From IMG/VR virus record IMGVR_UViG_3300020195_000047, positions 1-45,077 of that record: a stretch of 45,077 bases of DNA, one strand, 5' to 3'. How positions within the stretch are numbered: the first letter of the stretch is position 1; each line of letters opens with the position of its first letter. Of this stretch, positions 1 through 45,077 are shown piece by piece. A model generated the notes under the pieces. That model was given only the letters and a program-made list of their open reading frames with translations. It did not search any database and had not been told where the DNA came from. The position numbers and the translations under genes were made by a program. This stretch comes from a virus.

Positions 1-127
1 CCGAGGACTGGTGCCCATGTGGGGATTGATCTTGGCATCACCCGACTTGCTACGCTTTCCAACGGTGAGCGCATCGCCAACCCCAAGCATTTGGGCGGCA
101 ACCTTGAGAGGCTGAAGCGGCTTCAGG
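1..127. repeat. Left copy of the 127-bp terminal direct repeat
   Basis: These bases are identical to 44951-45077. The repeat lies inside one open reading frame (tnpB) that reads continuously across the join. This indicates a circular assembly opened at an arbitrary point rather than a true phage terminal repeat. A length of exactly 127 equals a commonly used assembler k-mer size, which favours an assembly overlap. One copy should be removed when the genome is circularised. Confidence 0.95.
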
Positions 128-699
128 TGGTGCTGTCCAGACGCAAGAAGGGAAGCGGTCGCTGGAATCGTCAGCGGTTGAAGGTCGCCAAGCTACACGC
201 TCGCGTCGCTGACAGTCGCAAGGACTGGTTGAACAAGATCACTACGGACTTAGTTCGGCGCTTTGACGTGCTTGCTATCGAAGACTTGAACGTGAGAGGC
301 ATGGTCAAAAACCACTGTTTGGCCCGTGCAATCAGCGATGTCGGTATGGGCAACTTCCGGCGGATGCTGGAGTACAAGGCGACTTGGTACGGAAAAGAGA
401 TCCGGCTGTGTGGCCGCTTCTACCCGTCCAGTAAGCGGTGTCACCGATGCGGATTCGTTGCCGAAAAGCTGCCGTTGAACATTCGTGAATGGTCGTGCCC
501 AAGCTGTCACGCGATCCACGACCGTGATGAAAATGCTGCGAAAAACATTTTGGCCGCCGGACAGGCGGTAACTGCGCGTGGAGGACAGGTAAGACCCGTG
601 CGAGCTTCGGCCCGCAAAGGCACCGTCCGTGGAAACGTGAACCAACCTGCTCTGCACGGTGCCTCCGAGGCCGTGTATCCAGGAATCCCCTCGCTTTAG
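1..699 (+). CDS. tnpB: TnpB RNA-guided nuclease (C-terminal part; gene starts at 44432)
   Basis: TnpB proteins are RNA-guided DNA nucleases, ancestors of Cas12, encoded by IS200/IS605-family elements. Reading through the circular join gives a 405-residue protein, normal for the family. This part holds the RuvC-like core: the first Asp in GIDLGI, the Glu in LAIEDLN, a zinc ribbon with CHRCG and CPSCH, and the last Asp in HDRDENAA. All catalytic and zinc residues are present, so the nuclease looks intact. The stop codon lies inside the right-end hairpin, as is usual when the guide RNA is made from the 3' end of the gene. In-frame GTG codons such as the one at base 19 are internal and not the true start. 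Confidence 0.93.
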   Translation, partial: PRTGAHVGIDLGITRLATLSNGERIANPKHLGGNLERLKRLQVVLSRRKKGSGRWNRQRLKVAKLHARVADSRKDWLNKITTDLVRRFDVLAIEDLNVRGMVKNHCLARAISDVGMGNFRRMLEYKATWYGKEIRLCGRFYPSSKRCHRCGFVAEKLPLNIREWSCPSCHAIHDRDENAAKNILAAGQAVTARGGQVRPVRASARKGTVRGNVNQPALHGASEAVYPGIPSL

Positions 700-736
700 C
701 TAGGGGAGGATGTCAAGACGAACAAAGAATTGGCAG
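580..736 (+). ncRNA. Predicted omega (right-end) RNA of TnpB with its guide
   Basis: In characterised TnpB systems the guide RNA overlaps the 3' end of tnpB, ends at the element's right end, and takes its guide from the flanking DNA. Here the 3' end of tnpB runs into the terminal hairpin at 686-707. If the element ends at about 716, the guide would begin with GACGAACAAAGAATTGGC at 717. The 5' limit is arbitrary. This is inference from family knowledge, with no independent evidence of transcription. Confidence 0.4.
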
Positions 737-897
737 CATCGCTTATCAAGCAGGTGGTTGAAAAGGGCTGGCCCGACACCCACGCGCTGAAGTGGCTACA
801 GGCGGAGATCACGAGGCAGCTTGACGCTAGGCAGCCTTCACATCCGCCCGCACCTGCGCTAGGCTCGGGCGATGTTTCACCTCGGCGATTGTCTTGA
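700..897 (+). pseudogene. Possible 5'-truncated gene fragment next to TnpB
   Basis: One frame stays open directly after the tnpB stop and up to a TGA at 895-897. From base 729 it gives a protein-like sequence (ELAASLIKQVVEKGW...HALKWLQAEITRQL). The only starts are TTG at 732 or GTG at 753, with no clear ribosome site. The 5' end of this gene may have been lost or separated when the element inserted. It overlaps the next frame by 26 bases. Its function is unknown. Confidence 0.35.
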
Positions 898-1063
898 AGT
901 CCTGCGCACGATGTCCGACGCGTCGGCTGACGCCATTGTTACCGACCCGCCCTCATCGCTCACTGCGTTTGGGCAACCCTTGCAATCGAATTGGCAGCGG
1001 CGCGTTAGGAATCCCATGAATCACCGTGTCAACGAAATCGAAATCAATCGGGGGAAGGCGTGA
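872..1063 (+). pseudogene. Remnant of a DNA methyltransferase (first ~30 residues)
   Basis: The first residues (MFHLGDCLEVLRTMSDASAD then AIVTDPP) match the start of phage DNA N4/N6 methyltransferases, which run from the N-terminus to the catalytic TDPPY motif. Here the motif reads DPPS and the family resemblance ends directly after it. The remaining ~30 residues are unrelated, and the whole frame is only 63 codons, while a working enzyme needs over 200. The gene therefore looks like a deletion remnant. Its TGA overlaps the GTG of the following sigma-like gene (GTGA), so the frame may survive as a translational leader for it. Confidence 0.6.
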
Positions 1064-1719
1064 ACGGAAGACCCGATCAAGTCCCTAGCGCAGATTCGCT
1101 GGTGCTTTACCGAGGAAAAATCGAAGCGTTTATTCGAAAGCGCTGGCCTAGCCTTCCTGAGCAAACGCGAGAGGACGCAGTTTCTTTTGCTGTCGAGAGC
1201 TGGCTCTCTGGAAGAGATCTGCGAACCGGCTTCCAGTTCCTCGTCATTGACTACCTACGAAAATATGAGAGTGGCTATGGGGCACGGCGCTCTAGCGATG
1301 CACTCGCTCAATCAGTCTCTTTGGAGGAAGTCTATCCCGATGATCGAACATTCGAACCTGTGCATCGTGAGACTGAATCTCGAAGATTGCCTGAGCCATA
1401 TCTGGAAGGCCTGCGACCGATTGAAAGGGCAGTAACCAAGCTGTTTTACGAATGGGAATTAACACAAGAAGAGATTGGCGATTGTTTCGGATGGACGGCA
1501 GCGAATGTTACTCAGTACATATCGCGCGCCAGGATGAGGATAAGAAATGTCATTAGTAAAAAAGGCACTGGAGCAGCTCGCCATCAAGCACGGCGACCCA
1601 GACTACAAGAGGACCTATTCAACGCTCTCGGCCAGGGCGAAGGCCCAGCTGCTCAAGGGCCAAAAGGTAACGGTCAACAGTCTGACCAAGGGCCCAATCC
1701 GACAGAAGAAGCCACCTAA
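1060..1719 (+). CDS. Sigma-70-like factor (ECF-type region 4)
   Basis: This is a 219-residue protein. Residues about 119-165 form a sigma region-4 helix-turn-helix: LRPIERAVTKLFYEWELTQ, then EEIGDCFGWTAANVTQYISR and ARMRIR. An upstream helical part (residues 15-70) could be region 2. It may direct host RNA polymerase to late phage promoters or act as an HTH regulator. The GTG start has GGGGGAAGG just upstream and overlaps the preceding stop. The last ~57 residues are low in complexity (Gly, Gln, Pro) and overlap another likely gene in a different frame, so that tail may carry little function. Confidence 0.65.
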   Translation: MNGRPDQVPSADSLVLYRGKIEAFIRKRWPSLPEQTREDAVSFAVESWLSGRDLRTGFQFLVIDYLRKYESGYGARRSSDALAQSVSLEEVYPDDRTFEPVHRETESRRLPEPYLEGLRPIERAVTKLFYEWELTQEEIGDCFGWTAANVTQYISRARMRIRNVISKKGTGAARHQARRPRLQEDLFNALGQGEGPAAQGPKGNGQQSDQGPNPTEEAT

Positions 1720-1753
1720 CAACCCGCACGACGCGGGAGAGGAGAATAAATGA
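1547..1753 (+). CDS. Small basic protein overlapping the sigma-like gene
   Basis: This 68-residue protein is Lys-rich (LVKKALEQLAIKHGDPDYKR). It starts inside the sigma-like gene in another frame and overlaps it by 173 bases. AGGATAAG precedes the ATG, and the TGA overlaps the endolysin ATG (ATGA), so it looks translationally coupled to lysis. No family is recognised. The normal amino-acid composition of this frame compared with the odd tail of the overlapping one suggests this frame is real. Confidence 0.6.
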   Translation: MSLVKKALEQLAIKHGDPDYKRTYSTLSARAKAQLLKGQKVTVNSLTKGPIRQKKPPNNPHDAGEENK

Positions 1754-2814
1754 GTCAGTATTTTGAAAACAAGGAATGGGACGCGCTCGTGGAATCCCTC
1801 ATCGTTAGCTACGGCTTTCACAAGCTGAAGCTACCCGACGCCGCGAAGTACGGGCTCGATGGCTCGGTCGATAGTTGGAAGCGGCTTATCTGCCAGCTCT
1901 GCAAGCGCGAGAGTAACTTTAAACCTGCGACGACCTACGCCGAGGGCGGGCATCTTGAGGGGCAGTTATCTACCGGCCTGTTTCAGATGAGCTATGGGCC
2001 GGTGCGCAGCTACTCAAAGTTTGCAACCGGCGGCCTGAAGGTCAGCATGGCCAAAGCCACCACCGAAGACCTTAAAGATCCGCTCTTCAACATCGCTTGT
2101 ATGTTCGTCATCCTCAACCGCTGGCTCACCGCCGACAAGGTGGTTGCTAAGAAGCCTGGCGGTCAGTGGCTTGGCGGCGCACGCTACTGGAGTCCTTTCA
2201 GAAAGCCCGACTTCGCCTCCCAGGTCCTCGCTCGTAAACCGATCGCAACCAAGGAGACGCCTGTGTCTGAAATCAAAGTCCCCAACGAGGTCGCGCTGGC
2301 ATTCGTTAAACGCCAAGAGATGGCCAGCAAGTGCAACTGGATTTTCGAGTTTGATTATTCGATCAACTCCCGCAAGCCGCGCCTGTTCGTCTACGGCATC
2401 AAAGAAAAAAAGCTCTACAGCTACAAGGCAGCGCACGGCGTTGGCGGCTCTAACCGCACGCCAAACAACGGCGTCTGCCGCGAAGTGAGCAACGTCAGCG
2501 GATCGCTGATGTCATCCTTGGGCTACATCAAGACCGGCCCCAAGTATCAGTCCGACACGGTTGGCACTGCGGTGCGCCTCAATGGCCTGAGCCCCACTAA
2601 CTCCAAGATCCTCGCTCGCGGCGTTGTGCTGCACGGCTCAAGCTACGTCTACGACAACGAGGGCAACACCGACACGAGCGTGTGCGGTCGCAGCTACGGC
2701 TGCATTGCAACCGACGACAAGTACATCAGCAAGACCGGCGGCGGCGAACTCATCGAGTGGCTGCGCGATGGCTCTATCGGCGTCACGCACTACGCTGGGA
2801 AGTTCGTCATTTGA
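1750..2814 (+). CDS. Endolysin: lytic transglycosylase-like plus L,D-transpeptidase-like domains
   Basis: This 354-residue protein probably degrades or remodels peptidoglycan. Residues about 40-150 resemble an SLT/goose-lysozyme fold, with the catalytic-Glu motif CKRESNFKP (Glu54) followed by STGLFQMSYG. Residues about 185-354 resemble the YkuD_2 murein L,D-transpeptidase family, with GVVLHGSSYV (His295) and GRSYGCIA (nucleophile Cys318). There is no signal peptide, so export would need a holin; membrane genes lie at 3399-4232 on the opposite strand. Pairing these two domains is unusual for a phage lysin. The second domain may cleave or exchange 3-3 crosslinks. Domain calls are from motifs only. 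Confidence 0.75.
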   Translation: MSQYFENKEWDALVESLIVSYGFHKLKLPDAAKYGLDGSVDSWKRLICQLCKRESNFKPATTYAEGGHLEGQLSTGLFQMSYGPVRSYSKFATGGLKVSMAKATTEDLKDPLFNIACMFVILNRWLTADKVVAKKPGGQWLGGARYWSPFRKPDFASQVLARKPIATKETPVSEIKVPNEVALAFVKRQEMASKCNWIFEFDYSINSRKPRLFVYGIKEKKLYSYKAAHGVGGSNRTPNNGVCREVSNVSGSLMSSLGYIKTGPKYQSDTVGTAVRLNGLSPTNSKILARGVVLHGSSYVYDNEGNTDTSVCGRSYGCIATDDKYISKTGGGELIEWLRDGSIGVTHYAGKFVI

Positions 2815-2990
2815 TTAAAGTCAGCGGCATCACATCCCAGTCGGATATGTCCGTGCGGGTGACGCTTGAACTGGACGCCAAAGAGCAGTGGCTTATCCAG
2901 AAGCTACGCAAGGCCTGGCACGAGGATAAGGAAGTGGAGCTGATCCTGGTGCCACCAATGCCCGAGCTAGCCCCACCACGCCCAGACTGA
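2811..2990 (+). CDS. Small hypothetical protein
   Basis: This 59-residue frame starts with TTG overlapping the endolysin stop (TTGA). An ATG at 2850 would give a shorter protein. It is acidic and amphipathic (VTLELDAKEQWLIQKLRKAW) with a Pro-rich tail. It is the last gene before the opposing gene cluster. No family is recognised. Confidence 0.5.
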   Translation: MIKVSGITSQSDMSVRVTLELDAKEQWLIQKLRKAWHEDKEVELILVPPMPELAPPRPD

Positions 2991-3022
2991 GACGTAGATA
3001 CACACGAACACTGCCCATATGA

Positions 3023-3042
3023 AGAAGCAAACTAGGGCTTCT
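3023..3042. terminator. Weak hairpin between converging operons
   Basis: AGAAGC/GCTTCT can form a 6-bp stem with an 8-base loop, placed between a rightward and a leftward operon. No T-tract follows on either strand, so at best it is a weak or Rho-assisted stop. Confidence 0.25.
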
Positions 3043-3043
3043 G

Positions 3044-3460
3044 TCACGGCGTTACCAACTGCGATTCCAAATGGGCGGCCTGAATCCGCAGCCCCTCGAT
3101 GGCTCCCCGCATCTCTTGAGTGCAGCGTTTCTTAGCCTTGCGGCAGGCGATGTCCAAGGCGGTTCTGCGCCCGTTCCAGTCCTCAACGCTTTGGCAGATG
3201 GCCCCACCGCGCTCAGGGATCTTCTTCCCGGTCTTTTTGTCGATGCGCTCCGGTTGAGGCTCAAGGAACTCAATCGACTGCTCAAGAGTTAGGTGAGTCG
3301 TCTTGCGCGTGAGGCTCTCAGCGCAGTCCATGCCGTTAGACAGGAAGCTGGTGGCCGAGCAAGCTGCATCGTTGGTTAGTTCGACGCCCTTGCAGCCGTT
3401 AAGCAGCAGAGTCGTAACGAACAAGCTCAACAAAAGACTTAACGGCGTTCTCGTGGGCAT
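3044..3460 (-). CDS. Lipoprotein, possible outer-membrane spanin
   Basis: This is a 138-residue protein. Its N-terminus is a lipoprotein signal: a short basic start, a hydrophobic run and the lipobox LLLNGC (Cys23). The mature part is soluble, with four further Cys residues and a helical C-terminus. The gene starts inside the upstream membrane-protein gene in another frame (62-base overlap), an arrangement seen in Rz/Rz1 spanin pairs. With a neighbouring holin-like gene it would complete a Gram-negative lysis cassette. It is longer than most Rz1 proteins, so the role is uncertain. Confidence 0.6.
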   Translation of the reverse strand: MPTRTPLSLLLSLFVTTLLLNGCKGVELTNDAACSATSFLSNGMDCAESLTRKTTHLTLEQSIEFLEPQPERIDKKTGKKIPERGGAICQSVEDWNGRRTALDIACRKAKKRCTQEMRGAIEGLRIQAAHLESQLVTP

Positions 3461-3755
3461 TGGCGTACTCCTTGGAATCCGCGCCCTTGTTTTGGGCGAT
3501 GATTTTAAGCGTCACGGCGGCTTTGTTAAACTCGCGCTCTTCGTTGGCGTTGCCAAACTTGATAGCCTTGATGTCCACCCACTCATGGGCCTCATCGAAC
3601 AGACGATCAGAGAAGTAGGTCACGATAAGCGTAATGAACGCCCTCATCGGCTGCCATGCTAACCAAGGCACGGCTATAAAGAACTGCGCAAGGACCACGC
3701 GAACGGCTACGTCCCAGGCGAATTGTTTTACCAAATCGCCCAGGTCGACGGCCAT
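3399..3755 (-). CDS. Membrane protein of the lysis cassette (holin- or i-spanin-like)
   Basis: This 118-residue protein has hydrophobic stretches at about residues 17-34 and 38-50 (VVLAQFFIAVPWLAW and FITLIVTYF) and a charged C-terminal half. The ATG at 3755 is preferred because the upstream gene's stop lies at 3760-3762 and AAAAGG precedes it. The overlap with the lipoprotein gene suggests a lysis role. No family is clearly recognised. Confidence 0.6.
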   Translation of the reverse strand: MAVDLGDLVKQFAWDVAVRVVLAQFFIAVPWLAWQPMRAFITLIVTYFSDRLFDEAHEWVDIKAIKFGNANEEREFNKAAVTLKIIAQNKGADSKEYANAHENAVKSFVELVRYDSAA

Positions 3756-3759
3756 ATGG

Positions 3760-3966
3760 TTAAGCGACCTTTTCGGCCAGGGCGGCGCGAACGGCAGCTT
3801 CCATCTTGACAACGAGTTCGTCGTCCCAAGAGATGTCAGTCTTTTGTGCGAGTGCCTTCAGTTGACCAAAAACCAGCGCAAGGGCGGGTTCAATCAGGTC
3901 GGCCTCGATCTTGACCTTCATACCTTCGATCTTAATGTCCACAAATTTCGTATCTAGCAAGTCCAT
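3760..3966 (-). CDS. Small acidic hypothetical protein
   Basis: This 68-residue protein has an excellent ribosome site (AGGGGGAACGAATATG). It is a predicted soluble helical protein (LIEPALALVFGQLKALAQKT). It lies between two membrane-protein genes in the putative lysis region. Its function is unknown. Confidence 0.65.
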   Translation of the reverse strand: MDLLDTKFVDIKIEGMKVKIEADLIEPALALVFGQLKALAQKTDISWDDELVVKMEAAVRAALAEKVA

Positions 3967-3977
3967 ATTCGTTCCCC

Positions 3978-4232
3978 CTAGCGTTCAAGTTTACCTTCGA
4001 TTTTGCGAATGTCGCCATGCATGATCGTCAATTTATCCATGATCTGGCGTTCCAGGAACCTCTGATCTGAGTTGATGGCGTCTAGCCGCTTGTCCTGGCC
4101 CTCGTCTTTAACGGCGATGGCCGACAGCTCCCACTTGAATTGGGCCTGCGTAACCTGAAACGTGGTCCAAATAGACATGGCCCCGATACAGACGTAGCCG
4201 AGCCAAGTAAGGGTGCGTCCGACCCACGTCAT
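3978..4232 (-). CDS. Small membrane protein with coiled coil
   Basis: This 84-residue protein has one N-terminal membrane segment (WLGYVCIGAMSIWTTFQV) followed by a heptad-like charged helix. That is the topology of i-spanins and of XhlA/Bap-type holin partners. The ATG at 4232 overlaps the upstream stop (TGATG); a GTG three bases earlier is also possible. It is a candidate holin accessory or i-spanin. Confidence 0.6.
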   Translation of the reverse strand: MTWVGRTLTWLGYVCIGAMSIWTTFQVTQAQFKWELSAIAVKDEGQDKRLDAINSDQRFLERQIMDKLTIMHGDIRKIEGKLER

Positions 4233-4708
4233 CACTCGCCCATGGTCTTCTTGAGAGCTGCAAGTTTAGCGTCGTAGACAAGCTTAGCTTCGGCAGCTTG
4301 AGCCTTCATGGCCTCAATCTCCGCAGATGCTTTAGCAGCTTTTTCATTAAAAGCGGCTGCCTTCCCTTTAAGATCCTCAGACAAAACGCTGGATTCGGCC
4401 TGCTGTTTTTTAAGCGACTTCAAAGACTCAGCAAGCTCTTTGCTGGACGCTTTAATCGCCAATTCTTTGGCTTCCAGCTTCTTGGCCTTCTCCCGCAACT
4501 CAGCAGTATCCGCTTGAGCGGAGGCCAGAAGAGCCACAGATGCTTTATGATTTTCTTCAGTGTCTTTTTCGATAGCCTCAAGCTCGGTAAATGATGCGGC
4601 AATTTGCTCTTTGCCCGCAATGATCTCTTGCAGAAGTGCCCTCTTCTTGTCGGCGTCCTTCATAAGCTCAAAGAACGCGTTTGCTTGTCTCAGTAAGTTA
4701 ATGTCCAT
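4232..4708 (-). CDS. Alanine/lysine/glutamate-rich coiled-coil protein
   Basis: This 158-residue protein is almost entirely predicted coiled coil (ELREKAKKLEAKELAIKASS and similar). An AGGAG site lies 9-10 bases before the ATG. It may be a minor structural or tail-associated rod protein. No enzyme motif is visible. Confidence 0.7.
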   Translation of the reverse strand: MDINLLRQANAFFELMKDADKKRALLQEIIAGKEQIAASFTELEAIEKDTEENHKASVALLASAQADTAELREKAKKLEAKELAIKASSKELAESLKSLKKQQAESSVLSEDLKGKAAAFNEKAAKASAEIEAMKAQAAEAKLVYDAKLAALKKTMGE

Positions 4709-4824
4709 TACGGTGTCTCCTTTAAAGTCTTAAGGGCCTCTTGGATCTGTTGATGCTCGGCGAGCGTGCCACGGTAAGCGGCTGCGAGCTGCGCGATGAT
4801 TTGAAGAGCTTGTTCTTTGGTCAC
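4708..4824 (-). CDS. 38-residue hypothetical protein
   Basis: This small frame is tightly coupled on both sides: its GTG overlaps the upstream TGA (GTGA) and its TAA overlaps the next ATG (TAATG). The product begins MTKEQALQIIAQLAAAYRG, a plausible amphipathic helix pair. Short genes of this kind near fibre genes are common in podoviruses. Its function is unknown. Confidence 0.65.
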   Translation of the reverse strand: MTKEQALQIIAQLAAAYRGTLAEHQQIQEALKTLKETP

Positions 4825-5156
4825 GAGAGGATTTCCGCGATGTTCGTCACGGTGACGAGGCGCTTGTTAGCGATCTTGCACTTGACGAGATACTTGCCGA
4901 TGACGGCGAGCACTGTGCCCATGGCCTGCGCGAGTTCGGGGTCTAGCAGCGCGAGAGCTTTTAAATCCTTAAGCTCAACCGAAAATAAATCCTGCCGCAG
5001 AACCGCAGTGCCATCGTAGGGGAGGCCTGTGAACCGCGCTCTCCACTCGCCGCCTGGGGAGGCGTCGATCATTAGCTGCGTGCAAAACTGCTTATCGTAA
5101 ACGCGCTCTGCCGCTGCGGGAACTGTGATCGGGTTGGGGTTTGGAATATCTGCCAT
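4821..5156 (-). CDS. Hypothetical protein downstream of fibre gene
   Basis: This 111-residue protein has a strong ribosome site (TAAGGAGATTTCATG). It starts with an Asn/Pro-rich segment and ends with a beta-rich region (KCKIANKRLVTVTNIAEIL). It is probably a minor virion or fibre-associated protein by position. No family is recognised. Confidence 0.65.
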   Translation of the reverse strand: MADIPNPNPITVPAAAERVYDKQFCTQLMIDASPGGEWRARFTGLPYDGTAVLRQDLFSVELKDLKALALLDPELAQAMGTVLAVIGKYLVKCKIANKRLVTVTNIAEILS

Positions 5157-5165
5157 GAAATCTCC

Positions 5166-6452
5166 TTAGACCGCTAGTGCTAGCAGGTAATTAACGCCGT
5201 TGATTTCCACTTCGAGGTGCTGTGTTGTGTCGAGCGCCACGGTCGCAGTGACCAGGCCTTTGAGTTTCCACTTGTTTGTTCCGGCGTCCGTTGTGATTTC
5301 TCCCACAACGTCGAGTTCGGCGGCGGGTGCACCGGTGCCGATCCCTACCTTGCCGCCCGCTATTGGCGCCCCGTCCTGAGTGTCGGAGTTATAAATGCCG
5401 GTGCCGTAAAGCACGTTACCGAAATTGAACTGACCGCTCGCCGTGTTAATAACGCCGCGCCCGAAGGCCATCGAGTTCGAGAATCCGCCGGTCCCCGAGT
5501 ACGGGCCGAGAGCTATGGACCAATCGCCCGCGTTTGTAACATTGTCTACGGTGTCACTAGCGCCTGATTGCGATCCAATAAATATTGAGTTCGCTGCACT
5601 GCTCGCTCCACTCCCTGCGTTGGTCCCGAAGAAGTTTGAATCATTTGCGTCGGTTCCGTTATAGCCTGCGCTGTTTCCGAAGAAGTTTGAACTTTGGGCG
5701 TAGGCTCCGTTATAGCCTGCGTTAGCTCCAAAGAAGTTTGAACTTTGGGCGTCGGTTCCGTTATAGCCTGCGCTGTTTCCGAAGAAATTTGAATCATTTG
5801 CGTTGGTTGCCTCGAAGCCTGCGTTGGTCCCGAAGAAGTTTGAACTTTGGGCGTAGGTTCCGTTATAGCCTGCGCTGTTTCCGAAGAAGTTTGAACTTTG
5901 GGCGTAGGTTCCGTTATAGCCTGCGTTGGTCCCGAAGAAGCTTGAACTTTGGGCGTCGGTTGCCTCGAAGCCTGCGCTGTTTCCGAAGAAATTTGAATCA
6001 TTTGCGTTGGTTGCGCCGAGGCCTGCGTCGTTACCCAGCCAGATTTCAGAATTATTCGGCCCCGTCTTAATCGGAAACGAAGTGCCGACTTGAAGAGATT
6101 CTGCGGTCAAGATGTTAGCGCCAAGGTCAACGGGGCCGGTCGCGCCGGTATATGGCACGAGGCCTGCTAGATCTTGATCGCCGGTGTTCGTGCCGCTTGT
6201 GTTCGCAAGTCTCGTCAGTGCGGTGTCGATTTGCGCGTGCGTATTCGTGCCGATGTTTATGAGTAACGTGTGGTCATCAGTGCCACCGCCAACAGCAATG
6301 CCCCCCAGAGTGGCCCCGTCGCCGACATACAACGTGTCTAGGTCAACGTCGTAAACGAGCGCCCCATCTGGGAAGACTATAGCCGTGCGAGCGGCCGTGG
6401 TTAGGTTCAGTGCTTCTGCGGGTGTCTTGCCGCCAAGGACAAACAACCCCAT
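5166..6452 (-). CDS. Tail fibre-like protein with 16-residue repeats
   Basis: This is a 428-residue protein. The N-terminus (residues 20-50, ending LVYDVDLDTLYVGDG) resembles many phage fibre and neck-appendage proteins. Residues 154-281 are eight tandem 16-residue repeats (consensus SNFFGNSAGYNGTDAQ), flanked by one degenerate copy on each side. They probably form a stacked beta-roll or beta-helix. The C-terminal part has the IGTGAPAAELDVVGEI segment seen before the C-terminal domain of other fibre-like proteins. It starts three bases after the upstream stop. Host-surface binding is the likely role. Confidence 0.7.
   Translation of the reverse strand: MGLFVLGGKTPAEALNLTTAARTAIVFPDGALVYDVDLDTLYVGDGATLGGIAVGGGTDDHTLLINIGTNTHAQIDTALTRLANTSGTNTGDQDLAGLVPYTGATGPVDLGANILTAESLQVGTSFPIKTGPNNSEIWLGNDAGLGATNANDSNFFGNSAGFEATDAQSSSFFGTNAGYNGTYAQSSNFFGNSAGYNGTYAQSSNFFGTNAGFEATNANDSNFFGNSAGYNGTDAQSSNFFGANAGYNGAYAQSSNFFGNSAGYNGTDANDSNFFGTNAGSGASSAANSIFIGSQSGASDTVDNVTNAGDWSIALGPYSGTGGFSNSMAFGRGVINTASGQFNFGNVLYGTGIYNSDTQDGAPIAGGKVGIGTGAPAAELDVVGEITTDAGTNKWKLKGLVTATVALDTTQHLEVEINGVNYLLALAV
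5610..5993 (-). repeat. Eight 48-bp tandem repeats in 96-bp pairs
   Basis: The repeats lie inside the fibre gene and keep its frame. Each unit encodes a variant of FFG-(NS/TN/AN)-AG-(YNGT/FEAT). The NS and TN/AN types alternate strictly along all eight units, so the true period is 96 bp. Near-identity at base level would allow copy-number change by slippage or recombination. Confidence 0.85.
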
Positions 6453-6455
6453 TGG

Positions 6456-6767
6456 TTACACCGATTCAGCGTATGAAACGCGTACCGCTTGTGCCGCCTG
6501 GTTGCTGACAAGAAAGACCTTTGTAAGATCCCACTCACCAATGCTGTGAGCGGTTCCGAAATCATTAAGAGAAAGAGTGGCTCCAGCGGCGAGCTGGATT
6601 CCGTTCGAGGTGGTGACATCAGAGCCACCAATGAAAATGTTACCGGCGTTGCTGGCGTCAGCTTGAATAATAAGTCCAAGCTTCAAAGAGCCTGCGACAG
6701 CAGCCTGGACTGCAACAGCGGCCGTCCCGACTGTAACGCGTACCGATTTGGGTGAATATTTTGGCAT
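6456..6767 (-). CDS. Minor structural protein
   Basis: This 103-residue protein is rich in Ala, Val and Gly (VTVGTAAVAVQAAVAGSLKL) with a beta-strand pattern. Similar short proteins sit between capsid and fibre genes in many phages. The AAAGGAG site before the ATG is strong. It could be a decoration or head-fibre protein. There is no diagnostic motif. Confidence 0.6.
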   Translation of the reverse strand: MPKYSPKSVRVTVGTAAVAVQAAVAGSLKLGLIIQADASNAGNIFIGGSDVTTSNGIQLAAGATLSLNDFGTAHSIGEWDLTKVFLVSNQAAQAVRVSYAESV

Positions 6768-6784
6768 GACTTGATACTCCTTTA

Positions 6785-6830
6785 AAAGAGCAAAATAAGC
6801 AACGAGGGTCCGTTAAGACCCCCGCTGCTA
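6785..6830 (-). terminator. Intrinsic terminator after the capsid genes
   Basis: Read on the minus strand, AGCAGCGGGGGTC and GACCCTCGTTGCT form a long imperfect stem with loop TTAACG, followed by TATTTTGCTCTTTT. It lies in the 75-base gap after the 6843-7325 gene. It probably limits read-through from the abundant capsid transcript into the fibre genes. Confidence 0.75.
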
Positions 6831-6842
6831 TTCTAACAAGAA

Positions 6843-7325
6843 CTATTCGCGGTAGTAGCCTTCAAGGAACACGTCGAACTCGCCAGCCGTGATGGTGGCG
6901 GTGGCGACCTTGACCGTCAGCAGACCGGCGACAGTCACAACAACTGCCGTAGCTGCCGAGCCAACCGGGATGATCGCGGCCTTCTCGTTAGCCAAGTCCA
7001 GGGCACCCTTGAGGGTGCCCGAGGTGAACTCGGCTCCGGCTGCGACGCCGATGTCCATGGCCACGGCTCCAGCGGAGGTGACGGCAGTCTTACAGACCAC
7101 GATGCCGTTGTTCACGATCAAGCCTGCGGGCAGGGTGATGGTATCGCCATTCACGTCCTTCAAGTTGATCGTGCTGATGGCGCCGCCATCACGCGAGAAC
7201 TTGTAGTTGCCGCGAATGAGAACCTTGCGGGACACAAGCAGATCGCCGAGAACGCCTTCCTGAGGGAGGATGGTGCCAACACCTGCGTTAAGCTGTTTCT
7301 GGAGAGCTTTAGATACAACGTCCAT
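6843..7325 (-). CDS. Capsid-associated structural protein
   Basis: This 160-residue beta-rich protein lies just downstream of the major capsid gene and just before the terminator, a typical position for a decoration or head-completion protein. It is rich in Val, Ala and Gly. AAGGAAG precedes the ATG. The assignment rests on position and composition. Confidence 0.55.
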   Translation of the reverse strand: MDVVSKALQKQLNAGVGTILPQEGVLGDLLVSRKVLIRGNYKFSRDGGAISTINLKDVNGDTITLPAGLIVNNGIVVCKTAVTSAGAVAMDIGVAAGAEFTSGTLKGALDLANEKAAIIPVGSAATAVVVTVAGLLTVKVATATITAGEFDVFLEGYYRE

Positions 7326-7342
7326 TTTTATTCTTCCTTTTC

Positions 7343-8593
7343 TTATGCGTAGCTGATGCCGTACATGATGCCGCAGTACGAAGGACGGTTCAACACGAAC
7401 TCACCGAAGAGATACATATCCAGGATGTACTGGTAGCCGCTTTCGCCACGGATTTTGTAGTATTCCGATCCGGTGTCGGGATCTTTGACCTTGCGGAACA
7501 TACCGTTCGAGTGGAACTTGAGGGCACGCCAGTCGATGAGCATGATGACGTCGTCGTCAACTTCTTGGACGCCAACCACCGTAAGGCGGCCTTTGACTCC
7601 CACGACTTCGATGGAGGTCCAGCCGTAAATCTCGGCCTTCTCGGTCGTCGGAGTGGTCTTGTAGGCACCCTTCGAGTTCTCGATGAGCTTCATGACCGTA
7701 CCAAGGTTCTTGTAGCTCATGATGGCTTCGCTGGGGTTGCCCTTGCCGTAGCGGCGGCAATCCGTGTAGGCGTCGAAGAGTTCCGACAACAGGTTGACAG
7801 CAGTGACCGCAGCGCCGTCGACGTTGATCGACTGGAGGTAGGGGTAAAGCGTCTTGGTCTGGCCGTAGAGGGCCGCAGTGCCGCCGTTTGCAAACGACAG
7901 GAGCGACTCACGCAGCGAGATGAAGCTGTTGGTCTTGGCGCCGGGGATGTACGCCTTGGCCTTGTCAGCCACGAGGTAGGCAGACAGGTCCAAAGCAGTC
8001 ACACCACCGCGAGTCGTCACGATCAGTGCCGTGAGGACGCCGGGGTTCATGTTGATCGCGGAAACGTAGCCAGAGATCGTGGGCTGCGTGTCCGAGCCGA
8101 ACTCCAGCTCTTGGCCGATGTCCAGGCGGTCGGGGCGGTCCAGCGTGGTGATACCAGAGGCGAGGCCGTTAGAGGTCAGAACGGCAACGTGAGCGCCGTT
8201 CAGCAAGTTGATCGAGACGTTGTCACGCATACGCTCGGTGAAGTCTTCCACAACCTGAGGCAAGAGCTTCAGGAAGGACTTCTCGTTAACCTTGCCGTCT
8301 TGTTCGATAAGATCGCGCTGGTTAAAGATCATCGCGCCCCAGACTTCCTTGGGCGCAGTGATCTCACCGCGCACGAACTTGTCTTGGGCGATGTTGTTGG
8401 AGGCGGTGAGGCCACCAAACTTCATCGAAGAAGCTCCAGCAGCTTTGAACGGGACAGGCAGGACGCCGCCCTTCCAGCCGTCGTCTTTTTCGATCTTGTT
8501 GAACAGGTAGTTCTTTTTGACCATTTCTTCTTTGAGCAGGTCGTAGGTCAAGTACTCGTTGAGCATGTCCTGAAAAGTACGTAAAGTTGCCAT
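7343..8593 (-). CDS. Major capsid protein
   Basis: This 416-residue protein lies directly after the scaffold gene and before a decoration-type gene, the normal capsid order. The N-terminus is helical (TFQDMLNEYLTYDLLKEEM), followed by an extended loop-like region. The C-terminal half contains segments typical of HK97-fold capsids, such as EAIMSYKNLGTVMKLIENS and FVLNRPSYCGIMYG. GGGAGGGG is a strong ribosome site, in keeping with high expression. The identification comes from context and general resemblance, without alignment. Confidence 0.8.
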   Translation of the reverse strand: MATLRTFQDMLNEYLTYDLLKEEMVKKNYLFNKIEKDDGWKGGVLPVPFKAAGASSMKFGGLTASNNIAQDKFVRGEITAPKEVWGAMIFNQRDLIEQDGKVNEKSFLKLLPQVVEDFTERMRDNVSINLLNGAHVAVLTSNGLASGITTLDRPDRLDIGQELEFGSDTQPTISGYVSAINMNPGVLTALIVTTRGGVTALDLSAYLVADKAKAYIPGAKTNSFISLRESLLSFANGGTAALYGQTKTLYPYLQSINVDGAAVTAVNLLSELFDAYTDCRRYGKGNPSEAIMSYKNLGTVMKLIENSKGAYKTTPTTEKAEIYGWTSIEVVGVKGRLTVVGVQEVDDDVIMLIDWRALKFHSNGMFRKVKDPDTGSEYYKIRGESGYQYILDMYLFGEFVLNRPSYCGIMYGISYA

Positions 8594-8621
8594 TTTTTAA
8601 TCCCCTCCCAGGGTGGTTTCG

Positions 8622-9548
8622 TCAGTCCATTGAGGCTGCGAGACGCTTAATATCATCAAGTGTGCGAACGGCTTGTTTTGCCGGAGAGCCCGATTTCCCA
8701 GTTAGATTAGGGATGACCTTAGGTAAACCAGCACTAGCGGGCGCCGAAGGAGCCGCAACTTTGAGCCGAGAAACCACAGGCTGTACCTTCTCAATCGCCT
8801 TCTTGATGGCCTCTTCTGCGGAGAGGTCTACATTAAGACGCTGGAACTCTGACAGTCCGATCTCTTTCACCTGCCGTTCAAACGCCCCGGCCCCATACAT
8901 GGAGTCCCAGGTGTCTACGAACTCTTTAACCTCTGGCTTTGCGAGCCCTTGGCTCAACTCAAAGCTCCTTTGTGAGGCGGCGTATGAGTTGCGTTCGGTC
9001 ACTAGCAGGTCGTTGGCTTCCCTGAGGCTTGCGGCTTCGAGTTTTGCCTTCTGTCTTTCACTGTAAACAGCTTTTTGCTCCGGGGGAAGCTCTGACATCT
9101 GAATTTTTTGCGCCACCCACTCCAAAATTTTGACTTCTGGAATCTTCATCAGACTAAAGACCGCATCCATATCGTTGGCCTGATAAGCCTGGCCAATCTT
9201 CTGGATCGACTGCACCAGCGGCTCGTACTGCTCGCGGATCATCTGATCCTTCTCAGAGTCCCGGCGCTTGTACTCCTCCATGCCGTAAGCTTTCTCGTAA
9301 AGCTCACGCACCTGCTTCTCCGTCTTCTCGTCCTTGATGAAGGGACGGAAAGCAGAGTCGATCTCGTACTCCTTGCCAAAGCTCTTAACCTTCAGCGAGC
9401 TGGGAGTGTAGGGCGCGGGATCGCCCTCGGGCTCGGGAGCCTCAGTGGGCTCGGCAGGAGCATCGGGCTCCTCCTTCTTCTCGGGCTCCGGGGTGGCAGT
9501 CTCCAAGAATGGGCTCGTGCCTTCGTCGCCGTCGTTCTCAATGTCCAT
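8622..9548 (-). CDS. Capsid scaffolding protein
   Basis: This 308-residue protein has an N-terminal 50 residues that are very acidic and Pro-rich (EPEKKEEPDAPAEPTEAPEP), then a long charged helical region and a basic C-terminus (LDDIKRLAASMD). This composition and the position between portal and major capsid fit a scaffold that is expelled or degraded during maturation. CAGGAG lies just upstream of the ATG. Confidence 0.75.
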   Translation of the reverse strand: MDIENDGDEGTSPFLETATPEPEKKEEPDAPAEPTEAPEPEGDPAPYTPSSLKVKSFGKEYEIDSAFRPFIKDEKTEKQVRELYEKAYGMEEYKRRDSEKDQMIREQYEPLVQSIQKIGQAYQANDMDAVFSLMKIPEVKILEWVAQKIQMSELPPEQKAVYSERQKAKLEAASLREANDLLVTERNSYAASQRSFELSQGLAKPEVKEFVDTWDSMYGAGAFERQVKEIGLSEFQRLNVDLSAEEAIKKAIEKVQPVVSRLKVAAPSAPASAGLPKVIPNLTGKSGSPAKQAVRTLDDIKRLAASMD

Positions 9549-9634
9549 ATCAGTTCTCCTGCGCGAGGCTCTGGCCCACCGTCGCGCCTAATCCCCCCAA
9601 GCAAGAGCGCCTAGGGGTCGCCAGACCATTTAAA
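9549..9634 (-). other. Structured 86-base gap between portal and scaffold genes
   Basis: On the minus strand the gap holds an inverted repeat TCTGGC/GCCAGA, an inner CCCC/GGGG pairing and two copies of TTAGGCGC/CTAGGCGC. The portal stop is followed at once by TTTAAAT (the motif described under the dispersed palindrome). It may be an mRNA structure that separates portal from scaffold/capsid expression. No T-tract is present. Confidence 0.35.
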
Positions 9635-11800
9635 CTACCCCTGCTCACCAACCGGGGGCTGCTGCTGCTGCGGAGGGCCGGGCATCTGCCCCTGCGTCTC
9701 GGGAGTCATTTTATTCAACTCAGCCTGCATAAACCCTTGGTCCTGGAGCTTCTGGTACAGCCAATAGACCGAGTCCTGCGGAAGCCGCAGACGCTTGGTC
9801 TTTGACGGATCTTCGTCAGAGGGAGACGGAATCCAGGCTCCAGCGTCGATGAGAGCGCCGGACGCAGGGATAAGCCCCGCATTGTCACGCAGCGTGCGCT
9901 GACGAAGCTCCTCAGCAAGCTCCAAACGCTCGCCCTTCTGCATCGAGTAGTTCTTCTGAATGTGGGGATGCAGGTTCGCGAAGTCGCTCTCGAGCATACG
10001 GAACGAGAGACGCGACACGATGTAGGTCTGCGGCTCCTCAGGGTTGACCTGAGGCATCTCTCCGCGATCCAAGGCCAGGATCAGGTTCTTGGCGATAGTC
10101 GAGTTCATCGTCAGATCAGAGAACGCATCCTTGGCGTCGGCATACGGCATATTCTTGATAATCATGCCGATGTCTTCGCGTGAGAGCTGCTGACCTGCGT
10201 ACTGCATGAGGTGGTTCATGGTGAGCTGCTTGCCCATCAGCGTCTCAACATCGTCCGACAGCGCCTCGATGTTGATCTCAACGTCCAGATCGCGTGTGTT
10301 CTTGAACTCGCTGATGTTGATGCGCTCCTTGCTGCCAACGGCCAACACAACCGTGTCTTCCGACAGGTAGAGCTTGGCCATCTTAAGATAGAGGCGGCAG
10401 GTGCGCTGAAGGAAGCCCTCAAACCGCTTGATGTGGCGCTTGAAGATCTTCTTCTGAGACGCCGACTTGAACAGCAGGGCGTAGGGCTCGATCTGCCCGT
10501 TGGGCGCAGCGGCCGAGTCCTCCTGCATCATGGCGACCTGGTACATCTCGGTGATCTGCGACTGCATGTACTCAAGGTACTGAGAGCCAGAGCGGCCAGC
10601 CAGGATCGTGGGAGCCTGGGCGCCCTGCACGTTCACACCGCGCACGCCAGGCACCTGTCCACCAGATGTCAGCTTGCTGCCGTTGAACATGATGAGCTTA
10701 TCGTCACCAAGGGTCATCTGATGCTCTGCGATCTTAGAGGCGCAGCGGTTGATCTCAATCTGATAGGGGCGAAGCTGCTTCACGATCCCACGACCACGGG
10801 CGCTGGTCTGGATGCGGTCGAAGACCTCCATCTCAAGCGGGAAAAGGCCACCAGGCAGAACGCCCTCGTCCAAAATGCCCGTCTCAGTCGTGATGAAGTA
10901 GTAACCCTCGGGGTACTCGTAGCTGGGACGGAAGTACCACTTACGAATCAGGCACTCGTTCTTGTCGGACTTGCGATACCCACCTTGGACGTTGTCAAAC
11001 ACGAGGAAAGTACGATCCGCCGTCTCGGTGATCATCTTCTCCTTATCCTCGCCAGAGAACATCTGCTTGAGCTGGGGCACGGGAACCATCTCACGGATGG
11101 CGTACCAGGGTGAGTGCTTCAGGTTCTTGCACTCAGGCGCACGGAAGGCGTTGAAGCCGTGAACCTCTTTAAACTTAATGGCGCCAGCGAAGACAGGCTT
11201 CAGCTTGTCAGGAACAGGCTTAGTCTCGTCATCCACCTCAACCTGCTGCATGACCATAGAGAGGGTCGCAGGGTCGAAGGTAGGCTGCTCCTGCATCATC
11301 TTCTCGAAGATGGGGGCCTCCGTCTCAGGATCTAGCGCCTGCTCGTAGCCAACGAGGGCACCGCCTTGAGGATCGAAGTAGCACTCCGTCCAGACCTCGC
11401 TGATACCCACGAAGTCGTCTGCCCAGGACGAAACCTGGTCATCGTAGTCGAGCTTCTTCTTGGCATCCTGCCAAACGGCGTTGCACAGCTCTGCCGACTT
11501 ACGATCTCCGCTCTCCGCCTCATTATGGGGAGCAGCCTTCACTCCAGGAGCGTAGGTCATGATGTTATTGACGTAGGTCTTGGTAATGCGGCCAATATGG
11601 TTCTTCGTCAGCCGGATTTTCACGTCCTGCGAGAGATCCTTTGAGGTGCGAACGCGGTCGTAGAAGCGGTCGTTGGCACGGGCGTAGTGTTCGCCCGCAA
11701 TCAACAGCAAGCTAGAGCGCATATCGGCAAAAGTCGCCTTATCTACGCCCTCAGCCTCCATTGCCCACTGATTCAAGGTCGTAATCGTGGGCTTACTCAC
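9635..11800 (-). CDS. Portal protein
   Basis: This 721-residue protein forms the dodecameric DNA channel at the capsid vertex. The size, the position between terminase and scaffold, and segments such as TKNHIGRITKTYVNNIMTYA and PYQIEINRCASKIAEHQ match large podovirus portals. A Gln/Pro-rich C-terminal tail follows a helical barrel-like region. The GTG start overlaps the upstream stop (GTGA). Prediction is from length, motifs and synteny. Confidence 0.85.
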   Translation of the reverse strand: MSKPTITTLNQWAMEAEGVDKATFADMRSSLLLIAGEHYARANDRFYDRVRTSKDLSQDVKIRLTKNHIGRITKTYVNNIMTYAPGVKAAPHNEAESGDRKSAELCNAVWQDAKKKLDYDDQVSSWADDFVGISEVWTECYFDPQGGALVGYEQALDPETEAPIFEKMMQEQPTFDPATLSMVMQQVEVDDETKPVPDKLKPVFAGAIKFKEVHGFNAFRAPECKNLKHSPWYAIREMVPVPQLKQMFSGEDKEKMITETADRTFLVFDNVQGGYRKSDKNECLIRKWYFRPSYEYPEGYYFITTETGILDEGVLPGGLFPLEMEVFDRIQTSARGRGIVKQLRPYQIEINRCASKIAEHQMTLGDDKLIMFNGSKLTSGGQVPGVRGVNVQGAQAPTILAGRSGSQYLEYMQSQITEMYQVAMMQEDSAAAPNGQIEPYALLFKSASQKKIFKRHIKRFEGFLQRTCRLYLKMAKLYLSEDTVVLAVGSKERINISEFKNTRDLDVEINIEALSDDVETLMGKQLTMNHLMQYAGQQLSREDIGMIIKNMPYADAKDAFSDLTMNSTIAKNLILALDRGEMPQVNPEEPQTYIVSRLSFRMLESDFANLHPHIQKNYSMQKGERLELAEELRQRTLRDNAGLIPASGALIDAGAWIPSPSDEDPSKTKRLRLPQDSVYWLYQKLQDQGFMQAELNKMTPETQGQMPGPPQQQQPPVGEQG

Positions 11801-11991
11801 TTCTGACCTTTCTGCTTAGCCTTGTCGTCCTTGATCCGCTCTGAGATGGGCTTGTCGAGCTTGCGCATCTCCCTATACAGGCGAGCCTCCGCACGCTTCT
11901 GCCGCTCCTTCTCCAGGAGTCCCCCCATGGACTTACCTACAGGCTTAAGCTTCACTGGTTGTCCCCATTTCGTGCGTCCCCACGCCCTCAC
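11797..11991 (-). CDS. Small basic hypothetical protein
   Basis: This frame encodes 64 residues from a GTG at 11991, or 52 from the GTG at 11955. It is very basic and helical (KERQKRAEARLYREMRKLDK). It overlaps the upstream gene by 47 bases with the longer start, so the shorter start is attractive. It lies between the tRNA-like region and portal. Its function is unknown. Confidence 0.5.
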   Translation of the reverse strand: MRAWGRTKWGQPVKLKPVGKSMGGLLEKERQKRAEARLYREMRKLDKPISERIKDDKAKQKGQK

Positions 11992-12247
11992 TGGCCAACA
12001 TTTGCTCGTAACGCAGCGGATCTGAGATCATCAGCTCCGCCATACGCTGTTCTTTGACGTTCTCGTCGTCCAAAGCGTCCACTTCTTGGTCCATATCGCC
12101 ATCTAGCGGCGCCGATAGGGCGACAATTGGGGTAGGAGCCACAAAGCTCACCTCAAAGTCACCAAGTTTAAACGATGTCACACCAGATCGGCCAGCCGCC
12201 TCAATAAGTGCGACCAGATCGGCCGTTTGCTTCGTTGCCATCAGCAT
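11945..12247 (-). CDS. Hypothetical protein between terminase/tRNA and portal
   Basis: This frame encodes 100 residues, or 98 from the ATG at 12241 (MATKQTADLVALIEAAG). The C-terminal half is acidic (DENVKEQRMAELM). No good ribosome site is seen, and the upstream 47 bases separate it from the tRNA-like gene. No family is recognised. Confidence 0.55.
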   Translation of the reverse strand: MLMATKQTADLVALIEAAGRSGVTSFKLGDFEVSFVAPTPIVALSAPLDGDMDQEVDALDDENVKEQRMAELMISDPLRYEQMLASEGVGTHEMGTTSEA

Positions 12248-12294
12248 CTATTATTGTCACAGAACCCGCCGAAACGGTAGTGGCGACGTTTAAA

Positions 12295-12371
12295 TGGCGC
12301 AGAAGATAGGATTCAAACCTATGACCTTCGGCAACTTACTCCCGACGCTCTAATCCCTGAGCTACCCCTGC
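12295..12371 (-). tRNA. tRNA-like gene with irregular anticodon arm
   Basis: This 77-base cloverleaf has a 7-bp acceptor stem (GCAGGGG/CTTCTGC with two G-U pairs), a D arm GCTC...GAGC, a T arm ATAGG-TTTGAAT-CCTAT, a 5-base variable loop and an encoded CCA. The anticodon arm is 18 bases instead of 17 (TCGG...CCGA around GAGTAAGTTG), so the loop is enlarged or a base is bulged. No normal U33-anticodon-R37 pattern results; UAA or AAG are the possible readings. The T loop also lacks the usual C56. Its first base is the last base of the terminase stop codon. It may be an aberrant, specialised or decayed tRNA. Confidence 0.65.
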
Positions 12372-13705
12372 TAATACTGACTGGACCAGTAGTATAGCTC
12401 ACTATCCACGTCGTCCCGCGCCTCAAGATCGTCGCTCTTGTCAACCGGCAGCCCCCTGCGGAGGTTGTTCTCATCCTCAGACGGGGTGGGCGTGGCTGGC
12501 TCCGCCTCCTCCGGCAGCGCCTTAGTGATGTACTCCATGTCCCACGGGATCTTGGTGGTGGCGTAGCGGCACGAGGCGTCGATCAAGTCATCCTTAGCCG
12601 ACTTCTTGTTGGTCGACTTGAGCAGCCCCTCCAACTCGCGTGCCAGCTTCTCCGTGTCGCCCGAGTTGTCGTATATCTTCAGCGCGTTGTTCTTAAACAG
12701 CGTATTGACGGTCGCCTCGCCAACCTCATGACTCTTCTCAGCCGGTGCGAACGGCAGACCAAGGCGCTGAGCAATCGTCCCTAGGTCCTTCGCCGCCCAA
12801 TCGAAGAAGGCGGTGATCATCGTCAGCCCATGCGTCATCTGGATGTACTTGCGAATCACATCATCGGCAGTCGTCAGCTCCCCATCACCCCGCCACGTCT
12901 TAACGATACGAGCGCGTCTGAAGTTAGGACAGACCGCCAAGATCCCAATGGCCGAGGGGTGAGAGGTCTTGCTCGTCTCATCTCCCCCGCCCCCGTAATC
13001 AACGCCCGCATAGTAGAGCCAACTCCTCGGCACGGGGTGCCCCTTGATGATGTGCTGGCTGCGCACGAAGGTGGGGTACTTGAGGCCACTGTCGACCACG
13101 AACCTGCCGTAGACCCGACGCTGAATCTCAGCCTCAGTAGAGAGACGACGCTTCATCCTCTCAATCTTGAACTCTGGCCATAGGCCAGCGCTGCCGTCCT
13201 CAAAGAACTGACAGTCGTACATACTGATCTGCATGATCTCTACGTCGTCTTCAAGCCACTGCGTCCGGTCCTCTACGATCTCGCGCCACTCCGGCTGCCC
13301 AAGCGTCGCCGTGAACACGAAACTCATGTAGCCATCCTGCGCCTCACACCGCAGAGCCAACTCAGGATAGAGGTGAAACGGCAGCTCTTCATCGCAATGA
13401 AGCAACGCCAAGCTCCCAGCCTGAAGGTTCGAGGCATCCTGCGAATACGTGCGGAACTCAAGCGTGAACCCGTTGTTGAACACAACAGCGGCGATCCGCC
13501 CGTTAGAATATTGCTCGGCCCAACCGTGCTGGGGGCTGCTCTTAAACTCCCCCTGTGGGAGCAAGGGCATCCACTTGTCCTCGAACTCCGCAGTTGAGGT
13601 CTTGCTATCCGGGTAGACAAACCCACCCCCGGGTGGGCTTGCCACCCCGTGAGTGCAGACCAGGCCACCTCTCGGCCCACCTGTCCGTGTCGGTGATAAA
13701 GTCAA
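12371..13705 (-). CDS. terL: Terminase large subunit, C-terminal frame (ATPase end plus nuclease)
   Basis: This frame carries the terminase from about base 13620 onward; the stretch from there up to 13705 is not terminase-like and is just the open part of the frame. Visible elements are VYPDSKTSTAEFEDKW, a Walker-B-like segment LLHCDEELPF, and the RNase H-like nuclease start YYAGVDYGGGGDE. It matches the frame at 13605-13913 if one base is skipped at TTT, 13619-13621: the joined protein then reads KPTRGWV-VYPDSKT, as in related terminases. Joined length is about 513 residues, normal for the family. The shift could be a real +1 frameshift, a mutation or a sequencing error beside a GC-rich hairpin. 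Confidence 0.85.
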   Translation of the reverse strand: MTLSPTRTGGPRGGLVCTHGVASPPGGGFVYPDSKTSTAEFEDKWMPLLPQGEFKSSPQHGWAEQYSNGRIAAVVFNNGFTLEFRTYSQDASNLQAGSLALLHCDEELPFHLYPELALRCEAQDGYMSFVFTATLGQPEWREIVEDRTQWLEDDVEIMQISMYDCQFFEDGSAGLWPEFKIERMKRRLSTEAEIQRRVYGRFVVDSGLKYPTFVRSQHIIKGHPVPRSWLYYAGVDYGGGGDETSKTSHPSAIGILAVCPNFRRARIVKTWRGDGELTTADDVIRKYIQMTHGLTMITAFFDWAAKDLGTIAQRLGLPFAPAEKSHEVGEATVNTLFKNNALKIYDNSGDTEKLARELEGLLKSTNKKSAKDDLIDASCRYATTKIPWDMEYITKALPEEAEPATPTPSEDENNLRRGLPVDKSDDLEARDDVDSELYYWSSQY

Positions 13706-13913
13706 TAACCCGCTTCGCTCCCGATGTCGACTTCCCCGTTTGGTTAGCAGCCGTGCATATCAACCTGTGCGCGTTCGAGTCAATGAGCTTACGCGACCAA
13801 GCGTACTCCTTGTCCCTGTGCTTGTGCGGCAGTCCAACTCGGAGCCTCTCCCGCTGCTCCAGGTGCGCTAGCTTCTCAAGTTTAAGGCTTACAAGTTCAG
13901 AATTGTTGTCCAT
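13605..13913 (-). CDS. terL: Terminase large subunit, N-terminal frame (Walker A)
   Basis: This 102-residue frame has the ATPase P-loop CTAANQTGKST at about residues 53-63, preceded by the helical adenine-binding region typical of large terminases. It runs into KPTRGWVCLPG and stops at TAG. Homology continues in the +1 frame (12371-13705). The shift point lies directly after a perfect CCCACCC/GGGTGGG hairpin at about 13622-13637. Alone, this fragment could not package DNA. The ATG at 13913 abuts the stop of the upstream gene. Confidence 0.85.
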   Translation of the reverse strand: MDNNSELVSLKLEKLAHLEQRERLRVGLPHKHRDKEYAWSRKLIDSNAHRLICTAANQTGKSTSGAKRVIDFITDTDRWAERWPGLHSRGGKPTRGWVCLPG

Positions 13914-14666
13914 TTAATCCCCCAATACCGGCACCAGCAAGCTCGTCGCACCAAGCCCCGGCACATACACCTCAGGAGGAGTGCTGGCGCGATGCGTGTG
14001 CGCATCAATCACACCAATCGCATGGTCAATCACACCCTTCTCCTCCAACTCCTTGATACGCCTATCAATATCCTCAATGCTCTTAGGCGTAGCAATCGAG
14101 TGCAAATCCTTCGCACTCTGAATCACATGCAAGTTCTTGCTCACGATGCCCCCATTCTTACGCATATCAAGGAACGCAACCGCCTTCAGCAACAGCTCCG
14201 CCGCCTTATGGTCCAACGTCTCATAACTCTTGCCATCGCTATCATACTTGATCGTCATCAGGTTCGCCCCCAAGATGTCGCGCCTAACACGCTGGAGGCC
14301 AAACAACAGCGCCTCATCCAAAAAGCTCTCATAAGTGCCAGGGGGGATCATCAGCCAAGCCATGGCGTGCTTGCGATCAAGCATCGACAACACCCTAGAG
14401 GCTGGCATCCCAACCCTCGAAGCAATGTTGCCCATGTTAATAGGCCTCATGCCACCCTGCGCTAGATCGTACTCCCTCCAAAACTCGTTGCGGATGCGTC
14501 CCAAAAGGGGATCAGGGTACTTGCCGTACTCCGCCACGTAATCGTCTTCAGACTTACCAAAGTCCTCCTGCGTCACATGACTGTCCATCAGCCTGCGAAG
14601 GTCCATCGGACACAAGTTGTAGAGGCTCTTGGGATCAGTCTTGGAGAGGGGAGTCATGGTGGTCAT
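13914..14666 (-). CDS. Candidate terminase small subunit
   Basis: This 250-residue protein lies directly upstream of the large terminase. It has a helix-turn-helix-like segment (NMGNIASRVGMPASRVLSML) and a helical C-terminal part (SIEDIDRRIKELEEKGV). Small terminases bind the packaging site through HTH domains and usually sit in this position, but are normally shorter. The call is positional. Its start overlaps the end of the HNH gene (ATGA). Confidence 0.5.
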   Translation of the reverse strand: MTTMTPLSKTDPKSLYNLCPMDLRRLMDSHVTQEDFGKSEDDYVAEYGKYPDPLLGRIRNEFWREYDLAQGGMRPINMGNIASRVGMPASRVLSMLDRKHAMAWLMIPPGTYESFLDEALLFGLQRVRRDILGANLMTIKYDSDGKSYETLDHKAAELLLKAVAFLDMRKNGGIVSKNLHVIQSAKDLHSIATPKSIEDIDRRIKELEEKGVIDHAIGVIDAHTHRASTPPEVYVPGLGATSLLVPVLGD

Positions 14667-15481
14667 GAGTTTATCCTATCGACTTTAAGGTAGTCCGCTA
14701 TTCTTAGCGCCGCTTCTTCGCGTGTTTTATACAGGCCGAGGTACTTGGGCTTGCCAATACCAGACAAGCTTTTCGGCACAACGGCTGTAAACCCATAAAC
14801 GCCACTGCTGCTTATCCCAGACGGAACAAACTTAGGCTTGATCGCCTTTTCCGGCTTGATCGCCTTGGGGAGCAACCTCTTAAGTTCTTTCGCTTCCATT
14901 AAAGAGACACGCGCCTCTATCTCACGAGCCTCTCTTCCCTCCGCCTCTACACGGTTTTGTTGCTTTAAAAACTCTATCGCAACTCTCCGCTCTTCTCTAA
15001 ACTTCTTAGGGTCAGAGCAGAAGCTAAACACAGCAGCCCCAGCCTCTTCGGCGGTGTCAAAGATCCCCAAGGAATGGGACGTTCCCTTGTATTTTAAATA
15101 CTGCTTAGGAGCCACGGCAGCGTACTTTTTTAAAGTGGCCATTACATGAACCCCAATGGGGTGGCCGTCTCTATGCTTTTGAGTGTTTTGAGAGTTCTCA
15201 GAAGGAGTGGCCTCCCTAAGGTTCACCCACCTATTATCGGCCCTGTCCCCATTAATGTGGTCCATCATCCCCACTGGAAAGCGACCGTTCATTAAGACAA
15301 AGGCCAAACGATGCAAAGAAGCTTGCCTTTCTACCCCAAGGAATCTCATCTTAACCCTTAGATACCCATGCGCGTCTTTCGACCCTATAGATTCGCCAGT
15401 CGCCAAACTAGTGACTACCCCTGTCTCTGGGTCGTACTTGTAGTTTATTTTAATTCTGTCTTCTATTTTGTTTTTTTCCAC
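14663..15481 (-). CDS. HNH homing endonuclease with AP2-like domain
   Basis: This is a 272-residue protein. Residues about 55-100 form an HNH_3-type site: LHRLAFVLMNGRFPVG, MMDHINGDRADNRWVNLREA, TPSENSQN. The C-terminus has an AP2/integrase-like DNA-binding pattern (SSGVYGFTAVVP...YLGLYKTREEAA). Free-standing enzymes of this type spread by cutting alleles that lack them, and often sit beside terminase genes. The GTG start lies about where transcription from the promoter at 15489-15518 would begin, so the mRNA may be nearly leaderless. It is likely selfish, with no essential phage role. Confidence 0.85.
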   Translation of the reverse strand: MEKNKIEDRIKINYKYDPETGVVTSLATGESIGSKDAHGYLRVKMRFLGVERQASLHRLAFVLMNGRFPVGMMDHINGDRADNRWVNLREATPSENSQNTQKHRDGHPIGVHVMATLKKYAAVAPKQYLKYKGTSHSLGIFDTAEEAGAAVFSFCSDPKKFREERRVAIEFLKQQNRVEAEGREAREIEARVSLMEAKELKRLLPKAIKPEKAIKPKFVPSGISSSGVYGFTAVVPKSLSGIGKPKYLGLYKTREEAALRIADYLKVDRINS

Positions 15482-15759
15482 GCCGCGTAACTTACTGCTT
15501 TTTTCTGCTTGCTGTCAAGGGTTGCTTTTCTGCTGCTTGCCTTTTGCCCCCCGGGGTTTTCTGATCGGGGAGAGGACGGCCGCCGCCGCCGCAACCGCCA
15601 GCCAGCCTACCCCACCCCCCGGTCACCCCGGACATTCCCTAATGGTTTCAGCTACTTAGAGCGTCTGAGCCTGGCATCTAGGCTGCTTAGGGGCTGTGCC
15701 TTGGGCCTTGGCGCATAGGCATCATTAGAGGGGGAGCCATTGGGGGGCTTAGAATCTTG
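15482..15759. other. 278-base non-coding region upstream of the terminase block
   Basis: No credible gene is present. The plus strand is strongly pyrimidine-rich at 15496-15550 with repeated CTGCTT units, then has a GCCGCCGCCGCCGC triplet run and CCCC/GGGG blocks. It lies between an HTH gene and the HNH/terminase genes, so a packaging (cos/pac) site is possible but unproven. Confidence 0.4.
15489..15518 (-). promoter_or_regulatory. Sigma-70-like promoter for the HNH/terminase operon
   Basis: On the minus strand TTGACA (15518-15513) is followed after 18 bases by TAAGTT. Transcription would start at about 15482, next to the GTG of the HNH gene. The -35 is perfect and the -10 is poor. Confidence 0.4.
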
Positions 15760-16230
15760 TCAATAGCCCATGCCCAGACCCTCGCGCATCGATGCCCTAC
15801 GTTTCATAGTATCAGCGGTGCGCTCTGCAAACTCGCAAGGCTGAGGCAGTTCTTCAAGCATACCCTTGCGCAAGCCTAAGCGCGACATACGCACGCGTAG
15901 GCTAGCTTCCCTTGTGCCCAGCCAGTACGCGACAATGCCAATTTGCCAGCCAGCCAGCGTCAACATATTCACGAGTAGCAGGTACTCTTCATGACGTTTA
16001 AATGCTTCGCCGTCGTAGGATTTAATGCTCTGTGACGTAATCCTCGGGCGCTCTGCAATCTCGCGCAGAGCCTGGTTTAAACGAAGCTCTGCGTCATCCA
16101 GCTTTGCGGTGCGCTTACCAGCGGGCGCTTCCCAATCCGGGTATTCCTCTCTGTAGTCTTTTTCATATTGCTCTATGAGTTTCTCTGACATTTTGTCGTG
16201 GATTGCTTCTACTTCAAGAGGGGTTTTCAT
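15760..16230 (-). CDS. HTH protein, probable DNA-binding regulator
   Basis: This 156-residue protein has a helical N-terminus and, in the C-terminal third, a pattern typical of GcrA/Myb-like or sigma-4-like HTHs: GIVAYWLGTREASLRVRMSR followed by LGLRKGML. It is the first leftward gene at the divergent AT-rich region and may regulate early or late transcription. A small-terminase role is an alternative. GTTTAAAC occurs inside it at 16075 in a Leu-Asn reading frame. Confidence 0.6.
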   Translation of the reverse strand: MKTPLEVEAIHDKMSEKLIEQYEKDYREEYPDWEAPAGKRTAKLDDAELRLNQALREIAERPRITSQSIKSYDGEAFKRHEEYLLLVNMLTLAGWQIGIVAYWLGTREASLRVRMSRLGLRKGMLEELPQPCEFAERTADTMKRRASMREGLGMGY

Positions 16231-16556
16231 CGTATTAGAACTGCTAGGCTAATACTGCCTGTAAGACAAGCGGGAAATAGACAAAGCTGTTACAAAATCT
16301 TCAATGTATTACTAACGCACAGCAGCATTTATTACGCCTTGTTAATAGATTTGGTCTTACAAGCAGTCTTACAGTTGTCTCCTCTATCTTCTTATAATCA
16401 TTATCATTTATATAATTACATAATATAAAATCACATAACCAAAAGTACCTACTAGAAAACACCCAAAACCTAGGCCGGAAAACACCGGGGGAAAGTATTA
16501 CAAAATAGTTGTCAAATAACCCTTGACACCCCTTAGACCCTGTGCGACAAGAGCGC
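16231..16556. promoter_or_regulatory. AT-rich divergent control region, possible origin
   Basis: This 326-base region separates leftward and rightward genes and is much richer in A/T than the rest, especially 16381-16440. It contains three copies of GTCTTACA: inverted at 16260-16267, and direct at 16354-16361 and 16366-16373 (12-bp period). TTACAAAAT occurs twice (16290, 16498). These look like protein-binding sites. Frames open across it on either strand have protein-unlike composition and no ribosome sites. A replication origin or an early promoter/operator cluster would fit. Confidence 0.55.
16523..16551 (+). promoter_or_regulatory. Candidate early rightward promoter
   Basis: A perfect TTGACA at 16523-16528 is followed after 17 bases by GACAAG, a poor -10. 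It lies just before the first rightward early gene. The -10 may be read by a modified or phage-specific polymerase holoenzyme. Confidence 0.3.
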
Positions 16557-16781
16557 ATGACCAAAAAAGAGAAAAACACCGCCGCACTATTACAAGCCTA
16601 CGCAGGCAACCACGACGAGTTCATGATGCTCAAGGGCATCTTGTGCATGACGCACAGCATGGACTTCGTTGACTCCAACAAGGTCCGCGCCTTGCTGGAC
16701 ACGCAAGCTATTGCGCGTCGCTTGGATGCCTTGATCTTCGAAGACTTCGCCGCGACGGCAGCGGTGCGCAAATGCAGCTAG
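16557..16781 (+). CDS. Hypothetical early protein
   Basis: This 74-residue helical protein (MTKKEKNTAALLQAYAGNHD) is the first gene of the rightward early operon. The ATG at 16557 is preferred to a GTG at 16542. It overlaps the next gene by 10 bases. No family is recognised. Confidence 0.6.
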   Translation: MTKKEKNTAALLQAYAGNHDEFMMLKGILCMTHSMDFVDSNKVRALLDTQAIARRLDALIFEDFAATAAVRKCS

Positions 16782-17434
16782 TCACACTGGCCGAACAACA
16801 AGCCCAAGCTAGCGTCACGGCTAGCGAGGGCGGCGACACGACGACACTTAACCGTGAGGCTTGGCTTGAGCGCGCTATCGCGCTGCTGCGCCCTGACTTC
16901 GAGGACAACCAGACTCCTCTGCCAGTCCTCATCAAGGTGAGTGTCGGGTGGCCAGGAGGCAAGCGCTCAGCCAAGGCTATCGGTCAATATTGGCCGCCTG
17001 CGCTATCGACTAACGATATCCCTCAGATTTTCATTAGCCCTGTAATCGAGGACCCTGTACGCGCTCTGGACATCCTAGTTCACGAACTAGTTCACGCGGC
17101 GACGCCGGGAGATGGGCACGGTAAGGCATTTAAACGATGCGCTTTGGCTATGGGACTGGAGGGCAAGATGACGGCTACCGTCGCTGGACCTGGCCTAACG
17201 GCTAGGCTTACGCTACTGCGCACAGCGCTTGGAGAATATCCTCATGGCGCGCTGCGCGAGGGAGCGAGAGCGACGCCGAAACAAGGCACTAGGCTCCTCA
17301 AGGCTTGCTGCGATAGCTGCGGCTACACAGTGCGCGTCACTATGAAGTGGCTTGACCTTGGTGCGCCTCTTTGCCCTGTGCATATGTCGCCGATGAGTGT
17401 GACCTTGCCCGAGACGGAAGGCGAGGACGCATGA
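16772..17434 (+). CDS. SprT-like zinc metallopeptidase
   Basis: This is a 220-residue protein. Residues about 97-116 carry the metallopeptidase site: ILVHELVHAA with the HExxH-type motif, then GDGHGKAFKRC with the third metal ligand. The C-terminus is a zinc ribbon (ACCDSCGYTVRV and LCPVHMSP). This arrangement is that of SprT/Spartan-like proteins, which cleave proteins bound to DNA or act near transcription. Phage copies are common but of unknown target. It heads the early operon that also contains the ubiquitin-like cassette. The ATG overlaps the previous stop. Confidence 0.85.
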   Translation: MQLVTLAEQQAQASVTASEGGDTTTLNREAWLERAIALLRPDFEDNQTPLPVLIKVSVGWPGGKRSAKAIGQYWPPALSTNDIPQIFISPVIEDPVRALDILVHELVHAATPGDGHGKAFKRCALAMGLEGKMTATVAGPGLTARLTLLRTALGEYPHGALREGARATPKQGTRLLKACCDSCGYTVRVTMKWLDLGAPLCPVHMSPMSVTLPETEGEDA

Positions 17435-17487
17435 GACTGTTTAAACGCTACCAATGGCGCGAAGGCGCATGGGAGATTTCAGAATGA
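17431..17487 (+). CDS. 18-residue coupling peptide
   Basis: The frame MRLFKRYQWREGAWEISE starts with ATG overlapping the SprT-like stop and ends in TGA overlapping the next ATG (ATGA at both ends). Such exact coupling on both sides suggests it is translated. It contains a GTTTAAAC site at 17439. Confidence 0.45.
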   Translation: MRLFKRYQWREGAWEISE

Positions 17488-17732
17488 ACTATCAGCGCAC
17501 CTTCAAAATCATGCAAGCGCGTATCGACGCGCTTGACGCCGAGATTCGAGTCACGAAGGCGGCAATCGATCGCGGTGACTATGTGTATCTCGAATTTATG
17601 CAGAATCTTCTGCGCAGCGCAGAAACTCGTAGAACAGAAGTAGCGCACCTTCGGGAGGTATGCGCCGATCCTAGGCCGATAGGCCGTGTCTTGGCCATGC
17701 AATGGCTGTCAAAAGGGATGGAAGTCACATGA
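17484..17732 (+). CDS. Hypothetical coiled-coil early protein
   Basis: This 82-residue protein (MNYQRTFKIMQARIDALDAE) is largely helical. The start at 17484 overlaps the preceding stop and is preferred to an upstream in-frame ATG at 17454. Function unknown. Confidence 0.6.
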   Translation: MNYQRTFKIMQARIDALDAEIRVTKAAIDRGDYVYLEFMQNLLRSAETRRTEVAHLREVCADPRPIGRVLAMQWLSKGMEVT

Positions 17733-17884
17733 GCGACTTGGAAAGACTGGCAGCGCTGCGACGCTATGCCGCCCTGTTTAAACGTCTTGATGCTGAACCT
17801 GAACCCGATTCGGACCTTGACACTGCTAGATACTTAGACGCCTTGAAGGCGATTGAACAACGGGAGCAGCGCAATGCGGTATAG
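17729..17884 (+). CDS. Small helical early protein
   Basis: This 51-residue protein (MSDLERLAALRRYAALFKRL) is acidic in its second half. It is coupled by ATGA to the upstream gene and overlaps the next by 11 bases. Function unknown. Confidence 0.55.
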   Translation: MSDLERLAALRRYAALFKRLDAEPEPDSDLDTARYLDALKAIEQREQRNAV

Positions 17885-18203
17885 GCGGGTAGTACACATT
17901 AACGCCGAAGCGGGATCGGTAGGCGTCGCGCCTGTGGCTTGTCTTGGCGATATGCAGAAGCTTGTCGGTGGCTTGATCGAGTTAGTCACCGAGCTTCCGA
18001 ATGGCGATGAGGTATGGGCTAACGAGGAGGCGCTTCTCATTGATGGGCTGCGCAGCTTCACCTTGGACGTACCAGGCAGGCACGCGCTGAGGCTATATGG
18101 CAACGCTTACGTCATTGGACGCTGTTACGCCGATGCTGAGTCAACAGACGCGCTATCGACCTCTGAGAGCGTTAGGCAGGCGGTGCGCTTTGATGACGCG
18201 TGA
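17874..18203 (+). CDS. DUF3846-like hypothetical protein
   Basis: This 109-residue protein has the order of features seen in DUF3846 phage proteins: an N-terminal strand, LGDMQKLVGGLIELV, then LPNGDEVWANEEALL and GNAYVIGRCYAD near the C-terminus. The function of the family is not established. The ATG overlaps the upstream stop by 11 bases, a spacing that recurs in this operon (18193/18203, 18768/18778). Confidence 0.6.
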   Translation: MRYRRVVHINAEAGSVGVAPVACLGDMQKLVGGLIELVTELPNGDEVWANEEALLIDGLRSFTLDVPGRHALRLYGNAYVIGRCYADAESTDALSTSESVRQAVRFDDA

Positions 18204-18381
18204 CATGATGCTTGCTGAGCTTGTAGCGGATTTTGAGGCTTCACAGCCTACGCCACAAGCCAGGCAGGCGGCCTATTTGAAACTGATGCTGGATGGATTC
18301 GACGATGCGGCCTTGGCGATTCTGTGCCAGGGCTTGGACCCGACACGCGAGGAAATGGAGAAGAACGATGAGGCTGTTTAA
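18193..18381 (+). CDS. Small acidic early protein
   Basis: This 62-residue helical protein (LAELVADFEASQPTPQARQA) overlaps the previous gene by 11 bases. Its TAA stop is formed inside the GTTTAAAC palindrome at 18376. Function unknown. Confidence 0.55.
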   Translation: MTRDMMLAELVADFEASQPTPQARQAAYLKLMLDGFDDAALAILCQGLDPTREEMEKNDEAV

Positions 18382-18778
18382 ACTAACTGGATGCCTAGTA
18401 GGGCTTGCCGCTTGCGCGGTGACGACGCGAGACGCTAGCGGCACGCTTGACGAGCGTGACATTTTGGAGGCTAGGGAGCGCACGCGGGAGGAACTAAGCG
18501 AGCTTCGAGAGCTGCGACCTATGCCGACGCTGCCTGGCATCGAAGTCATCCACACAAGCGAGTGTGATAGTGACGAGTCATGCATGAATGAATATGTGCG
18601 GCTTGTACGCGCTACGCGCCGACTTGGTGAGTGCAGCTTCGAGAGGTCGATGCTGATCTACGCGCTGCAATTCGATGCCAGGCGTTTGATTGCGCTGCCT
18701 GAGGCTGCGTTTCTCGGCGACTGCGTAAGCAGACACGAGCGTTTAAACCGTATCGACGCGGCTGCGCGTGGGCTGTGA
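18368..18778 (+). CDS. Early lipoprotein
   Basis: This is a 136-residue protein. MRLFKLTGCLVGLAACAVTT has a basic start, a short hydrophobic core and a lipobox (LAAC, Cys16). The mature part is acidic and helical, with several Cys residues. Lipoproteins expressed early by phages can block receptors or superinfection, as T5 Llp does. That is a guess here from position and signal only. The start at 18368 is fixed by the signal sequence; the 14-base overlap with the upstream gene is consistent. Confidence 0.6.
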   Translation: MRLFKLTGCLVGLAACAVTTRDASGTLDERDILEARERTREELSELRELRPMPTLPGIEVIHTSECDSDESCMNEYVRLVRATRRLGECSFERSMLIYALQFDARRLIALPEAAFLGDCVSRHERLNRIDAAARGL

Positions 18779-19088
18779 CGACATGGACGCGATGACTATT
18801 TATTTGGACGAGGAGATTGACCTAGCAGGCACACCACATTGGCTGTGCGCTGAGCTTATGGTGCAGTTTGCGCAGACGCGACACGCCGAGAGTTATGACT
18901 ACTGGGGCACCGAGCTAACGCGTGACGTGTACGAGACACAGGCGTCAAACGTGGACGTGCAGCACATGACTTTGTGCGCGTGGGACGCTGCTACGCAGGA
19001 GTTTAGCGCCGAGGTTATCGACCCGCGTTTAAACGCAGCGGCTAAAGAATTGTGCGTCAATCGCGGATTGTCTGTAGAAATAGATTGA
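18768..19088 (+). CDS. Hypothetical acidic early protein
   Basis: This frame encodes 106 residues from GTG at 18768, or 101 from ATG at 18783. It contains many Trp, Tyr and acidic residues (PHWLCAELMVQFAQTRHAES). The TGA stop lies inside the TTGACA of the following promoter. No family is recognised. Confidence 0.55.
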   Translation: MGCDDMDAMTIYLDEEIDLAGTPHWLCAELMVQFAQTRHAESYDYWGTELTRDVYETQASNVDVQHMTLCAWDAATQEFSAEVIDPRLNAAAKELCVNRGLSVEID

Positions 19089-19113
19089 CAAGCGGTGCTT
19101 GAGCCGCTAGACA
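19085..19113 (+). promoter_or_regulatory. Promoter of the ubiquitin-like cassette
   Basis: TTGACA (19085-19090) and TAGACA (19108-19113) are 17 bases apart. The spacer holds AGCGG/CCGCT, a short hairpin. The first bases TTGACAAGCGGTGC resemble TTGACAGGCGGGGC at 22406, suggesting a shared promoter class. Confidence 0.45.
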
Positions 19114-19128
19114 TATGTTTGTAAGATT

Positions 19129-19154
19129 CTCCCCTGCGGTATACGTTTGGGGAG
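19129..19154 (+). promoter_or_regulatory. Leader hairpin upstream of the ubiquitin-like gene
   Basis: CTCCCC and GGGGAG form a perfect 6-bp stem around a loop containing GTATAC, in the 5' leader 22 bases before the ATG. It could protect the mRNA or regulate translation. No T-tract follows, so it is not a terminator in this direction. Confidence 0.4.
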
Positions 19155-19175
19155 CAAAAAAAGGAAGATACGATT

Positions 19176-19382
19176 ATGGCTAAAAATATCATTGCTCAAA
19201 CCCTTGGTGGCGACAAAAAAGTTTTCGATGACGTGACGACTGTTGCCGAAGTGCAAGCAAAGCTTATGCCGTTGCTCGGCGACGGCTACCAAGCGTCGAT
19301 TAATGGCGACACTGCCAGCGCCAGCGACGTGCTGGAGGACGGCGACGTAGTCACGTTTGCGCGTCAAGTTAAAGGCGGTTAA
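19176..19382 (+). CDS. Ubiquitin-like (beta-grasp) modifier ending in Gly-Gly
   Basis: This 68-residue protein has a beta-grasp pattern: strand (KNIIAQTLGGDKKVF), helix (VAEVQAKLMPLL), strand (YQASINGDTA), LEDGDVVTFARQ, and a bare C-terminal VKGG. The LxDGDxVxF segment before the final Gly-Gly is typical of ThiS/MoaD and of prokaryotic ubiquitin-like proteins. Because Gly-Gly is already terminal, no maturation cut is needed. The next three genes encode E2-like, JAB and E1-like proteins, so it is probably activated by the E1 and attached to targets. A strong AGGAAG site and a private promoter suggest high expression. It resembles the small protein C of PRTRC cassettes. Sulfur-carrier function is the alternative. 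Confidence 0.8.
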   Translation: MAKNIIAQTLGGDKKVFDDVTTVAEVQAKLMPLLGDGYQASINGDTASASDVLEDGDVVTFARQVKGG

Positions 19383-19393
19383 TTGTCCTTTAA

Positions 19394-19437
19394 GCCGCGC
19401 TTAGCTTGTTTGGTCATGAGCTAGGCGCGGCTGTTTT
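19394..19437 (+). terminator. Intrinsic terminator/attenuator inside the ubiquitin-like operon
   Basis: GCCGCGC and GCGCGGC pair perfectly, extended inward by a T-G pair and TAGCT/AGCTA to about 13 bp, followed by TGTTTTC. It stands 12 bases after the ubiquitin-like stop and before the E2-like gene. It should make the modifier mRNA much more abundant than the enzyme mRNA. Confidence 0.75.
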
Positions 19438-19455
19438 CATAAATCATGACCAAAC
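19408..19455 (+). promoter_or_regulatory. 12-bp inverted repeat pairing the terminator loop with downstream RNA
   Basis: GTTTGGTCATGA (19408-19419), almost all of it in the terminator loop, is exactly complementary to TCATGACCAAAC (19444-19455). This can form a pseudoknot on the terminator, or a competing hairpin that takes up its 3' arm. Either could set read-through into the E2/JAB/E1 genes. Confidence 0.55.
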
Positions 19456-19481
19456 CCCTCACATGAGGAGATAGGCACATC

Positions 19482-20561
19482 ATGACCACGACGACCTACC
19501 TCGCCGACCTTACGCGAGACGACTACAGGCTTGGCCGCGCCACGTTTGGCGACGACGCCACAGCTACGCTCGGCTACCTGCGCAATCTATGCGCTAACGC
19601 CGACACTGACCCCGCTACACTCGACATTGCACCTTACCTGGCAAGCCCGACGCAGCTCTTGGTGCGCCGAGGAGCTGTTAACCAAAGGTTCTTTGCCGGG
19701 CTGCTTAGTGGCGAGGAGCAAGCAACCACTAGATCAGCCGACACGCTTGAGACGTTTAAACGGCTTCAAGCTTCCTCAGAGACGACTATCAAAGCGTACT
19801 CTGACAACCTCAAGCGTAGCCTTAGAGACGACTACACACGTTCTGTGACTCAGCTAAAGCAAGCGCAGGACGCTATGCGAGCGCGGCTTTCTGAATACCA
19901 GAACCGCTATCAGGCTTACCTGGCCGTTTCCAAAATCGAAGGCGATTCGACCATTGCCGTCACTAACCTCAAAGCGCTAGCGGATGAGATGCAGCACCCT
20001 TTTTGGACACAGTGTGACGAGAATAATGATGGCAGTTTCGACCTACTCACACAGGAGATCACGATAACAATCCCTGTGCAGCGCACACAGGAGTTTTACA
20101 AGTGGAACCTAGGGCGCTTCATTGTGAACCTCAAAACAGGCAACAGAGACATTAAGGTGCGCCAGCAATGGGCTGCGCCAGACGCAGCTAGTGACGCTGA
20201 GAAACGAAATGGCTACAGCGAGCGCACAGGCGCGTATCTATGGCAAACATTTCACCCGTTCCTGTCGCGTGGCTCAAACAATGCGCGCCGTCTATGCGTC
20301 GGCGGGGAGGCTATGCGGTATGAGGAGATGTTTGACCAAGGCGCACTTGGAGGCATGTTAGCTATCACGCGACAAGTCCTAAGCCATTACGACCTAGACA
20401 CAGCACCACATATCTCGCCTTGGGATGAGATCAATGCGTTTAAACAAAAGCTTGCGCTGGAGAAGCGCAACAATCCACTAACGACCGAAGGTCATGTCCA
20501 ATCGGAATGGAGACTCACACATCATGTCACACAAGCTCGTAATTCCTCGCTCAGTTTATAA
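19482..20561 (+). CDS. Putative E2-like conjugating protein with coiled-coil N-terminus
   Basis: This is a 359-residue protein. Residues about 85-150 are a long charged helix. A beta-rich region at 190-250 leads to TFHPFLSRGSNNARRLCVGG (residues 256-275). The His-Pro followed after about a dozen residues by Cys-(Val/Leu)-Gly is the signature around the catalytic Cys of E2/UBC-fold proteins, here Cys272. With a ubiquitin-like gene upstream and JAB and E1-like genes downstream, an E2-type carrier is the best guess. The overall similarity is too weak to be certain; a structural or substrate-binding role is the alternative. GAGGAG precedes the ATG. Confidence 0.5.
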   Translation: MTTTTYLADLTRDDYRLGRATFGDDATATLGYLRNLCANADTDPATLDIAPYLASPTQLLVRRGAVNQRFFAGLLSGEEQATTRSADTLETFKRLQASSETTIKAYSDNLKRSLRDDYTRSVTQLKQAQDAMRARLSEYQNRYQAYLAVSKIEGDSTIAVTNLKALADEMQHPFWTQCDENNDGSFDLLTQEITITIPVQRTQEFYKWNLGRFIVNLKTGNRDIKVRQQWAAPDAASDAEKRNGYSERTGAYLWQTFHPFLSRGSNNARRLCVGGEAMRYEEMFDQGALGGMLAITRQVLSHYDLDTAPHISPWDEINAFKQKLALEKRNNPLTTEGHVQSEWRLTHHVTQARNSSLSL

Positions 20562-21354
20562 AGAGATTATGTTTTATGTCCGTGAATCGGACGTGGAAAT
20601 TAGCGGCCTAGGCACTTGCGCCTACGACCAAGCAACGAAGACGTTTAAAGTAGGCCGCATCGTTCTGTGTGAACAGGAGAATGGACCGACGGAAACCAAT
20701 CTGTCTCCGGCGAGTATCGCCAAGGCTATGCATGAGCTACGCAATGAGCCCGACACGCTGCGATTTTGGTGGCACAGCCACGTCAATATGGGCGTTTTTT
20801 GGTCTGGCACCGATCAAATTGCTATGCGCGAGCTATCAGAGCATGGATGGTTTATGGCCACAGTGTTCAACAAAAAAGCCGAAATGAAGTCATGTGCTTC
20901 ATTTCCCACGACGTTTGGCCAAATGCAGCTTGATGATATGGCCACAGAGATCGAAGACACCGTTGACGACACGCAAGCCGCTACCTGGAGAGCCAGCATG
21001 GCCGAGCGGTGCAAGCGGGTGAGCTTTGGCGGTGCTATGGGAAAGTCTCCAAGCGTGTTTCAAAGCAGCCGTCACTATCACGGCTACGACGATTGGAACA
21101 GTCAAGATCTTCTCCCTGGAATAGAATCTGGGACCAAAGACGCCGACCTTCTAAAAAAAGAAAAAATCACGACCTACAAAGATAAGCTTTATGCGGAAGC
21201 TGAGAAGAAGGTTGGCGCAATGAGCGCCGACGCTTCTGTTATCGCGCTGCATAAGCTGGAAAATAAGCAGCAAGTGCATGGACACCTTTCGATGCAGGAA
21301 GATGCAGAGCTTGAAGCCCTGCAATGGCTTTGGGGAAATGGAGTTAGGAACTAA
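20524..21354 (+). CDS. JAB/JAMM metalloprotease (deubiquitinase-like)
   Basis: This is a 276-residue protein. The full JAMM site is present: Glu25 in VEISGLG and HSHVNMGVFWSGTD (His84, His86, Ser94, Asp97), exactly HxHx7SxxD. Such zinc enzymes cut isopeptide or C-terminal bonds of ubiquitin-like proteins. Since the modifier here already ends in Gly-Gly, deconjugation is the likelier role. The C-terminal 150 residues are an added helical region of unknown use. The ATG at 20524 fits the domain start; one at 20494 is also in frame. It overlaps the upstream gene by 38 bases. Confidence 0.88.
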   Translation: MSHKLVIPRSVYKEIMFYVRESDVEISGLGTCAYDQATKTFKVGRIVLCEQENGPTETNLSPASIAKAMHELRNEPDTLRFWWHSHVNMGVFWSGTDQIAMRELSEHGWFMATVFNKKAEMKSCASFPTTFGQMQLDDMATEIEDTVDDTQAATWRASMAERCKRVSFGGAMGKSPSVFQSSRHYHGYDDWNSQDLLPGIESGTKDADLLKKEKITTYKDKLYAEAEKKVGAMSADASVIALHKLENKQQVHGHLSMQEDAELEALQWLWGNGVRN

Positions 21355-21355
21355 T

Positions 21356-22099
21356 ATGAATCTCACGAGACAACATGACACACTACCGAGCGCCACATTA
21401 GACGCTCAAATTAGAGTTATCGGCGCGGGTGGCATCGGCTCCTGGTCAACGCTTTCGCTTGCCAAGCTTGGGTTTAAACGCATCGAAGTCGTAGACTTTG
21501 ACACGGTCGATGAGGTTAACATCCCAAGCCAAGTTTTCTCTATGAGCCAAGTGGGCAAGCCCAAGGTCACAGCATTGTACGACGTGGTCAAGCTACTGAC
21601 CGACACGGCGATTGTTGAGAAGCAGGAGCGATACGCCGAGCTTCTCCCCTGCGATATTCTCGTTGTCGCGGTTGATAACATGGCCGTTCGTAAGCAGATA
21701 GCCGAAGACCTTTTAGGCGGGCGGCTGACGGCCCGCTGGATTGTCGATGCTCGAATGGCAATCGAGACAGGCATTATCAAGCCCTACAATCATGAGACGG
21801 TTAAACGGTATTTAAACGACCTCTACACCGATGAGCAGGCGGCCAGTGAGCCATGTACCAATAAGGCTATCGCTTACACGACCTTGGTCATTGCAGGGCT
21901 TGTGTCTAAGACTGTGTGTATGCTTCTGCGACACAACGCTGTACTGCAAACAAGTTTTTGCCTTGAGTATGGACCTACGCAGAGCCCGCAATTCATGACT
22001 CACACTAAGGCTCCTACCGTGTTCGTTGCGCCTATAGAGGACACCGTAGGAGACGAGGACGAGGAGCAGAATGAGGATGAGGCGTCGGATGGATTTTAG
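21356..22099 (+). CDS. E1-like ThiF/UBA adenylyltransferase
   Basis: This 247-residue protein would adenylate the modifier's C-terminal Gly. It has the nucleotide-binding loop VIGAGGIGSW (residues 21-30), VVDFDTVDEVN (Asp47, Asp49), GKPKV with the ATP-contacting Lys, and VVAVDNMAVRK. The usual NxxRQ is NIPSQ, so one ATP-binding Arg is missing, as in some divergent family members. Cys167 in EPCTNKAIAY is the best candidate for a catalytic thiol. The C-terminus is very acidic. The ATG follows the JAB stop by one base with AGGA upstream, so the two are co-translated. Confidence 0.88.
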   Translation: MNLTRQHDTLPSATLDAQIRVIGAGGIGSWSTLSLAKLGFKRIEVVDFDTVDEVNIPSQVFSMSQVGKPKVTALYDVVKLLTDTAIVEKQERYAELLPCDILVVAVDNMAVRKQIAEDLLGGRLTARWIVDARMAIETGIIKPYNHETVKRYLNDLYTDEQAASEPCTNKAIAYTTLVIAGLVSKTVCMLLRHNAVLQTSFCLEYGPTQSPQFMTHTKAPTVFVAPIEDTVGDEDEEQNEDEASDGF

Positions 22100-22409
22100 A
22101 CTGGAGAACATTAAGGGCATGCTTTGGGGCAGCCCATTGGGCAATTCCGCATTGCTACAGCAAATTTCAATTGTGCTACTTGATGTCGCCGACGACACGG
22201 TTAAGGCGCGTATTCTGGAGGCTCTTTATAAGTCGCTTAAGCCGTCATCCTACACGTCTATGGCTGAGCCGGATGAGGACGCCGCGTCTCATGCTTTTTT
22301 GGCCTACGTTAGCAGCCGCGCTTTTGAAAACGTGACTCCAAAAGAGGTCAAAATAACTCGGCTTGGCAGGAGCGTCACAGCCACAGGCTATTATGTAAGC
22401 CTTGGTTGA
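22089..22409 (+). CDS. Hypothetical protein, last gene of the ubiquitin-like operon
   Basis: This frame encodes 106 residues from ATG at 22089; ATGs at 22071 and 22077 are also in frame. It overlaps the E1 gene by 11 bases, so it belongs to the same transcript. No motif is recognised. It could be a substrate, an adaptor or an unrelated passenger. Confidence 0.55.
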   Translation: MDFRLENIKGMLWGSPLGNSALLQQISIVLLDVADDTVKARILEALYKSLKPSSYTSMAEPDEDAASHAFLAYVSSRAFENVTPKEVKITRLGRSVTATGYYVSLG

Positions 22410-22434
22410 CAGGCGGGGCAGTATTCAATTATGG
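22406..22434 (+). promoter_or_regulatory. Candidate promoter after the ubiquitin-like operon
   Basis: TTGACA at 22406-22411 shares its following bases (GGCGGGGC) with the promoter at 19085. The -10 is poor (TTATGG at 17 bases or AATTAT at 15). It would drive the downstream string of small genes. Confidence 0.35.
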
Positions 22435-22444
22435 GTGAAATGAA

Positions 22445-22678
22445 ATGACAGACGAAGAATTGACCAAACACTTTATTAAACTGCTCCCAACATACGAGGA
22501 GCATTTGCGACGGTTTGCGGATGATTTTGCAGCAAAGATGAAATTAGCCGACGACAACGACATACCTCTCATGGTGGCTTTTGATGGCTGTAAAAGCCAT
22601 TTTAAGCTTATGGGCGACGCTATGCTTTATGTAGCTGCGAACGCGCAGCTACTTGTTATCGGGGGGGCAGAGGCATGA
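22445..22678 (+). CDS. Small hypothetical early protein
   Basis: This 77-residue, mostly helical protein (FIKLLPTYEEHLRRFADDFA) ends 4 bases inside the next gene (ATGA). No family is recognised. Confidence 0.6.
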   Translation: MTDEELTKHFIKLLPTYEEHLRRFADDFAAKMKLADDNDIPLMVAFDGCKSHFKLMGDAMLYVAANAQLLVIGGAEA

Positions 22679-23058
22679 AGCAATCAATCATGAAAAAATG
22701 GGTCGCGGCTCTGCGCTCTGGTGAGTACGAGCAGATAACTGGGGAGCTTAGCAGTGACGTTGCCGGAACCAACCAATGTGGTTTCTGCTGCCTCGGTGTG
22801 CTGACCGATCTTTGTGCCAAGGATTCGGACCTGCCGCTGGAGGCGCTTCTGTCTATAAAACAAGACGGCGGCATTTGCCGAGACGTAGAGAAGTGGGCTG
22901 GGATGGGGAGCGACATGGGTACTCTCCCTAGCCGGGTCTTTGTTGACCCGGATTATGGGCGCGGCATGAAGCACGACACTTTGGCCACCCTCAACGACGG
23001 CGGCGCAGACTTTAACCGCATCGCGGACGTGATCGAAGAAAATTGGGAGAAACTATGA
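22675..23058 (+). CDS. Widespread phage hypothetical protein (CCLGVL family)
   Basis: This 127-residue protein has the pattern WVAALRSGEYEQ...CGFCCLGVLTDLC...LATLNDGGADFNRIADVIEE. It is common in hypothetical proteins of phages and mobile elements and has no known function. The paired Cys residues might bind metal. It is coupled to both neighbours by ATGA overlaps. Confidence 0.7.
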   Translation: MKQSIMKKWVAALRSGEYEQITGELSSDVAGTNQCGFCCLGVLTDLCAKDSDLPLEALLSIKQDGGICRDVEKWAGMGSDMGTLPSRVFVDPDYGRGMKHDTLATLNDGGADFNRIADVIEENWEKL

Positions 23059-23249
23059 AAAAATGGACCATCGAAAAACTGATCCGGGAACTATGTAAGC
23101 GCGAGGGCAAGAAGGCTCAGGTGAATATCGCTCAGATGCGGGAGATCGTCGGGGTGATTTCGGATGTGATCTACGAGGCTAGGCTTGAGCGCGACGAGTG
23201 GCACGATATGTTTGAGGCGCTTGGCGCGAAGCGGGCGAAGAAGAAATGA
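23055..23249 (+). CDS. Small basic hypothetical protein
   Basis: This 64-residue helical protein has a Lys-rich C-terminus (EALGAKRAKKK). The ATG at 23055 overlaps the upstream stop. It may be DNA-associated by charge only. Confidence 0.55.
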   Translation: MKKWTIEKLIRELCKREGKKAQVNIAQMREIVGVISDVIYEARLERDEWHDMFEALGAKRAKKK

Positions 23250-23479
23250 CACTAATCGAAGCACTGAAGAGCGGGCGTAGGTTTAAACGTGGCCCCGATG
23301 GGGCATGGATGACAGCCGGGTTTTCTTTCAACGTGGAACAAATGCTCGATGAGCGATGGGAGTTGGAGGGTGTGAGGGTGACTATCACGAAGGATAGCCT
23401 CGCCGCCGCGTGGGACAAAGCTTGCGCTGGGGCGGAAGCGGGATCGTGGGATCGGCTCTGCCGGGAGCTGGGACTATGA
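23246..23479 (+). CDS. Small hypothetical phage protein
   Basis: This 77-residue protein begins MTLIEALKSGRRFKRGPDG, a start seen in many short phage proteins of unknown function. It has a GTTTAAAC site at 23281 and ATGA overlaps on both sides. Confidence 0.6.
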   Translation: MTLIEALKSGRRFKRGPDGAWMTAGFSFNVEQMLDERWELEGVRVTITKDSLAAAWDKACAGAEAGSWDRLCRELGL

Positions 23480-23937
23480 CCGACGAGGAGAAGGCGCGGG
23501 AGCTGCTTAAGGGTACTATTAAGCAACACTCATCTCTTGGAGGCATCGGCGTGATCTCGGACCAAGGACATTTCGAGCTACTTCATGCCATCGCCAAGGC
23601 TCTTGCAGAGGCGCGGGCGGAGGGACCGAGGAAGGCGTGGTTAGCCCGAGTTGATGTCAGCCCGTCCGACACAGAAAGGGCGCGGGACCTAATAAGGTGG
23701 TTCACGGGCTACGGTGTTCGCGAGCCACAGGACACTCCGGCTATCGAGCGTTTCGCCAAGGCTTTTGCAGCGGCGCGGACCGAAGGTAGGGAGAATATTA
23801 GGGAGCTTATTTCTGATCTTGACCTTTGCGTCGGTGCCTTCAAGAGTGGCTCTCCTATAAACCCATTCACCCCAATAAGCGCACGACTGGAAGAACATTT
23901 AATACAGCTCCGCGCCAGCGTGAAGGAAACCAAATGA
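23476..23937 (+). CDS. Hypothetical helical early protein
   Basis: This 153-residue protein has two similar segments (FELLHAIAKALAEARAEG and IERFAKAFAAARTEGREN), which suggests an internal duplication. The ATG at 23476 overlaps the previous stop. Function unknown. Confidence 0.6.
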   Translation: MTDEEKARELLKGTIKQHSSLGGIGVISDQGHFELLHAIAKALAEARAEGPRKAWLARVDVSPSDTERARDLIRWFTGYGVREPQDTPAIERFAKAFAAARTEGRENIRELISDLDLCVGAFKSGSPINPFTPISARLEEHLIQLRASVKETK

Positions 23938-24161
23938 CTATAGACACAAAGCTCAATGAATTGATGAACCATACTGAAGAGCTAGTCAGGCGTTACCATT
24001 GGCTCGTTGAAGAGCTATCCGCAGAACTAGCCCGCTCCGAGAAGCTAGTGGAGGCGCTGGAGGAGATCCGCGAATGGGATGGGGGCTATACTAGCCCGCC
24101 TGAGTTGAGGAGGTGTGCCGAGGAGGCTCTTGCCACCTACCGGGCGGAGGGCAGGGGATGA
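23934..24161 (+). CDS. Small coiled-coil early protein
   Basis: This 75-residue protein is dominated by a charged helix (WLVEELSAELARSEKLVEAL). It has ATGA overlaps at both ends. Function unknown. Confidence 0.6.
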   Translation: MTIDTKLNELMNHTEELVRRYHWLVEELSAELARSEKLVEALEEIREWDGGYTSPPELRRCAEEALATYRAEGRG

Positions 24162-24316
24162 GCTTTAATTACGCCGTGATTAACCTAAAAGTAATTGATG
24201 ACCTGCGCTCAATTTGCGAGAGGCCATCAACGCAATGGACTGAAAAAGAGGCTCTTCAAGTGGCCATGGCAATCGAAGCCCTGCGGATAGTTTTGAAGCA
24301 AAGGGAGCCCAAATGA
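24158..24316 (+). CDS. 52-residue hypothetical protein
   Basis: The product is MSFNYAVINLKVIDDLRSIC and a further helix. It is coupled to both neighbours by ATGA overlaps, the main evidence that it is real. Confidence 0.5.
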   Translation: MSFNYAVINLKVIDDLRSICERPSTQWTEKEALQVAMAIEALRIVLKQREPK

Positions 24317-24633
24317 CCCCCAGCAAGCAAGCCATGAAGCGAGCGGGAGAGATTATGGCGGGCGCTATCACGGCGTGGAACGTGCTGCAACATCTGGGAG
24401 AAACAACGACGCTACAGCGAGACATCGCCGCCGCTCTCTCTGAGCCCAAGCCATCGACGCTATCCGACAGCACGATTGAGGCGGAGGCCATCATCCGCTT
24501 TGGGGGCCCATACATTGATTCAGAGATGGACGCCCACTGGTGCCGCTACAAAGAAGCGTTTAAACAAGGCGCTGAGTTTGCCCGCCAGTACATCGCCCAG
24601 CCGGGCGTGGAGGATGAGAAAAATGAGCAGTGA
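24313..24633 (+). CDS. Hypothetical early protein (MTPSKQAM start)
   Basis: This 106-residue protein begins MTPSKQAMKRAGEIMAGAIT. The first 17 bases from the ATG are shared with the gene at 24850, suggesting cassette exchange at gene starts. The second half contains WCRYKEAFKQGAEFARQYI. Function unknown. Confidence 0.6.
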   Translation: MTPSKQAMKRAGEIMAGAITAWNVLQHLGETTTLQRDIAAALSEPKPSTLSDSTIEAEAIIRFGGPYIDSEMDAHWCRYKEAFKQGAEFARQYIAQPGVEDEKNEQ

Positions 24634-24853
24634 ATGGCAACGAAAAGCATTTAATAACGATGGCATGGACCCCGACTGGAAGCCGGTGCTAACTTCGGCT
24701 AAACCAAATAAAATTGATAATCTTTTCATAGCCATTCAATGTTTAGCCAATGTTTTAAAGCCCCATAACTTAAAAACAAAGGACAGTCTGCGAGTCACCA
24801 TGCGCGGCCAGGATTGGGACGCAATAATTACTGCGTTTGAGGCATTAAAATGA
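24623..24853 (+). CDS. Small hypothetical early protein
   Basis: This 76-residue protein (MSSEWQRKAFNNDGMDPDWK) overlaps the upstream gene by 11 bases and the downstream gene by 4. It is richer in A/T than its neighbours (24690-24790). Function unknown. Confidence 0.55.
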   Translation: MSSEWQRKAFNNDGMDPDWKPVLTSAKPNKIDNLFIAIQCLANVLKPHNLKTKDSLRVTMRGQDWDAIITAFEALK

Positions 24854-25251
24854 CCCCCAGCAAGCAGGCCATGGACTTGAAAGAACTGCGCAGGATCGCG
24901 CTGGCCGCGACGCCGGGGCAGTGGGTGTACGACTTGGTGAATGGAGAAATTGAGGCAGAAAAAGGACGCCGTGGCATATGCGCGTTTCATGGGCTCACTG
25001 AGTTTTTGGACGACAACACGGAGCGTAAAATATATTCCTTTGAGCAGGACGACAACGCCAACCACATCTGCGCCTTCTCCCCCCTCCAAGCCCTAGCACT
25101 GCTCGACGAGCTGGAGCGGTGCCGGGCGGCGCTATCGACGGCGCAGCTAGTGATACGGTCGAGGTACGCGGCAGAGCGTGAGCTGCGGGCGACACTGGAG
25201 CTTATCGCCAACCAAGCGATTGCTCACAACGCGCTGGGGGAGGACAAATGA
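24850..25251 (+). CDS. Ead/Ea22-like early protein
   Basis: This 133-residue protein has the layout of Ead/Ea22-like phage proteins: an early LRRIALAATPGQWVYD segment, a middle DNANHICAFSPLQALALL and a coiled C-terminus ending in LDELERCRAALS and a further helix. These are accessory early genes of unknown function in lambdoid and other phages. Confidence 0.65.
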   Translation: MTPSKQAMDLKELRRIALAATPGQWVYDLVNGEIEAEKGRRGICAFHGLTEFLDDNTERKIYSFEQDDNANHICAFSPLQALALLDELERCRAALSTAQLVIRSRYAAERELRATLELIANQAIAHNALGEDK

Positions 25252-25781
25252 TTTTAGATTTGCCAGAGCCCATACGCTGCCAGGTTCTACAAAAATACCT
25301 GACCAACGATAAGCATCAAGGCGTCGAAGACTGCTACGTTTTCGCCGTCACGATTCTTGAACATCGAACACTGCTTTTTACCTGTCACACTGAGAACGGC
25401 GCTGTCTTTTCTCGCCTGCCGATATGGGCCTTTCGCGCCAAGTATTACTCGGGAGAAGGCGTCAACCTGGAGACGCTGTGCCCTTGGAGTACCGTGGGAG
25501 TGGCTGCCTCTATTATCAAGCACAGGTATCTCAAGGACTACGAGGTTCAGTGCAAAATTGGAGACGCCCTACTCAGCGGGAGATACCTTTTCACGATTGA
25601 TTACAGCGAAGGGCTCTACGCCCAAGACCCCGAGCAGCACAAGACGCACAACGTGATTGAGTTGCGATGCGGCCTGTTCGCGGCGCTCCCGAACAACTAC
25701 TGCGTGTTTGAAGACGCTCACTTTACTAAGTCAGAGCCGCATTTTTCTCACTACTGTCGCAACGAAACTTATTTCCAATGA
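25248..25781 (+). CDS. Hypothetical early protein
   Basis: This 177-residue beta-rich protein has several Cys and His residues near the C-terminus (HFSHYCRNETYFQ). It is coupled by ATGA to the genes on both sides. No family is recognised. Confidence 0.6.
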   Translation: MILDLPEPIRCQVLQKYLTNDKHQGVEDCYVFAVTILEHRTLLFTCHTENGAVFSRLPIWAFRAKYYSGEGVNLETLCPWSTVGVAASIIKHRYLKDYEVQCKIGDALLSGRYLFTIDYSEGLYAQDPEQHKTHNVIELRCGLFAALPNNYCVFEDAHFTKSEPHFSHYCRNETYFQ

Positions 25782-25954
25782 CCAACTACGAGCGGGTGGC
25801 GAGCTGCCAAATTTGTAGCCGAGTCATCAAGTCTCGGACCAACAGACCCAAGAAATGCCCTGAGTGCAGGTTCAAATGGGCAAAATATTTAAACGAGTTG
25901 CCGCCAAATTGGCGGTGGCATTTAAACAAATGGTACGAAAGAGGAGGCATTTAA
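25778..25954 (+). CDS. Small zinc-finger protein
   Basis: This 58-residue frame has ATGA overlap with the upstream stop and ends one base before the next ATG. CQIC (residues 10-13) and CPEC (27-30) form a likely zinc knuckle, followed by a Trp-rich basic tail (WRWHLNKWYERGG). The gene carries two ATTTAAAC sites (25887, 25920), and its TAA stop lies in a third TTTAAA at 25950. Confidence 0.7.
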   Translation: MTNYERVASCQICSRVIKSRTNRPKKCPECRFKWAKYLNELPPNWRWHLNKWYERGGI

Positions 25955-26548
25955 ATGACGTTAGAAGATTGTAAGTTCCTATTGGCCAAGGTGCGATCAC
26001 CGCTTGTGCGAGTTAGCCCGGCTGGAGGGAGGGCTTCCGAGGGAGGAGGCCACTGGGGCAGGGCGAGACTTATGGGGATCAATGGAGTGACCGCTCTGAT
26101 CCAGCCCATGGGTCACAAGAAAATAGAACACGTAGACCCGGCGTATTTAAACAATTGGCTGTCTAAAAATGAGGTGGTTGTTCCGTCTGACGAGAAGCAA
26201 GCTCCCGCCGTAGACCCATGGGAGCGGGCAGACCAACTTTGGAACGCCGGCAAGCCCATGTGGAAGATTGCTGAGGCGGTCAACGTCCCCGCCCCTACTC
26301 TTTCTAAGTATTTTACCAAAAAGGGTATGCGGCGAAACAAAAAACCGACTCCGGTGGTGGTGCCTGAAGTGGTGCCCGTGGTGGTGCCTGAAGCAGTGCC
26401 GATGGTGTTTGTGGCAAGGCCTGAGTGGGTGGCTCCGAAGCCTTCTCATTCCTCTGATAACGACCTGAAGGCGGCGCTACAGATGATTCTTAAAATGAAG
26501 ATCGCAGATACTTCAAAGCTGCTTGCGATTGAGGCCTTGACTATGTAA
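25955..26548 (+). CDS. HTH protein with Pro-Val linker
   Basis: This is a 197-residue protein. Residues about 88-125 hold a helix-turn-helix (WERADQLWNAGKPMWKIAEA, VNVPAPTLSKYFTKKGM). A low-complexity linker of repeated VVVPE/VVPVV units separates it from a C-terminal helix pair. It closes the rightward early operon and may regulate it. AGAGGAGG precedes the ATG. Confidence 0.6.
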   Translation: MTLEDCKFLLAKVRSPLVRVSPAGGRASEGGGHWGRARLMGINGVTALIQPMGHKKIEHVDPAYLNNWLSKNEVVVPSDEKQAPAVDPWERADQLWNAGKPMWKIAEAVNVPAPTLSKYFTKKGMRRNKKPTPVVVPEVVPVVVPEAVPMVFVARPEWVAPKPSHSSDNDLKAALQMILKMKIADTSKLLAIEALTM

Positions 26549-26586
26549 ACTGCTTGGCGAAGGTACTCGCCCTATCTTCTTTCGAG

Positions 26587-26630
26587 GCCCCCGAGGAAGC
26601 AGAAATGCTTCTCCGGGGGCTTCTTCTTTT
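26587..26630 (+). terminator. Strong intrinsic terminator of the early operon
   Basis: GCCCCCG/CGGGGGC and GGAAGCA/TGCTTCT form a long stem closed by a GAAA tetraloop, followed by TTCTTCTTTT. It lies 38 bases after the HTH gene stop and faces the converging primase gene. Confidence 0.9.
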
Positions 26631-26632
26631 GT

Positions 26633-28789
26633 CTAGCGGCAGGGCTCGTAAACCCGGATTTTGCCGTGGGAAGAATCCCGCTCGACGACCCGGATTTGCT
26701 CGCTCACAAGAAGGTCGCTCACAATCTCGTCGCGCTCCCGGCGAGTCAGGCGGCCAAACTGCTTTGTAAGGCGAGCCTGAGAAACGCCTTTGGTGTTGGC
26801 CTCTTCGATGTACTTAAGGACTTGCTTCATAATCCGAACGCGGTCCGAGCTTTCGGCAAGGCTTGAGATGAAGACACGTTGTGACACGAACATCCAGTCC
26901 CACAGCTCTTCGGCGTAATCAAACGCATCCTTCTGGATGGTAAACGCTTCGTCTACGTAGGCTTCGTCAAACGGACGACCGTGTTCATCGCGGCTTTGGG
27001 TGACGTGAGTTGCCGTGGGATCGGTCATGCGGCCAAGCTCGTACATGAGCGCGATCTTGACGACCTGTTCAATCTTACGCGCCTGGAAGGCATCAAACGC
27101 TTCGTCTGCATCTTGGAGCTTGCGTGCCTCAAAGTATTTGCGAGACAGTGCGTTTAAATGGCTGCGGTCAAACGGCTGCACGTCACGAGCGATGCGCTGT
27201 GCATCGGGAGCTTCCGTCATAGAGCCCGAGGGATTGGCTGGGGTGGTATTTTGCCCGGCCAGAAGAATCGGGTAGCGCTCAAAGATCATGTTGCGCCACT
27301 GGACAATAGGGCCAAGCCAGTCACGGTCTGAAAGGGCTTCTTTCCAGTCCAGCATCGGTTGGGGGAAGATGAGGAACCGTGGGAAGAAACCCTTTTCGGT
27401 CATTGTCTTGGAGATTGAATTCAAAAGACCAGCGTTTGTGGTTGAGGCCAATATCGAGACAGCGGGCGACCAGACGCCAGTCCTCTCGCCGTCTTTGATG
27501 CCGGAAACCGACTGAGAGAAGCGGAAGAACGAAGTAGGTCCTGCTGACCAAGCGCCGCACATAATGTCCACAAGCTCAGACTGGAAGCTGGAGCCGTCTC
27601 GCATATGTGCAAACATGGCCGACACTTCGTCCAGAACGTCCAGCCGCTCCCGCTGTTTGGCGAGCGAGTTGGTGAAGACCTTGCCAGACTTGTAGCCGCC
27701 AGCGCCTAGCATCGAGTGAGGCACGAGCTTTTCTGCGGCTGCATAGGGGAACGATTTGCCGGTGCCCGAGGGGGCGACGTTTAAGACGTAGGTGCTGAGG
27801 CCAATGCGGCCACATTTAAACCTATTCTGGAGAAGGGACGACATGATGGAGATAGCGCCACCAAGGGCCAGCGACGGGATCTGCGGTGACGACTGCTGCT
27901 CGATATACTCGTAGATCCAGCGCATGGCTCCCTCGGGGGGAAGCGGTGGGTGGCGGTACACATGGGAGTCAGTGCTTTGGCGCGGGGAATCTTGAGTTAG
28001 ACGTGCGGCGATGAGCTTGGAAACGTCGATGGCCACCTGGGGGGAGGTAGTCTCGATGCGCTTGTTTTGGAGGAGGGCCTTTTTGATGGCATCTTCTGCC
28101 ATGCGCCGGGCGGCCTTGGGAGGGTTTGTACCGCGATGATTCTCGGTGGTGTCGTAGAACCAGCTTTTACATTCGTGCGCGAGCATCTTCTCGCAGATTG
28201 CGTCTAGCGATTCGCCGTCACAAGCCATAGCGAACGATAGCGCAGAGAGCGTGTTCCACCGGCCAATAGAGGCGCTGATGCTGCGCTCACCAGATGGGCC
28301 ACGGTTGAGCGGCTGGAACACAGACGAGTCCCGACCCTTTGGCAGCGTGGGGAGGTCGTCGAACGGGAGGGCGTTATTCAGCCAGATATAGGGCTTGCCA
28401 GTTTCGGGGTGAATCGAGGGAGGCAGGATGACTTGACCGCCGTGGCCAATGATGTCGATGCCAGCGTAGTGTTCGACTGATTCACCAGACCATTTAAACG
28501 CACGCGACTCACGGCCTTCGCGACCGCGCCAAGACACCGGAGAGATAGGGAGCTTATCGAACAGGGAGGCGTCGTCGATGTCGAGGACTACGATGCCGCT
28601 TGCCTTCCCGCATGGCATCCCAATATTGCAGTCAGAGTAGGTTTGCTCCCATGCGCCGAGGATGGAGATTTCTACCTGCTCGTTACAATACTTGGACCAT
28701 TCTTTAACCACTGGCATCTTGCCAGCGCAGGGGATGACGGAGATCCCCGCCTCCCAGAGAGGTGATGCTTTCTCGCCAAAGATCATCAT
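26633..28789 (-). CDS. Primase-polymerase with DUF3987 helicase-like domain
   Basis: This is a 718-residue protein. The N-terminal ~150 residues resemble the bifunctional primase/polymerase fold, with the metal-binding LDIDD (Asp70, Asp72) and the later GGQVILPPSIHPETGKPY. Residues from about 285 match DUF3987-type helicases, with Walker A APSGTGKSF at 339-347. It should prime, and perhaps extend, phage DNA during replication. No other DNA polymerase is visible in the genome. GGAAG precedes the ATG; it is transcribed with the XRE repressor gene. Three TTTAAA-type sites occur inside it. Confidence 0.85.
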   Translation of the reverse strand: MMIFGEKASPLWEAGISVIPCAGKMPVVKEWSKYCNEQVEISILGAWEQTYSDCNIGMPCGKASGIVVLDIDDASLFDKLPISPVSWRGREGRESRAFKWSGESVEHYAGIDIIGHGGQVILPPSIHPETGKPYIWLNNALPFDDLPTLPKGRDSSVFQPLNRGPSGERSISASIGRWNTLSALSFAMACDGESLDAICEKMLAHECKSWFYDTTENHRGTNPPKAARRMAEDAIKKALLQNKRIETTSPQVAIDVSKLIAARLTQDSPRQSTDSHVYRHPPLPPEGAMRWIYEYIEQQSSPQIPSLALGGAISIMSSLLQNRFKCGRIGLSTYVLNVAPSGTGKSFPYAAAEKLVPHSMLGAGGYKSGKVFTNSLAKQRERLDVLDEVSAMFAHMRDGSSFQSELVDIMCGAWSAGPTSFFRFSQSVSGIKDGERTGVWSPAVSILASTTNAGLLNSISKTMTEKGFFPRFLIFPQPMLDWKEALSDRDWLGPIVQWRNMIFERYPILLAGQNTTPANPSGSMTEAPDAQRIARDVQPFDRSHLNALSRKYFEARKLQDADEAFDAFQARKIEQVVKIALMYELGRMTDPTATHVTQSRDEHGRPFDEAYVDEAFTIQKDAFDYAEELWDWMFVSQRVFISSLAESSDRVRIMKQVLKYIEEANTKGVSQARLTKQFGRLTRRERDEIVSDLLVSEQIRVVERDSSHGKIRVYEPCR

Positions 28790-28793
28790 GAGC

Positions 28794-29024
28794 TTAGGCT
28801 TCCTTGAGCCAGTCTAAAAAGGCGATGTCTGCGATGATGGTGAGTTCTTTAATGTGTGCCAAGCTGGGGATAGTATCTCCCATTTCCCAATAACTCACGG
28901 CCTGCCTGCTAACATCGAGACGCGATGCCACATCCTCAAGCGTCATCCCCTTGGATTCACGCCAGATACGGAGCTTGGCAGCGCCGATTGTGACGACTGG
29001 TTTTTTCTTGTGTTGACTTTTCAT
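28794..29024 (-). CDS. XRE-family repressor
   Basis: This 76-residue protein has a Cro/CI HTH: LRIWRESKGMTLEDVASRLD, VSRQAVSYWEMGDTIPSL. The ATG at 29024 is chosen because the domain starts there; a longer frame to 29096 would overlap the divergent gene. Two direct repeats around its start codon are likely its operators, so it should repress itself and the primase and also control the divergent recombination operon. There is no dimerisation or cleavage domain, so it is Cro-like. Confidence 0.85.
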   Translation of the reverse strand: MKSQHKKKPVVTIGAAKLRIWRESKGMTLEDVASRLDVSRQAVSYWEMGDTIPSLAHIKELTIIADIAFLDWLKEA

Positions 29025-29042
29025 ATTCGTCAAGCGTACATT
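29013..29042 (+). promoter_or_regulatory. Promoter of the recombination/replication operon
   Basis: TTGACT (29013-29018) and TACATT (29037-29042), 18 bases apart, point rightward. One operator repeat lies in the spacer and the other just after the -10, ideal for repression. Confidence 0.5.
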
Positions 29043-29055
29043 GATATTCGTTAAG
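29023..29055. promoter_or_regulatory. Two XRE operator repeats, 21 bp apart
   Basis: ATATTCGTCAAG (29023-29034) and ATATTCGTTAAG (29044-29055) are direct repeats with one mismatch and a spacing of two helical turns. They lie in the 53-base divergent gap between the repressor and the recombination operon. Confidence 0.7.
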
Positions 29056-29077
29056 GCACAAGGCCAGAAAGGCAAGA

Positions 29078-29830
29078 ATGAAAATTCAAAACACATCCAC
29101 CATCCACCAGGGGCCGATCAGAGTTGTAGTGTACGCTGACAACGGACGCGGGAAAACCTCACTCATGAGGGGGCTGCCAAAGGCTATCGTGCTTGGCAAC
29201 GAGAACGGGCTGCGCTCACTGCGCGGCACTAGCATCGCCTACGTCGACTTGACCAAGGACGTAAACGGCGTGCCATACAAGACGGCGACCGAACGCTTCA
29301 ACGCGACCATAGAGGCGATCAAAAGTCCTACCCTCAAAGAGTATGACAATGTCGGCTTCGATACGCTCACGCAGTTCGGCTACGTGCTGAAGGGTTACAT
29401 CGAGGAGAACTTCGCGTCGGAGATCGTGAAGAACAAGTTCTTCCTCTACAGCAAAATTGCCGAGATCACGACCCAGCTCATCAACTACATCAACGACAAC
29501 ATGACCTGTAACTTTATCATGCTCTGCCAAGAGAACCTGGTGAAAGACGAGGAGCAGCGTCAGTTCTTCCAGCCCGACTATCCTGGCAACGCAAGCCTCG
29601 GCGTCATCATGGGCCTGTTCGATGAGGTCTACCGTTTGGTGCTTGATGAAACGATTAAGAACGCAGACGGCTCCGCCAAGCGTTGGCTGCTGACTCAGCC
29701 CGGAACCCGCTTCAAGGCGAAAACGCGTGGTGGCGTACTCCCCATGGAAGAGGCCAACCTTGGCGCCATCTTCAAAAAACTCAGTGAAAATCCTGCGGCT
29801 GAAGCTCAGGTAGAAGGAAACAAGAAATGA
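29078..29830 (+). CDS. Sak4-like ATPase (recombination/annealing)
   Basis: This 250-residue protein has a RecA-like ATPase N-terminus: YADNGRGKTSLMRG is the Walker A loop (residues 19-32), and VGFDTLTQFGYVLK supplies the Walker B Asp. Proteins of this type, often labelled phage nucleotide-binding proteins or Sak4, assist single-strand annealing recombination. It is followed directly by a DUF669 gene (ATGA overlap), a common pairing, and by nuclease genes further on. AAAGG precedes the ATG. Confidence 0.8.
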   Translation: MKIQNTSTIHQGPIRVVVYADNGRGKTSLMRGLPKAIVLGNENGLRSLRGTSIAYVDLTKDVNGVPYKTATERFNATIEAIKSPTLKEYDNVGFDTLTQFGYVLKGYIEENFASEIVKNKFFLYSKIAEITTQLINYINDNMTCNFIMLCQENLVKDEEQRQFFQPDYPGNASLGVIMGLFDEVYRLVLDETIKNADGSAKRWLLTQPGTRFKAKTRGGVLPMEEANLGAIFKKLSENPAAEAQVEGNKK

Positions 29831-30240
29831 TTAATATTGATCTGTCTAAAGTCGAAACGAACGAGTGGCTTCCCGGCGAGTACCAAGTGACCTGTACCGG
29901 GGCCGAGCTTAAGGACACCAAGAACATGGGGAAAATGATTAAGGTTGAGTTTACGACTTCTTCCGGCCGCAAGCTCTGGCACAACTTCAACATCGTCAAC
30001 CAAAGTGAGAAGGCACAGGAGATCGGCCTGGGCCAGCTCAAGAGCTTCCTTAAGGCAGCGGCGTTTCCGAACCCGGACCATTTGACCAACGAGGCCGATA
30101 TGCTGAACTTGCGTGCGACTGTCAAAGTTAAGATCGAAGAGTCTGACGGCTACGGCCCCCAGGCTCGCATCTCCTACTTTAAGCCGAGCGGTAGTTCTAC
30201 CGCACCCACCGCCCCCACTGTGCCCGGCAACATTTTCTAA
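29827..30240 (+). CDS. DUF669 protein, probable single-strand DNA-binding role
   Basis: This is a 137-residue protein. The N-terminus (WLPGEYQVTCTGAELKDTKN) and middle (LRATVKVKIEESDGYGPQA) match the DUF669 pattern. Members usually follow Sak4-like genes and are thought to bind single-stranded DNA. The Ser/Thr/Pro-rich tail ending in GNIF resembles the C-terminal tip of SSB proteins. Confidence 0.75.
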   Translation: MINIDLSKVETNEWLPGEYQVTCTGAELKDTKNMGKMIKVEFTTSSGRKLWHNFNIVNQSEKAQEIGLGQLKSFLKAAAFPNPDHLTNEADMLNLRATVKVKIEESDGYGPQARISYFKPSGSSTAPTAPTVPGNIF

Positions 30241-30307
30241 TCCATCTACGTGTTCTCCCGAGCGTGCCTAATTCGGGGGATCTTAGCCATCAGGCAGAAA
30301 GGAACCC

Positions 30308-32902
30308 ATGGACTACATCTTGAACCCCGGCGACCGGGACTACCAACTGGAAGCAGTTGCCGCAGTTTGGGCTAAGATCAAAAAAGCCGACAACGCTCTT
30401 GTCGTCCTGCTGATGGGCACAGGCAAGTGCCTCGGCAAAGACACGCCGATCCTTATGTATGACGGGACAACGAAGCTTGTACAAAATGTTGAGGTCGGGG
30501 ACAGGCTTATGGGTCCAGACTCATTGCCTCGAACCGTCCTGAGCCTATCCAGAGGAAGGGAAGAGATGTTCCGAGTAACTCCCATTAAGGGGGATTCTTG
30601 GACGTGTAACAAGTCTCACATCTTAAGCCTCAAAAGAACTCCTAGGGTTAAAGGCCATACACACGACTTAGAAAATGTATCCGTTGGAGACTTCTTAACA
30701 AAAGCAAGAACCATCCAGAAGCAGTACAAGCTCTGGGCTCCCGAGGGCATTGAGTTCAACGAGGACTCAAGCCTTGGTGATGACCCATATTTTTTAGGTT
30801 TATGGCTAGGAGATGGACAGTACAGAGATCCCATCATCTGCAAAAATGTTCCAGTCTTGACGGCGTGGCTCTCTGCCTACGCAGAATCCAAGGGGCTGTC
30901 GCTCAAGGAATACAAGTCGACCGGGCAATCGTCGTTTGCCTTGAGTGGAAACAGAGGGGACAAAAAAGGATGCAATCCTCTCAGGTCCATCATTTCAGAG
31001 GCAAAAATAAACAATGAGAAACGCATCCCGCATAGGTTTTTAACCTCCTCAACGCGGGACCGAATGAACCTGTTGGCCGGGCTCATTGATACGGACGGGT
31101 GCCTGACTAATGGGACTTACGAGATCGCAACAAAATACATTGGCCTTAGTGACGACATCCTACATTTAGCAAGGGGGCTGGGATTTGCCGCCACTCGAAG
31201 GGTTAAATGGGTTCGTCTTGAGGGGTGGGATAAAGCGAGGCCATACCAGCGGATATTCATAAGTGGGGATATCTCCACTGTCCCCGTCCTACAAGAGAAG
31301 CGGAAAGCTGCGATGAGGAGGCAGGTTAAAAACCACAGAATTCGCGGGTTCTCTTTAGAGTCTTTGGGCGAAGGGGATTACTACGGGGTTGAAATAGATG
31401 GAGACAGGCTTTTCCTGCTTGGAGACTTCACAGTCACTCACAACAGCCGCATCGCCTCCATGCTGATGATGCAGTCTTGGCGTGCAAAGCCAGATGTCAG
31501 AATCGACTTCGTTGTGAACCGTGTTGAGCTTCTGGGTCAGACGGTCCGGGTGCTTAGCGAGTTCTTCACCGACGATCAGCTAGGCACGTATACTGGCAAG
31601 AAGAAGCAGCTTGGGCGCATGATTACCGTGGGCACCATCCAAAGCCTGCATCGAGTAGAGCGAGAGCCACCGCACCTCATCATCCTGGACGAGGTTCATA
31701 ATGTCTCCGACTTGCCCGAGTCTGCCTACCGCAAGTACGTTGCGTCGAGCTATGAGCGCAACCCGAAGCTCAAGGTTGTCGGACTAACGGCAACCCCCTA
31801 CCGCTCCAACGGGTACATCTACGGAGAGAAGACCTCGATGTTCGACAGCGTGACCTACGGGCGCGACCTCAAGTGGGCGCTTGAGAAGGGCATCCTTGTC
31901 ATCCCTCGCATGAAGCGAGTCGAGGAACAGTTCGACGCCTCAGACATTAAGATTGTTGCTGGCGACTATGACCAGGTCGGGCTTGAGCGACTGACCAACG
32001 ACTTGGAGAAGGTGCGAGCCCAAGTGGCAGATGCCTTGCCTCGTTTAAACGGACGCAAGAAAATCGTTTGGGCCTGCACAGGCATCAAGCACAGCGAACT
32101 GTTGGCGGCGGTCTTGCGTGAGAACGGCGAAGACGCTGTGGCTTATCACTCGAAACTAGAAAGCCGCGATCCAGTGATGGACCACTGGAAGACAAAGGGG
32201 CGTCACCTGACGTTCATCTCGATCATCAAAGAGGGCTTCGACTTCCCGCCCATCGACTCTGTGTGCCTATGCTGCCCGACACGCTCTCCTGTGAAGTACC
32301 TCCAGATCGTGGGTCGTGGACTCCGCACGCATCCAGACAAGGTCGATTGTCTTGTTTTAGATTACGGGAAAGTTATTGAAAGCTGTGGCCCACTAGATAA
32401 GCCGTTCATTCGCAAGAAGGGCGAGAAGAACCCCAAAGAAAGCCTGATGAAGTTCTGCCCGCAGTGCTTGGAGTACATGGAGAAAACAATCCACCAGTGC
32501 CCGGCCTGTGGTTACGTACCACCTCCACCCGCCGAGCGTGACGGGACCAAGGCGCTCGACACCAGGCACCGCTCAGGGGCGATATTGTCAGGAGAGGTTG
32601 AGCCGCCGCCCTCGTCGTGGATTCCGATCCGCAGCGTAGTCATTGCGGAGCATAAGGCCAAGTCGGGCCGTATCTGCACCAAGATCACCTACCTGCCTGC
32701 CAACGCGCTAACCAAGCCCGTGGTTGAGTATTGCCCTTGGGGCACGCCGAAGGTGGACAACATCGCGAGGCATCGCCTAGCTCGTGTTGGCGTCAACGCT
32801 AAGAAAATGTCCGACATAAAAAACCAAGTGCCAATGGTCCCCACCCACATCAAGGTTGTGTGGGAGGAATACCCGAGAATTGAGGAGATGAAATATGAAT
32901 GA
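30308..32902 (+). CDS. DEAH-type helicase interrupted by an intein
   Basis: The frame has 864 codons; after removal of a 339-residue intein the helicase is 525 residues. The exteins restore Walker A as LMGTGK-SRIASML. Further motifs are LIILDEVHN (DEVH box), VVGLTATPYR and QIVGRGLRT (motif VI), so this is a superfamily 2 helicase. A C-terminal zinc ribbon (FCPQC and CPACGY) is unusual. It probably unwinds DNA during replication or recombination. GAAAGGAACCC precedes the ATG. Confidence 0.9.
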   Translation: MDYILNPGDRDYQLEAVAAVWAKIKKADNALVVLLMGTGKCLGKDTPILMYDGTTKLVQNVEVGDRLMGPDSLPRTVLSLSRGREEMFRVTPIKGDSWTCNKSHILSLKRTPRVKGHTHDLENVSVGDFLTKARTIQKQYKLWAPEGIEFNEDSSLGDDPYFLGLWLGDGQYRDPIICKNVPVLTAWLSAYAESKGLSLKEYKSTGQSSFALSGNRGDKKGCNPLRSIISEAKINNEKRIPHRFLTSSTRDRMNLLAGLIDTDGCLTNGTYEIATKYIGLSDDILHLARGLGFAATRRVKWVRLEGWDKARPYQRIFISGDISTVPVLQEKRKAAMRRQVKNHRIRGFSLESLGEGDYYGVEIDGDRLFLLGDFTVTHNSRIASMLMMQSWRAKPDVRIDFVVNRVELLGQTVRVLSEFFTDDQLGTYTGKKKQLGRMITVGTIQSLHRVEREPPHLIILDEVHNVSDLPESAYRKYVASSYERNPKLKVVGLTATPYRSNGYIYGEKTSMFDSVTYGRDLKWALEKGILVIPRMKRVEEQFDASDIKIVAGDYDQVGLERLTNDLEKVRAQVADALPRLNGRKKIVWACTGIKHSELLAAVLRENGEDAVAYHSKLESRDPVMDHWKTKGRHLTFISIIKEGFDFPPIDSVCLCCPTRSPVKYLQIVGRGLRTHPDKVDCLVLDYGKVIESCGPLDKPFIRKKGEKNPKESLMKFCPQCLEYMEKTIHQCPACGYVPPPPAERDGTKALDTRHRSGAILSGEVEPPPSSWIPIRSVVIAEHKAKSGRICTKITYLPANALTKPVVEYCPWGTPKVDNIARHRLARVGVNAKKMSDIKNQVPMVPTHIKVVWEEYPRIEEMKYE
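30428..31444 (+). other. Intein with LAGLIDADG homing endonuclease
   Basis: The intein starts with Cys (CLGKDTPILMYDG) after Gly-Lys of the P-loop and ends FTVTHN before the first extein Ser. Cys1, the terminal His-Asn and +1 Ser are all present, so splicing should work. The endonuclease motifs are FLGLWLGDG and LAGLIDTDG. Insertion between Lys and Ser of Walker A makes splicing essential for helicase activity. Confidence 0.93.
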
Positions 32903-33107
32903 ACTAAACCCAGAAGACGTGGCCTACATGAGGCGCGTGAAGCGCCGTATGGATTGGCTAGAGCTTCGCATTGCAAAGGACGCCCCAGGCGCATCGTTTG
33001 ATAGGGTAGAGAAATCTACGCTCCTGTGGCTCGTGTCTCGCGCCGGGCTAAAGGGGGTGCTTGATGCTGTCTTTGCCGAAGACCGTGAAATTGGAGAAGG
33101 AATATGA
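32895..33107 (+). CDS. Small hypothetical protein after the helicase
   Basis: This 70-residue helical protein (AYMRRVKRRMDWLELRIAKD) overlaps the helicase gene by 8 bases and the nuclease gene by 44. Function unknown; co-transcription suggests a replication link. Confidence 0.6.
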   Translation: MNELNPEDVAYMRRVKRRMDWLELRIAKDAPGASFDRVEKSTLLWLVSRAGLKGVLDAVFAEDREIGEGI

Positions 33108-33414
33108 GAACGAGATTCTCGACTACCTGAACCAGCGCGGGGACTGCTTGGCCTTTAAGGTCAACACGATGGGAGTCTTCGATATCACCACTGGTCGGCA
33201 TCGCTCCAAATCTAAGTACGACCTCAACGGTCAGGCGGACATAACGGCAGCGTTTAAAGGTGGCATCGTGATCTTCTTTGAGGTTAAAAAACCAGGCGGT
33301 CGTCAGTCCCCAGCGCAGAAAGCGTTTGAGGACAGGCTCAAGAAACTAGGCAATCGGTATTTTGTCGTCGTAACGGTCGATGACGTAAGAAAGGCAATCA
33401 ATGAATCCCTTTGA
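33064..33414 (+). CDS. VRR-NUC nuclease
   Basis: This is a 116-residue protein. GQADITAAFKGGIVIFFEVK followed by KPGGRQSPAQKAF is the catalytic D...EVK core of the VRR-NUC (PD-(D/E)XK) family, and YFVVVTVDDVRKAI is its usual last strand. Phage copies probably cleave branched DNA during replication or packaging. The start could be ATG 33064 or GTG 33085, since the upstream gene overlaps. Confidence 0.85.
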   Translation: MLSLPKTVKLEKEYENEILDYLNQRGDCLAFKVNTMGVFDITTGRHRSKSKYDLNGQADITAAFKGGIVIFFEVKKPGGRQSPAQKAFEDRLKKLGNRYFVVVTVDDVRKAINESL

Positions 33415-34342
33415 AGAAAACAGCATTAAAACCCAAGGCAGCGCCGCATGGCTGGAGGATCGGAAGCTGGGGATCGGCGGCAGTGAAATCGCCATCGTCC
33501 TTGGCCTCTCGCCATACAAAACCCCCTATCAGCTCTGGCTTGAAAAGACTGGGCTCATCGAGCCGGAGGACATCAGCAGTCTTCCGCACGTCATGCGCGG
33601 AACGCTGGCTGAGCCTGTGGCCCGGAAGAAGCTTGAGGACAGTCTTGGGTTCAAACTCGCGCCGATGGTCTATGACCAGCGTGGGGACGTTCGTTTCTCC
33701 TCCGATGGAACCAACCAGCAAAAGGGCGTTTTTATCGAAATCAAGGCCATGGGATTGGACGCCCATCTCGCCGCCGGAGAGGGTGGGAGCCAGAACGTCC
33801 CCGCGCACTATATGCCACAGGTTGTCTGGGGCTTTGGCGCTGACCAACTTATGACTACGTGTTACTTCGTGTCCGTTCGCCCGGAGGACGGCCACAAGTG
33901 CCACGTCATCACGATTGAACGCACGCCAGAAATCGACAGCACGTTCAAGGATTACCGCACCAAAGCCATGGAGTTCATGACCATGGTGCGCACCAAGACC
34001 CCGCCTCCGCTCACCAGCAGGGACTGCGTGGCGATAGAGAACAACCAGGTGTTTGAGGCAGACGTTGAGCTGTGGCAGCGGGCCAAGATGCATATGGCTG
34101 AGGCCGAGGCGGCTCTTGAACACGCCGAAACCCTGCTCAAGGCGTGGGTGGATGATGAGGCTGCTGGCTCCGTCGAGGGCTACGGCGTTAAGATCACCCG
34201 CGTACAGCGCCAGGGCACCGTTTCTTGGAGTAAAATTCCTCAGGTCAAAGCTCTGCCGCCTGAGGTCATCGAGCCCTACCGTGGGGCTCCTAGTGTGTCA
34301 GTGCGGATCACCGCTAAGAAAGAAGGAAAAGAAAATGGATAA
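33401..34342 (+). CDS. YqaJ/lambda-exonuclease-like recombinase
   Basis: This is a 313-residue protein. KLGIGGSEIAIVLGLSPYKT and PYQLWLEKTG are the family's N-terminal motif; MRGTLAEPVARKK, FSSDGTNQQKGVFIEIKAMG (metal-binding Asp, Glu and Lys) and PAHYMPQVVWG follow in order. It should be a 5'-3' double-strand exonuclease feeding the annealing proteins upstream. It overlaps the VRR-NUC gene by 14 bases. Confidence 0.88.
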   Translation: MNPFEENSIKTQGSAAWLEDRKLGIGGSEIAIVLGLSPYKTPYQLWLEKTGLIEPEDISSLPHVMRGTLAEPVARKKLEDSLGFKLAPMVYDQRGDVRFSSDGTNQQKGVFIEIKAMGLDAHLAAGEGGSQNVPAHYMPQVVWGFGADQLMTTCYFVSVRPEDGHKCHVITIERTPEIDSTFKDYRTKAMEFMTMVRTKTPPPLTSRDCVAIENNQVFEADVELWQRAKMHMAEAEAALEHAETLLKAWVDDEAAGSVEGYGVKITRVQRQGTVSWSKIPQVKALPPEVIEPYRGAPSVSVRITAKKEGKENG

Positions 34343-34688
34343 ATTTGAACGGTCGGTTCTCATCGGGGGCGCTGACCCCACGTACTCCTACACTAAGGGC
34401 ATCGGGATCATCTTGGTGAACAGCCGCCGTGTTGAGATTCAAAACGTCATTGTGTCCAGCCCGGACGAGCTTCAGCATTTGGCGGCCGTTTTGAGCGCCG
34501 CGTATTTAGACCACCAGAAGCTTGCCCGTGGGGCGACTAAGCTTGCGCATCCGTTGAAACACGAGGAGGAGAAACGCCTGCGCGTTGTTGCCAGCTCTAT
34601 TTCTTTCGGGGGTCAGGGCTCAACTGAGGAAGATTCCCCTCAGTCTCAAGCTCCTTCAGACGATCTGCAAGATCCTGTAGTGTCTTAA
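34335..34688 (+). CDS. Hypothetical protein ending the recombination operon
   Basis: This 117-residue protein (MDKFERSVLIGGADPTYSYT) overlaps the exonuclease gene by 8 bases. Its last ~30 residues are Ser/Gln/Asp-rich and lie antisense to the end of the leftward gene at 34597, so the two operons overlap tail to tail. Function unknown. Confidence 0.6.
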   Translation: MDKFERSVLIGGADPTYSYTKGIGIILVNSRRVEIQNVIVSSPDELQHLAAVLSAAYLDHQKLARGATKLAHPLKHEEEKRLRVVASSISFGGQGSTEEDSPQSQAPSDDLQDPVVS

Positions 34689-34800
34689 TTTTCTTCGCGT
34701 TGGGCTTCTTCTTTTTAGCATCAGGAGGAAGCCCGTATACGCCCGGACCAGTGGAGACGATGCCGATTGGCTTGCCGTCTTTGTCTTTAATGATCGCCAT
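34597..34800 (-). CDS. Small basic hypothetical virion-region protein
   Basis: This 67-residue protein (GIVSTGPGVYGLPPDAKKKK) has a Lys-rich centre and a helical C-terminus. Its end overlaps the converging gene by 92 bases, and its start abuts the stop of the next gene upstream. It may be a minor virion or accessory protein. Confidence 0.55.
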   Translation of the reverse strand: MAIIKDKDGKPIGIVSTGPGVYGLPPDAKKKKPNAKKIKTLQDLADRLKELETEGNLPQLSPDPRKK

Positions 34801-35015
34801 TACGAGTCGTCCTCGTCCATTTCGGCGGCCATGTCCTTTAAGTCTTGGAGCGATTGGACGGCCCTGTACTTCTTGGCGAGCTTCTTTTGGACGCGCTCCA
34901 TGAGGACTTTGTTGCCCTTGATTTCTTCGGCACGGATAAGTGCGTCTACGGCGCTGTCTGCTTCGTAGTCTGTGTCTTTGTCGTCTGATTTAGGCTTTTC
35001 GGGTTGGGACTTCAT
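34800..35015 (-). CDS. Small acidic hypothetical protein
   Basis: This 71-residue, highly charged helical protein (LQDLKDMAAEMDEDDS) has AAAGGAAG before the ATG and overlaps the upstream stop by 4 bases. Function unknown. Confidence 0.6.
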   Translation of the reverse strand: MKSQPEKPKSDDKDTDYEADSAVDALIRAEEIKGNKVLMERVQKKLAKKYRAVQSLQDLKDMAAEMDEDDS

Positions 35016-36979
35016 TTTATTACTTCCTTTTCTTTTTCACGGTTTTGCATGGCGCTCCAAGCTGAGGTGACACCGCCAGGGCTGAGGAATTTGCGGCTGA
35101 GAAATTTCCCAAAGGCGTCAGTTGCGTTAGCCGCCTTGGCGCCTTGCTTCAGCATAGCCGGAGAGGACAGGCTGCTACCAGCCGCGCCAGCGGCCAAGAT
35201 GAGCGGCCAGTTGGGGGTGTTGCCGCCCGTGACCTGGTCAAGGCCAGCAGCCGCGCCGCCAGCAGCCGCGCCCACGACAAGGCCACCGGCAAGGCGGCCA
35301 GGGCTAGACGGCAGGAACGAGGTGTAATCCTTGCCGAACCGAGAATACACATCGGCGATGTCGAAGCCCTTTTTGGCCTGCGTCTTCCAAACATTATCGA
35401 CTTCTTGGATCTGCTTTTGGCTGTAAGGCCCGCGAGCAGCATCGGCGAACGTCTTGAACGGGTTGGGGTCAAACTCCTTGGGGTCAGGCATGACCTTGTC
35501 GAGCTTTTCTAAGTCCTGCACCCGCTTGGCCCACAGCTCACGCGCATTCTTAAGGGCGGGAACTTGCCCCTCAAGCGCAGCGTCGATATTTTGGATCGTC
35601 TTCGCTGCGGAGGCCTTTAAACGCTTTTCAAAGGCGGTTGAGGTCGCGGTGGACTTATTTTTAAAAAGATTGAACTCGCCTTTGAGGGGGTCTTTGAGCG
35701 ACGCAGCCCCCTTGAGGGAGACGCGGTCACTGGTCCCAACCAGGGCCTTAACGGACTCACGCGCCTTAATCGCAGCCTTAATGGCCTCTTCAGAGCCACT
35801 TTCAAGGGCCTCGTTTTTAAGCTCATCAAGCGTGTCGTAAAGCGGTTGCACCAGCGGCTTGCGGGCAAGCGCCCCCGCTTGGTCGCCAAGAGGAACGTCT
35901 TTGTCGGCCGTTCTGAGAAGCCGAAGCGTCTCCTTGTACTGAGCCTTTGCCCCTTTGCGGGCGGCCTTGCCTTTCGTCAGCTCCTTGGTAACGATGTCCT
36001 CGTTGGCGTAGGTGCGCAGGTCAGTCAGGTAGTCGCCGAACTCCAGGCCAGCACGGGCGGCCTCGTCACGGTCAAGGTATTGGAGAAGCACCTCTGGTCC
36101 AGCGTAGGCTTCTTTCGACTTCTGCTTGATGGTGTTTTTTGTGCCTCCGATTACCTTGTCAAGAAACTCAGTTTCGCCTTTGAAGCCTCCGGCGTCTAAT
36201 TCCTTCACTTCGCCCATGTATTTACGGAGGTTCTGAAGCGTCACCTTGGGGATGCCAGAAACTTTTCCAGCGAGCCAAGGGAAGGCGTTTTCCGTGACTT
36301 GGTCGTAGGTACGCCCGATGGCGCCACGTCCAGAGCGGGCCAAGTCTTCGGCCACTTTGCCGTACTTGGCAGCAGCAGCGTTTAAACTCTTTTTGTTGGC
36401 CCCGACACCAAACATAATGGGGGCAGCACCACCAATGGCGGCAGACATGCCGATCTCGGACGGACTGAAGTTCTTGGGTCCAAGCCCGAGGCCTGCGCCT
36501 AAGAGCTGACGAGCAGCCTCAGATCCACCGCCAATAGCTGCGCCAATCCCCATAGCCGGACCCATCGCGACAGGCAGTTTGCCGATCACGCCGAGGGCTC
36601 CTTCGGCCAGAGTGGGGATCAGGTCAGGAGCAAATTCAAGAACATCCTTAGGCCAATCGGCCGCCCCAGAAGGGTCCAAGACCTTGCGGGGAGCGTTTGC
36701 TCGTACTTCTTCGGGAGAACGAATCCACATCTCGCCGTCTTCGTTCTCGGTGATCTCATGATTTGGGAGCTGTTCACGCAGATACTCGATACCGCGACCG
36801 TTAGCGCCGAAGCCTTTAATCAGCGCCCGACGAGCCGTACCAACGTCGGGATGTTGCTCGTTGAGAGCTTGCTTCGTGCTGCCGCCATCAAGCGCATCAA
36901 GTGCGCCGTCGGACAGCTTCGAGTAATCGCCAGACTCAAGCGCATCTAAGTCGGCGTCTGAGAGTTTTGTGAGATCCAT
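35012..36979 (-). CDS. Internal virion (ejection) protein
   Basis: This is a 655-residue protein. It has an acidic start (LTKLSDADLDALESGDYSKL), hydrophobic Gly/Ala-rich segments that could insert in membranes (MGIGAAIGGGSEAARQLLGA and GGLVVGAAAGGAAAG), and long charged helices. Large proteins of this kind next to tail-hub genes in podoviruses are usually ejected with the DNA to form a channel across the envelope. The call rests on composition and position. Confidence 0.6.
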   Translation of the reverse strand: MDLTKLSDADLDALESGDYSKLSDGALDALDGGSTKQALNEQHPDVGTARRALIKGFGANGRGIEYLREQLPNHEITENEDGEMWIRSPEEVRANAPRKVLDPSGAADWPKDVLEFAPDLIPTLAEGALGVIGKLPVAMGPAMGIGAAIGGGSEAARQLLGAGLGLGPKNFSPSEIGMSAAIGGAAPIMFGVGANKKSLNAAAAKYGKVAEDLARSGRGAIGRTYDQVTENAFPWLAGKVSGIPKVTLQNLRKYMGEVKELDAGGFKGETEFLDKVIGGTKNTIKQKSKEAYAGPEVLLQYLDRDEAARAGLEFGDYLTDLRTYANEDIVTKELTKGKAARKGAKAQYKETLRLLRTADKDVPLGDQAGALARKPLVQPLYDTLDELKNEALESGSEEAIKAAIKARESVKALVGTSDRVSLKGAASLKDPLKGEFNLFKNKSTATSTAFEKRLKASAAKTIQNIDAALEGQVPALKNARELWAKRVQDLEKLDKVMPDPKEFDPNPFKTFADAARGPYSQKQIQEVDNVWKTQAKKGFDIADVYSRFGKDYTSFLPSSPGRLAGGLVVGAAAGGAAAGLDQVTGGNTPNWPLILAAGAAGSSLSSPAMLKQGAKAANATDAFGKFLSRKFLSPGGVTSAWSAMQNREKEKEVIK

Positions 36980-38688
36980 TAGCCAAGCTCCTGGAGCAGC
37001 TTCATCAGGCCCGGCTTGAGCCGCTCATACGGCGTGCCTTGGATCTCTTGTGCTTGCCGATCCTTAGACTCCAGCAAGTGTCTGTCAGGCATGTTAAAGC
37101 GATTGCGCTGCGCAATCGCGAATGCCTGCATCAACTCTGGGTCTTGCATCCAACCTGGCCCCATGATCCGATCTGCGTTGTCAAACGAATGGGCAAGGGC
37201 GGCTTTTTTGTAGGCCATAATCCCCTCCGGCGTCTGGATGTCGAACTGAGAGATAAGGTCCATCGGCCAAGTAAAGATTTCATCCATCACGGACGCAGGT
37301 CCACGACTAGGCCCGTCCAGTGTTTGCGTTTCCTTGTCGGCGTCAAAGCTTTGATCCATAGGAGGGACCACAAACTCATCGACGGATTCACGACGAGGCA
37401 GGAACATCTCAGGCTCGGGCTCTTGACGCCAACCGCTAGGGTATTCCTTGAATCCCTCTTCGGCGCGTGAGAACCCTCCAGGTGCGGGCTCAGCGCGGTA
37501 GCCGTTCTCAAGCGTCGCTCCGAGAGGTGTCTCGTCCGGTTGCTCGCCAACAGACTGAGGGGTGCGCCCCTGGCGGCGGGCTTTCTCAGCCCGAACGGCG
37601 TTCATGTCGATGCCTCCAGGTTGAGTCGACGGGACTCCGCCTTCGACAGAGAAGACGGAGTGCTTGCTCGTAGGAGCGCCTGGGCCAAAGGTGCGCTCGT
37701 ACTCTGCTGCCTCTTCGGGCTGGGCTGTTTCGCGGTTGCGAAGCCTGCCTTTAACCGTGGCGCGGAAGCGGCTCATCACAAGCCTAAGGGCGTCCGGGCT
37801 CTGGCCAGCAGCCGTCCCCATTTGTTCAGCCCAGGCCAGTTGCTCGTTTGCAGTGAGCGTAGCGCCGAACTGATTGTTACGCAGGACGCCCACAAGGCCT
37901 TCAACGGCCTGCTTGTTGCGGTTCGCCTCCCCGCCGTCCTTACTCAACGAGTGCATGAGAGGGCGCTGCCAAGTGTCCGGCAGGTTGAACTTATCTTTAA
38001 ACGGGTTCAACTGAAGAGACTGGTCGAAGCCAGGGATAGGCGTTTTGTTCTTGGAATCAAAGATCGTGGGGATCGCCTTTTGGATGGCCGCTAAGTTATC
38101 AATGGAGAGCTGCGCCTCGTCTTTCTCGATGCGGTCGCCATAGCCCTTCATGTCGAGCTTCTTCCCACTGCCCCCCCCACGGCCCTCACGAGGGAGCTGC
38201 TTCTGAGCTTCCTGCATGGACTCGCCAATGGTTGTCTTCTTTTGGTTCATGCCCATCTTCATGGCGTTGATAATCGTGTTGGCGCGGGTAGCTTCAGAGT
38301 CCCCGACCATGTCCTGCATGGCTCCAAGGCGCCCGAAGACGGAGCCAGCGGATTCCGGGGCCTCGTAGCCAATGTCGCGGCCCAGGATGCCCTTAGTGAA
38401 GCCAGCGAGGGGACTCAGGTCCGTTTGGACGCCTTGAGCCCGAGTGGAGCTAATGAGGTCGCGAAGCTTGTCAGAGCTGATGGCCTGTTCATTGACTCCG
38501 GGGACGCTTTCGCCCATGCCGACCAATGATTTAAACGCTTCGGGAGACAGGGGCTCAGTCGTCTCATTGACAGTAATGCTGTCGTAACCGCGCAAGGGGA
38601 TAGTGCCTGGCGCACCGACACCAAAGGGGGGGGCCTGCGCTGGCTTGCGCCCACCATTGAAAATATGCAGCAGGTCTTTGAATTCCAT
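36979..38688 (-). CDS. Internal virion or tail-associated protein
   Basis: This is a 569-residue protein, polar, rich in Pro, Glu and Arg in the C-terminal half and helical before that. No enzyme motif is visible. It is coupled to both neighbours (TAATG downstream). By position it is a second ejection-type protein. Confidence 0.55.
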   Translation of the reverse strand: MEFKDLLHIFNGGRKPAQAPPFGVGAPGTIPLRGYDSITVNETTEPLSPEAFKSLVGMGESVPGVNEQAISSDKLRDLISSTRAQGVQTDLSPLAGFTKGILGRDIGYEAPESAGSVFGRLGAMQDMVGDSEATRANTIINAMKMGMNQKKTTIGESMQEAQKQLPREGRGGGSGKKLDMKGYGDRIEKDEAQLSIDNLAAIQKAIPTIFDSKNKTPIPGFDQSLQLNPFKDKFNLPDTWQRPLMHSLSKDGGEANRNKQAVEGLVGVLRNNQFGATLTANEQLAWAEQMGTAAGQSPDALRLVMSRFRATVKGRLRNRETAQPEEAAEYERTFGPGAPTSKHSVFSVEGGVPSTQPGGIDMNAVRAEKARRQGRTPQSVGEQPDETPLGATLENGYRAEPAPGGFSRAEEGFKEYPSGWRQEPEPEMFLPRRESVDEFVVPPMDQSFDADKETQTLDGPSRGPASVMDEIFTWPMDLISQFDIQTPEGIMAYKKAALAHSFDNADRIMGPGWMQDPELMQAFAIAQRNRFNMPDRHLLESKDRQAQEIQGTPYERLKPGLMKLLQELG

Positions 38689-39098
38689 CAGCTCCCCCAG
38701 AGACTATAGGCGCGTTGCTTTTGAGGGCCGAGGAGGCTGGAGCGATTGCGCACGCCACCTTCCCATGCCGAAGTGCGAGCAGGAAGCGTCTGAACCTGTG
38801 CGTCTATGCCCGCAGGAGAAGAAGACGGCATACCGCCAGCCCGAAGGTTGGAGTTAGCGATCTGGCTCGCTTCAAGGTTTTGAGCAAACGAAGCGCCAGA
38901 GAGGGCGCCACCAGCGATGTCGCCAAGGGCGTTTGTCTGGCGAATTTGGGTGCTAGGCGCCATGTTGGACCACGGAGAATAGAGAATCTCCATGGCACGT
39001 TGTTTCTTGTCGCTTTCTTGACCCTTGTGGTTAAGCAGGGCCTTGAGGCCGCCAAGGGCCGCCCCACCAAGCGCCATAGGAATAAGAGGCACAGGCAT
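38688..39098 (-). CDS. Small virion-region protein
   Basis: This 136-residue protein has a Gly/Ala-rich N-terminus (PLIPMALGGAALGGLKALLN) and Ala/Ser-rich middle, resembling small internal virion proteins. GGGAG precedes the ATG. Confidence 0.55.
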   Translation of the reverse strand: MPVPLIPMALGGAALGGLKALLNHKGQESDKKQRAMEILYSPWSNMAPSTQIRQTNALGDIAGGALSGASFAQNLEASQIANSNLRAGGMPSSSPAGIDAQVQTLPARTSAWEGGVRNRSSLLGPQKQRAYSLWGS

Positions 39099-39113
39099 TA
39101 TATTTCTCCCATC

Positions 39114-39779
39114 TTAAATACCGAGTCCAAGGAACCCGCCCTTGCCGAACGCGCCCTTCCCAGTTTGGGAGTTCATGCCCTTGGCAAGCTGACCAGCCGA
39201 CCAAGCCTGCATTTCGGTGCCGTACTTGTTCGCCTTGTAATCGTTGCGGCCTTTGGCGTCAGCGATGCGGTTCGTTACATCAAACCTCTGGTTGTTAGCG
39301 TTTTTCTCAGCATCAGCCAGGCCAGCCGACATCATCTGATCGGAGCCCTGGAAGCCCGCGTCTTGAGCGGCAAGCATCCCGGTGTAGGCTGCGTTTTCAG
39401 CGATATTCTGCCCAGTGCCGGAGCGAACGCCGCCCATCTGAGCGAGCTGGTTCCAGGCGCTTGCTCCGGCAGACGCCGCAGAGGTGCGCGCACGGTCTTG
39501 ATCTTGTCCCGTGCGGGCGGTGATCTGCTGCTTCTGCATCCCAAGCCAAGGGGAGTCGCCGCTTGAGGGGTCGCGGTACAGGGAGTCCTGGCCGCCAACC
39601 GTGGACTCGTAGGGGCCGAGGGGCTTCTTAGGGCCTTCCCATGGGTTCCAGCCAAGCGATTTGGAGCCGGGCATAGGGGCAGGTTTGCTGCCATTCAGAC
39701 CGGCCCCCTTTGCGGCTGCTTTGGTTGTGTTGTAGGCGCCGCCAGTAAGAACGCCACCGACAATGTCTGTCCATCCCAT
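39114..39779 (-). CDS. Virion-region protein, probable internal protein
   Basis: This 221-residue protein starts MGWTDIVGGVLTGGAYNTTK and has a Ala-rich helical middle (AENAAYTGMLAAQDAGFQGS). The Gly-rich N-terminus and position between adaptor and ejection genes fit a small ejection protein. The last residues are Gly-rich (GKGGFLGLGI). Confidence 0.55.
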   Translation of the reverse strand: MGWTDIVGGVLTGGAYNTTKAAAKGAGLNGSKPAPMPGSKSLGWNPWEGPKKPLGPYESTVGGQDSLYRDPSSGDSPWLGMQKQQITARTGQDQDRARTSAASAGASAWNQLAQMGGVRSGTGQNIAENAAYTGMLAAQDAGFQGSDQMMSAGLADAEKNANNQRFDVTNRIADAKGRNDYKANKYGTEMQAWSAGQLAKGMNSQTGKGAFGKGGFLGLGI

Positions 39780-39780
39780 A

Positions 39781-40698
39781 TTAAGAACTCCACCTGTAAA
39801 TATCTAAGTCTTTTTCGATCTCATCGTCCTGGTCTGGGACCATTTCGGTGAGCGTTGCAATCATCTGATTCTGCACAACCTCAAGCTTGCCAAGCTCAAC
39901 GGGGAGCATCGTGTTGAGCTTCTCTTTCTTGATGCACTCCACCTTAACGTACTGCTTGATAAAGGTCTGGAACTCGGGAATGTCGATGATGTCAACGTCG
40001 GCCTCAGGCACGTAGGCCTGACGGATAAACCAGAGCTGCACAAGGGGCTGCGAGAAGACGACATCAAGGCCAAGCAGTGAGGCCTCAAGGGCCTCCGAAA
40101 GCGTGATCGTGTAGGTTGCTAAGGACTCCGAGACGCTCACAACTGAAGTGTTGGACGGAACGCCAGCGGCGGCAGACACAACCATGTCGGCCACGACCAG
40201 TGCCGCGTCGACATCTGCCGTGGTGAGAGTGGGCTGGTCCTGGGCGCCGGTACAATTTAGCGTGTAAACGGCAGCCGCCTCACGGGGCGTTGGGGTAAGG
40301 CGGATGCGGGGGCCTACGTTTTTATCGTTGTTCACGATCATGTAGCGGTATGACTGAGAGACGGAGTTCAACGAATCGTAGGCTGCATCCTCGTAGCGCC
40401 GAAGATTGGTAAGGCGCTCGATGGTGTAAATGATGTTTTGGTTGACGTACACCATGCGGGTGATCTTGTTGCCGTAGATGTTACTCGGCAGCGCGTAGTC
40501 GCGCTTCAGGTTGGCCAAAGGGAGGCCCGTCATGGACTCAAAGTACCTGTCCTCAATGGCGAGCTTGTGGATTTCGGCCTCGGCAAAGCGGATAGCGTCA
40601 CGGCAGTAGCCGAGCATCTCTGTGGGCGTAACGAAGGCCTCGTCAGCGAGGTTTAACTCCTCAACGACTTCTGACTTGAGCTGTCCCCATGTCGTCAC
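39781..40698 (-). CDS. Head-tail adaptor (gp4/gp11-like connector)
   Basis: This is a 305-residue protein. The N-terminal TWGQLKSEVVEELNLADEAF, then MLGYCRDAIRFAEAEIHKLA and YALPSNIYGNKITRMVYVNQ, follow the pattern of adaptor proteins that bind below the portal in podoviruses. The C-terminal part returns to helices (FQTFIKQYVKVECIKKEKLN). It would connect portal to tail nozzle. Confidence 0.7.
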   Translation of the reverse strand: MTTWGQLKSEVVEELNLADEAFVTPTEMLGYCRDAIRFAEAEIHKLAIEDRYFESMTGLPLANLKRDYALPSNIYGNKITRMVYVNQNIIYTIERLTNLRRYEDAAYDSLNSVSQSYRYMIVNNDKNVGPRIRLTPTPREAAAVYTLNCTGAQDQPTLTTADVDAALVVADMVVSAAAGVPSNTSVVSVSESLATYTITLSEALEASLLGLDVVFSQPLVQLWFIRQAYVPEADVDIIDIPEFQTFIKQYVKVECIKKEKLNTMLPVELGKLEVVQNQMIATLTEMVPDQDDEIEKDLDIYRWSS

Positions 40699-41039
40699 GA
40701 TTGATATCTCCCCGCAAAGAACCGAACCGTCAAAGGGTCGGCCGCACTTGTCCCCGCAATGGTTAGGTCGAAGCTCGTCCCATCCATCTGCCTGTAGTTT
40801 ACGGTAAAGGTGCCCGTCCCTATAGTGGATGTCATAATAAAGTCAGTGGGGACGAATCCTAGGTTGTGGGGGATTTTTAGATTTGTGTCGTTCCGGCCAA
40901 AGGTCAGCGTGAAAAACTGAAAGTTCCCCTTCAGAAGCTCAAATTGATCCAAAAAGTCCTTAACCCATTGCAGAGTACGGCGTGTCGCCGGGTCTTTGAT
41001 GTCCTCAAGAGAGGGCTGCCGAAGCTGCTGCTGGCTCAT
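40695..41039 (-). CDS. Small tail protein
   Basis: This 114-residue beta-rich protein has the segment LKIPHNLGFVPTDFIMTSTI, a pattern found in many short phage tail and fibre-attachment proteins. It lies between adaptor and nozzle genes with ATGA-type overlaps on both sides. Confidence 0.65.
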   Translation of the reverse strand: MSQQQLRQPSLEDIKDPATRRTLQWVKDFLDQFELLKGNFQFFTLTFGRNDTNLKIPHNLGFVPTDFIMTSTIGTGTFTVNYRQMDGTSFDLTIAGTSAADPLTVRFFAGRYQS

Positions 41040-43573
41040 ACGTTACCGCCAGTTTTCCCACGGTAGGGGGATTGGGTGTCGGTAAGGGGCACGAAGTTGA
41101 TGGTGTAGCCAAGAAGGCAAATGCCATCGCCCTTAAAGAAGCCCTTCATGACCCACTTGTTGGTGGGGTTAGGGTTGGGAAATCCAGATACCGTGACTTG
41201 TGAGCCAGGAACCGCCCCACCACGGGAGACAATGACGAACTCCGAGACGTAATGATCGGAGGCAAAGGTCATCCAGTAGTTATTAACCTCAAGGGGGAAT
41301 AGGCGAGCGGCTGTTGCGGCGATAGGGGCAGAGTTAGCCGTGGCGTTGTTGCTGATGCGGATGCTGGTTGGGCTAATGATCTCTGTGATAATGCTGCCAG
41401 ACGGGATGCTAAGGCCGCCAGCTCCAATAATGCCCATCCCAACTGCGACCGGAGAGCTTGTGCTGACAATCGTGACAACATCCGAGCCGTTGGTGGTGTT
41501 AACGCTCATTGTGATTTGAGGCATAGTCACGGTGCTGCCTGAAATGCTGGCGACGCCACGAACGTCAGAGTTAGCGATGTTAGCAAAGAGGTTGGTAAAG
41601 CGCATCTGCTTATAGGCACAGCGGAGCCCACCCAGGGAGCTAAACATACGCTTAACGTCGTAGATGCCAAAGCGGGACTGCCACAGGCGGGGGTCGCCGT
41701 ATGGAATGTCTGGATCTCCCCAAACAAGCTGGTTGCGGCTGTAAATCTCGGCAAGCTCCGAAAAGCTTTGCTTAGAGTCATTGTCGGAGCTGACGCGAAG
41801 GGTGGTGTTGAAGGCAGTGGGGTTGGCGACGTTGAAGTCCACAACTGACTTACCTTTGACGATAATGCTCTCTACCCACTTACGTACCCCAGGAAGACCG
41901 AAATCAGCGGCGGCCATCGTGAGGTCGTAGATGATGGGATTCACTTCCCAGAGGGTGGTGTCGGCCTCTGCCGTGTTAATGCGCGGGTCCGTGAGAGTGG
42001 TGGTTTCGTGCTTAAAGGTGTACCCGCTGGTGCCAGCGCGGTGGAAAACGCCGTTTAAGATACTTAGGGCTGTAGGCCGGAAGTTGTCACGAAACTGGGC
42101 TTTGTACCTTTCGCTGATGTTGTTGAACCCGCTCGACCAGCTTGTGAAAACACCGTTGCGAGTGTCAAAAGACATTATGGAGTTGTTGTCGCCCGAGTTC
42201 TCGAACGTAACCTTTTCGACGGCCCAAAGAACGCGGTATTCTTTAATGTCATTTACTCCGTAAACGCGCTTCTCCTTAAGGGCAGTGCCCAGGAACGTCA
42301 CGTACTGAGCGGTGAAAGAGTTCATCTCGTTGTCTGAGAGCCTCTCAATGTCATACCCGTTGGTGCGGTAGAACCCGTCTGAGGAGGCGAAGTACAGCCA
42401 TTCTAGCGTCTGCACGAGAGAGAGCTGACCAATGCCGCCAATGGAGTCACTGATCTTAATGGGGTTCATCCCGCCACGACCAAGCAGATCATAGAACCCG
42501 TCAATGCGGTAAATAGCGGTCTTGGTAAAAACCACTGGGATAGAGCGCACAGAAGACACTCCGACGATTTCTTCCGCAAGCTCCACGTTAAAACGAGAAG
42601 GCACAGAGTCAGGGTCAGACTGTTTTGACTGAACGAGGACGTTTTTCAGCGTCTCGCCGCTGTTGATGTCGACGATGTGGCCGTAGTACCCAAACCCCGT
42701 AGTGGCGTGGACATACTTGGCAACGGGCGGGCGGTCGTTTTCAGCAACCCCACCAGTAGTGTAAAGCGAGGCGTTAGTGGCGGCCCAAGCTATGGTGATA
42801 GTGGCGGCGCCGTTGGCGATCTCTCCAGCAAAGTAAAACACAGTGCCGTTGTTGTTTGTGCGGTACGCCTCAATCACAAGGCTGGCACTTGCCACGTCGT
42901 AGTGCTGTCCAGACGCGTTGGTAAGCGCCAATGGGGTGACGGTGATTGTCGTGGCTGGAGTTGCAGCAACCCGAGTGGCATACAATGGGGCGCTACGATC
43001 AACAAACGTCACACCATCCACGACATAGGTGTACTTGTAGACAAAAGCATACAGGAAGCTAGACCCAGACCCGACCTCACCGTTGAAAACAGGAGTGCCG
43101 CTGGGCTTAGGAAGCCCTGCCGTGCGCAAGCGAAGCCCAGTGGCGTCGTTAGTTGTGCTGTAGATTTTTACTGGACGCTGGTTAAGGGCGTCGTGAGTGA
43201 CATAGGAGTGACCGTTCCAATTGCCGTAGCAAAACGATACGGTGTCGTTAGTAACTGGAACAAAAGCCGACGCTCCTGCTGGGCCAAGAAGCTCTGCAAG
43301 GGCAGCCCCCGTGTCGTATTGGAGCGTGCTTACAACCTGCTTAATGTTGGTGCCGTAAGTGGGAACCACGAGCCCAACTCGACGACTGCCTCCAGAGGCG
43401 GCCACTCGCGAGCGAGTAGAGCCAGGGAAGTCGATGCGACTGCCCGGCCTATTCTGGGCCTTCATGTCTTGGGTGATAATGAGGTTGTCAGCAAGCTGCC
43501 ATTTGTTTGGCGCGGCACCAATGTACTCATCAACTAAGCCGCCAGAGAACTCGCTAACGTCGATACTTGCCAT
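41036..43573 (-). CDS. Tail hub/nozzle (stabilisation) protein
   Basis: This is an 845-residue beta-rich protein. The start ASIDVSEFSGGLVDEYIGAA then DNLIITQDMKAQNRPGSR is typical of podovirus tail nozzle proteins (T7 gp12, P22 gp10 type), which bind DNA-channel and fibre proteins. Internal strands with repeated G-x-W and Y-x-T patterns fit a beta-propeller. A low-complexity segment near residue 690 (repeated TTNGSDVVTIVS-like strands) resembles an inserted Ig-like or fibre domain. Confidence 0.75.
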   Translation of the reverse strand: MASIDVSEFSGGLVDEYIGAAPNKWQLADNLIITQDMKAQNRPGSRIDFPGSTRSRVAASGGSRRVGLVVPTYGTNIKQVVSTLQYDTGAALAELLGPAGASAFVPVTNDTVSFCYGNWNGHSYVTHDALNQRPVKIYSTTNDATGLRLRTAGLPKPSGTPVFNGEVGSGSSFLYAFVYKYTYVVDGVTFVDRSAPLYATRVAATPATTITVTPLALTNASGQHYDVASASLVIEAYRTNNNGTVFYFAGEIANGAATITIAWAATNASLYTTGGVAENDRPPVAKYVHATTGFGYYGHIVDINSGETLKNVLVQSKQSDPDSVPSRFNVELAEEIVGVSSVRSIPVVFTKTAIYRIDGFYDLLGRGGMNPIKISDSIGGIGQLSLVQTLEWLYFASSDGFYRTNGYDIERLSDNEMNSFTAQYVTFLGTALKEKRVYGVNDIKEYRVLWAVEKVTFENSGDNNSIMSFDTRNGVFTSWSSGFNNISERYKAQFRDNFRPTALSILNGVFHRAGTSGYTFKHETTTLTDPRINTAEADTTLWEVNPIIYDLTMAAADFGLPGVRKWVESIIVKGKSVVDFNVANPTAFNTTLRVSSDNDSKQSFSELAEIYSRNQLVWGDPDIPYGDPRLWQSRFGIYDVKRMFSSLGGLRCAYKQMRFTNLFANIANSDVRGVASISGSTVTMPQITMSVNTTNGSDVVTIVSTSSPVAVGMGIIGAGGLSIPSGSIITEIISPTSIRISNNATANSAPIAATAARLFPLEVNNYWMTFASDHYVSEFVIVSRGGAVPGSQVTVSGFPNPNPTNKWVMKGFFKGDGICLLGYTINFVPLTDTQSPYRGKTGGNV

Positions 43574-43576
43574 CGG

Positions 43577-44332
43577 TTAAAGCTCGTAAGCCACTAGCTT
43601 CAGGCGAAAAAAACTCACGGTCGGAGAAGTCCCGAGCGTCCCCACGTTGGTCTGGACCTTGTATGTATATGTACCTGCGGCAACAGGGTCGAAATGCCCA
43701 AAGGCCGATCCAGGAATGGATTTGTTTGGATCTAACGTCAAGGAAAGCTCATCACTTAAGTAAGTAGTTTGAGAAATCGCCACGGCGTCACGTAGAAAAA
43801 TTATTTGGGCCGAAACATCCCCATTGGTTGCCTTGATCGCAACGAAGGATGAGGAAACTGCGCCATCTGCTACCAGCATGAGGCGAACCGGGCGGCCTGT
43901 GGTGGTGATTGTCACGGTTAGGTTGGTAACGTCAACATTTGTGCCGCTGGCAGTGGAGAACGTACCGCTGGATGACGAAATCTGATAATTAGCCGTGCCA
44001 AGCTTGCCCTGCGTCACCGCGTCGTCTGCGATAGTGGCCGTCGTCACCGCGCTGGTGTCGATCTTGGCCGTTGTCACGGCTCCGGCTCCGAGCTTTGCGT
44101 TCGTAACTCCCCCGGTGGCAAGCTCAGAGGTGCCGACGACCAGGGGGCCGACCCGTGAGACGGGCAGGCCCAGGCCATTGGAGTGGTCGTGGTTATCAAC
44201 GCCTGTGAACGAGTTCTTGATCTTGTTGACGTAATCCACGTCCCCGCTGTTGGGGGGATTAATCGCTATAATGTTTGACTGGGCGTAAGCCACCCCAGAA
44301 ACAAGGGATAGAGCCAGTAGTAGGTTTTTCAT
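43577..44332 (-). CDS. Fibre-like protein with a signal peptide
   Basis: This is a 251-residue protein. MKNLLLALSLVSGVAYAQSN is a standard Sec signal with an AYA cleavage site, odd for a virion protein. The mature part begins like phage tail fibres (VDNHDHSNGLGLPVSR), then has a repeat region (TNAKLGAGAVTTAKI and TSAVTTATI) and a beta-rich C-terminus. It may be exported to the periplasm or cell surface instead of joining the virion. The TnpB element lies directly upstream and has replaced its leader, leaving no clear ribosome site. Confidence 0.6.
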   Translation of the reverse strand: MKNLLLALSLVSGVAYAQSNIIAINPPNSGDVDYVNKIKNSFTGVDNHDHSNGLGLPVSRVGPLVVGTSELATGGVTNAKLGAGAVTTAKIDTSAVTTATIADDAVTQGKLGTANYQISSSSGTFSTASGTNVDVTNLTVTITTTGRPVRLMLVADGAVSSSFVAIKATNGDVSAQIIFLRDAVAISQTTYLSDELSLTLDPNKSIPGSAFGHFDPVAAGTYTYKVQTNVGTLGTSPTVSFFRLKLVAYEL

Positions 44333-44431
44333 CAATATTCGTCGAGGAGACCCCAGCCTTTAGGCCGGGGAGGAATCGACGCCCCCCTTTTGGCTTGTAT
44401 TTGACTTGCTCACAAGATTACCGTACCCCTT

Positions 44432-45077
44432 GTGACGGTGAATCTCAAGCGAACATATCGCTTCTACCCGAGTGAGCCGCAAAAGCGGATACTCGCACAG
44501 ACGTTCGGCTGCGTGCGTGTCGCCTACAACTCGGCGCTCCGTCTGCGCAGCGATTCGTTCAAGGACGGCAAGCGGATCAATTACAGCGCCAGCAGCGCCG
44601 CGCTGACCGTGCAAAAGAAGTCCCCGGCCTTCGCCTTTCTGCGGGAAGTGTCCTGCGTTCCTTTGCAGCAGGCGCTTCGCCACCTGCAAACCGCCTACTC
44701 CAACTTCTTCGCCAAACGTGCGAAGTATCCGCGCTTCAAACGGAAGCACGGCAAACAGTCTGCCGAATACACTAAATCCGGGTTCACCTGGGAGCCGAAC
44801 AACCGGAACCTCACCATCGCCAAGCTCGGTCGCTTGGATGTCCATTGGTCCAAAGAGTTTCAAAGTAGCCCGACGACTTGCACGATAACCAAGGACAAGT
44901 TGGACCGCTACTTTGTCACCCTTACGCTGGACGAAGACATTCAAAAGCTCCCGAGGACTGGTGCCCATGTGGGGATTGATCTTGGCATCACCCGACTTGC
45001 TACGCTTTCCAACGGTGAGCGCATCGCCAACCCCAAGCATTTGGGCGGCAACCTTGAGAGGCTGAAGCGGCTTCAGG
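44432..45077 (+). CDS. tnpB: TnpB RNA-guided nuclease (N-terminal part; continues at base 1)
   Basis: A GTG at 44432 (or 44438) opens the frame, giving VTVNLKRTYRFYPSEPQKRI, the usual TnpB N-terminus, followed by the FGCVRVAYNSAL segment and helical REC-like region. The frame runs to the end of the window and continues in phase from base 1 to the stop at 699. With the overlap of 127 bases counted once, the gene is 1,218 bases. No good ribosome site is seen before the GTG. Confidence 0.93.
   Translation, partial: MTVNLKRTYRFYPSEPQKRILAQTFGCVRVAYNSALRLRSDSFKDGKRINYSASSAALTVQKKSPAFAFLREVSCVPLQQALRHLQTAYSNFFAKRAKYPRFKRKHGKQSAEYTKSGFTWEPNNRNLTIAKLGRLDVHWSKEFQSSPTTCTITKDKLDRYFVTLTLDEDIQKLPRTGAHVGIDLGITRLATLSNGERIANPKHLGGNLERLKRLQ
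44951..45077. repeat. Right copy of the 127-bp terminal repeat
   Basis: Identical to bases 1-127; see the left copy. It shows that the molecule is circular or circularly permuted. Confidence 0.95.

Follow-up and report, generated by a model that had tools for sequence, protein, structure and literature searches.

A 45,077-bp stretch of viral DNA (the window) carries 14 exact copies of the octamer GTTTAAAC, which raises the question of what maintains this word and which protein reads it. Only about 0.4 to 1 copy is expected: dinucleotide shuffles of the window gave a mean of 0.43 (standard deviation, 0.71; largest count, 4) and a third-order Markov model predicted 1.03, bearing out the over-representation described in an earlier note on this DNA. 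The copies are located as follows (no strand is assigned).

12166..12173: site 1, within minus-strand gene 11945-12247
16075..16082: site 2, within minus-strand gene 15760-16230
17439..17446: site 3, intergenic, just after the SprT stop and ahead of the next start codon
17776..17783: site 4
18376..18383: site 5
18741..18748: site 6
19027..19034: site 7
19754..19761: site 8
20438..20445: site 9
21472..21479: site 10
23281..23288: site 11, intergenic, next start 128 nt downstream
24558..24565: site 12, within two overlapping candidate ORFs
32043..32050: site 13, within the helicase gene; one-base loss (GTTTAATC) in relative G010
36380..36387: site 14, within minus-strand gene 35012-36979; kept in relative G010

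Twelve of the 14 sites lie within called coding sequences (CDSs) and two are intergenic (17439 and 23281). The 12 genic sites give 13 counts, as the one at 24558 falls in two overlapping ORFs, and these read Phe-Lys (7) or Leu-Asn (6), the two coding frames previously described. The excess withstood the codon-aware shuffle that the earlier note had named as its refutation test: versus 13 counts in CDSs, 500 synonymous shuffles that kept codon-junction dinucleotides yielded 0.40 (standard deviation, 0.64; maximum, 4), and within-gene synonymous shuffling yielded 1.23 (standard deviation, 1.05; maximum, 5). These nulls exclude codon bias as the cause. Together with an alignment of two Arthrobacter phages, in which 7 of 8 sites are identical versus 17% of other 8-mers, they uphold the proposal of selection on the DNA itself; among the readings that the note had offered, a putative binding site is the best. 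Eleven copies cluster at 16075 to 24558, in the early region as claimed; their gaps, however, span 0.29 to 1.8 kb rather than the 0.3 to 1.5 kb given there. The suggestion that copies span stop codons has little support, because no CDS-internal copy does so and two copies are intergenic.

Enrichment extends beyond the exact octamer. TTTAAA occurs 41 times in the window (8.0 expected), CGTTTAAA/TTTAAACG 28 times (2.6 expected), and the ATTTAAAC variant 12 times (1.5 expected). The core of the window site is TTTAAAC, and in relatives the octamer is preferentially preceded by Y and followed by R. Related contigs leave the early region of the window uncovered, so conservation in close relatives, seen only for sites outside that region, is uninformative about the window's sites. 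Searches for relatives of the window by megablast and with one structural protein returned no phage match.

Across many unrelated phages, the site is associated with a SprT-like zinc metalloprotease. The window encodes one such protein; it is given here together with variants of the site and one further gene product.

16772..17434, plus strand: SprT-like zinc metalloprotease, 220 amino acids (phrog_6361), candidate site binder; HELVH at residues 104 to 108
17264..17386, plus strand: SprT C-terminal zinc-ribbon-like domain (residues about 165 to 205), candidate DNA-recognition module
17128..17135, plus strand: ATTTAAAC variant within SprT, at F-K-R codons, where related phages carry GTTTAAAC
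25887..25927, plus strand: two ATTTAAAC variants (25887 and 25920), 30 to 70 nt upstream of gene 25955-26548
9628..9635, plus strand: ATTTAAAC variant at the portal gene end, next minus-strand gene 81 nt on; kept in relative G001
12288..12295, minus strand: ATTTAAAC variant (plus strand reads GTTTAAAT), intergenic, 42 nt upstream of minus-strand gene 11945-12247; kept in G001
28794-29096: HTH_3 protein

At 87 loci that encode SprT with an intact C-terminus, GTTTAMAC was found 690 times versus 35.7 expected, and 73 of these loci are individually significant; the SprT loci are not independent, because the roughly 60 closest GTTTAAAC loci form one clade. Nine SprT loci with a degenerate C-terminus contain 2 copies versus 1.5 expected, and 71 loci without SprT contain 8 versus 19.0 expected. 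Nearly all phages examined that have an intact-C-terminus SprT (phrog_6361) carry repeated copies of GTTTAAAC or of GTTTACAC, which differs from it by one base, and in most deep SprT lineages no more than two other 8-mers outrank the octamer. VroomVroom has 18 copies, Powerpuff 27 (0.9 expected), Percival 14, and 4A 13. Eden and AvGardian, which like Percival are grown on Microbacterium foliorum, have a degenerate SprT C-terminus and no copies. Among loci drawn instead by DNA polymerase I (n = 80), all six records with SprT have 4 to 9 copies and the other 74 have 0 or 1, the exception being L117, whose 5.8-kb fragment has 3. One family alone, SprT, is common to the window, VroomVroom, Percival, L009, and the GTTTAAAC loci, and by BLAST no other protein is shared between the window and all four of the complete actinophages compared. 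The sigma-like "DNA binding proteins" that adjoin SprT in actinophages were rejected as the binder, as they have no homologue in the window. The link between site and SprT is very probably real, and since sites are present with intact SprT and absent without it, SprT itself is probably the DNA-binding factor.

The window protein matches phrog_6361 with an E value of 5e-40. Its match to the Pfam SprT-like family (PF10263) has an E value of 0.0054 (17 bits, under the curated cutoff of 25.6), and this family matches 28 of 31 SprT members at E ≤ 0.05 (best, 2e-7). H104, E105, H108, and H116, an HExxH motif plus a further histidine, are invariant across the 31 aligned members. A sequence search of solved structures gave no meaningful match, and Foldseek alone, run on the AlphaFold model (pLDDT, 86), returned nothing at E ≤ 0.001. 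The top structural matches of the model are to human SPRTN (6mdw, Z = 8.6, covering residues 25 to 137; 6mdx, Z = 8.4), over 95 to 99 residues, and IrrE is among the weaker ones (Z = 3.9). The C-terminal domain has the pattern TR..K..C-x2-C..Y..R, with C180, C183, C201, and H204, and matches known folds only weakly, as a zinc ribbon (MCM and desulforedoxin; Z of about 3). The window protein thus resembles the SprT/SPRTN family in its HExxH active site, its predicted fold, and its zinc-ribbon-like C-terminal segment, but differs in the statistical link between its C-terminal domain and a single DNA word. SPRTN is not known to recognize specific DNA sequences.

Changes in the C-terminal domain accompany a change of site. 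L118, which carries GTTTAAAC, is the sister of L119 inside a GTTTACAC clade, a motif switch, and three of its five residues that match the GTTTAAAC class lie in this domain (178, 183, and 190). A single specificity residue was rejected: positions 178 (C/A versus V) and 190 (A/S versus T) split most but not all members and, given exceptions that at 178 include L108, L113, L114, and the G008 protein, are a lead only.

Placement of the sites in relatives points to promoters. Outside CDSs, which make up all but 9% of the genome, lie 11 of the 18 VroomVroom sites and 13 of the 27 Powerpuff sites (P of about 1e-7), mostly 23 to 53 nt upstream of start codons. A -10-like hexamer directly precedes the site in 4 of 15 and 5 of 20 cases, respectively; such promoters read TTGCGC-spacer-TAGACT-GTTTACAC or carry the site within the spacer, and inspection of the sequences found site-promoter overlap in VroomVroom, Powerpuff, and L104. 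In 12 to 13 GTTTACAC-class loci, a GTTTACAC site stands 27 to 108 nt ahead of the conserved SprT RExW codons. In Cluster AZ/EH actinophages, the promoters that GTTTACAC overlaps include SprT's own. Despite this enrichment outside CDSs, 39 to 71% of sites in annotated phages are fully CDS internal. Counts for one orientation relative to transcription are 15 of 18 in VroomVroom, 20 of 27 in Powerpuff, 8 of 14 in Percival, and 7 of 18 in Intolerant; orientation is mixed in G024 and G025, and the window site is a palindrome. No identifiable repressor has been reported for the temperate Cluster AZ/EH actinophages, among them Powerpuff, which is temperate and homoimmune (PMC8758107).

Our best explanation, which we put at even odds as a whole, is that SprT recognizes these sites with its C-terminus to silence transcription. 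The family-wide recognition site would be YGTTTAMACR (M = A or C), with GTTTAAAC as the window version, and the protease would contact it through the small zinc-ribbon-like domain. By binding core promoters and numerous places along genes, SprT would lower phage transcription, the sites acting as operators and stoperator-like sites; the case for this function, taken by itself, is evenly balanced. In temperate relatives, it would serve as the missing immunity repressor; in the window, SprT may restrain the early region, home of 11 of the 14 sites, and the protease domain could remove SprT itself or another bound protein, lifting repression. More tentatively, with the odds slightly against it, a SprT/SPRTN-type zinc protease that uses a C-terminal zinc ribbon to read an exact octamer at dozens of genomic sites would itself be a sequence-specific DNA-binding repressor, and the one missing from Cluster AZ/EH actinophages and from many uncultured phages. 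The data establish the site array, the selection on it, and its co-occurrence with an intact-C-terminus SprT, a link that is strong but correlative; physical binding, repression, and any role for the protease are inferred.

SprT could instead bind the sites for DNA maintenance or counter-defense, using them as loading platforms for SPRTN-like clearing of bound or crosslinked proteins. The protease fold is closest to that of human SPRTN, a DNA-protein-crosslink protease; the site is exact, with no intermediates; and sites are distributed genome-wide, with a spacing more even than chance in Powerpuff (P = 0.0008), Percival (P = 0.0034), and G025 (P < 0.0002). However, the sites in the window and G008 are clustered, and both the strong excess just upstream of starts and over core promoters and the site in SprT's own leader point toward regulation, so we consider this reading unlikely. 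Somewhat less likely still is that another factor, from the host or a small or diverged phage protein, binds the site and that SprT is its genetic companion, for example an ImmA-type protease that cleaves it. Phage metalloproteases of the ImmA/IrrE type that act on repressors are known, the structural match to IrrE fits such a role, and very short or diverged shared proteins would escape BLAST. Against it, the window and the four complete actinophages have no further protein in common, the site is missing from SprT-less phages and is lost where the SprT C-terminus has degenerated, and the switch of motif in L118 comes with changes in the C-terminal domain.

A recognition site for a phage methyltransferase or nuclease, or a signal for packaging, replication, or recombination, would account for the exact 8-bp specificity and the even spacing in some genomes, and Powerpuff encodes a DNA methyltransferase. 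None is listed in VroomVroom or Percival, though, and none is shared with the window; methylation alone would not favor extra copies, and the promoter association also makes this group of readings improbable. Least probable by far is a host-matched iterated palindrome or a compositional or codon artifact. The word is short, palindromic in the window, and also genic, and as an over-represented octamer palindrome within and between genes it resembles HIP1 of cyanobacteria, but the codon-aware nulls were rejected, and the site is confined to SprT phages and prophages and is not enriched in the hosts tested. Pseudarthrobacter siccitolerans (4.8 Mb) has 65 GTTTACAC copies, most of them grouped in clusters of prophage size: 20 at C25:130-168 kb, another 18 at C28:50-79 kb, and 7 at the start of C29. 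In Arthrobacter EPSL27, a 30-kb stretch adjoining SprT accounts for 18 of 43. These clusters have about 1 site per 2 kb, and the remainder of both genomes is not enriched. For the actinobacterial hosts tested, such prophage-only enrichment refutes the HIP1-like and recent-host-origin readings that the note had raised. Nor do these readings fit the finding that SprT-less phages, Eden, and AvGardian lack the motif, although the last two are grown on the same species as Percival, which has it.

Several observations count against the best explanation. The site hardly varies, with 127 exact GTTTACAC copies and no one-base variant above 6, an unusual strictness that goes beyond what operators would be expected to show. 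The sites in the window are mostly genic, and none was found in the window's SprT promoter region. G024 and G025 each have about 35 sites, distributed genome-wide and in either orientation, more than operators need, and many sites in other phages are likewise genic and in both orientations. Enterobacter phage Arya, whose SprT has an intact C-terminus, carries only 4 copies and also encodes a separate CI-like repressor, and the window has its own HTH_3 protein. G007 (L011) combines an intact SprT C-terminus with no site enrichment, and the class exceptions at residues 178 and 190 count against the explanation as well.

The closest known systems are the operators and stoperators of Cluster A mycobacteriophages (L5, Bxb1, and TipsytheTRex) and Streptomyces phage R4, in which dozens of short sites per temperate genome lie partly at promoters and partly along genes (PMC6550527, PMC9283540, PMC10276819). 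Similar here are the lineage-specific site variants, an apparent orientation bias with transcription in several actinophages, and the copy number (14 in the window and 13 to 27 in relatives, where stoperators number 10 to 40 per genome). Stoperators are intergenic or at gene ends, whereas 12 of the 14 window sites are CDS internal, and genic sites are far more frequent here. Instead of an asymmetric site of 13 to 14 bp, there is an exact 8-mer (10 with flanks), it is spread across actinobacterial and other phages, and its candidate binder is a SprT-like zinc protease rather than a repressor with HTH and Stoperator domains that stops both initiation and elongation. ImmA/ImmR pairs likewise tie a metalloprotease of phages or mobile elements to lysogeny control (putative here), but in those pairs the protease acts by cleaving a distinct HTH repressor, and here no separate shared repressor was found. 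In the mainly open-access literature covered, we found no description of GTTTACAC or GTTTAAAC as a motif of phages and none of a repressor role for SprT.

These data give a gene that is widespread in phages and known only as a "SprT-like protease" a concrete candidate DNA target, and they provide a candidate for the Cluster AZ/EH repressor that could not be found by those who described these phages (PMC8758107). If the proposal is correct, SprT would represent a new class of phage regulator and a protease-based form of stoperator control, immunity groups might be read from sequence (GTTTAAAC versus GTTTACAC), and the strong k-mer signal seen across many uncultured viruses would have an explanation.

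The window (45,077 bases, a linear viral record in IMG/VR) holds 14 copies of the palindromic octamer GTTTAAAC, versus 0.43 expected from dinucleotide shuffles and 1.03 from a third-order Markov model. Within called genes we counted 13, from 12 distinct sites, as one falls where two candidate ORFs overlap and is scored twice. Synonymous shuffles gave 0.40 ± 0.64 when codon-junction dinucleotides were preserved and 1.23 ± 1.05 when shuffling was done within each gene. The earlier note had named a codon-pair-preserving shuffle as the test of this excess, which survives it because both expectations fall far below the observed count. The enriched core is TTTAAA (41 versus 8.0), chiefly as GTTTAAAC and ATTTAAAC. 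The early plus-strand region (16.1-24.6 kb) holds 11 of the 14 copies, and the TTTAAAC sites of the window are clustered there.

Selected genes of the window
9635-11800, minus strand, portal
12371-13705, minus strand, terminase
16772-17434, plus strand, SprT-like protein (phrog_6361), early region
20494-21354, JAB-like gene (match below the Pfam cut-off), early region
21278-22099, ThiF/E1-like gene (weak PRTRC_ThiF match), early region
26633-28789, minus strand, primase
28794-29096, minus strand, HTH_3 protein
29078-29830, plus strand, Sak4-like protein
30308-32902, plus strand, helicase
33401-34342, plus strand, RecE-like exonuclease

The JAB-like and ThiF/E1-like genes adjoin (19482-22099) in the densest part of the GTTTAAAC array and are a possible phage ubiquitin-like conjugation cassette. 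The helicase appears to contain an intein-like insert at the Walker A motif (GTGK, then CLGKDTPILMYDG); in a close relative, L015, helicase residues 1-864 span about 1,575 nt, so L015 may carry an insert-free allele. The left end of the record (19-699) encodes the C-terminal part of a TnpB, an IS200/IS605 RNA-guided endonuclease.

In relatives' contigs gathered through the SprT-like gene, a leading 8-mer was GTTTAAAC or GTTTACAC, one base apart. The first relatives with a signal, L008 and L009, have 19 and 23 copies, and of another 77 IMG/VR loci most also have the site as a leading 8-mer. Sites of these types are abundant in Arthrobacter phage VroomVroom (18 versus 0.7 expected), Microbacterium phage Percival (14 versus 0.3), Powerpuff (27 versus 0.9), phage 4A (13) and Streptomyces phage Intolerant (18 in 25.9 kb). 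Flanks common to relatives are Y on the 5' side and R on the 3' side. Seven pooled actinophage-type sequences contain 127 exact GTTTACAC sites, and no one-base variant exceeds 6 copies; contig G008 favors ATTTAAAC (10 versus 0.5 expected). Other words are iterated in two loci: in 20.5 kb of L037, beside its GTTTAAAC signal, CCCTGACC and words overlapping it reach 14-15 copies (0.2-0.4 expected), and Pseudomonas phage Epa5 has 46 copies of CCCTGGGC in 44 kb (7.3 expected).

The earlier note had also raised a host-matched palindrome, an idea that the two actinobacterial host genomes examined do not support. Pseudarthrobacter siccitolerans (4.8 Mb) has 65 GTTTACAC copies, concentrated in C25:130-168 kb (20), C28:50-79 kb (18) and the start of C29 (7); its SprT genes are at C25:125.9 kb and C28:50.1 kb. 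Arthrobacter EPSL27 has 43 copies, 18 of them in C1:168-198 kb, adjoining SprT. Among the actinobacterial hosts examined, the array is a property of prophages, whose size these clusters match, and not of the hosts. P. siccitolerans has two or three such clusters across C25, C28 and C29, yet only two SprT genes were found.

When ORFs were clustered across loci, only the SprT family had members in the window, VroomVroom, Percival, L009 and the GTTTAAAC loci alike. When 54 window proteins were searched against the complete VroomVroom, Percival, Powerpuff and 4A genomes, SprT matched in all four. Beyond it, VroomVroom and Powerpuff each gave a single match, short and weak, and Percival and 4A gave none. 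In an independent draw of 80 loci picked by DNA polymerase I, five loci with SprT have 4-9 site copies, and L120 has 8, with SprT elsewhere in its record. Of the other 74, L117 has 3 copies, in a 5.8-kb fragment where no SprT was found, and the rest have 0-1. Pooling GTTTAMAC sites (M = A or C) from every locus of 7 kb or more gave 690 versus 35.7 expected with an intact SprT C-terminus (87 loci, 73 significant), 2 versus 1.5 with a degenerate one (9 loci) and 8 versus 19.0 without SprT (71 loci). The 87 loci include many close relatives, and by our count from the tree they may fall into some fifteen deep lineages, so locus number overstates independence. SprT-less phages whose DNA polymerase is of the same family (L121-L131, L135, L145, L158 and L185) carry other strongly iterated 8-mers (AGTAGGTG/CTACTCAC, 11-19 copies; AGTCGGTG, 20; ATTTGGTA, 15; CGTTCCTA, 29), which may mark additional stoperator-like systems that have not been described.

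Site-bearing members retain TR..K..C-x2-C..Y..R..KW and CPxH in the SprT C-terminus (window residues about 170-204), with Ser replacing the second Cys in 13 GTTTACAC-class proteins. TR and more are missing from SprT of Eden, AvGardian, Epa5, MW2 and the L214-L216/L221 group. Microbacterium foliorum is the recorded host of Percival, Eden and AvGardian alike; thus, host cannot explain the site difference. In the tree, L118, a GTTTAAAC locus, is sister to L119 and nested in a GTTTACAC clade. Five of the changes peculiar to L118 agree with the GTTTAAAC class, three of the five being at residues 178, 183 and 190; these are leads to residues that may set motif class, with exceptions. An AlphaFold model of the window protein has the SprT fold (pLDDT 86; best match SPRTN, Z 8.6), and its C-terminal piece alone weakly resembles zinc ribbons.

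VroomVroom and Powerpuff are 76% identical where aligned. Identity extends to 7 of the 8 VroomVroom sites that align, versus 17% of all 8-mers (p = 3e-5), and, starting from the Powerpuff sites, to 6 of 10 (p = 0.003); Percival offers too few aligned sites for this test. Sites not wholly within CDSs, against a baseline of 8-12% of sequence, number 11 of 18 in VroomVroom (p = 1e-7), 13 of 27 in Powerpuff (p = 1e-7), 4 of 14 in Percival (p = 0.025) and 7 of 18 in Intolerant (p = 0.004). In VroomVroom and Powerpuff these mostly lie 23-53 nt upstream of start codons, and a TAnnnT hexamer immediately precedes 4 of 15 and 5 of 20 sites, respectively. Judged by sequence, typical promoters in VroomVroom, L104 and Powerpuff read TTGCGC-spacer-TAGACT-GTTTACAC, and those of Percival and L100 have the site inside the spacer. 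A site lies 27-108 nt upstream of SprT's conserved start region in 12-13 GTTTACAC-class loci; none was found at the window's own SprT promoter. Spacing is more even than random in Powerpuff, Percival and G025.

An array that covers promoters, runs through genes and is conserved together with a single protein recalls the Cluster A (PMC6550527, PMC9283540) and R4 (PMC10276819) operator/stoperator systems. Powerpuff (Cluster AZ) is temperate and homoimmune, and the describers of Clusters AZ and EH found no repressor (PMC8758107). Given this and the stoperator-like array, we propose SprT as the repressor. We infer that SprT would bind the site via its C-terminal domain and, once bound, repress transcription, and that its protease activity might end repression. 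Four things sit uneasily with this proposal: the sites are so exact, many are genic, Enterobacter phage Arya has a separate CI-like repressor, and the window's SprT promoter lacks a site. In the main rival explanation, the sites would serve SprT in DNA maintenance or counter-defence. A full-text literature search of incomplete coverage found neither an account of the motif nor a report of SprT acting as a repressor. The site-SprT array would act like a stoperator system, but we do not class it as one: its sites, unlike those that define such systems, are not mainly intergenic, and the candidate binder belongs to another family.

Follow-up and report, generated by a model that had tools for sequence, protein, structure and literature searches.

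Ubiquitin-like conjugation is known from eukaryotes, from archaea and from bacterial operons, some of which are anti-phage. The archaeal SAMP system combines the protein modifier SAMP2, the JAB peptidase JAMM1 and the single-domain E1 UbaA, and is not known to use an E2. Bil (bacterial ISG15-like) operons (BilABCD) carry modifier, E2, JAB and E1 genes together (PMC11354881), and the PRTRC cassettes, which are operon type 6d of Iyer et al. 2006 (PMC1779556), hold a modifier, an E2-like protein, a JAB and a ThiF-type E1 in one operon in the order modifier ... E2, JAB, E1. Sulphur pathways are known that combine modifier, E1 and JAB but lack a UBC domain, and in lambda- and T1-like phages a Ub-like domain of tail protein I is paired with the JAB of tail protein K (PMC1779556). 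Here we describe a four-gene cassette of modifier, E2-like protein, JAB and E1 in a virus. The window, i.e. the whole stretch of DNA that was analysed, covers the whole of an IMG/VR virus record, 45,077 bases long. The set had been proposed in an initial annotation made from the sequence alone, and is supported here by profile searches, structure prediction and comparison across about 30 viral loci.

The cassette and its genomic setting

The cassette occupies positions 19176-22099 of the window and consists of four consecutive genes on the plus strand, modifier, E2-like protein, JAB and E1, whose open reading frames were verified. The modifier gene (19176..19382, plus strand) encodes a 68 aa ubiquitin-like protein with the C-terminus VKGG, and the E2-like gene (19482..20561, plus strand) encodes a 359 aa protein with a long helical N-terminal part and a C-terminal E2 (UBC-type) core. 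The gene for the JAB/JAMM isopeptidase (20524..21354, plus strand; 276 aa from the better start of an ORF that opens at 20494) overlaps the 3' end of the E2-like gene with its start, and the gene for a minimal E1 of the ThiF/UBA5 type (21356..22099, plus strand; 247 aa from the better start of an ORF that opens at 21278) begins just past the JAB stop codon.

Between the modifier gene and the enzyme genes lies a terminator-like hairpin (19393..19432, plus strand), in which a 17-pair stem is followed by GTTTTCATAA, with a folding energy of -30.1 kcal/mol (z = -5.3 against shuffled sequences). This hairpin is possibly a partial terminator, and could raise the abundance of the modifier over that of its enzymes. 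The cassette had also been credited with its own promoter, a claim that found no support, as no sigma-70-type promoter upstream of it passed the promoter scan. A TTGACARGCGG element that flanks the cassette on both sides was rejected because its occurrence is at chance level.

Elsewhere in the window a P22-like portal, a large terminase, a primase and a helicase were recognised, the portal and terminase on the minus strand at 9.6-13.7 kb and thus opposite to the cassette, and no integrase was found among the scanned ORFs, which are part of all ORFs in the window. These genes lend partial support to the earlier description of the virus as a lytic-type podovirus.

Homology of the four proteins

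Homology was assessed by a leave-one-out test, in which a profile made from relatives without the window sequence was searched against the window proteins. The resulting E-values were 5e-69 for the JAB, 2.6e-63 for the E1, 3.2e-21 for the modifier and 2.5e-7 for the E2-like protein, where the envelope of the match, residues 164-314 (19971..20423, plus strand), delimits the E2 core. Since these profiles recover the window genes, the four-gene assignment is far beyond chance. Single-sequence scans against Pfam identified the E1 as ThiF (1.5e-19), placed the modifier (ThiS, 4.5e-4) and the JAB protein (Prok-JAB, 4.2e-4) just below the curated cut-offs, and returned no meaningful match for the 359 aa E2-like protein. 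Scans of the cassette proteins with NCBIfam, PHROGs and PADLOC gave superfamily-level matches only.

By profile, the modifier is a beta-grasp protein of the ThiS/SAMP2 type, as its annotation as a beta-grasp-type protein ending in Gly-Gly had anticipated. The best PDB match of the family profile is SAMP2 (2.7e-6), and the profile also has a faint match to tail tip assembly protein I (E=0.42). The last Gly (G67) is invariant across an alignment of 24 relatives. A few of these modifiers stop exactly at GG/GA, like that of the window, and most continue for 1 to about 25 residues; such variable tails are the appearance expected of a precursor processed by the JAB. The window modifier is a single 68 aa domain; a tandem of two modifier units occurs in one locus (L022), the sole such case among the relatives.

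The JAB protein has the Glu and HxHx7SxxD by which JAB/JAMM peptidases are recognised, exactly as first annotated (E25, H84-S-H86, x7, S94-xx-D97), and E25, H84, S85, H86, S94 and D97 are invariant in 30/30 sequences. Searched against the PDB, its family profile matched Rpn11 (4.8e-7) and also archaeal JAMM1. The E1 likewise has the nucleotide loop ascribed to it (GxGGIG), and with it the adenylation-site residues and Rossmann GxGxxG typical of E1/ThiF enzymes. R5, GxGxxG, D47, N55, Q59, K70, D107 and C167 (codon 21854-21856, plus strand) are invariant in 27/27 sequences. The E1 family profile matched UBA5, Uba1 and ThiF in the PDB, each at about 1e-16, and the E1 resembles MoeB as well; a profile of the C-terminal half had no PDB match, so that Cys167 found no counterpart among known catalytic Cys residues.

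The E2-like assignment was regarded as the weakest part of the initial annotation and has since gained from the leave-one-out match and from the PDB and fold comparisons that follow. A Cys (window C272, codon 20295-20297, plus strand) is invariant in 29/29 relatives and the Pro of the HP motif is present in 28/29. The family also shares an invariant Gly (window G274) and a G-x-F strand, and its commonest motif is HPH...GxxC[WL]GN, with the Cys downstream of HP[N/H] as in the E2 superfamily. The window protein has HP followed by F (HPF, residues 258-260, within the E2 core) and CVGG in place of C[WL]GN. When the family profile was searched against all PDB sequences, nearly all entries retrieved were ubiquitin-conjugating enzymes (UBE2L3, UBE2A, Ubc4, UBE2D; best E=0.011), adenylosuccinate lyases being the only others. 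In the best alignments, which extend from the first helix across HPN as far as the Cys, the viral Cys falls on the catalytic Cys. The single E-values are marginal, and it is the near-exclusive list of E2s that persuades us of the predicted relationship.

The fold comparison with UBC enzymes suggested by the initial annotation gave a divided answer. The window protein as modelled by AlphaFold (pLDDT 74) comprises a long helix and a beta-meander, together with the Cys region and two helices, and Foldseek found nothing significant with this model; for this reason a relative nearer the consensus (L003) was modelled (pLDDT 86.6, most of the core >90). The top PDB match of this second model was a chain of a TRIM21-Ube2W complex, a weak match (probability 0.93, E=0.03), with RWD-domain proteins and bacterial E1-E2-Ubl complexes at lower ranks. 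The window E2-like protein is divergent, which explains why a scan of viral contigs with it alone retrieved no relative. There is thus good support for an E2-superfamily core in the family, through which the window member is predicted to be an E2. Since its HPF and CVGG depart from the consensus, there is less certainty about the activity of this member than about that of its family.

Distribution among viruses

Relatives were collected by a JAB scan of 2.9 million viral contigs, which yielded 31 loci, or about 29 distinct ones, as L028-L030 are one identical stretch; the E1 alignment is too little conserved to serve for a scan of this kind. With four family profiles, the E2 core was found in all 31 loci, the E1 in 29 (in the other two, the contig stops within the JAB gene) and the modifier in 30, weakly in L024, the missing one having its upstream part cut off. 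The cassette is therefore complete in every locus whose contig did not end first. The E1 gene adjoins or is near the JAB gene in nearly all loci, and upstream of the JAB gene lies that of an E2-like protein, preceded by that of a small protein with VKGG or a similar sequence at its C-terminus. The usual order is modifier, E2, JAB, E1; it is permuted in L016, L017, L022, L023 and L025. The regions fused to the E2 core vary greatly in length and content, whole proteins having about 290-810 residues.

Genes flanking the cassette are mostly unrelated: in a neighbourhood clustering, no gene family outside the cassette was common to more than 7 loci, so its conservation is a property of the cassette and not of one phage lineage. 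The initial annotation had considered such a set, with its own promoter, unusual for a lytic-type podovirus; its recurrence in about 29 distinct IMG/VR contigs shows that it is not confined to this phage. In a non-exhaustive scan of 84,980 prokaryotic genomes with a single peptide pattern, matches were found in two, both on small contigs of metagenome-assembled genomes.

Searches of GenBank phages by tblastn gave no match, whether made with the JAB and E2-like protein of the window or with the JAB and E2 core from relatives, and cultured phages were reached through the E1 only. The phages with loci related by E1 are members of the Fpv1 group of Flavobacterium phages, crAss-like Steigviridae, a Dulem virus, and jumbo phages of Xanthomonas and Erwinia. 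The E1 has significant relatives in crAss-like phages, Fpv1 and Xanthomonas phage PhiXhv-12, and so has the JAB, except in PhiXhv-12. In PhiXhv-12 an E2 core lies within an 892 aa protein adjoining the E1 (1.3e-7). The JAB of crAss-like phages and Fpv1 has HxHx7SxxD in the copies inspected, and hhalign matches a neighbouring gene with the motif HSH...C[LI]G to the E2 core (E=5.3e-5, probability 67%). The upstream, modifier-like gene of this crAss-like set is longer, has KSG[GA] or SSGT behind an N-terminal domain and goes on beyond KSG[GAT]; it has no significant similarity to the viral modifier, and neither the modifier-like nor the E2-like profile of the crAss-like set yielded a useful PDB match. 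A divergent form of the cassette is probable in crAss-like and Flavobacterium phages. Database labels of the crAss-like, Fpv1 and PhiXhv-12 genes are thiamine biosynthesis protein, metalloprotease domain or hypothetical, and the main texts of two crAss phage papers mention neither ubiquitin nor ThiF. No paper on phage-encoded cassettes of this kind was found among the open-access papers searched, and an earlier report elsewhere is possible.

Relation to named systems and predicted function

The viral cassette is predicted to work as a minimal ubiquitin-like system and is a member of no named one. The relatedness to PRTRC and Bil sets that had been pointed out at first holds for gene content and does not extend to membership. 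Compared with PRTRC, the E1s are clear homologues (hhalign 8e-20), whereas alignment of the modifier and E2 profiles reaches no further than a short GxxCxG motif and the likeness of the JABs is confined to the active site. The ParB-family, E and F genes of PRTRC were absent from the viral neighbourhood clustering (the F profile had no match), and the window E1 scored 46 bits against PRTRC_ThiF, with a cut-off of 144.75. Membership in PRTRC was rejected on these grounds, only the E1 aligning well. In a tree of E1 sequences, PRTRC and bacterial ThiF/MoeB stand apart from the viral set, with weak support (82%). Bil operons equal the viral cassette in gene content, with four genes in one operon, and were set aside because modifier, E1 and E2 are built differently: two Ub-like domains are fused in BilA, against a single one in the window modifier, BilD joins an inactive and an active adenylation domain to a Cys domain where the viral E1 is a single ThiF domain of 247 aa, and the CEHH motif that follows the Cys of BilB is not conserved in the viral E2 alignment (PMC11354881). 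The SAMP system resembles the cassette in modifier, JAB and single-domain E1, and the cassette differs from it by having an E2-superfamily core.

We propose, at a probability of roughly three in four, that the four genes together make up a reversible ubiquitin-like conjugation system encoded by the virus. Judged by homology, its single-domain E1 would adenylate the C-terminal Gly of the 68-residue modifier, which would then probably be loaded on Cys167 of the E1 and handed on to Cys272 of the E2 core, for attachment to lysines of host or viral proteins. Such tagging may serve in host takeover or in the modification of the phage's own proteins. The long, variable N-terminal part of the E2-like protein probably helps in the choice of targets, a role suggested by the great differences among the regions fused to the E2 core. 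The JAB peptidase would take the modifier off again and, in relatives with residues after the GG, would also mature the precursor. In the window it is most likely a deconjugase, because the modifier there already ends in GG and the JAB is nevertheless fully conserved.

The same genes might instead serve a sulphur-carrier pathway, in which a ThiS/MoaD-like modifier receives ThiF-like activation and is trimmed or released by the JAB, as in the mycobacterial CysO-Mec+ cysteine pathway, the Cys protein relaying sulphur to a metabolite, tRNA or DNA base. The ThiS match of the modifier in Pfam, the resemblance of the E1 to ThiF and MoeB, and the precedent for modifier, E1 and JAB without UBC (PMC1779556) are in keeping with this. 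We nevertheless judge it quite improbable, since no locus lacks the E2-superfamily core with its invariant Cys and, among PDB entries, it is SAMP2, a protein modifier, that the modifier matches best. Moreover, profile scans around the cassette recognised no thiamine, molybdopterin or cysteine pathway or sulphurtransferase gene, whereas the bacterial ThiF relatives examined are often in thiamine operons. A device for virion assembly, with modifier and JAB acting in tail or head assembly and E1 and E2 joining the modifier to a virion protein, would fit the phage-encoded pairing of Ub-like domain and JAB in lambda- and T1-like phages (PMC1779556) and the weak contact of the modifier profile with tail tip assembly protein I. 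In those phages, however, the pair is described without E1 and E2, stands in tail operons and has its JAB fused to NlpC/P60, and in the window the portal and terminase genes are on the strand opposite to the cassette. The related crAss-like locus is situated among primase, uracil-DNA glycosylase and exonuclease genes, and a role in assembly therefore has, in our estimate, only a slim chance of being correct.

Some phages carry defence systems against competitors. The gene content of the cassette equals that of Bil (PMC11354881), and it might be a phage-borne antiviral system that acts on competing phages by tagging their proteins, as Bil does, or a counter-defence that uses the host's conjugation system. 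This too we think unlikely: no defence gene was found adjoining the cassette, its PADLOC matches stay at superfamily level, its E1 and modifier architectures are unlike those of Bil, and in the scans of viral contigs and prokaryotic genomes it was almost confined to the former. Reversible conjugation run by the virus for its own ends is the reading we prefer, and because the set recurs in many otherwise unrelated phages, some phages probably operate their own reversible tagging during infection. Whether the cassettes further represent an undescribed, largely virus-specific lineage of complete reversible conjugation systems, spread across unrelated tailed phages, divergent in crAss-like gut phages, with a fast-changing targeting region on the E2 core and tagging host or viral proteins during infection, seems to us evenly balanced.

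The findings suggest that labels of the kind 'thiamine biosynthesis protein ThiF' in phage genomes are often wrong, and the family adds a new collection of compact E2 cores, each joined to a different kind of partner region. The targets of phage tagging and its purpose are directly testable, also in the cultured Flavobacterium and Xanthomonas phages. The preservation of all four genes together, modifier, E1, E2 and JAB, across many phages suggests that bacterial viruses use tagging themselves.

Phage relatedness and neighboring genes

Judged by its large terminase (window positions 12371-13705), the phage is distant from the phages sequenced so far, because tblastn at 1e-5 against 50,697 phage records returned zero matches to this protein. 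A SprT-like metalloprotease gene (16772-17434; phrog_6361, 5e-40) lies upstream of the modifier, E2-like, JAB and E1 cassette, and positions 1060-2814 encode two proteins, both phage-borne here: the first contains a sigma-70 region 4 domain, and the second resembles L,D-transpeptidases (YkuD_2, 2.3e-24).

Possible RNA elements behind the modifier gene

The loop of the terminator-like hairpin 3' of the modifier gene (19393-19432, plus strand) is overlapped by an inverted repeat whose 12-nt arms match perfectly (19413-19455; GTTTGGTCATGA / TCATGACCAAAC), so that two alternative RNA hairpins could form there in an attenuator-like manner.

Cassette variation among related viruses

Among related IMG/VR loci, the modifier gene of L022 (8260-8673) contains two ubiquitin-like units in tandem, each ending in VKGG, and in this resembles a small version of polyubiquitin. 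L002 carries an additional E2-core gene (11600-12352; E=1.5e-23) immediately 3' of E1. The E2-like protein of L009 (8355-9998) has an N-terminal part with apparent pentapeptide repeats, recognized by their repeat pattern, and this part is an example of the variable region joined to the E2 core; one E2-like family member matched Pfam Pentapeptide (5.7e-31).

Relatives of E1 and JAB are also present in four loci of crAss-like Steigviridae and related phages (L037, L038, L040, and L050), together with two further proteins, one with the motif HSH...C[LI]G and the other bearing KSGA or SSGT. The set adjoins uracil-DNA glycosylase and primase genes and is probably a divergent form of the cassette.
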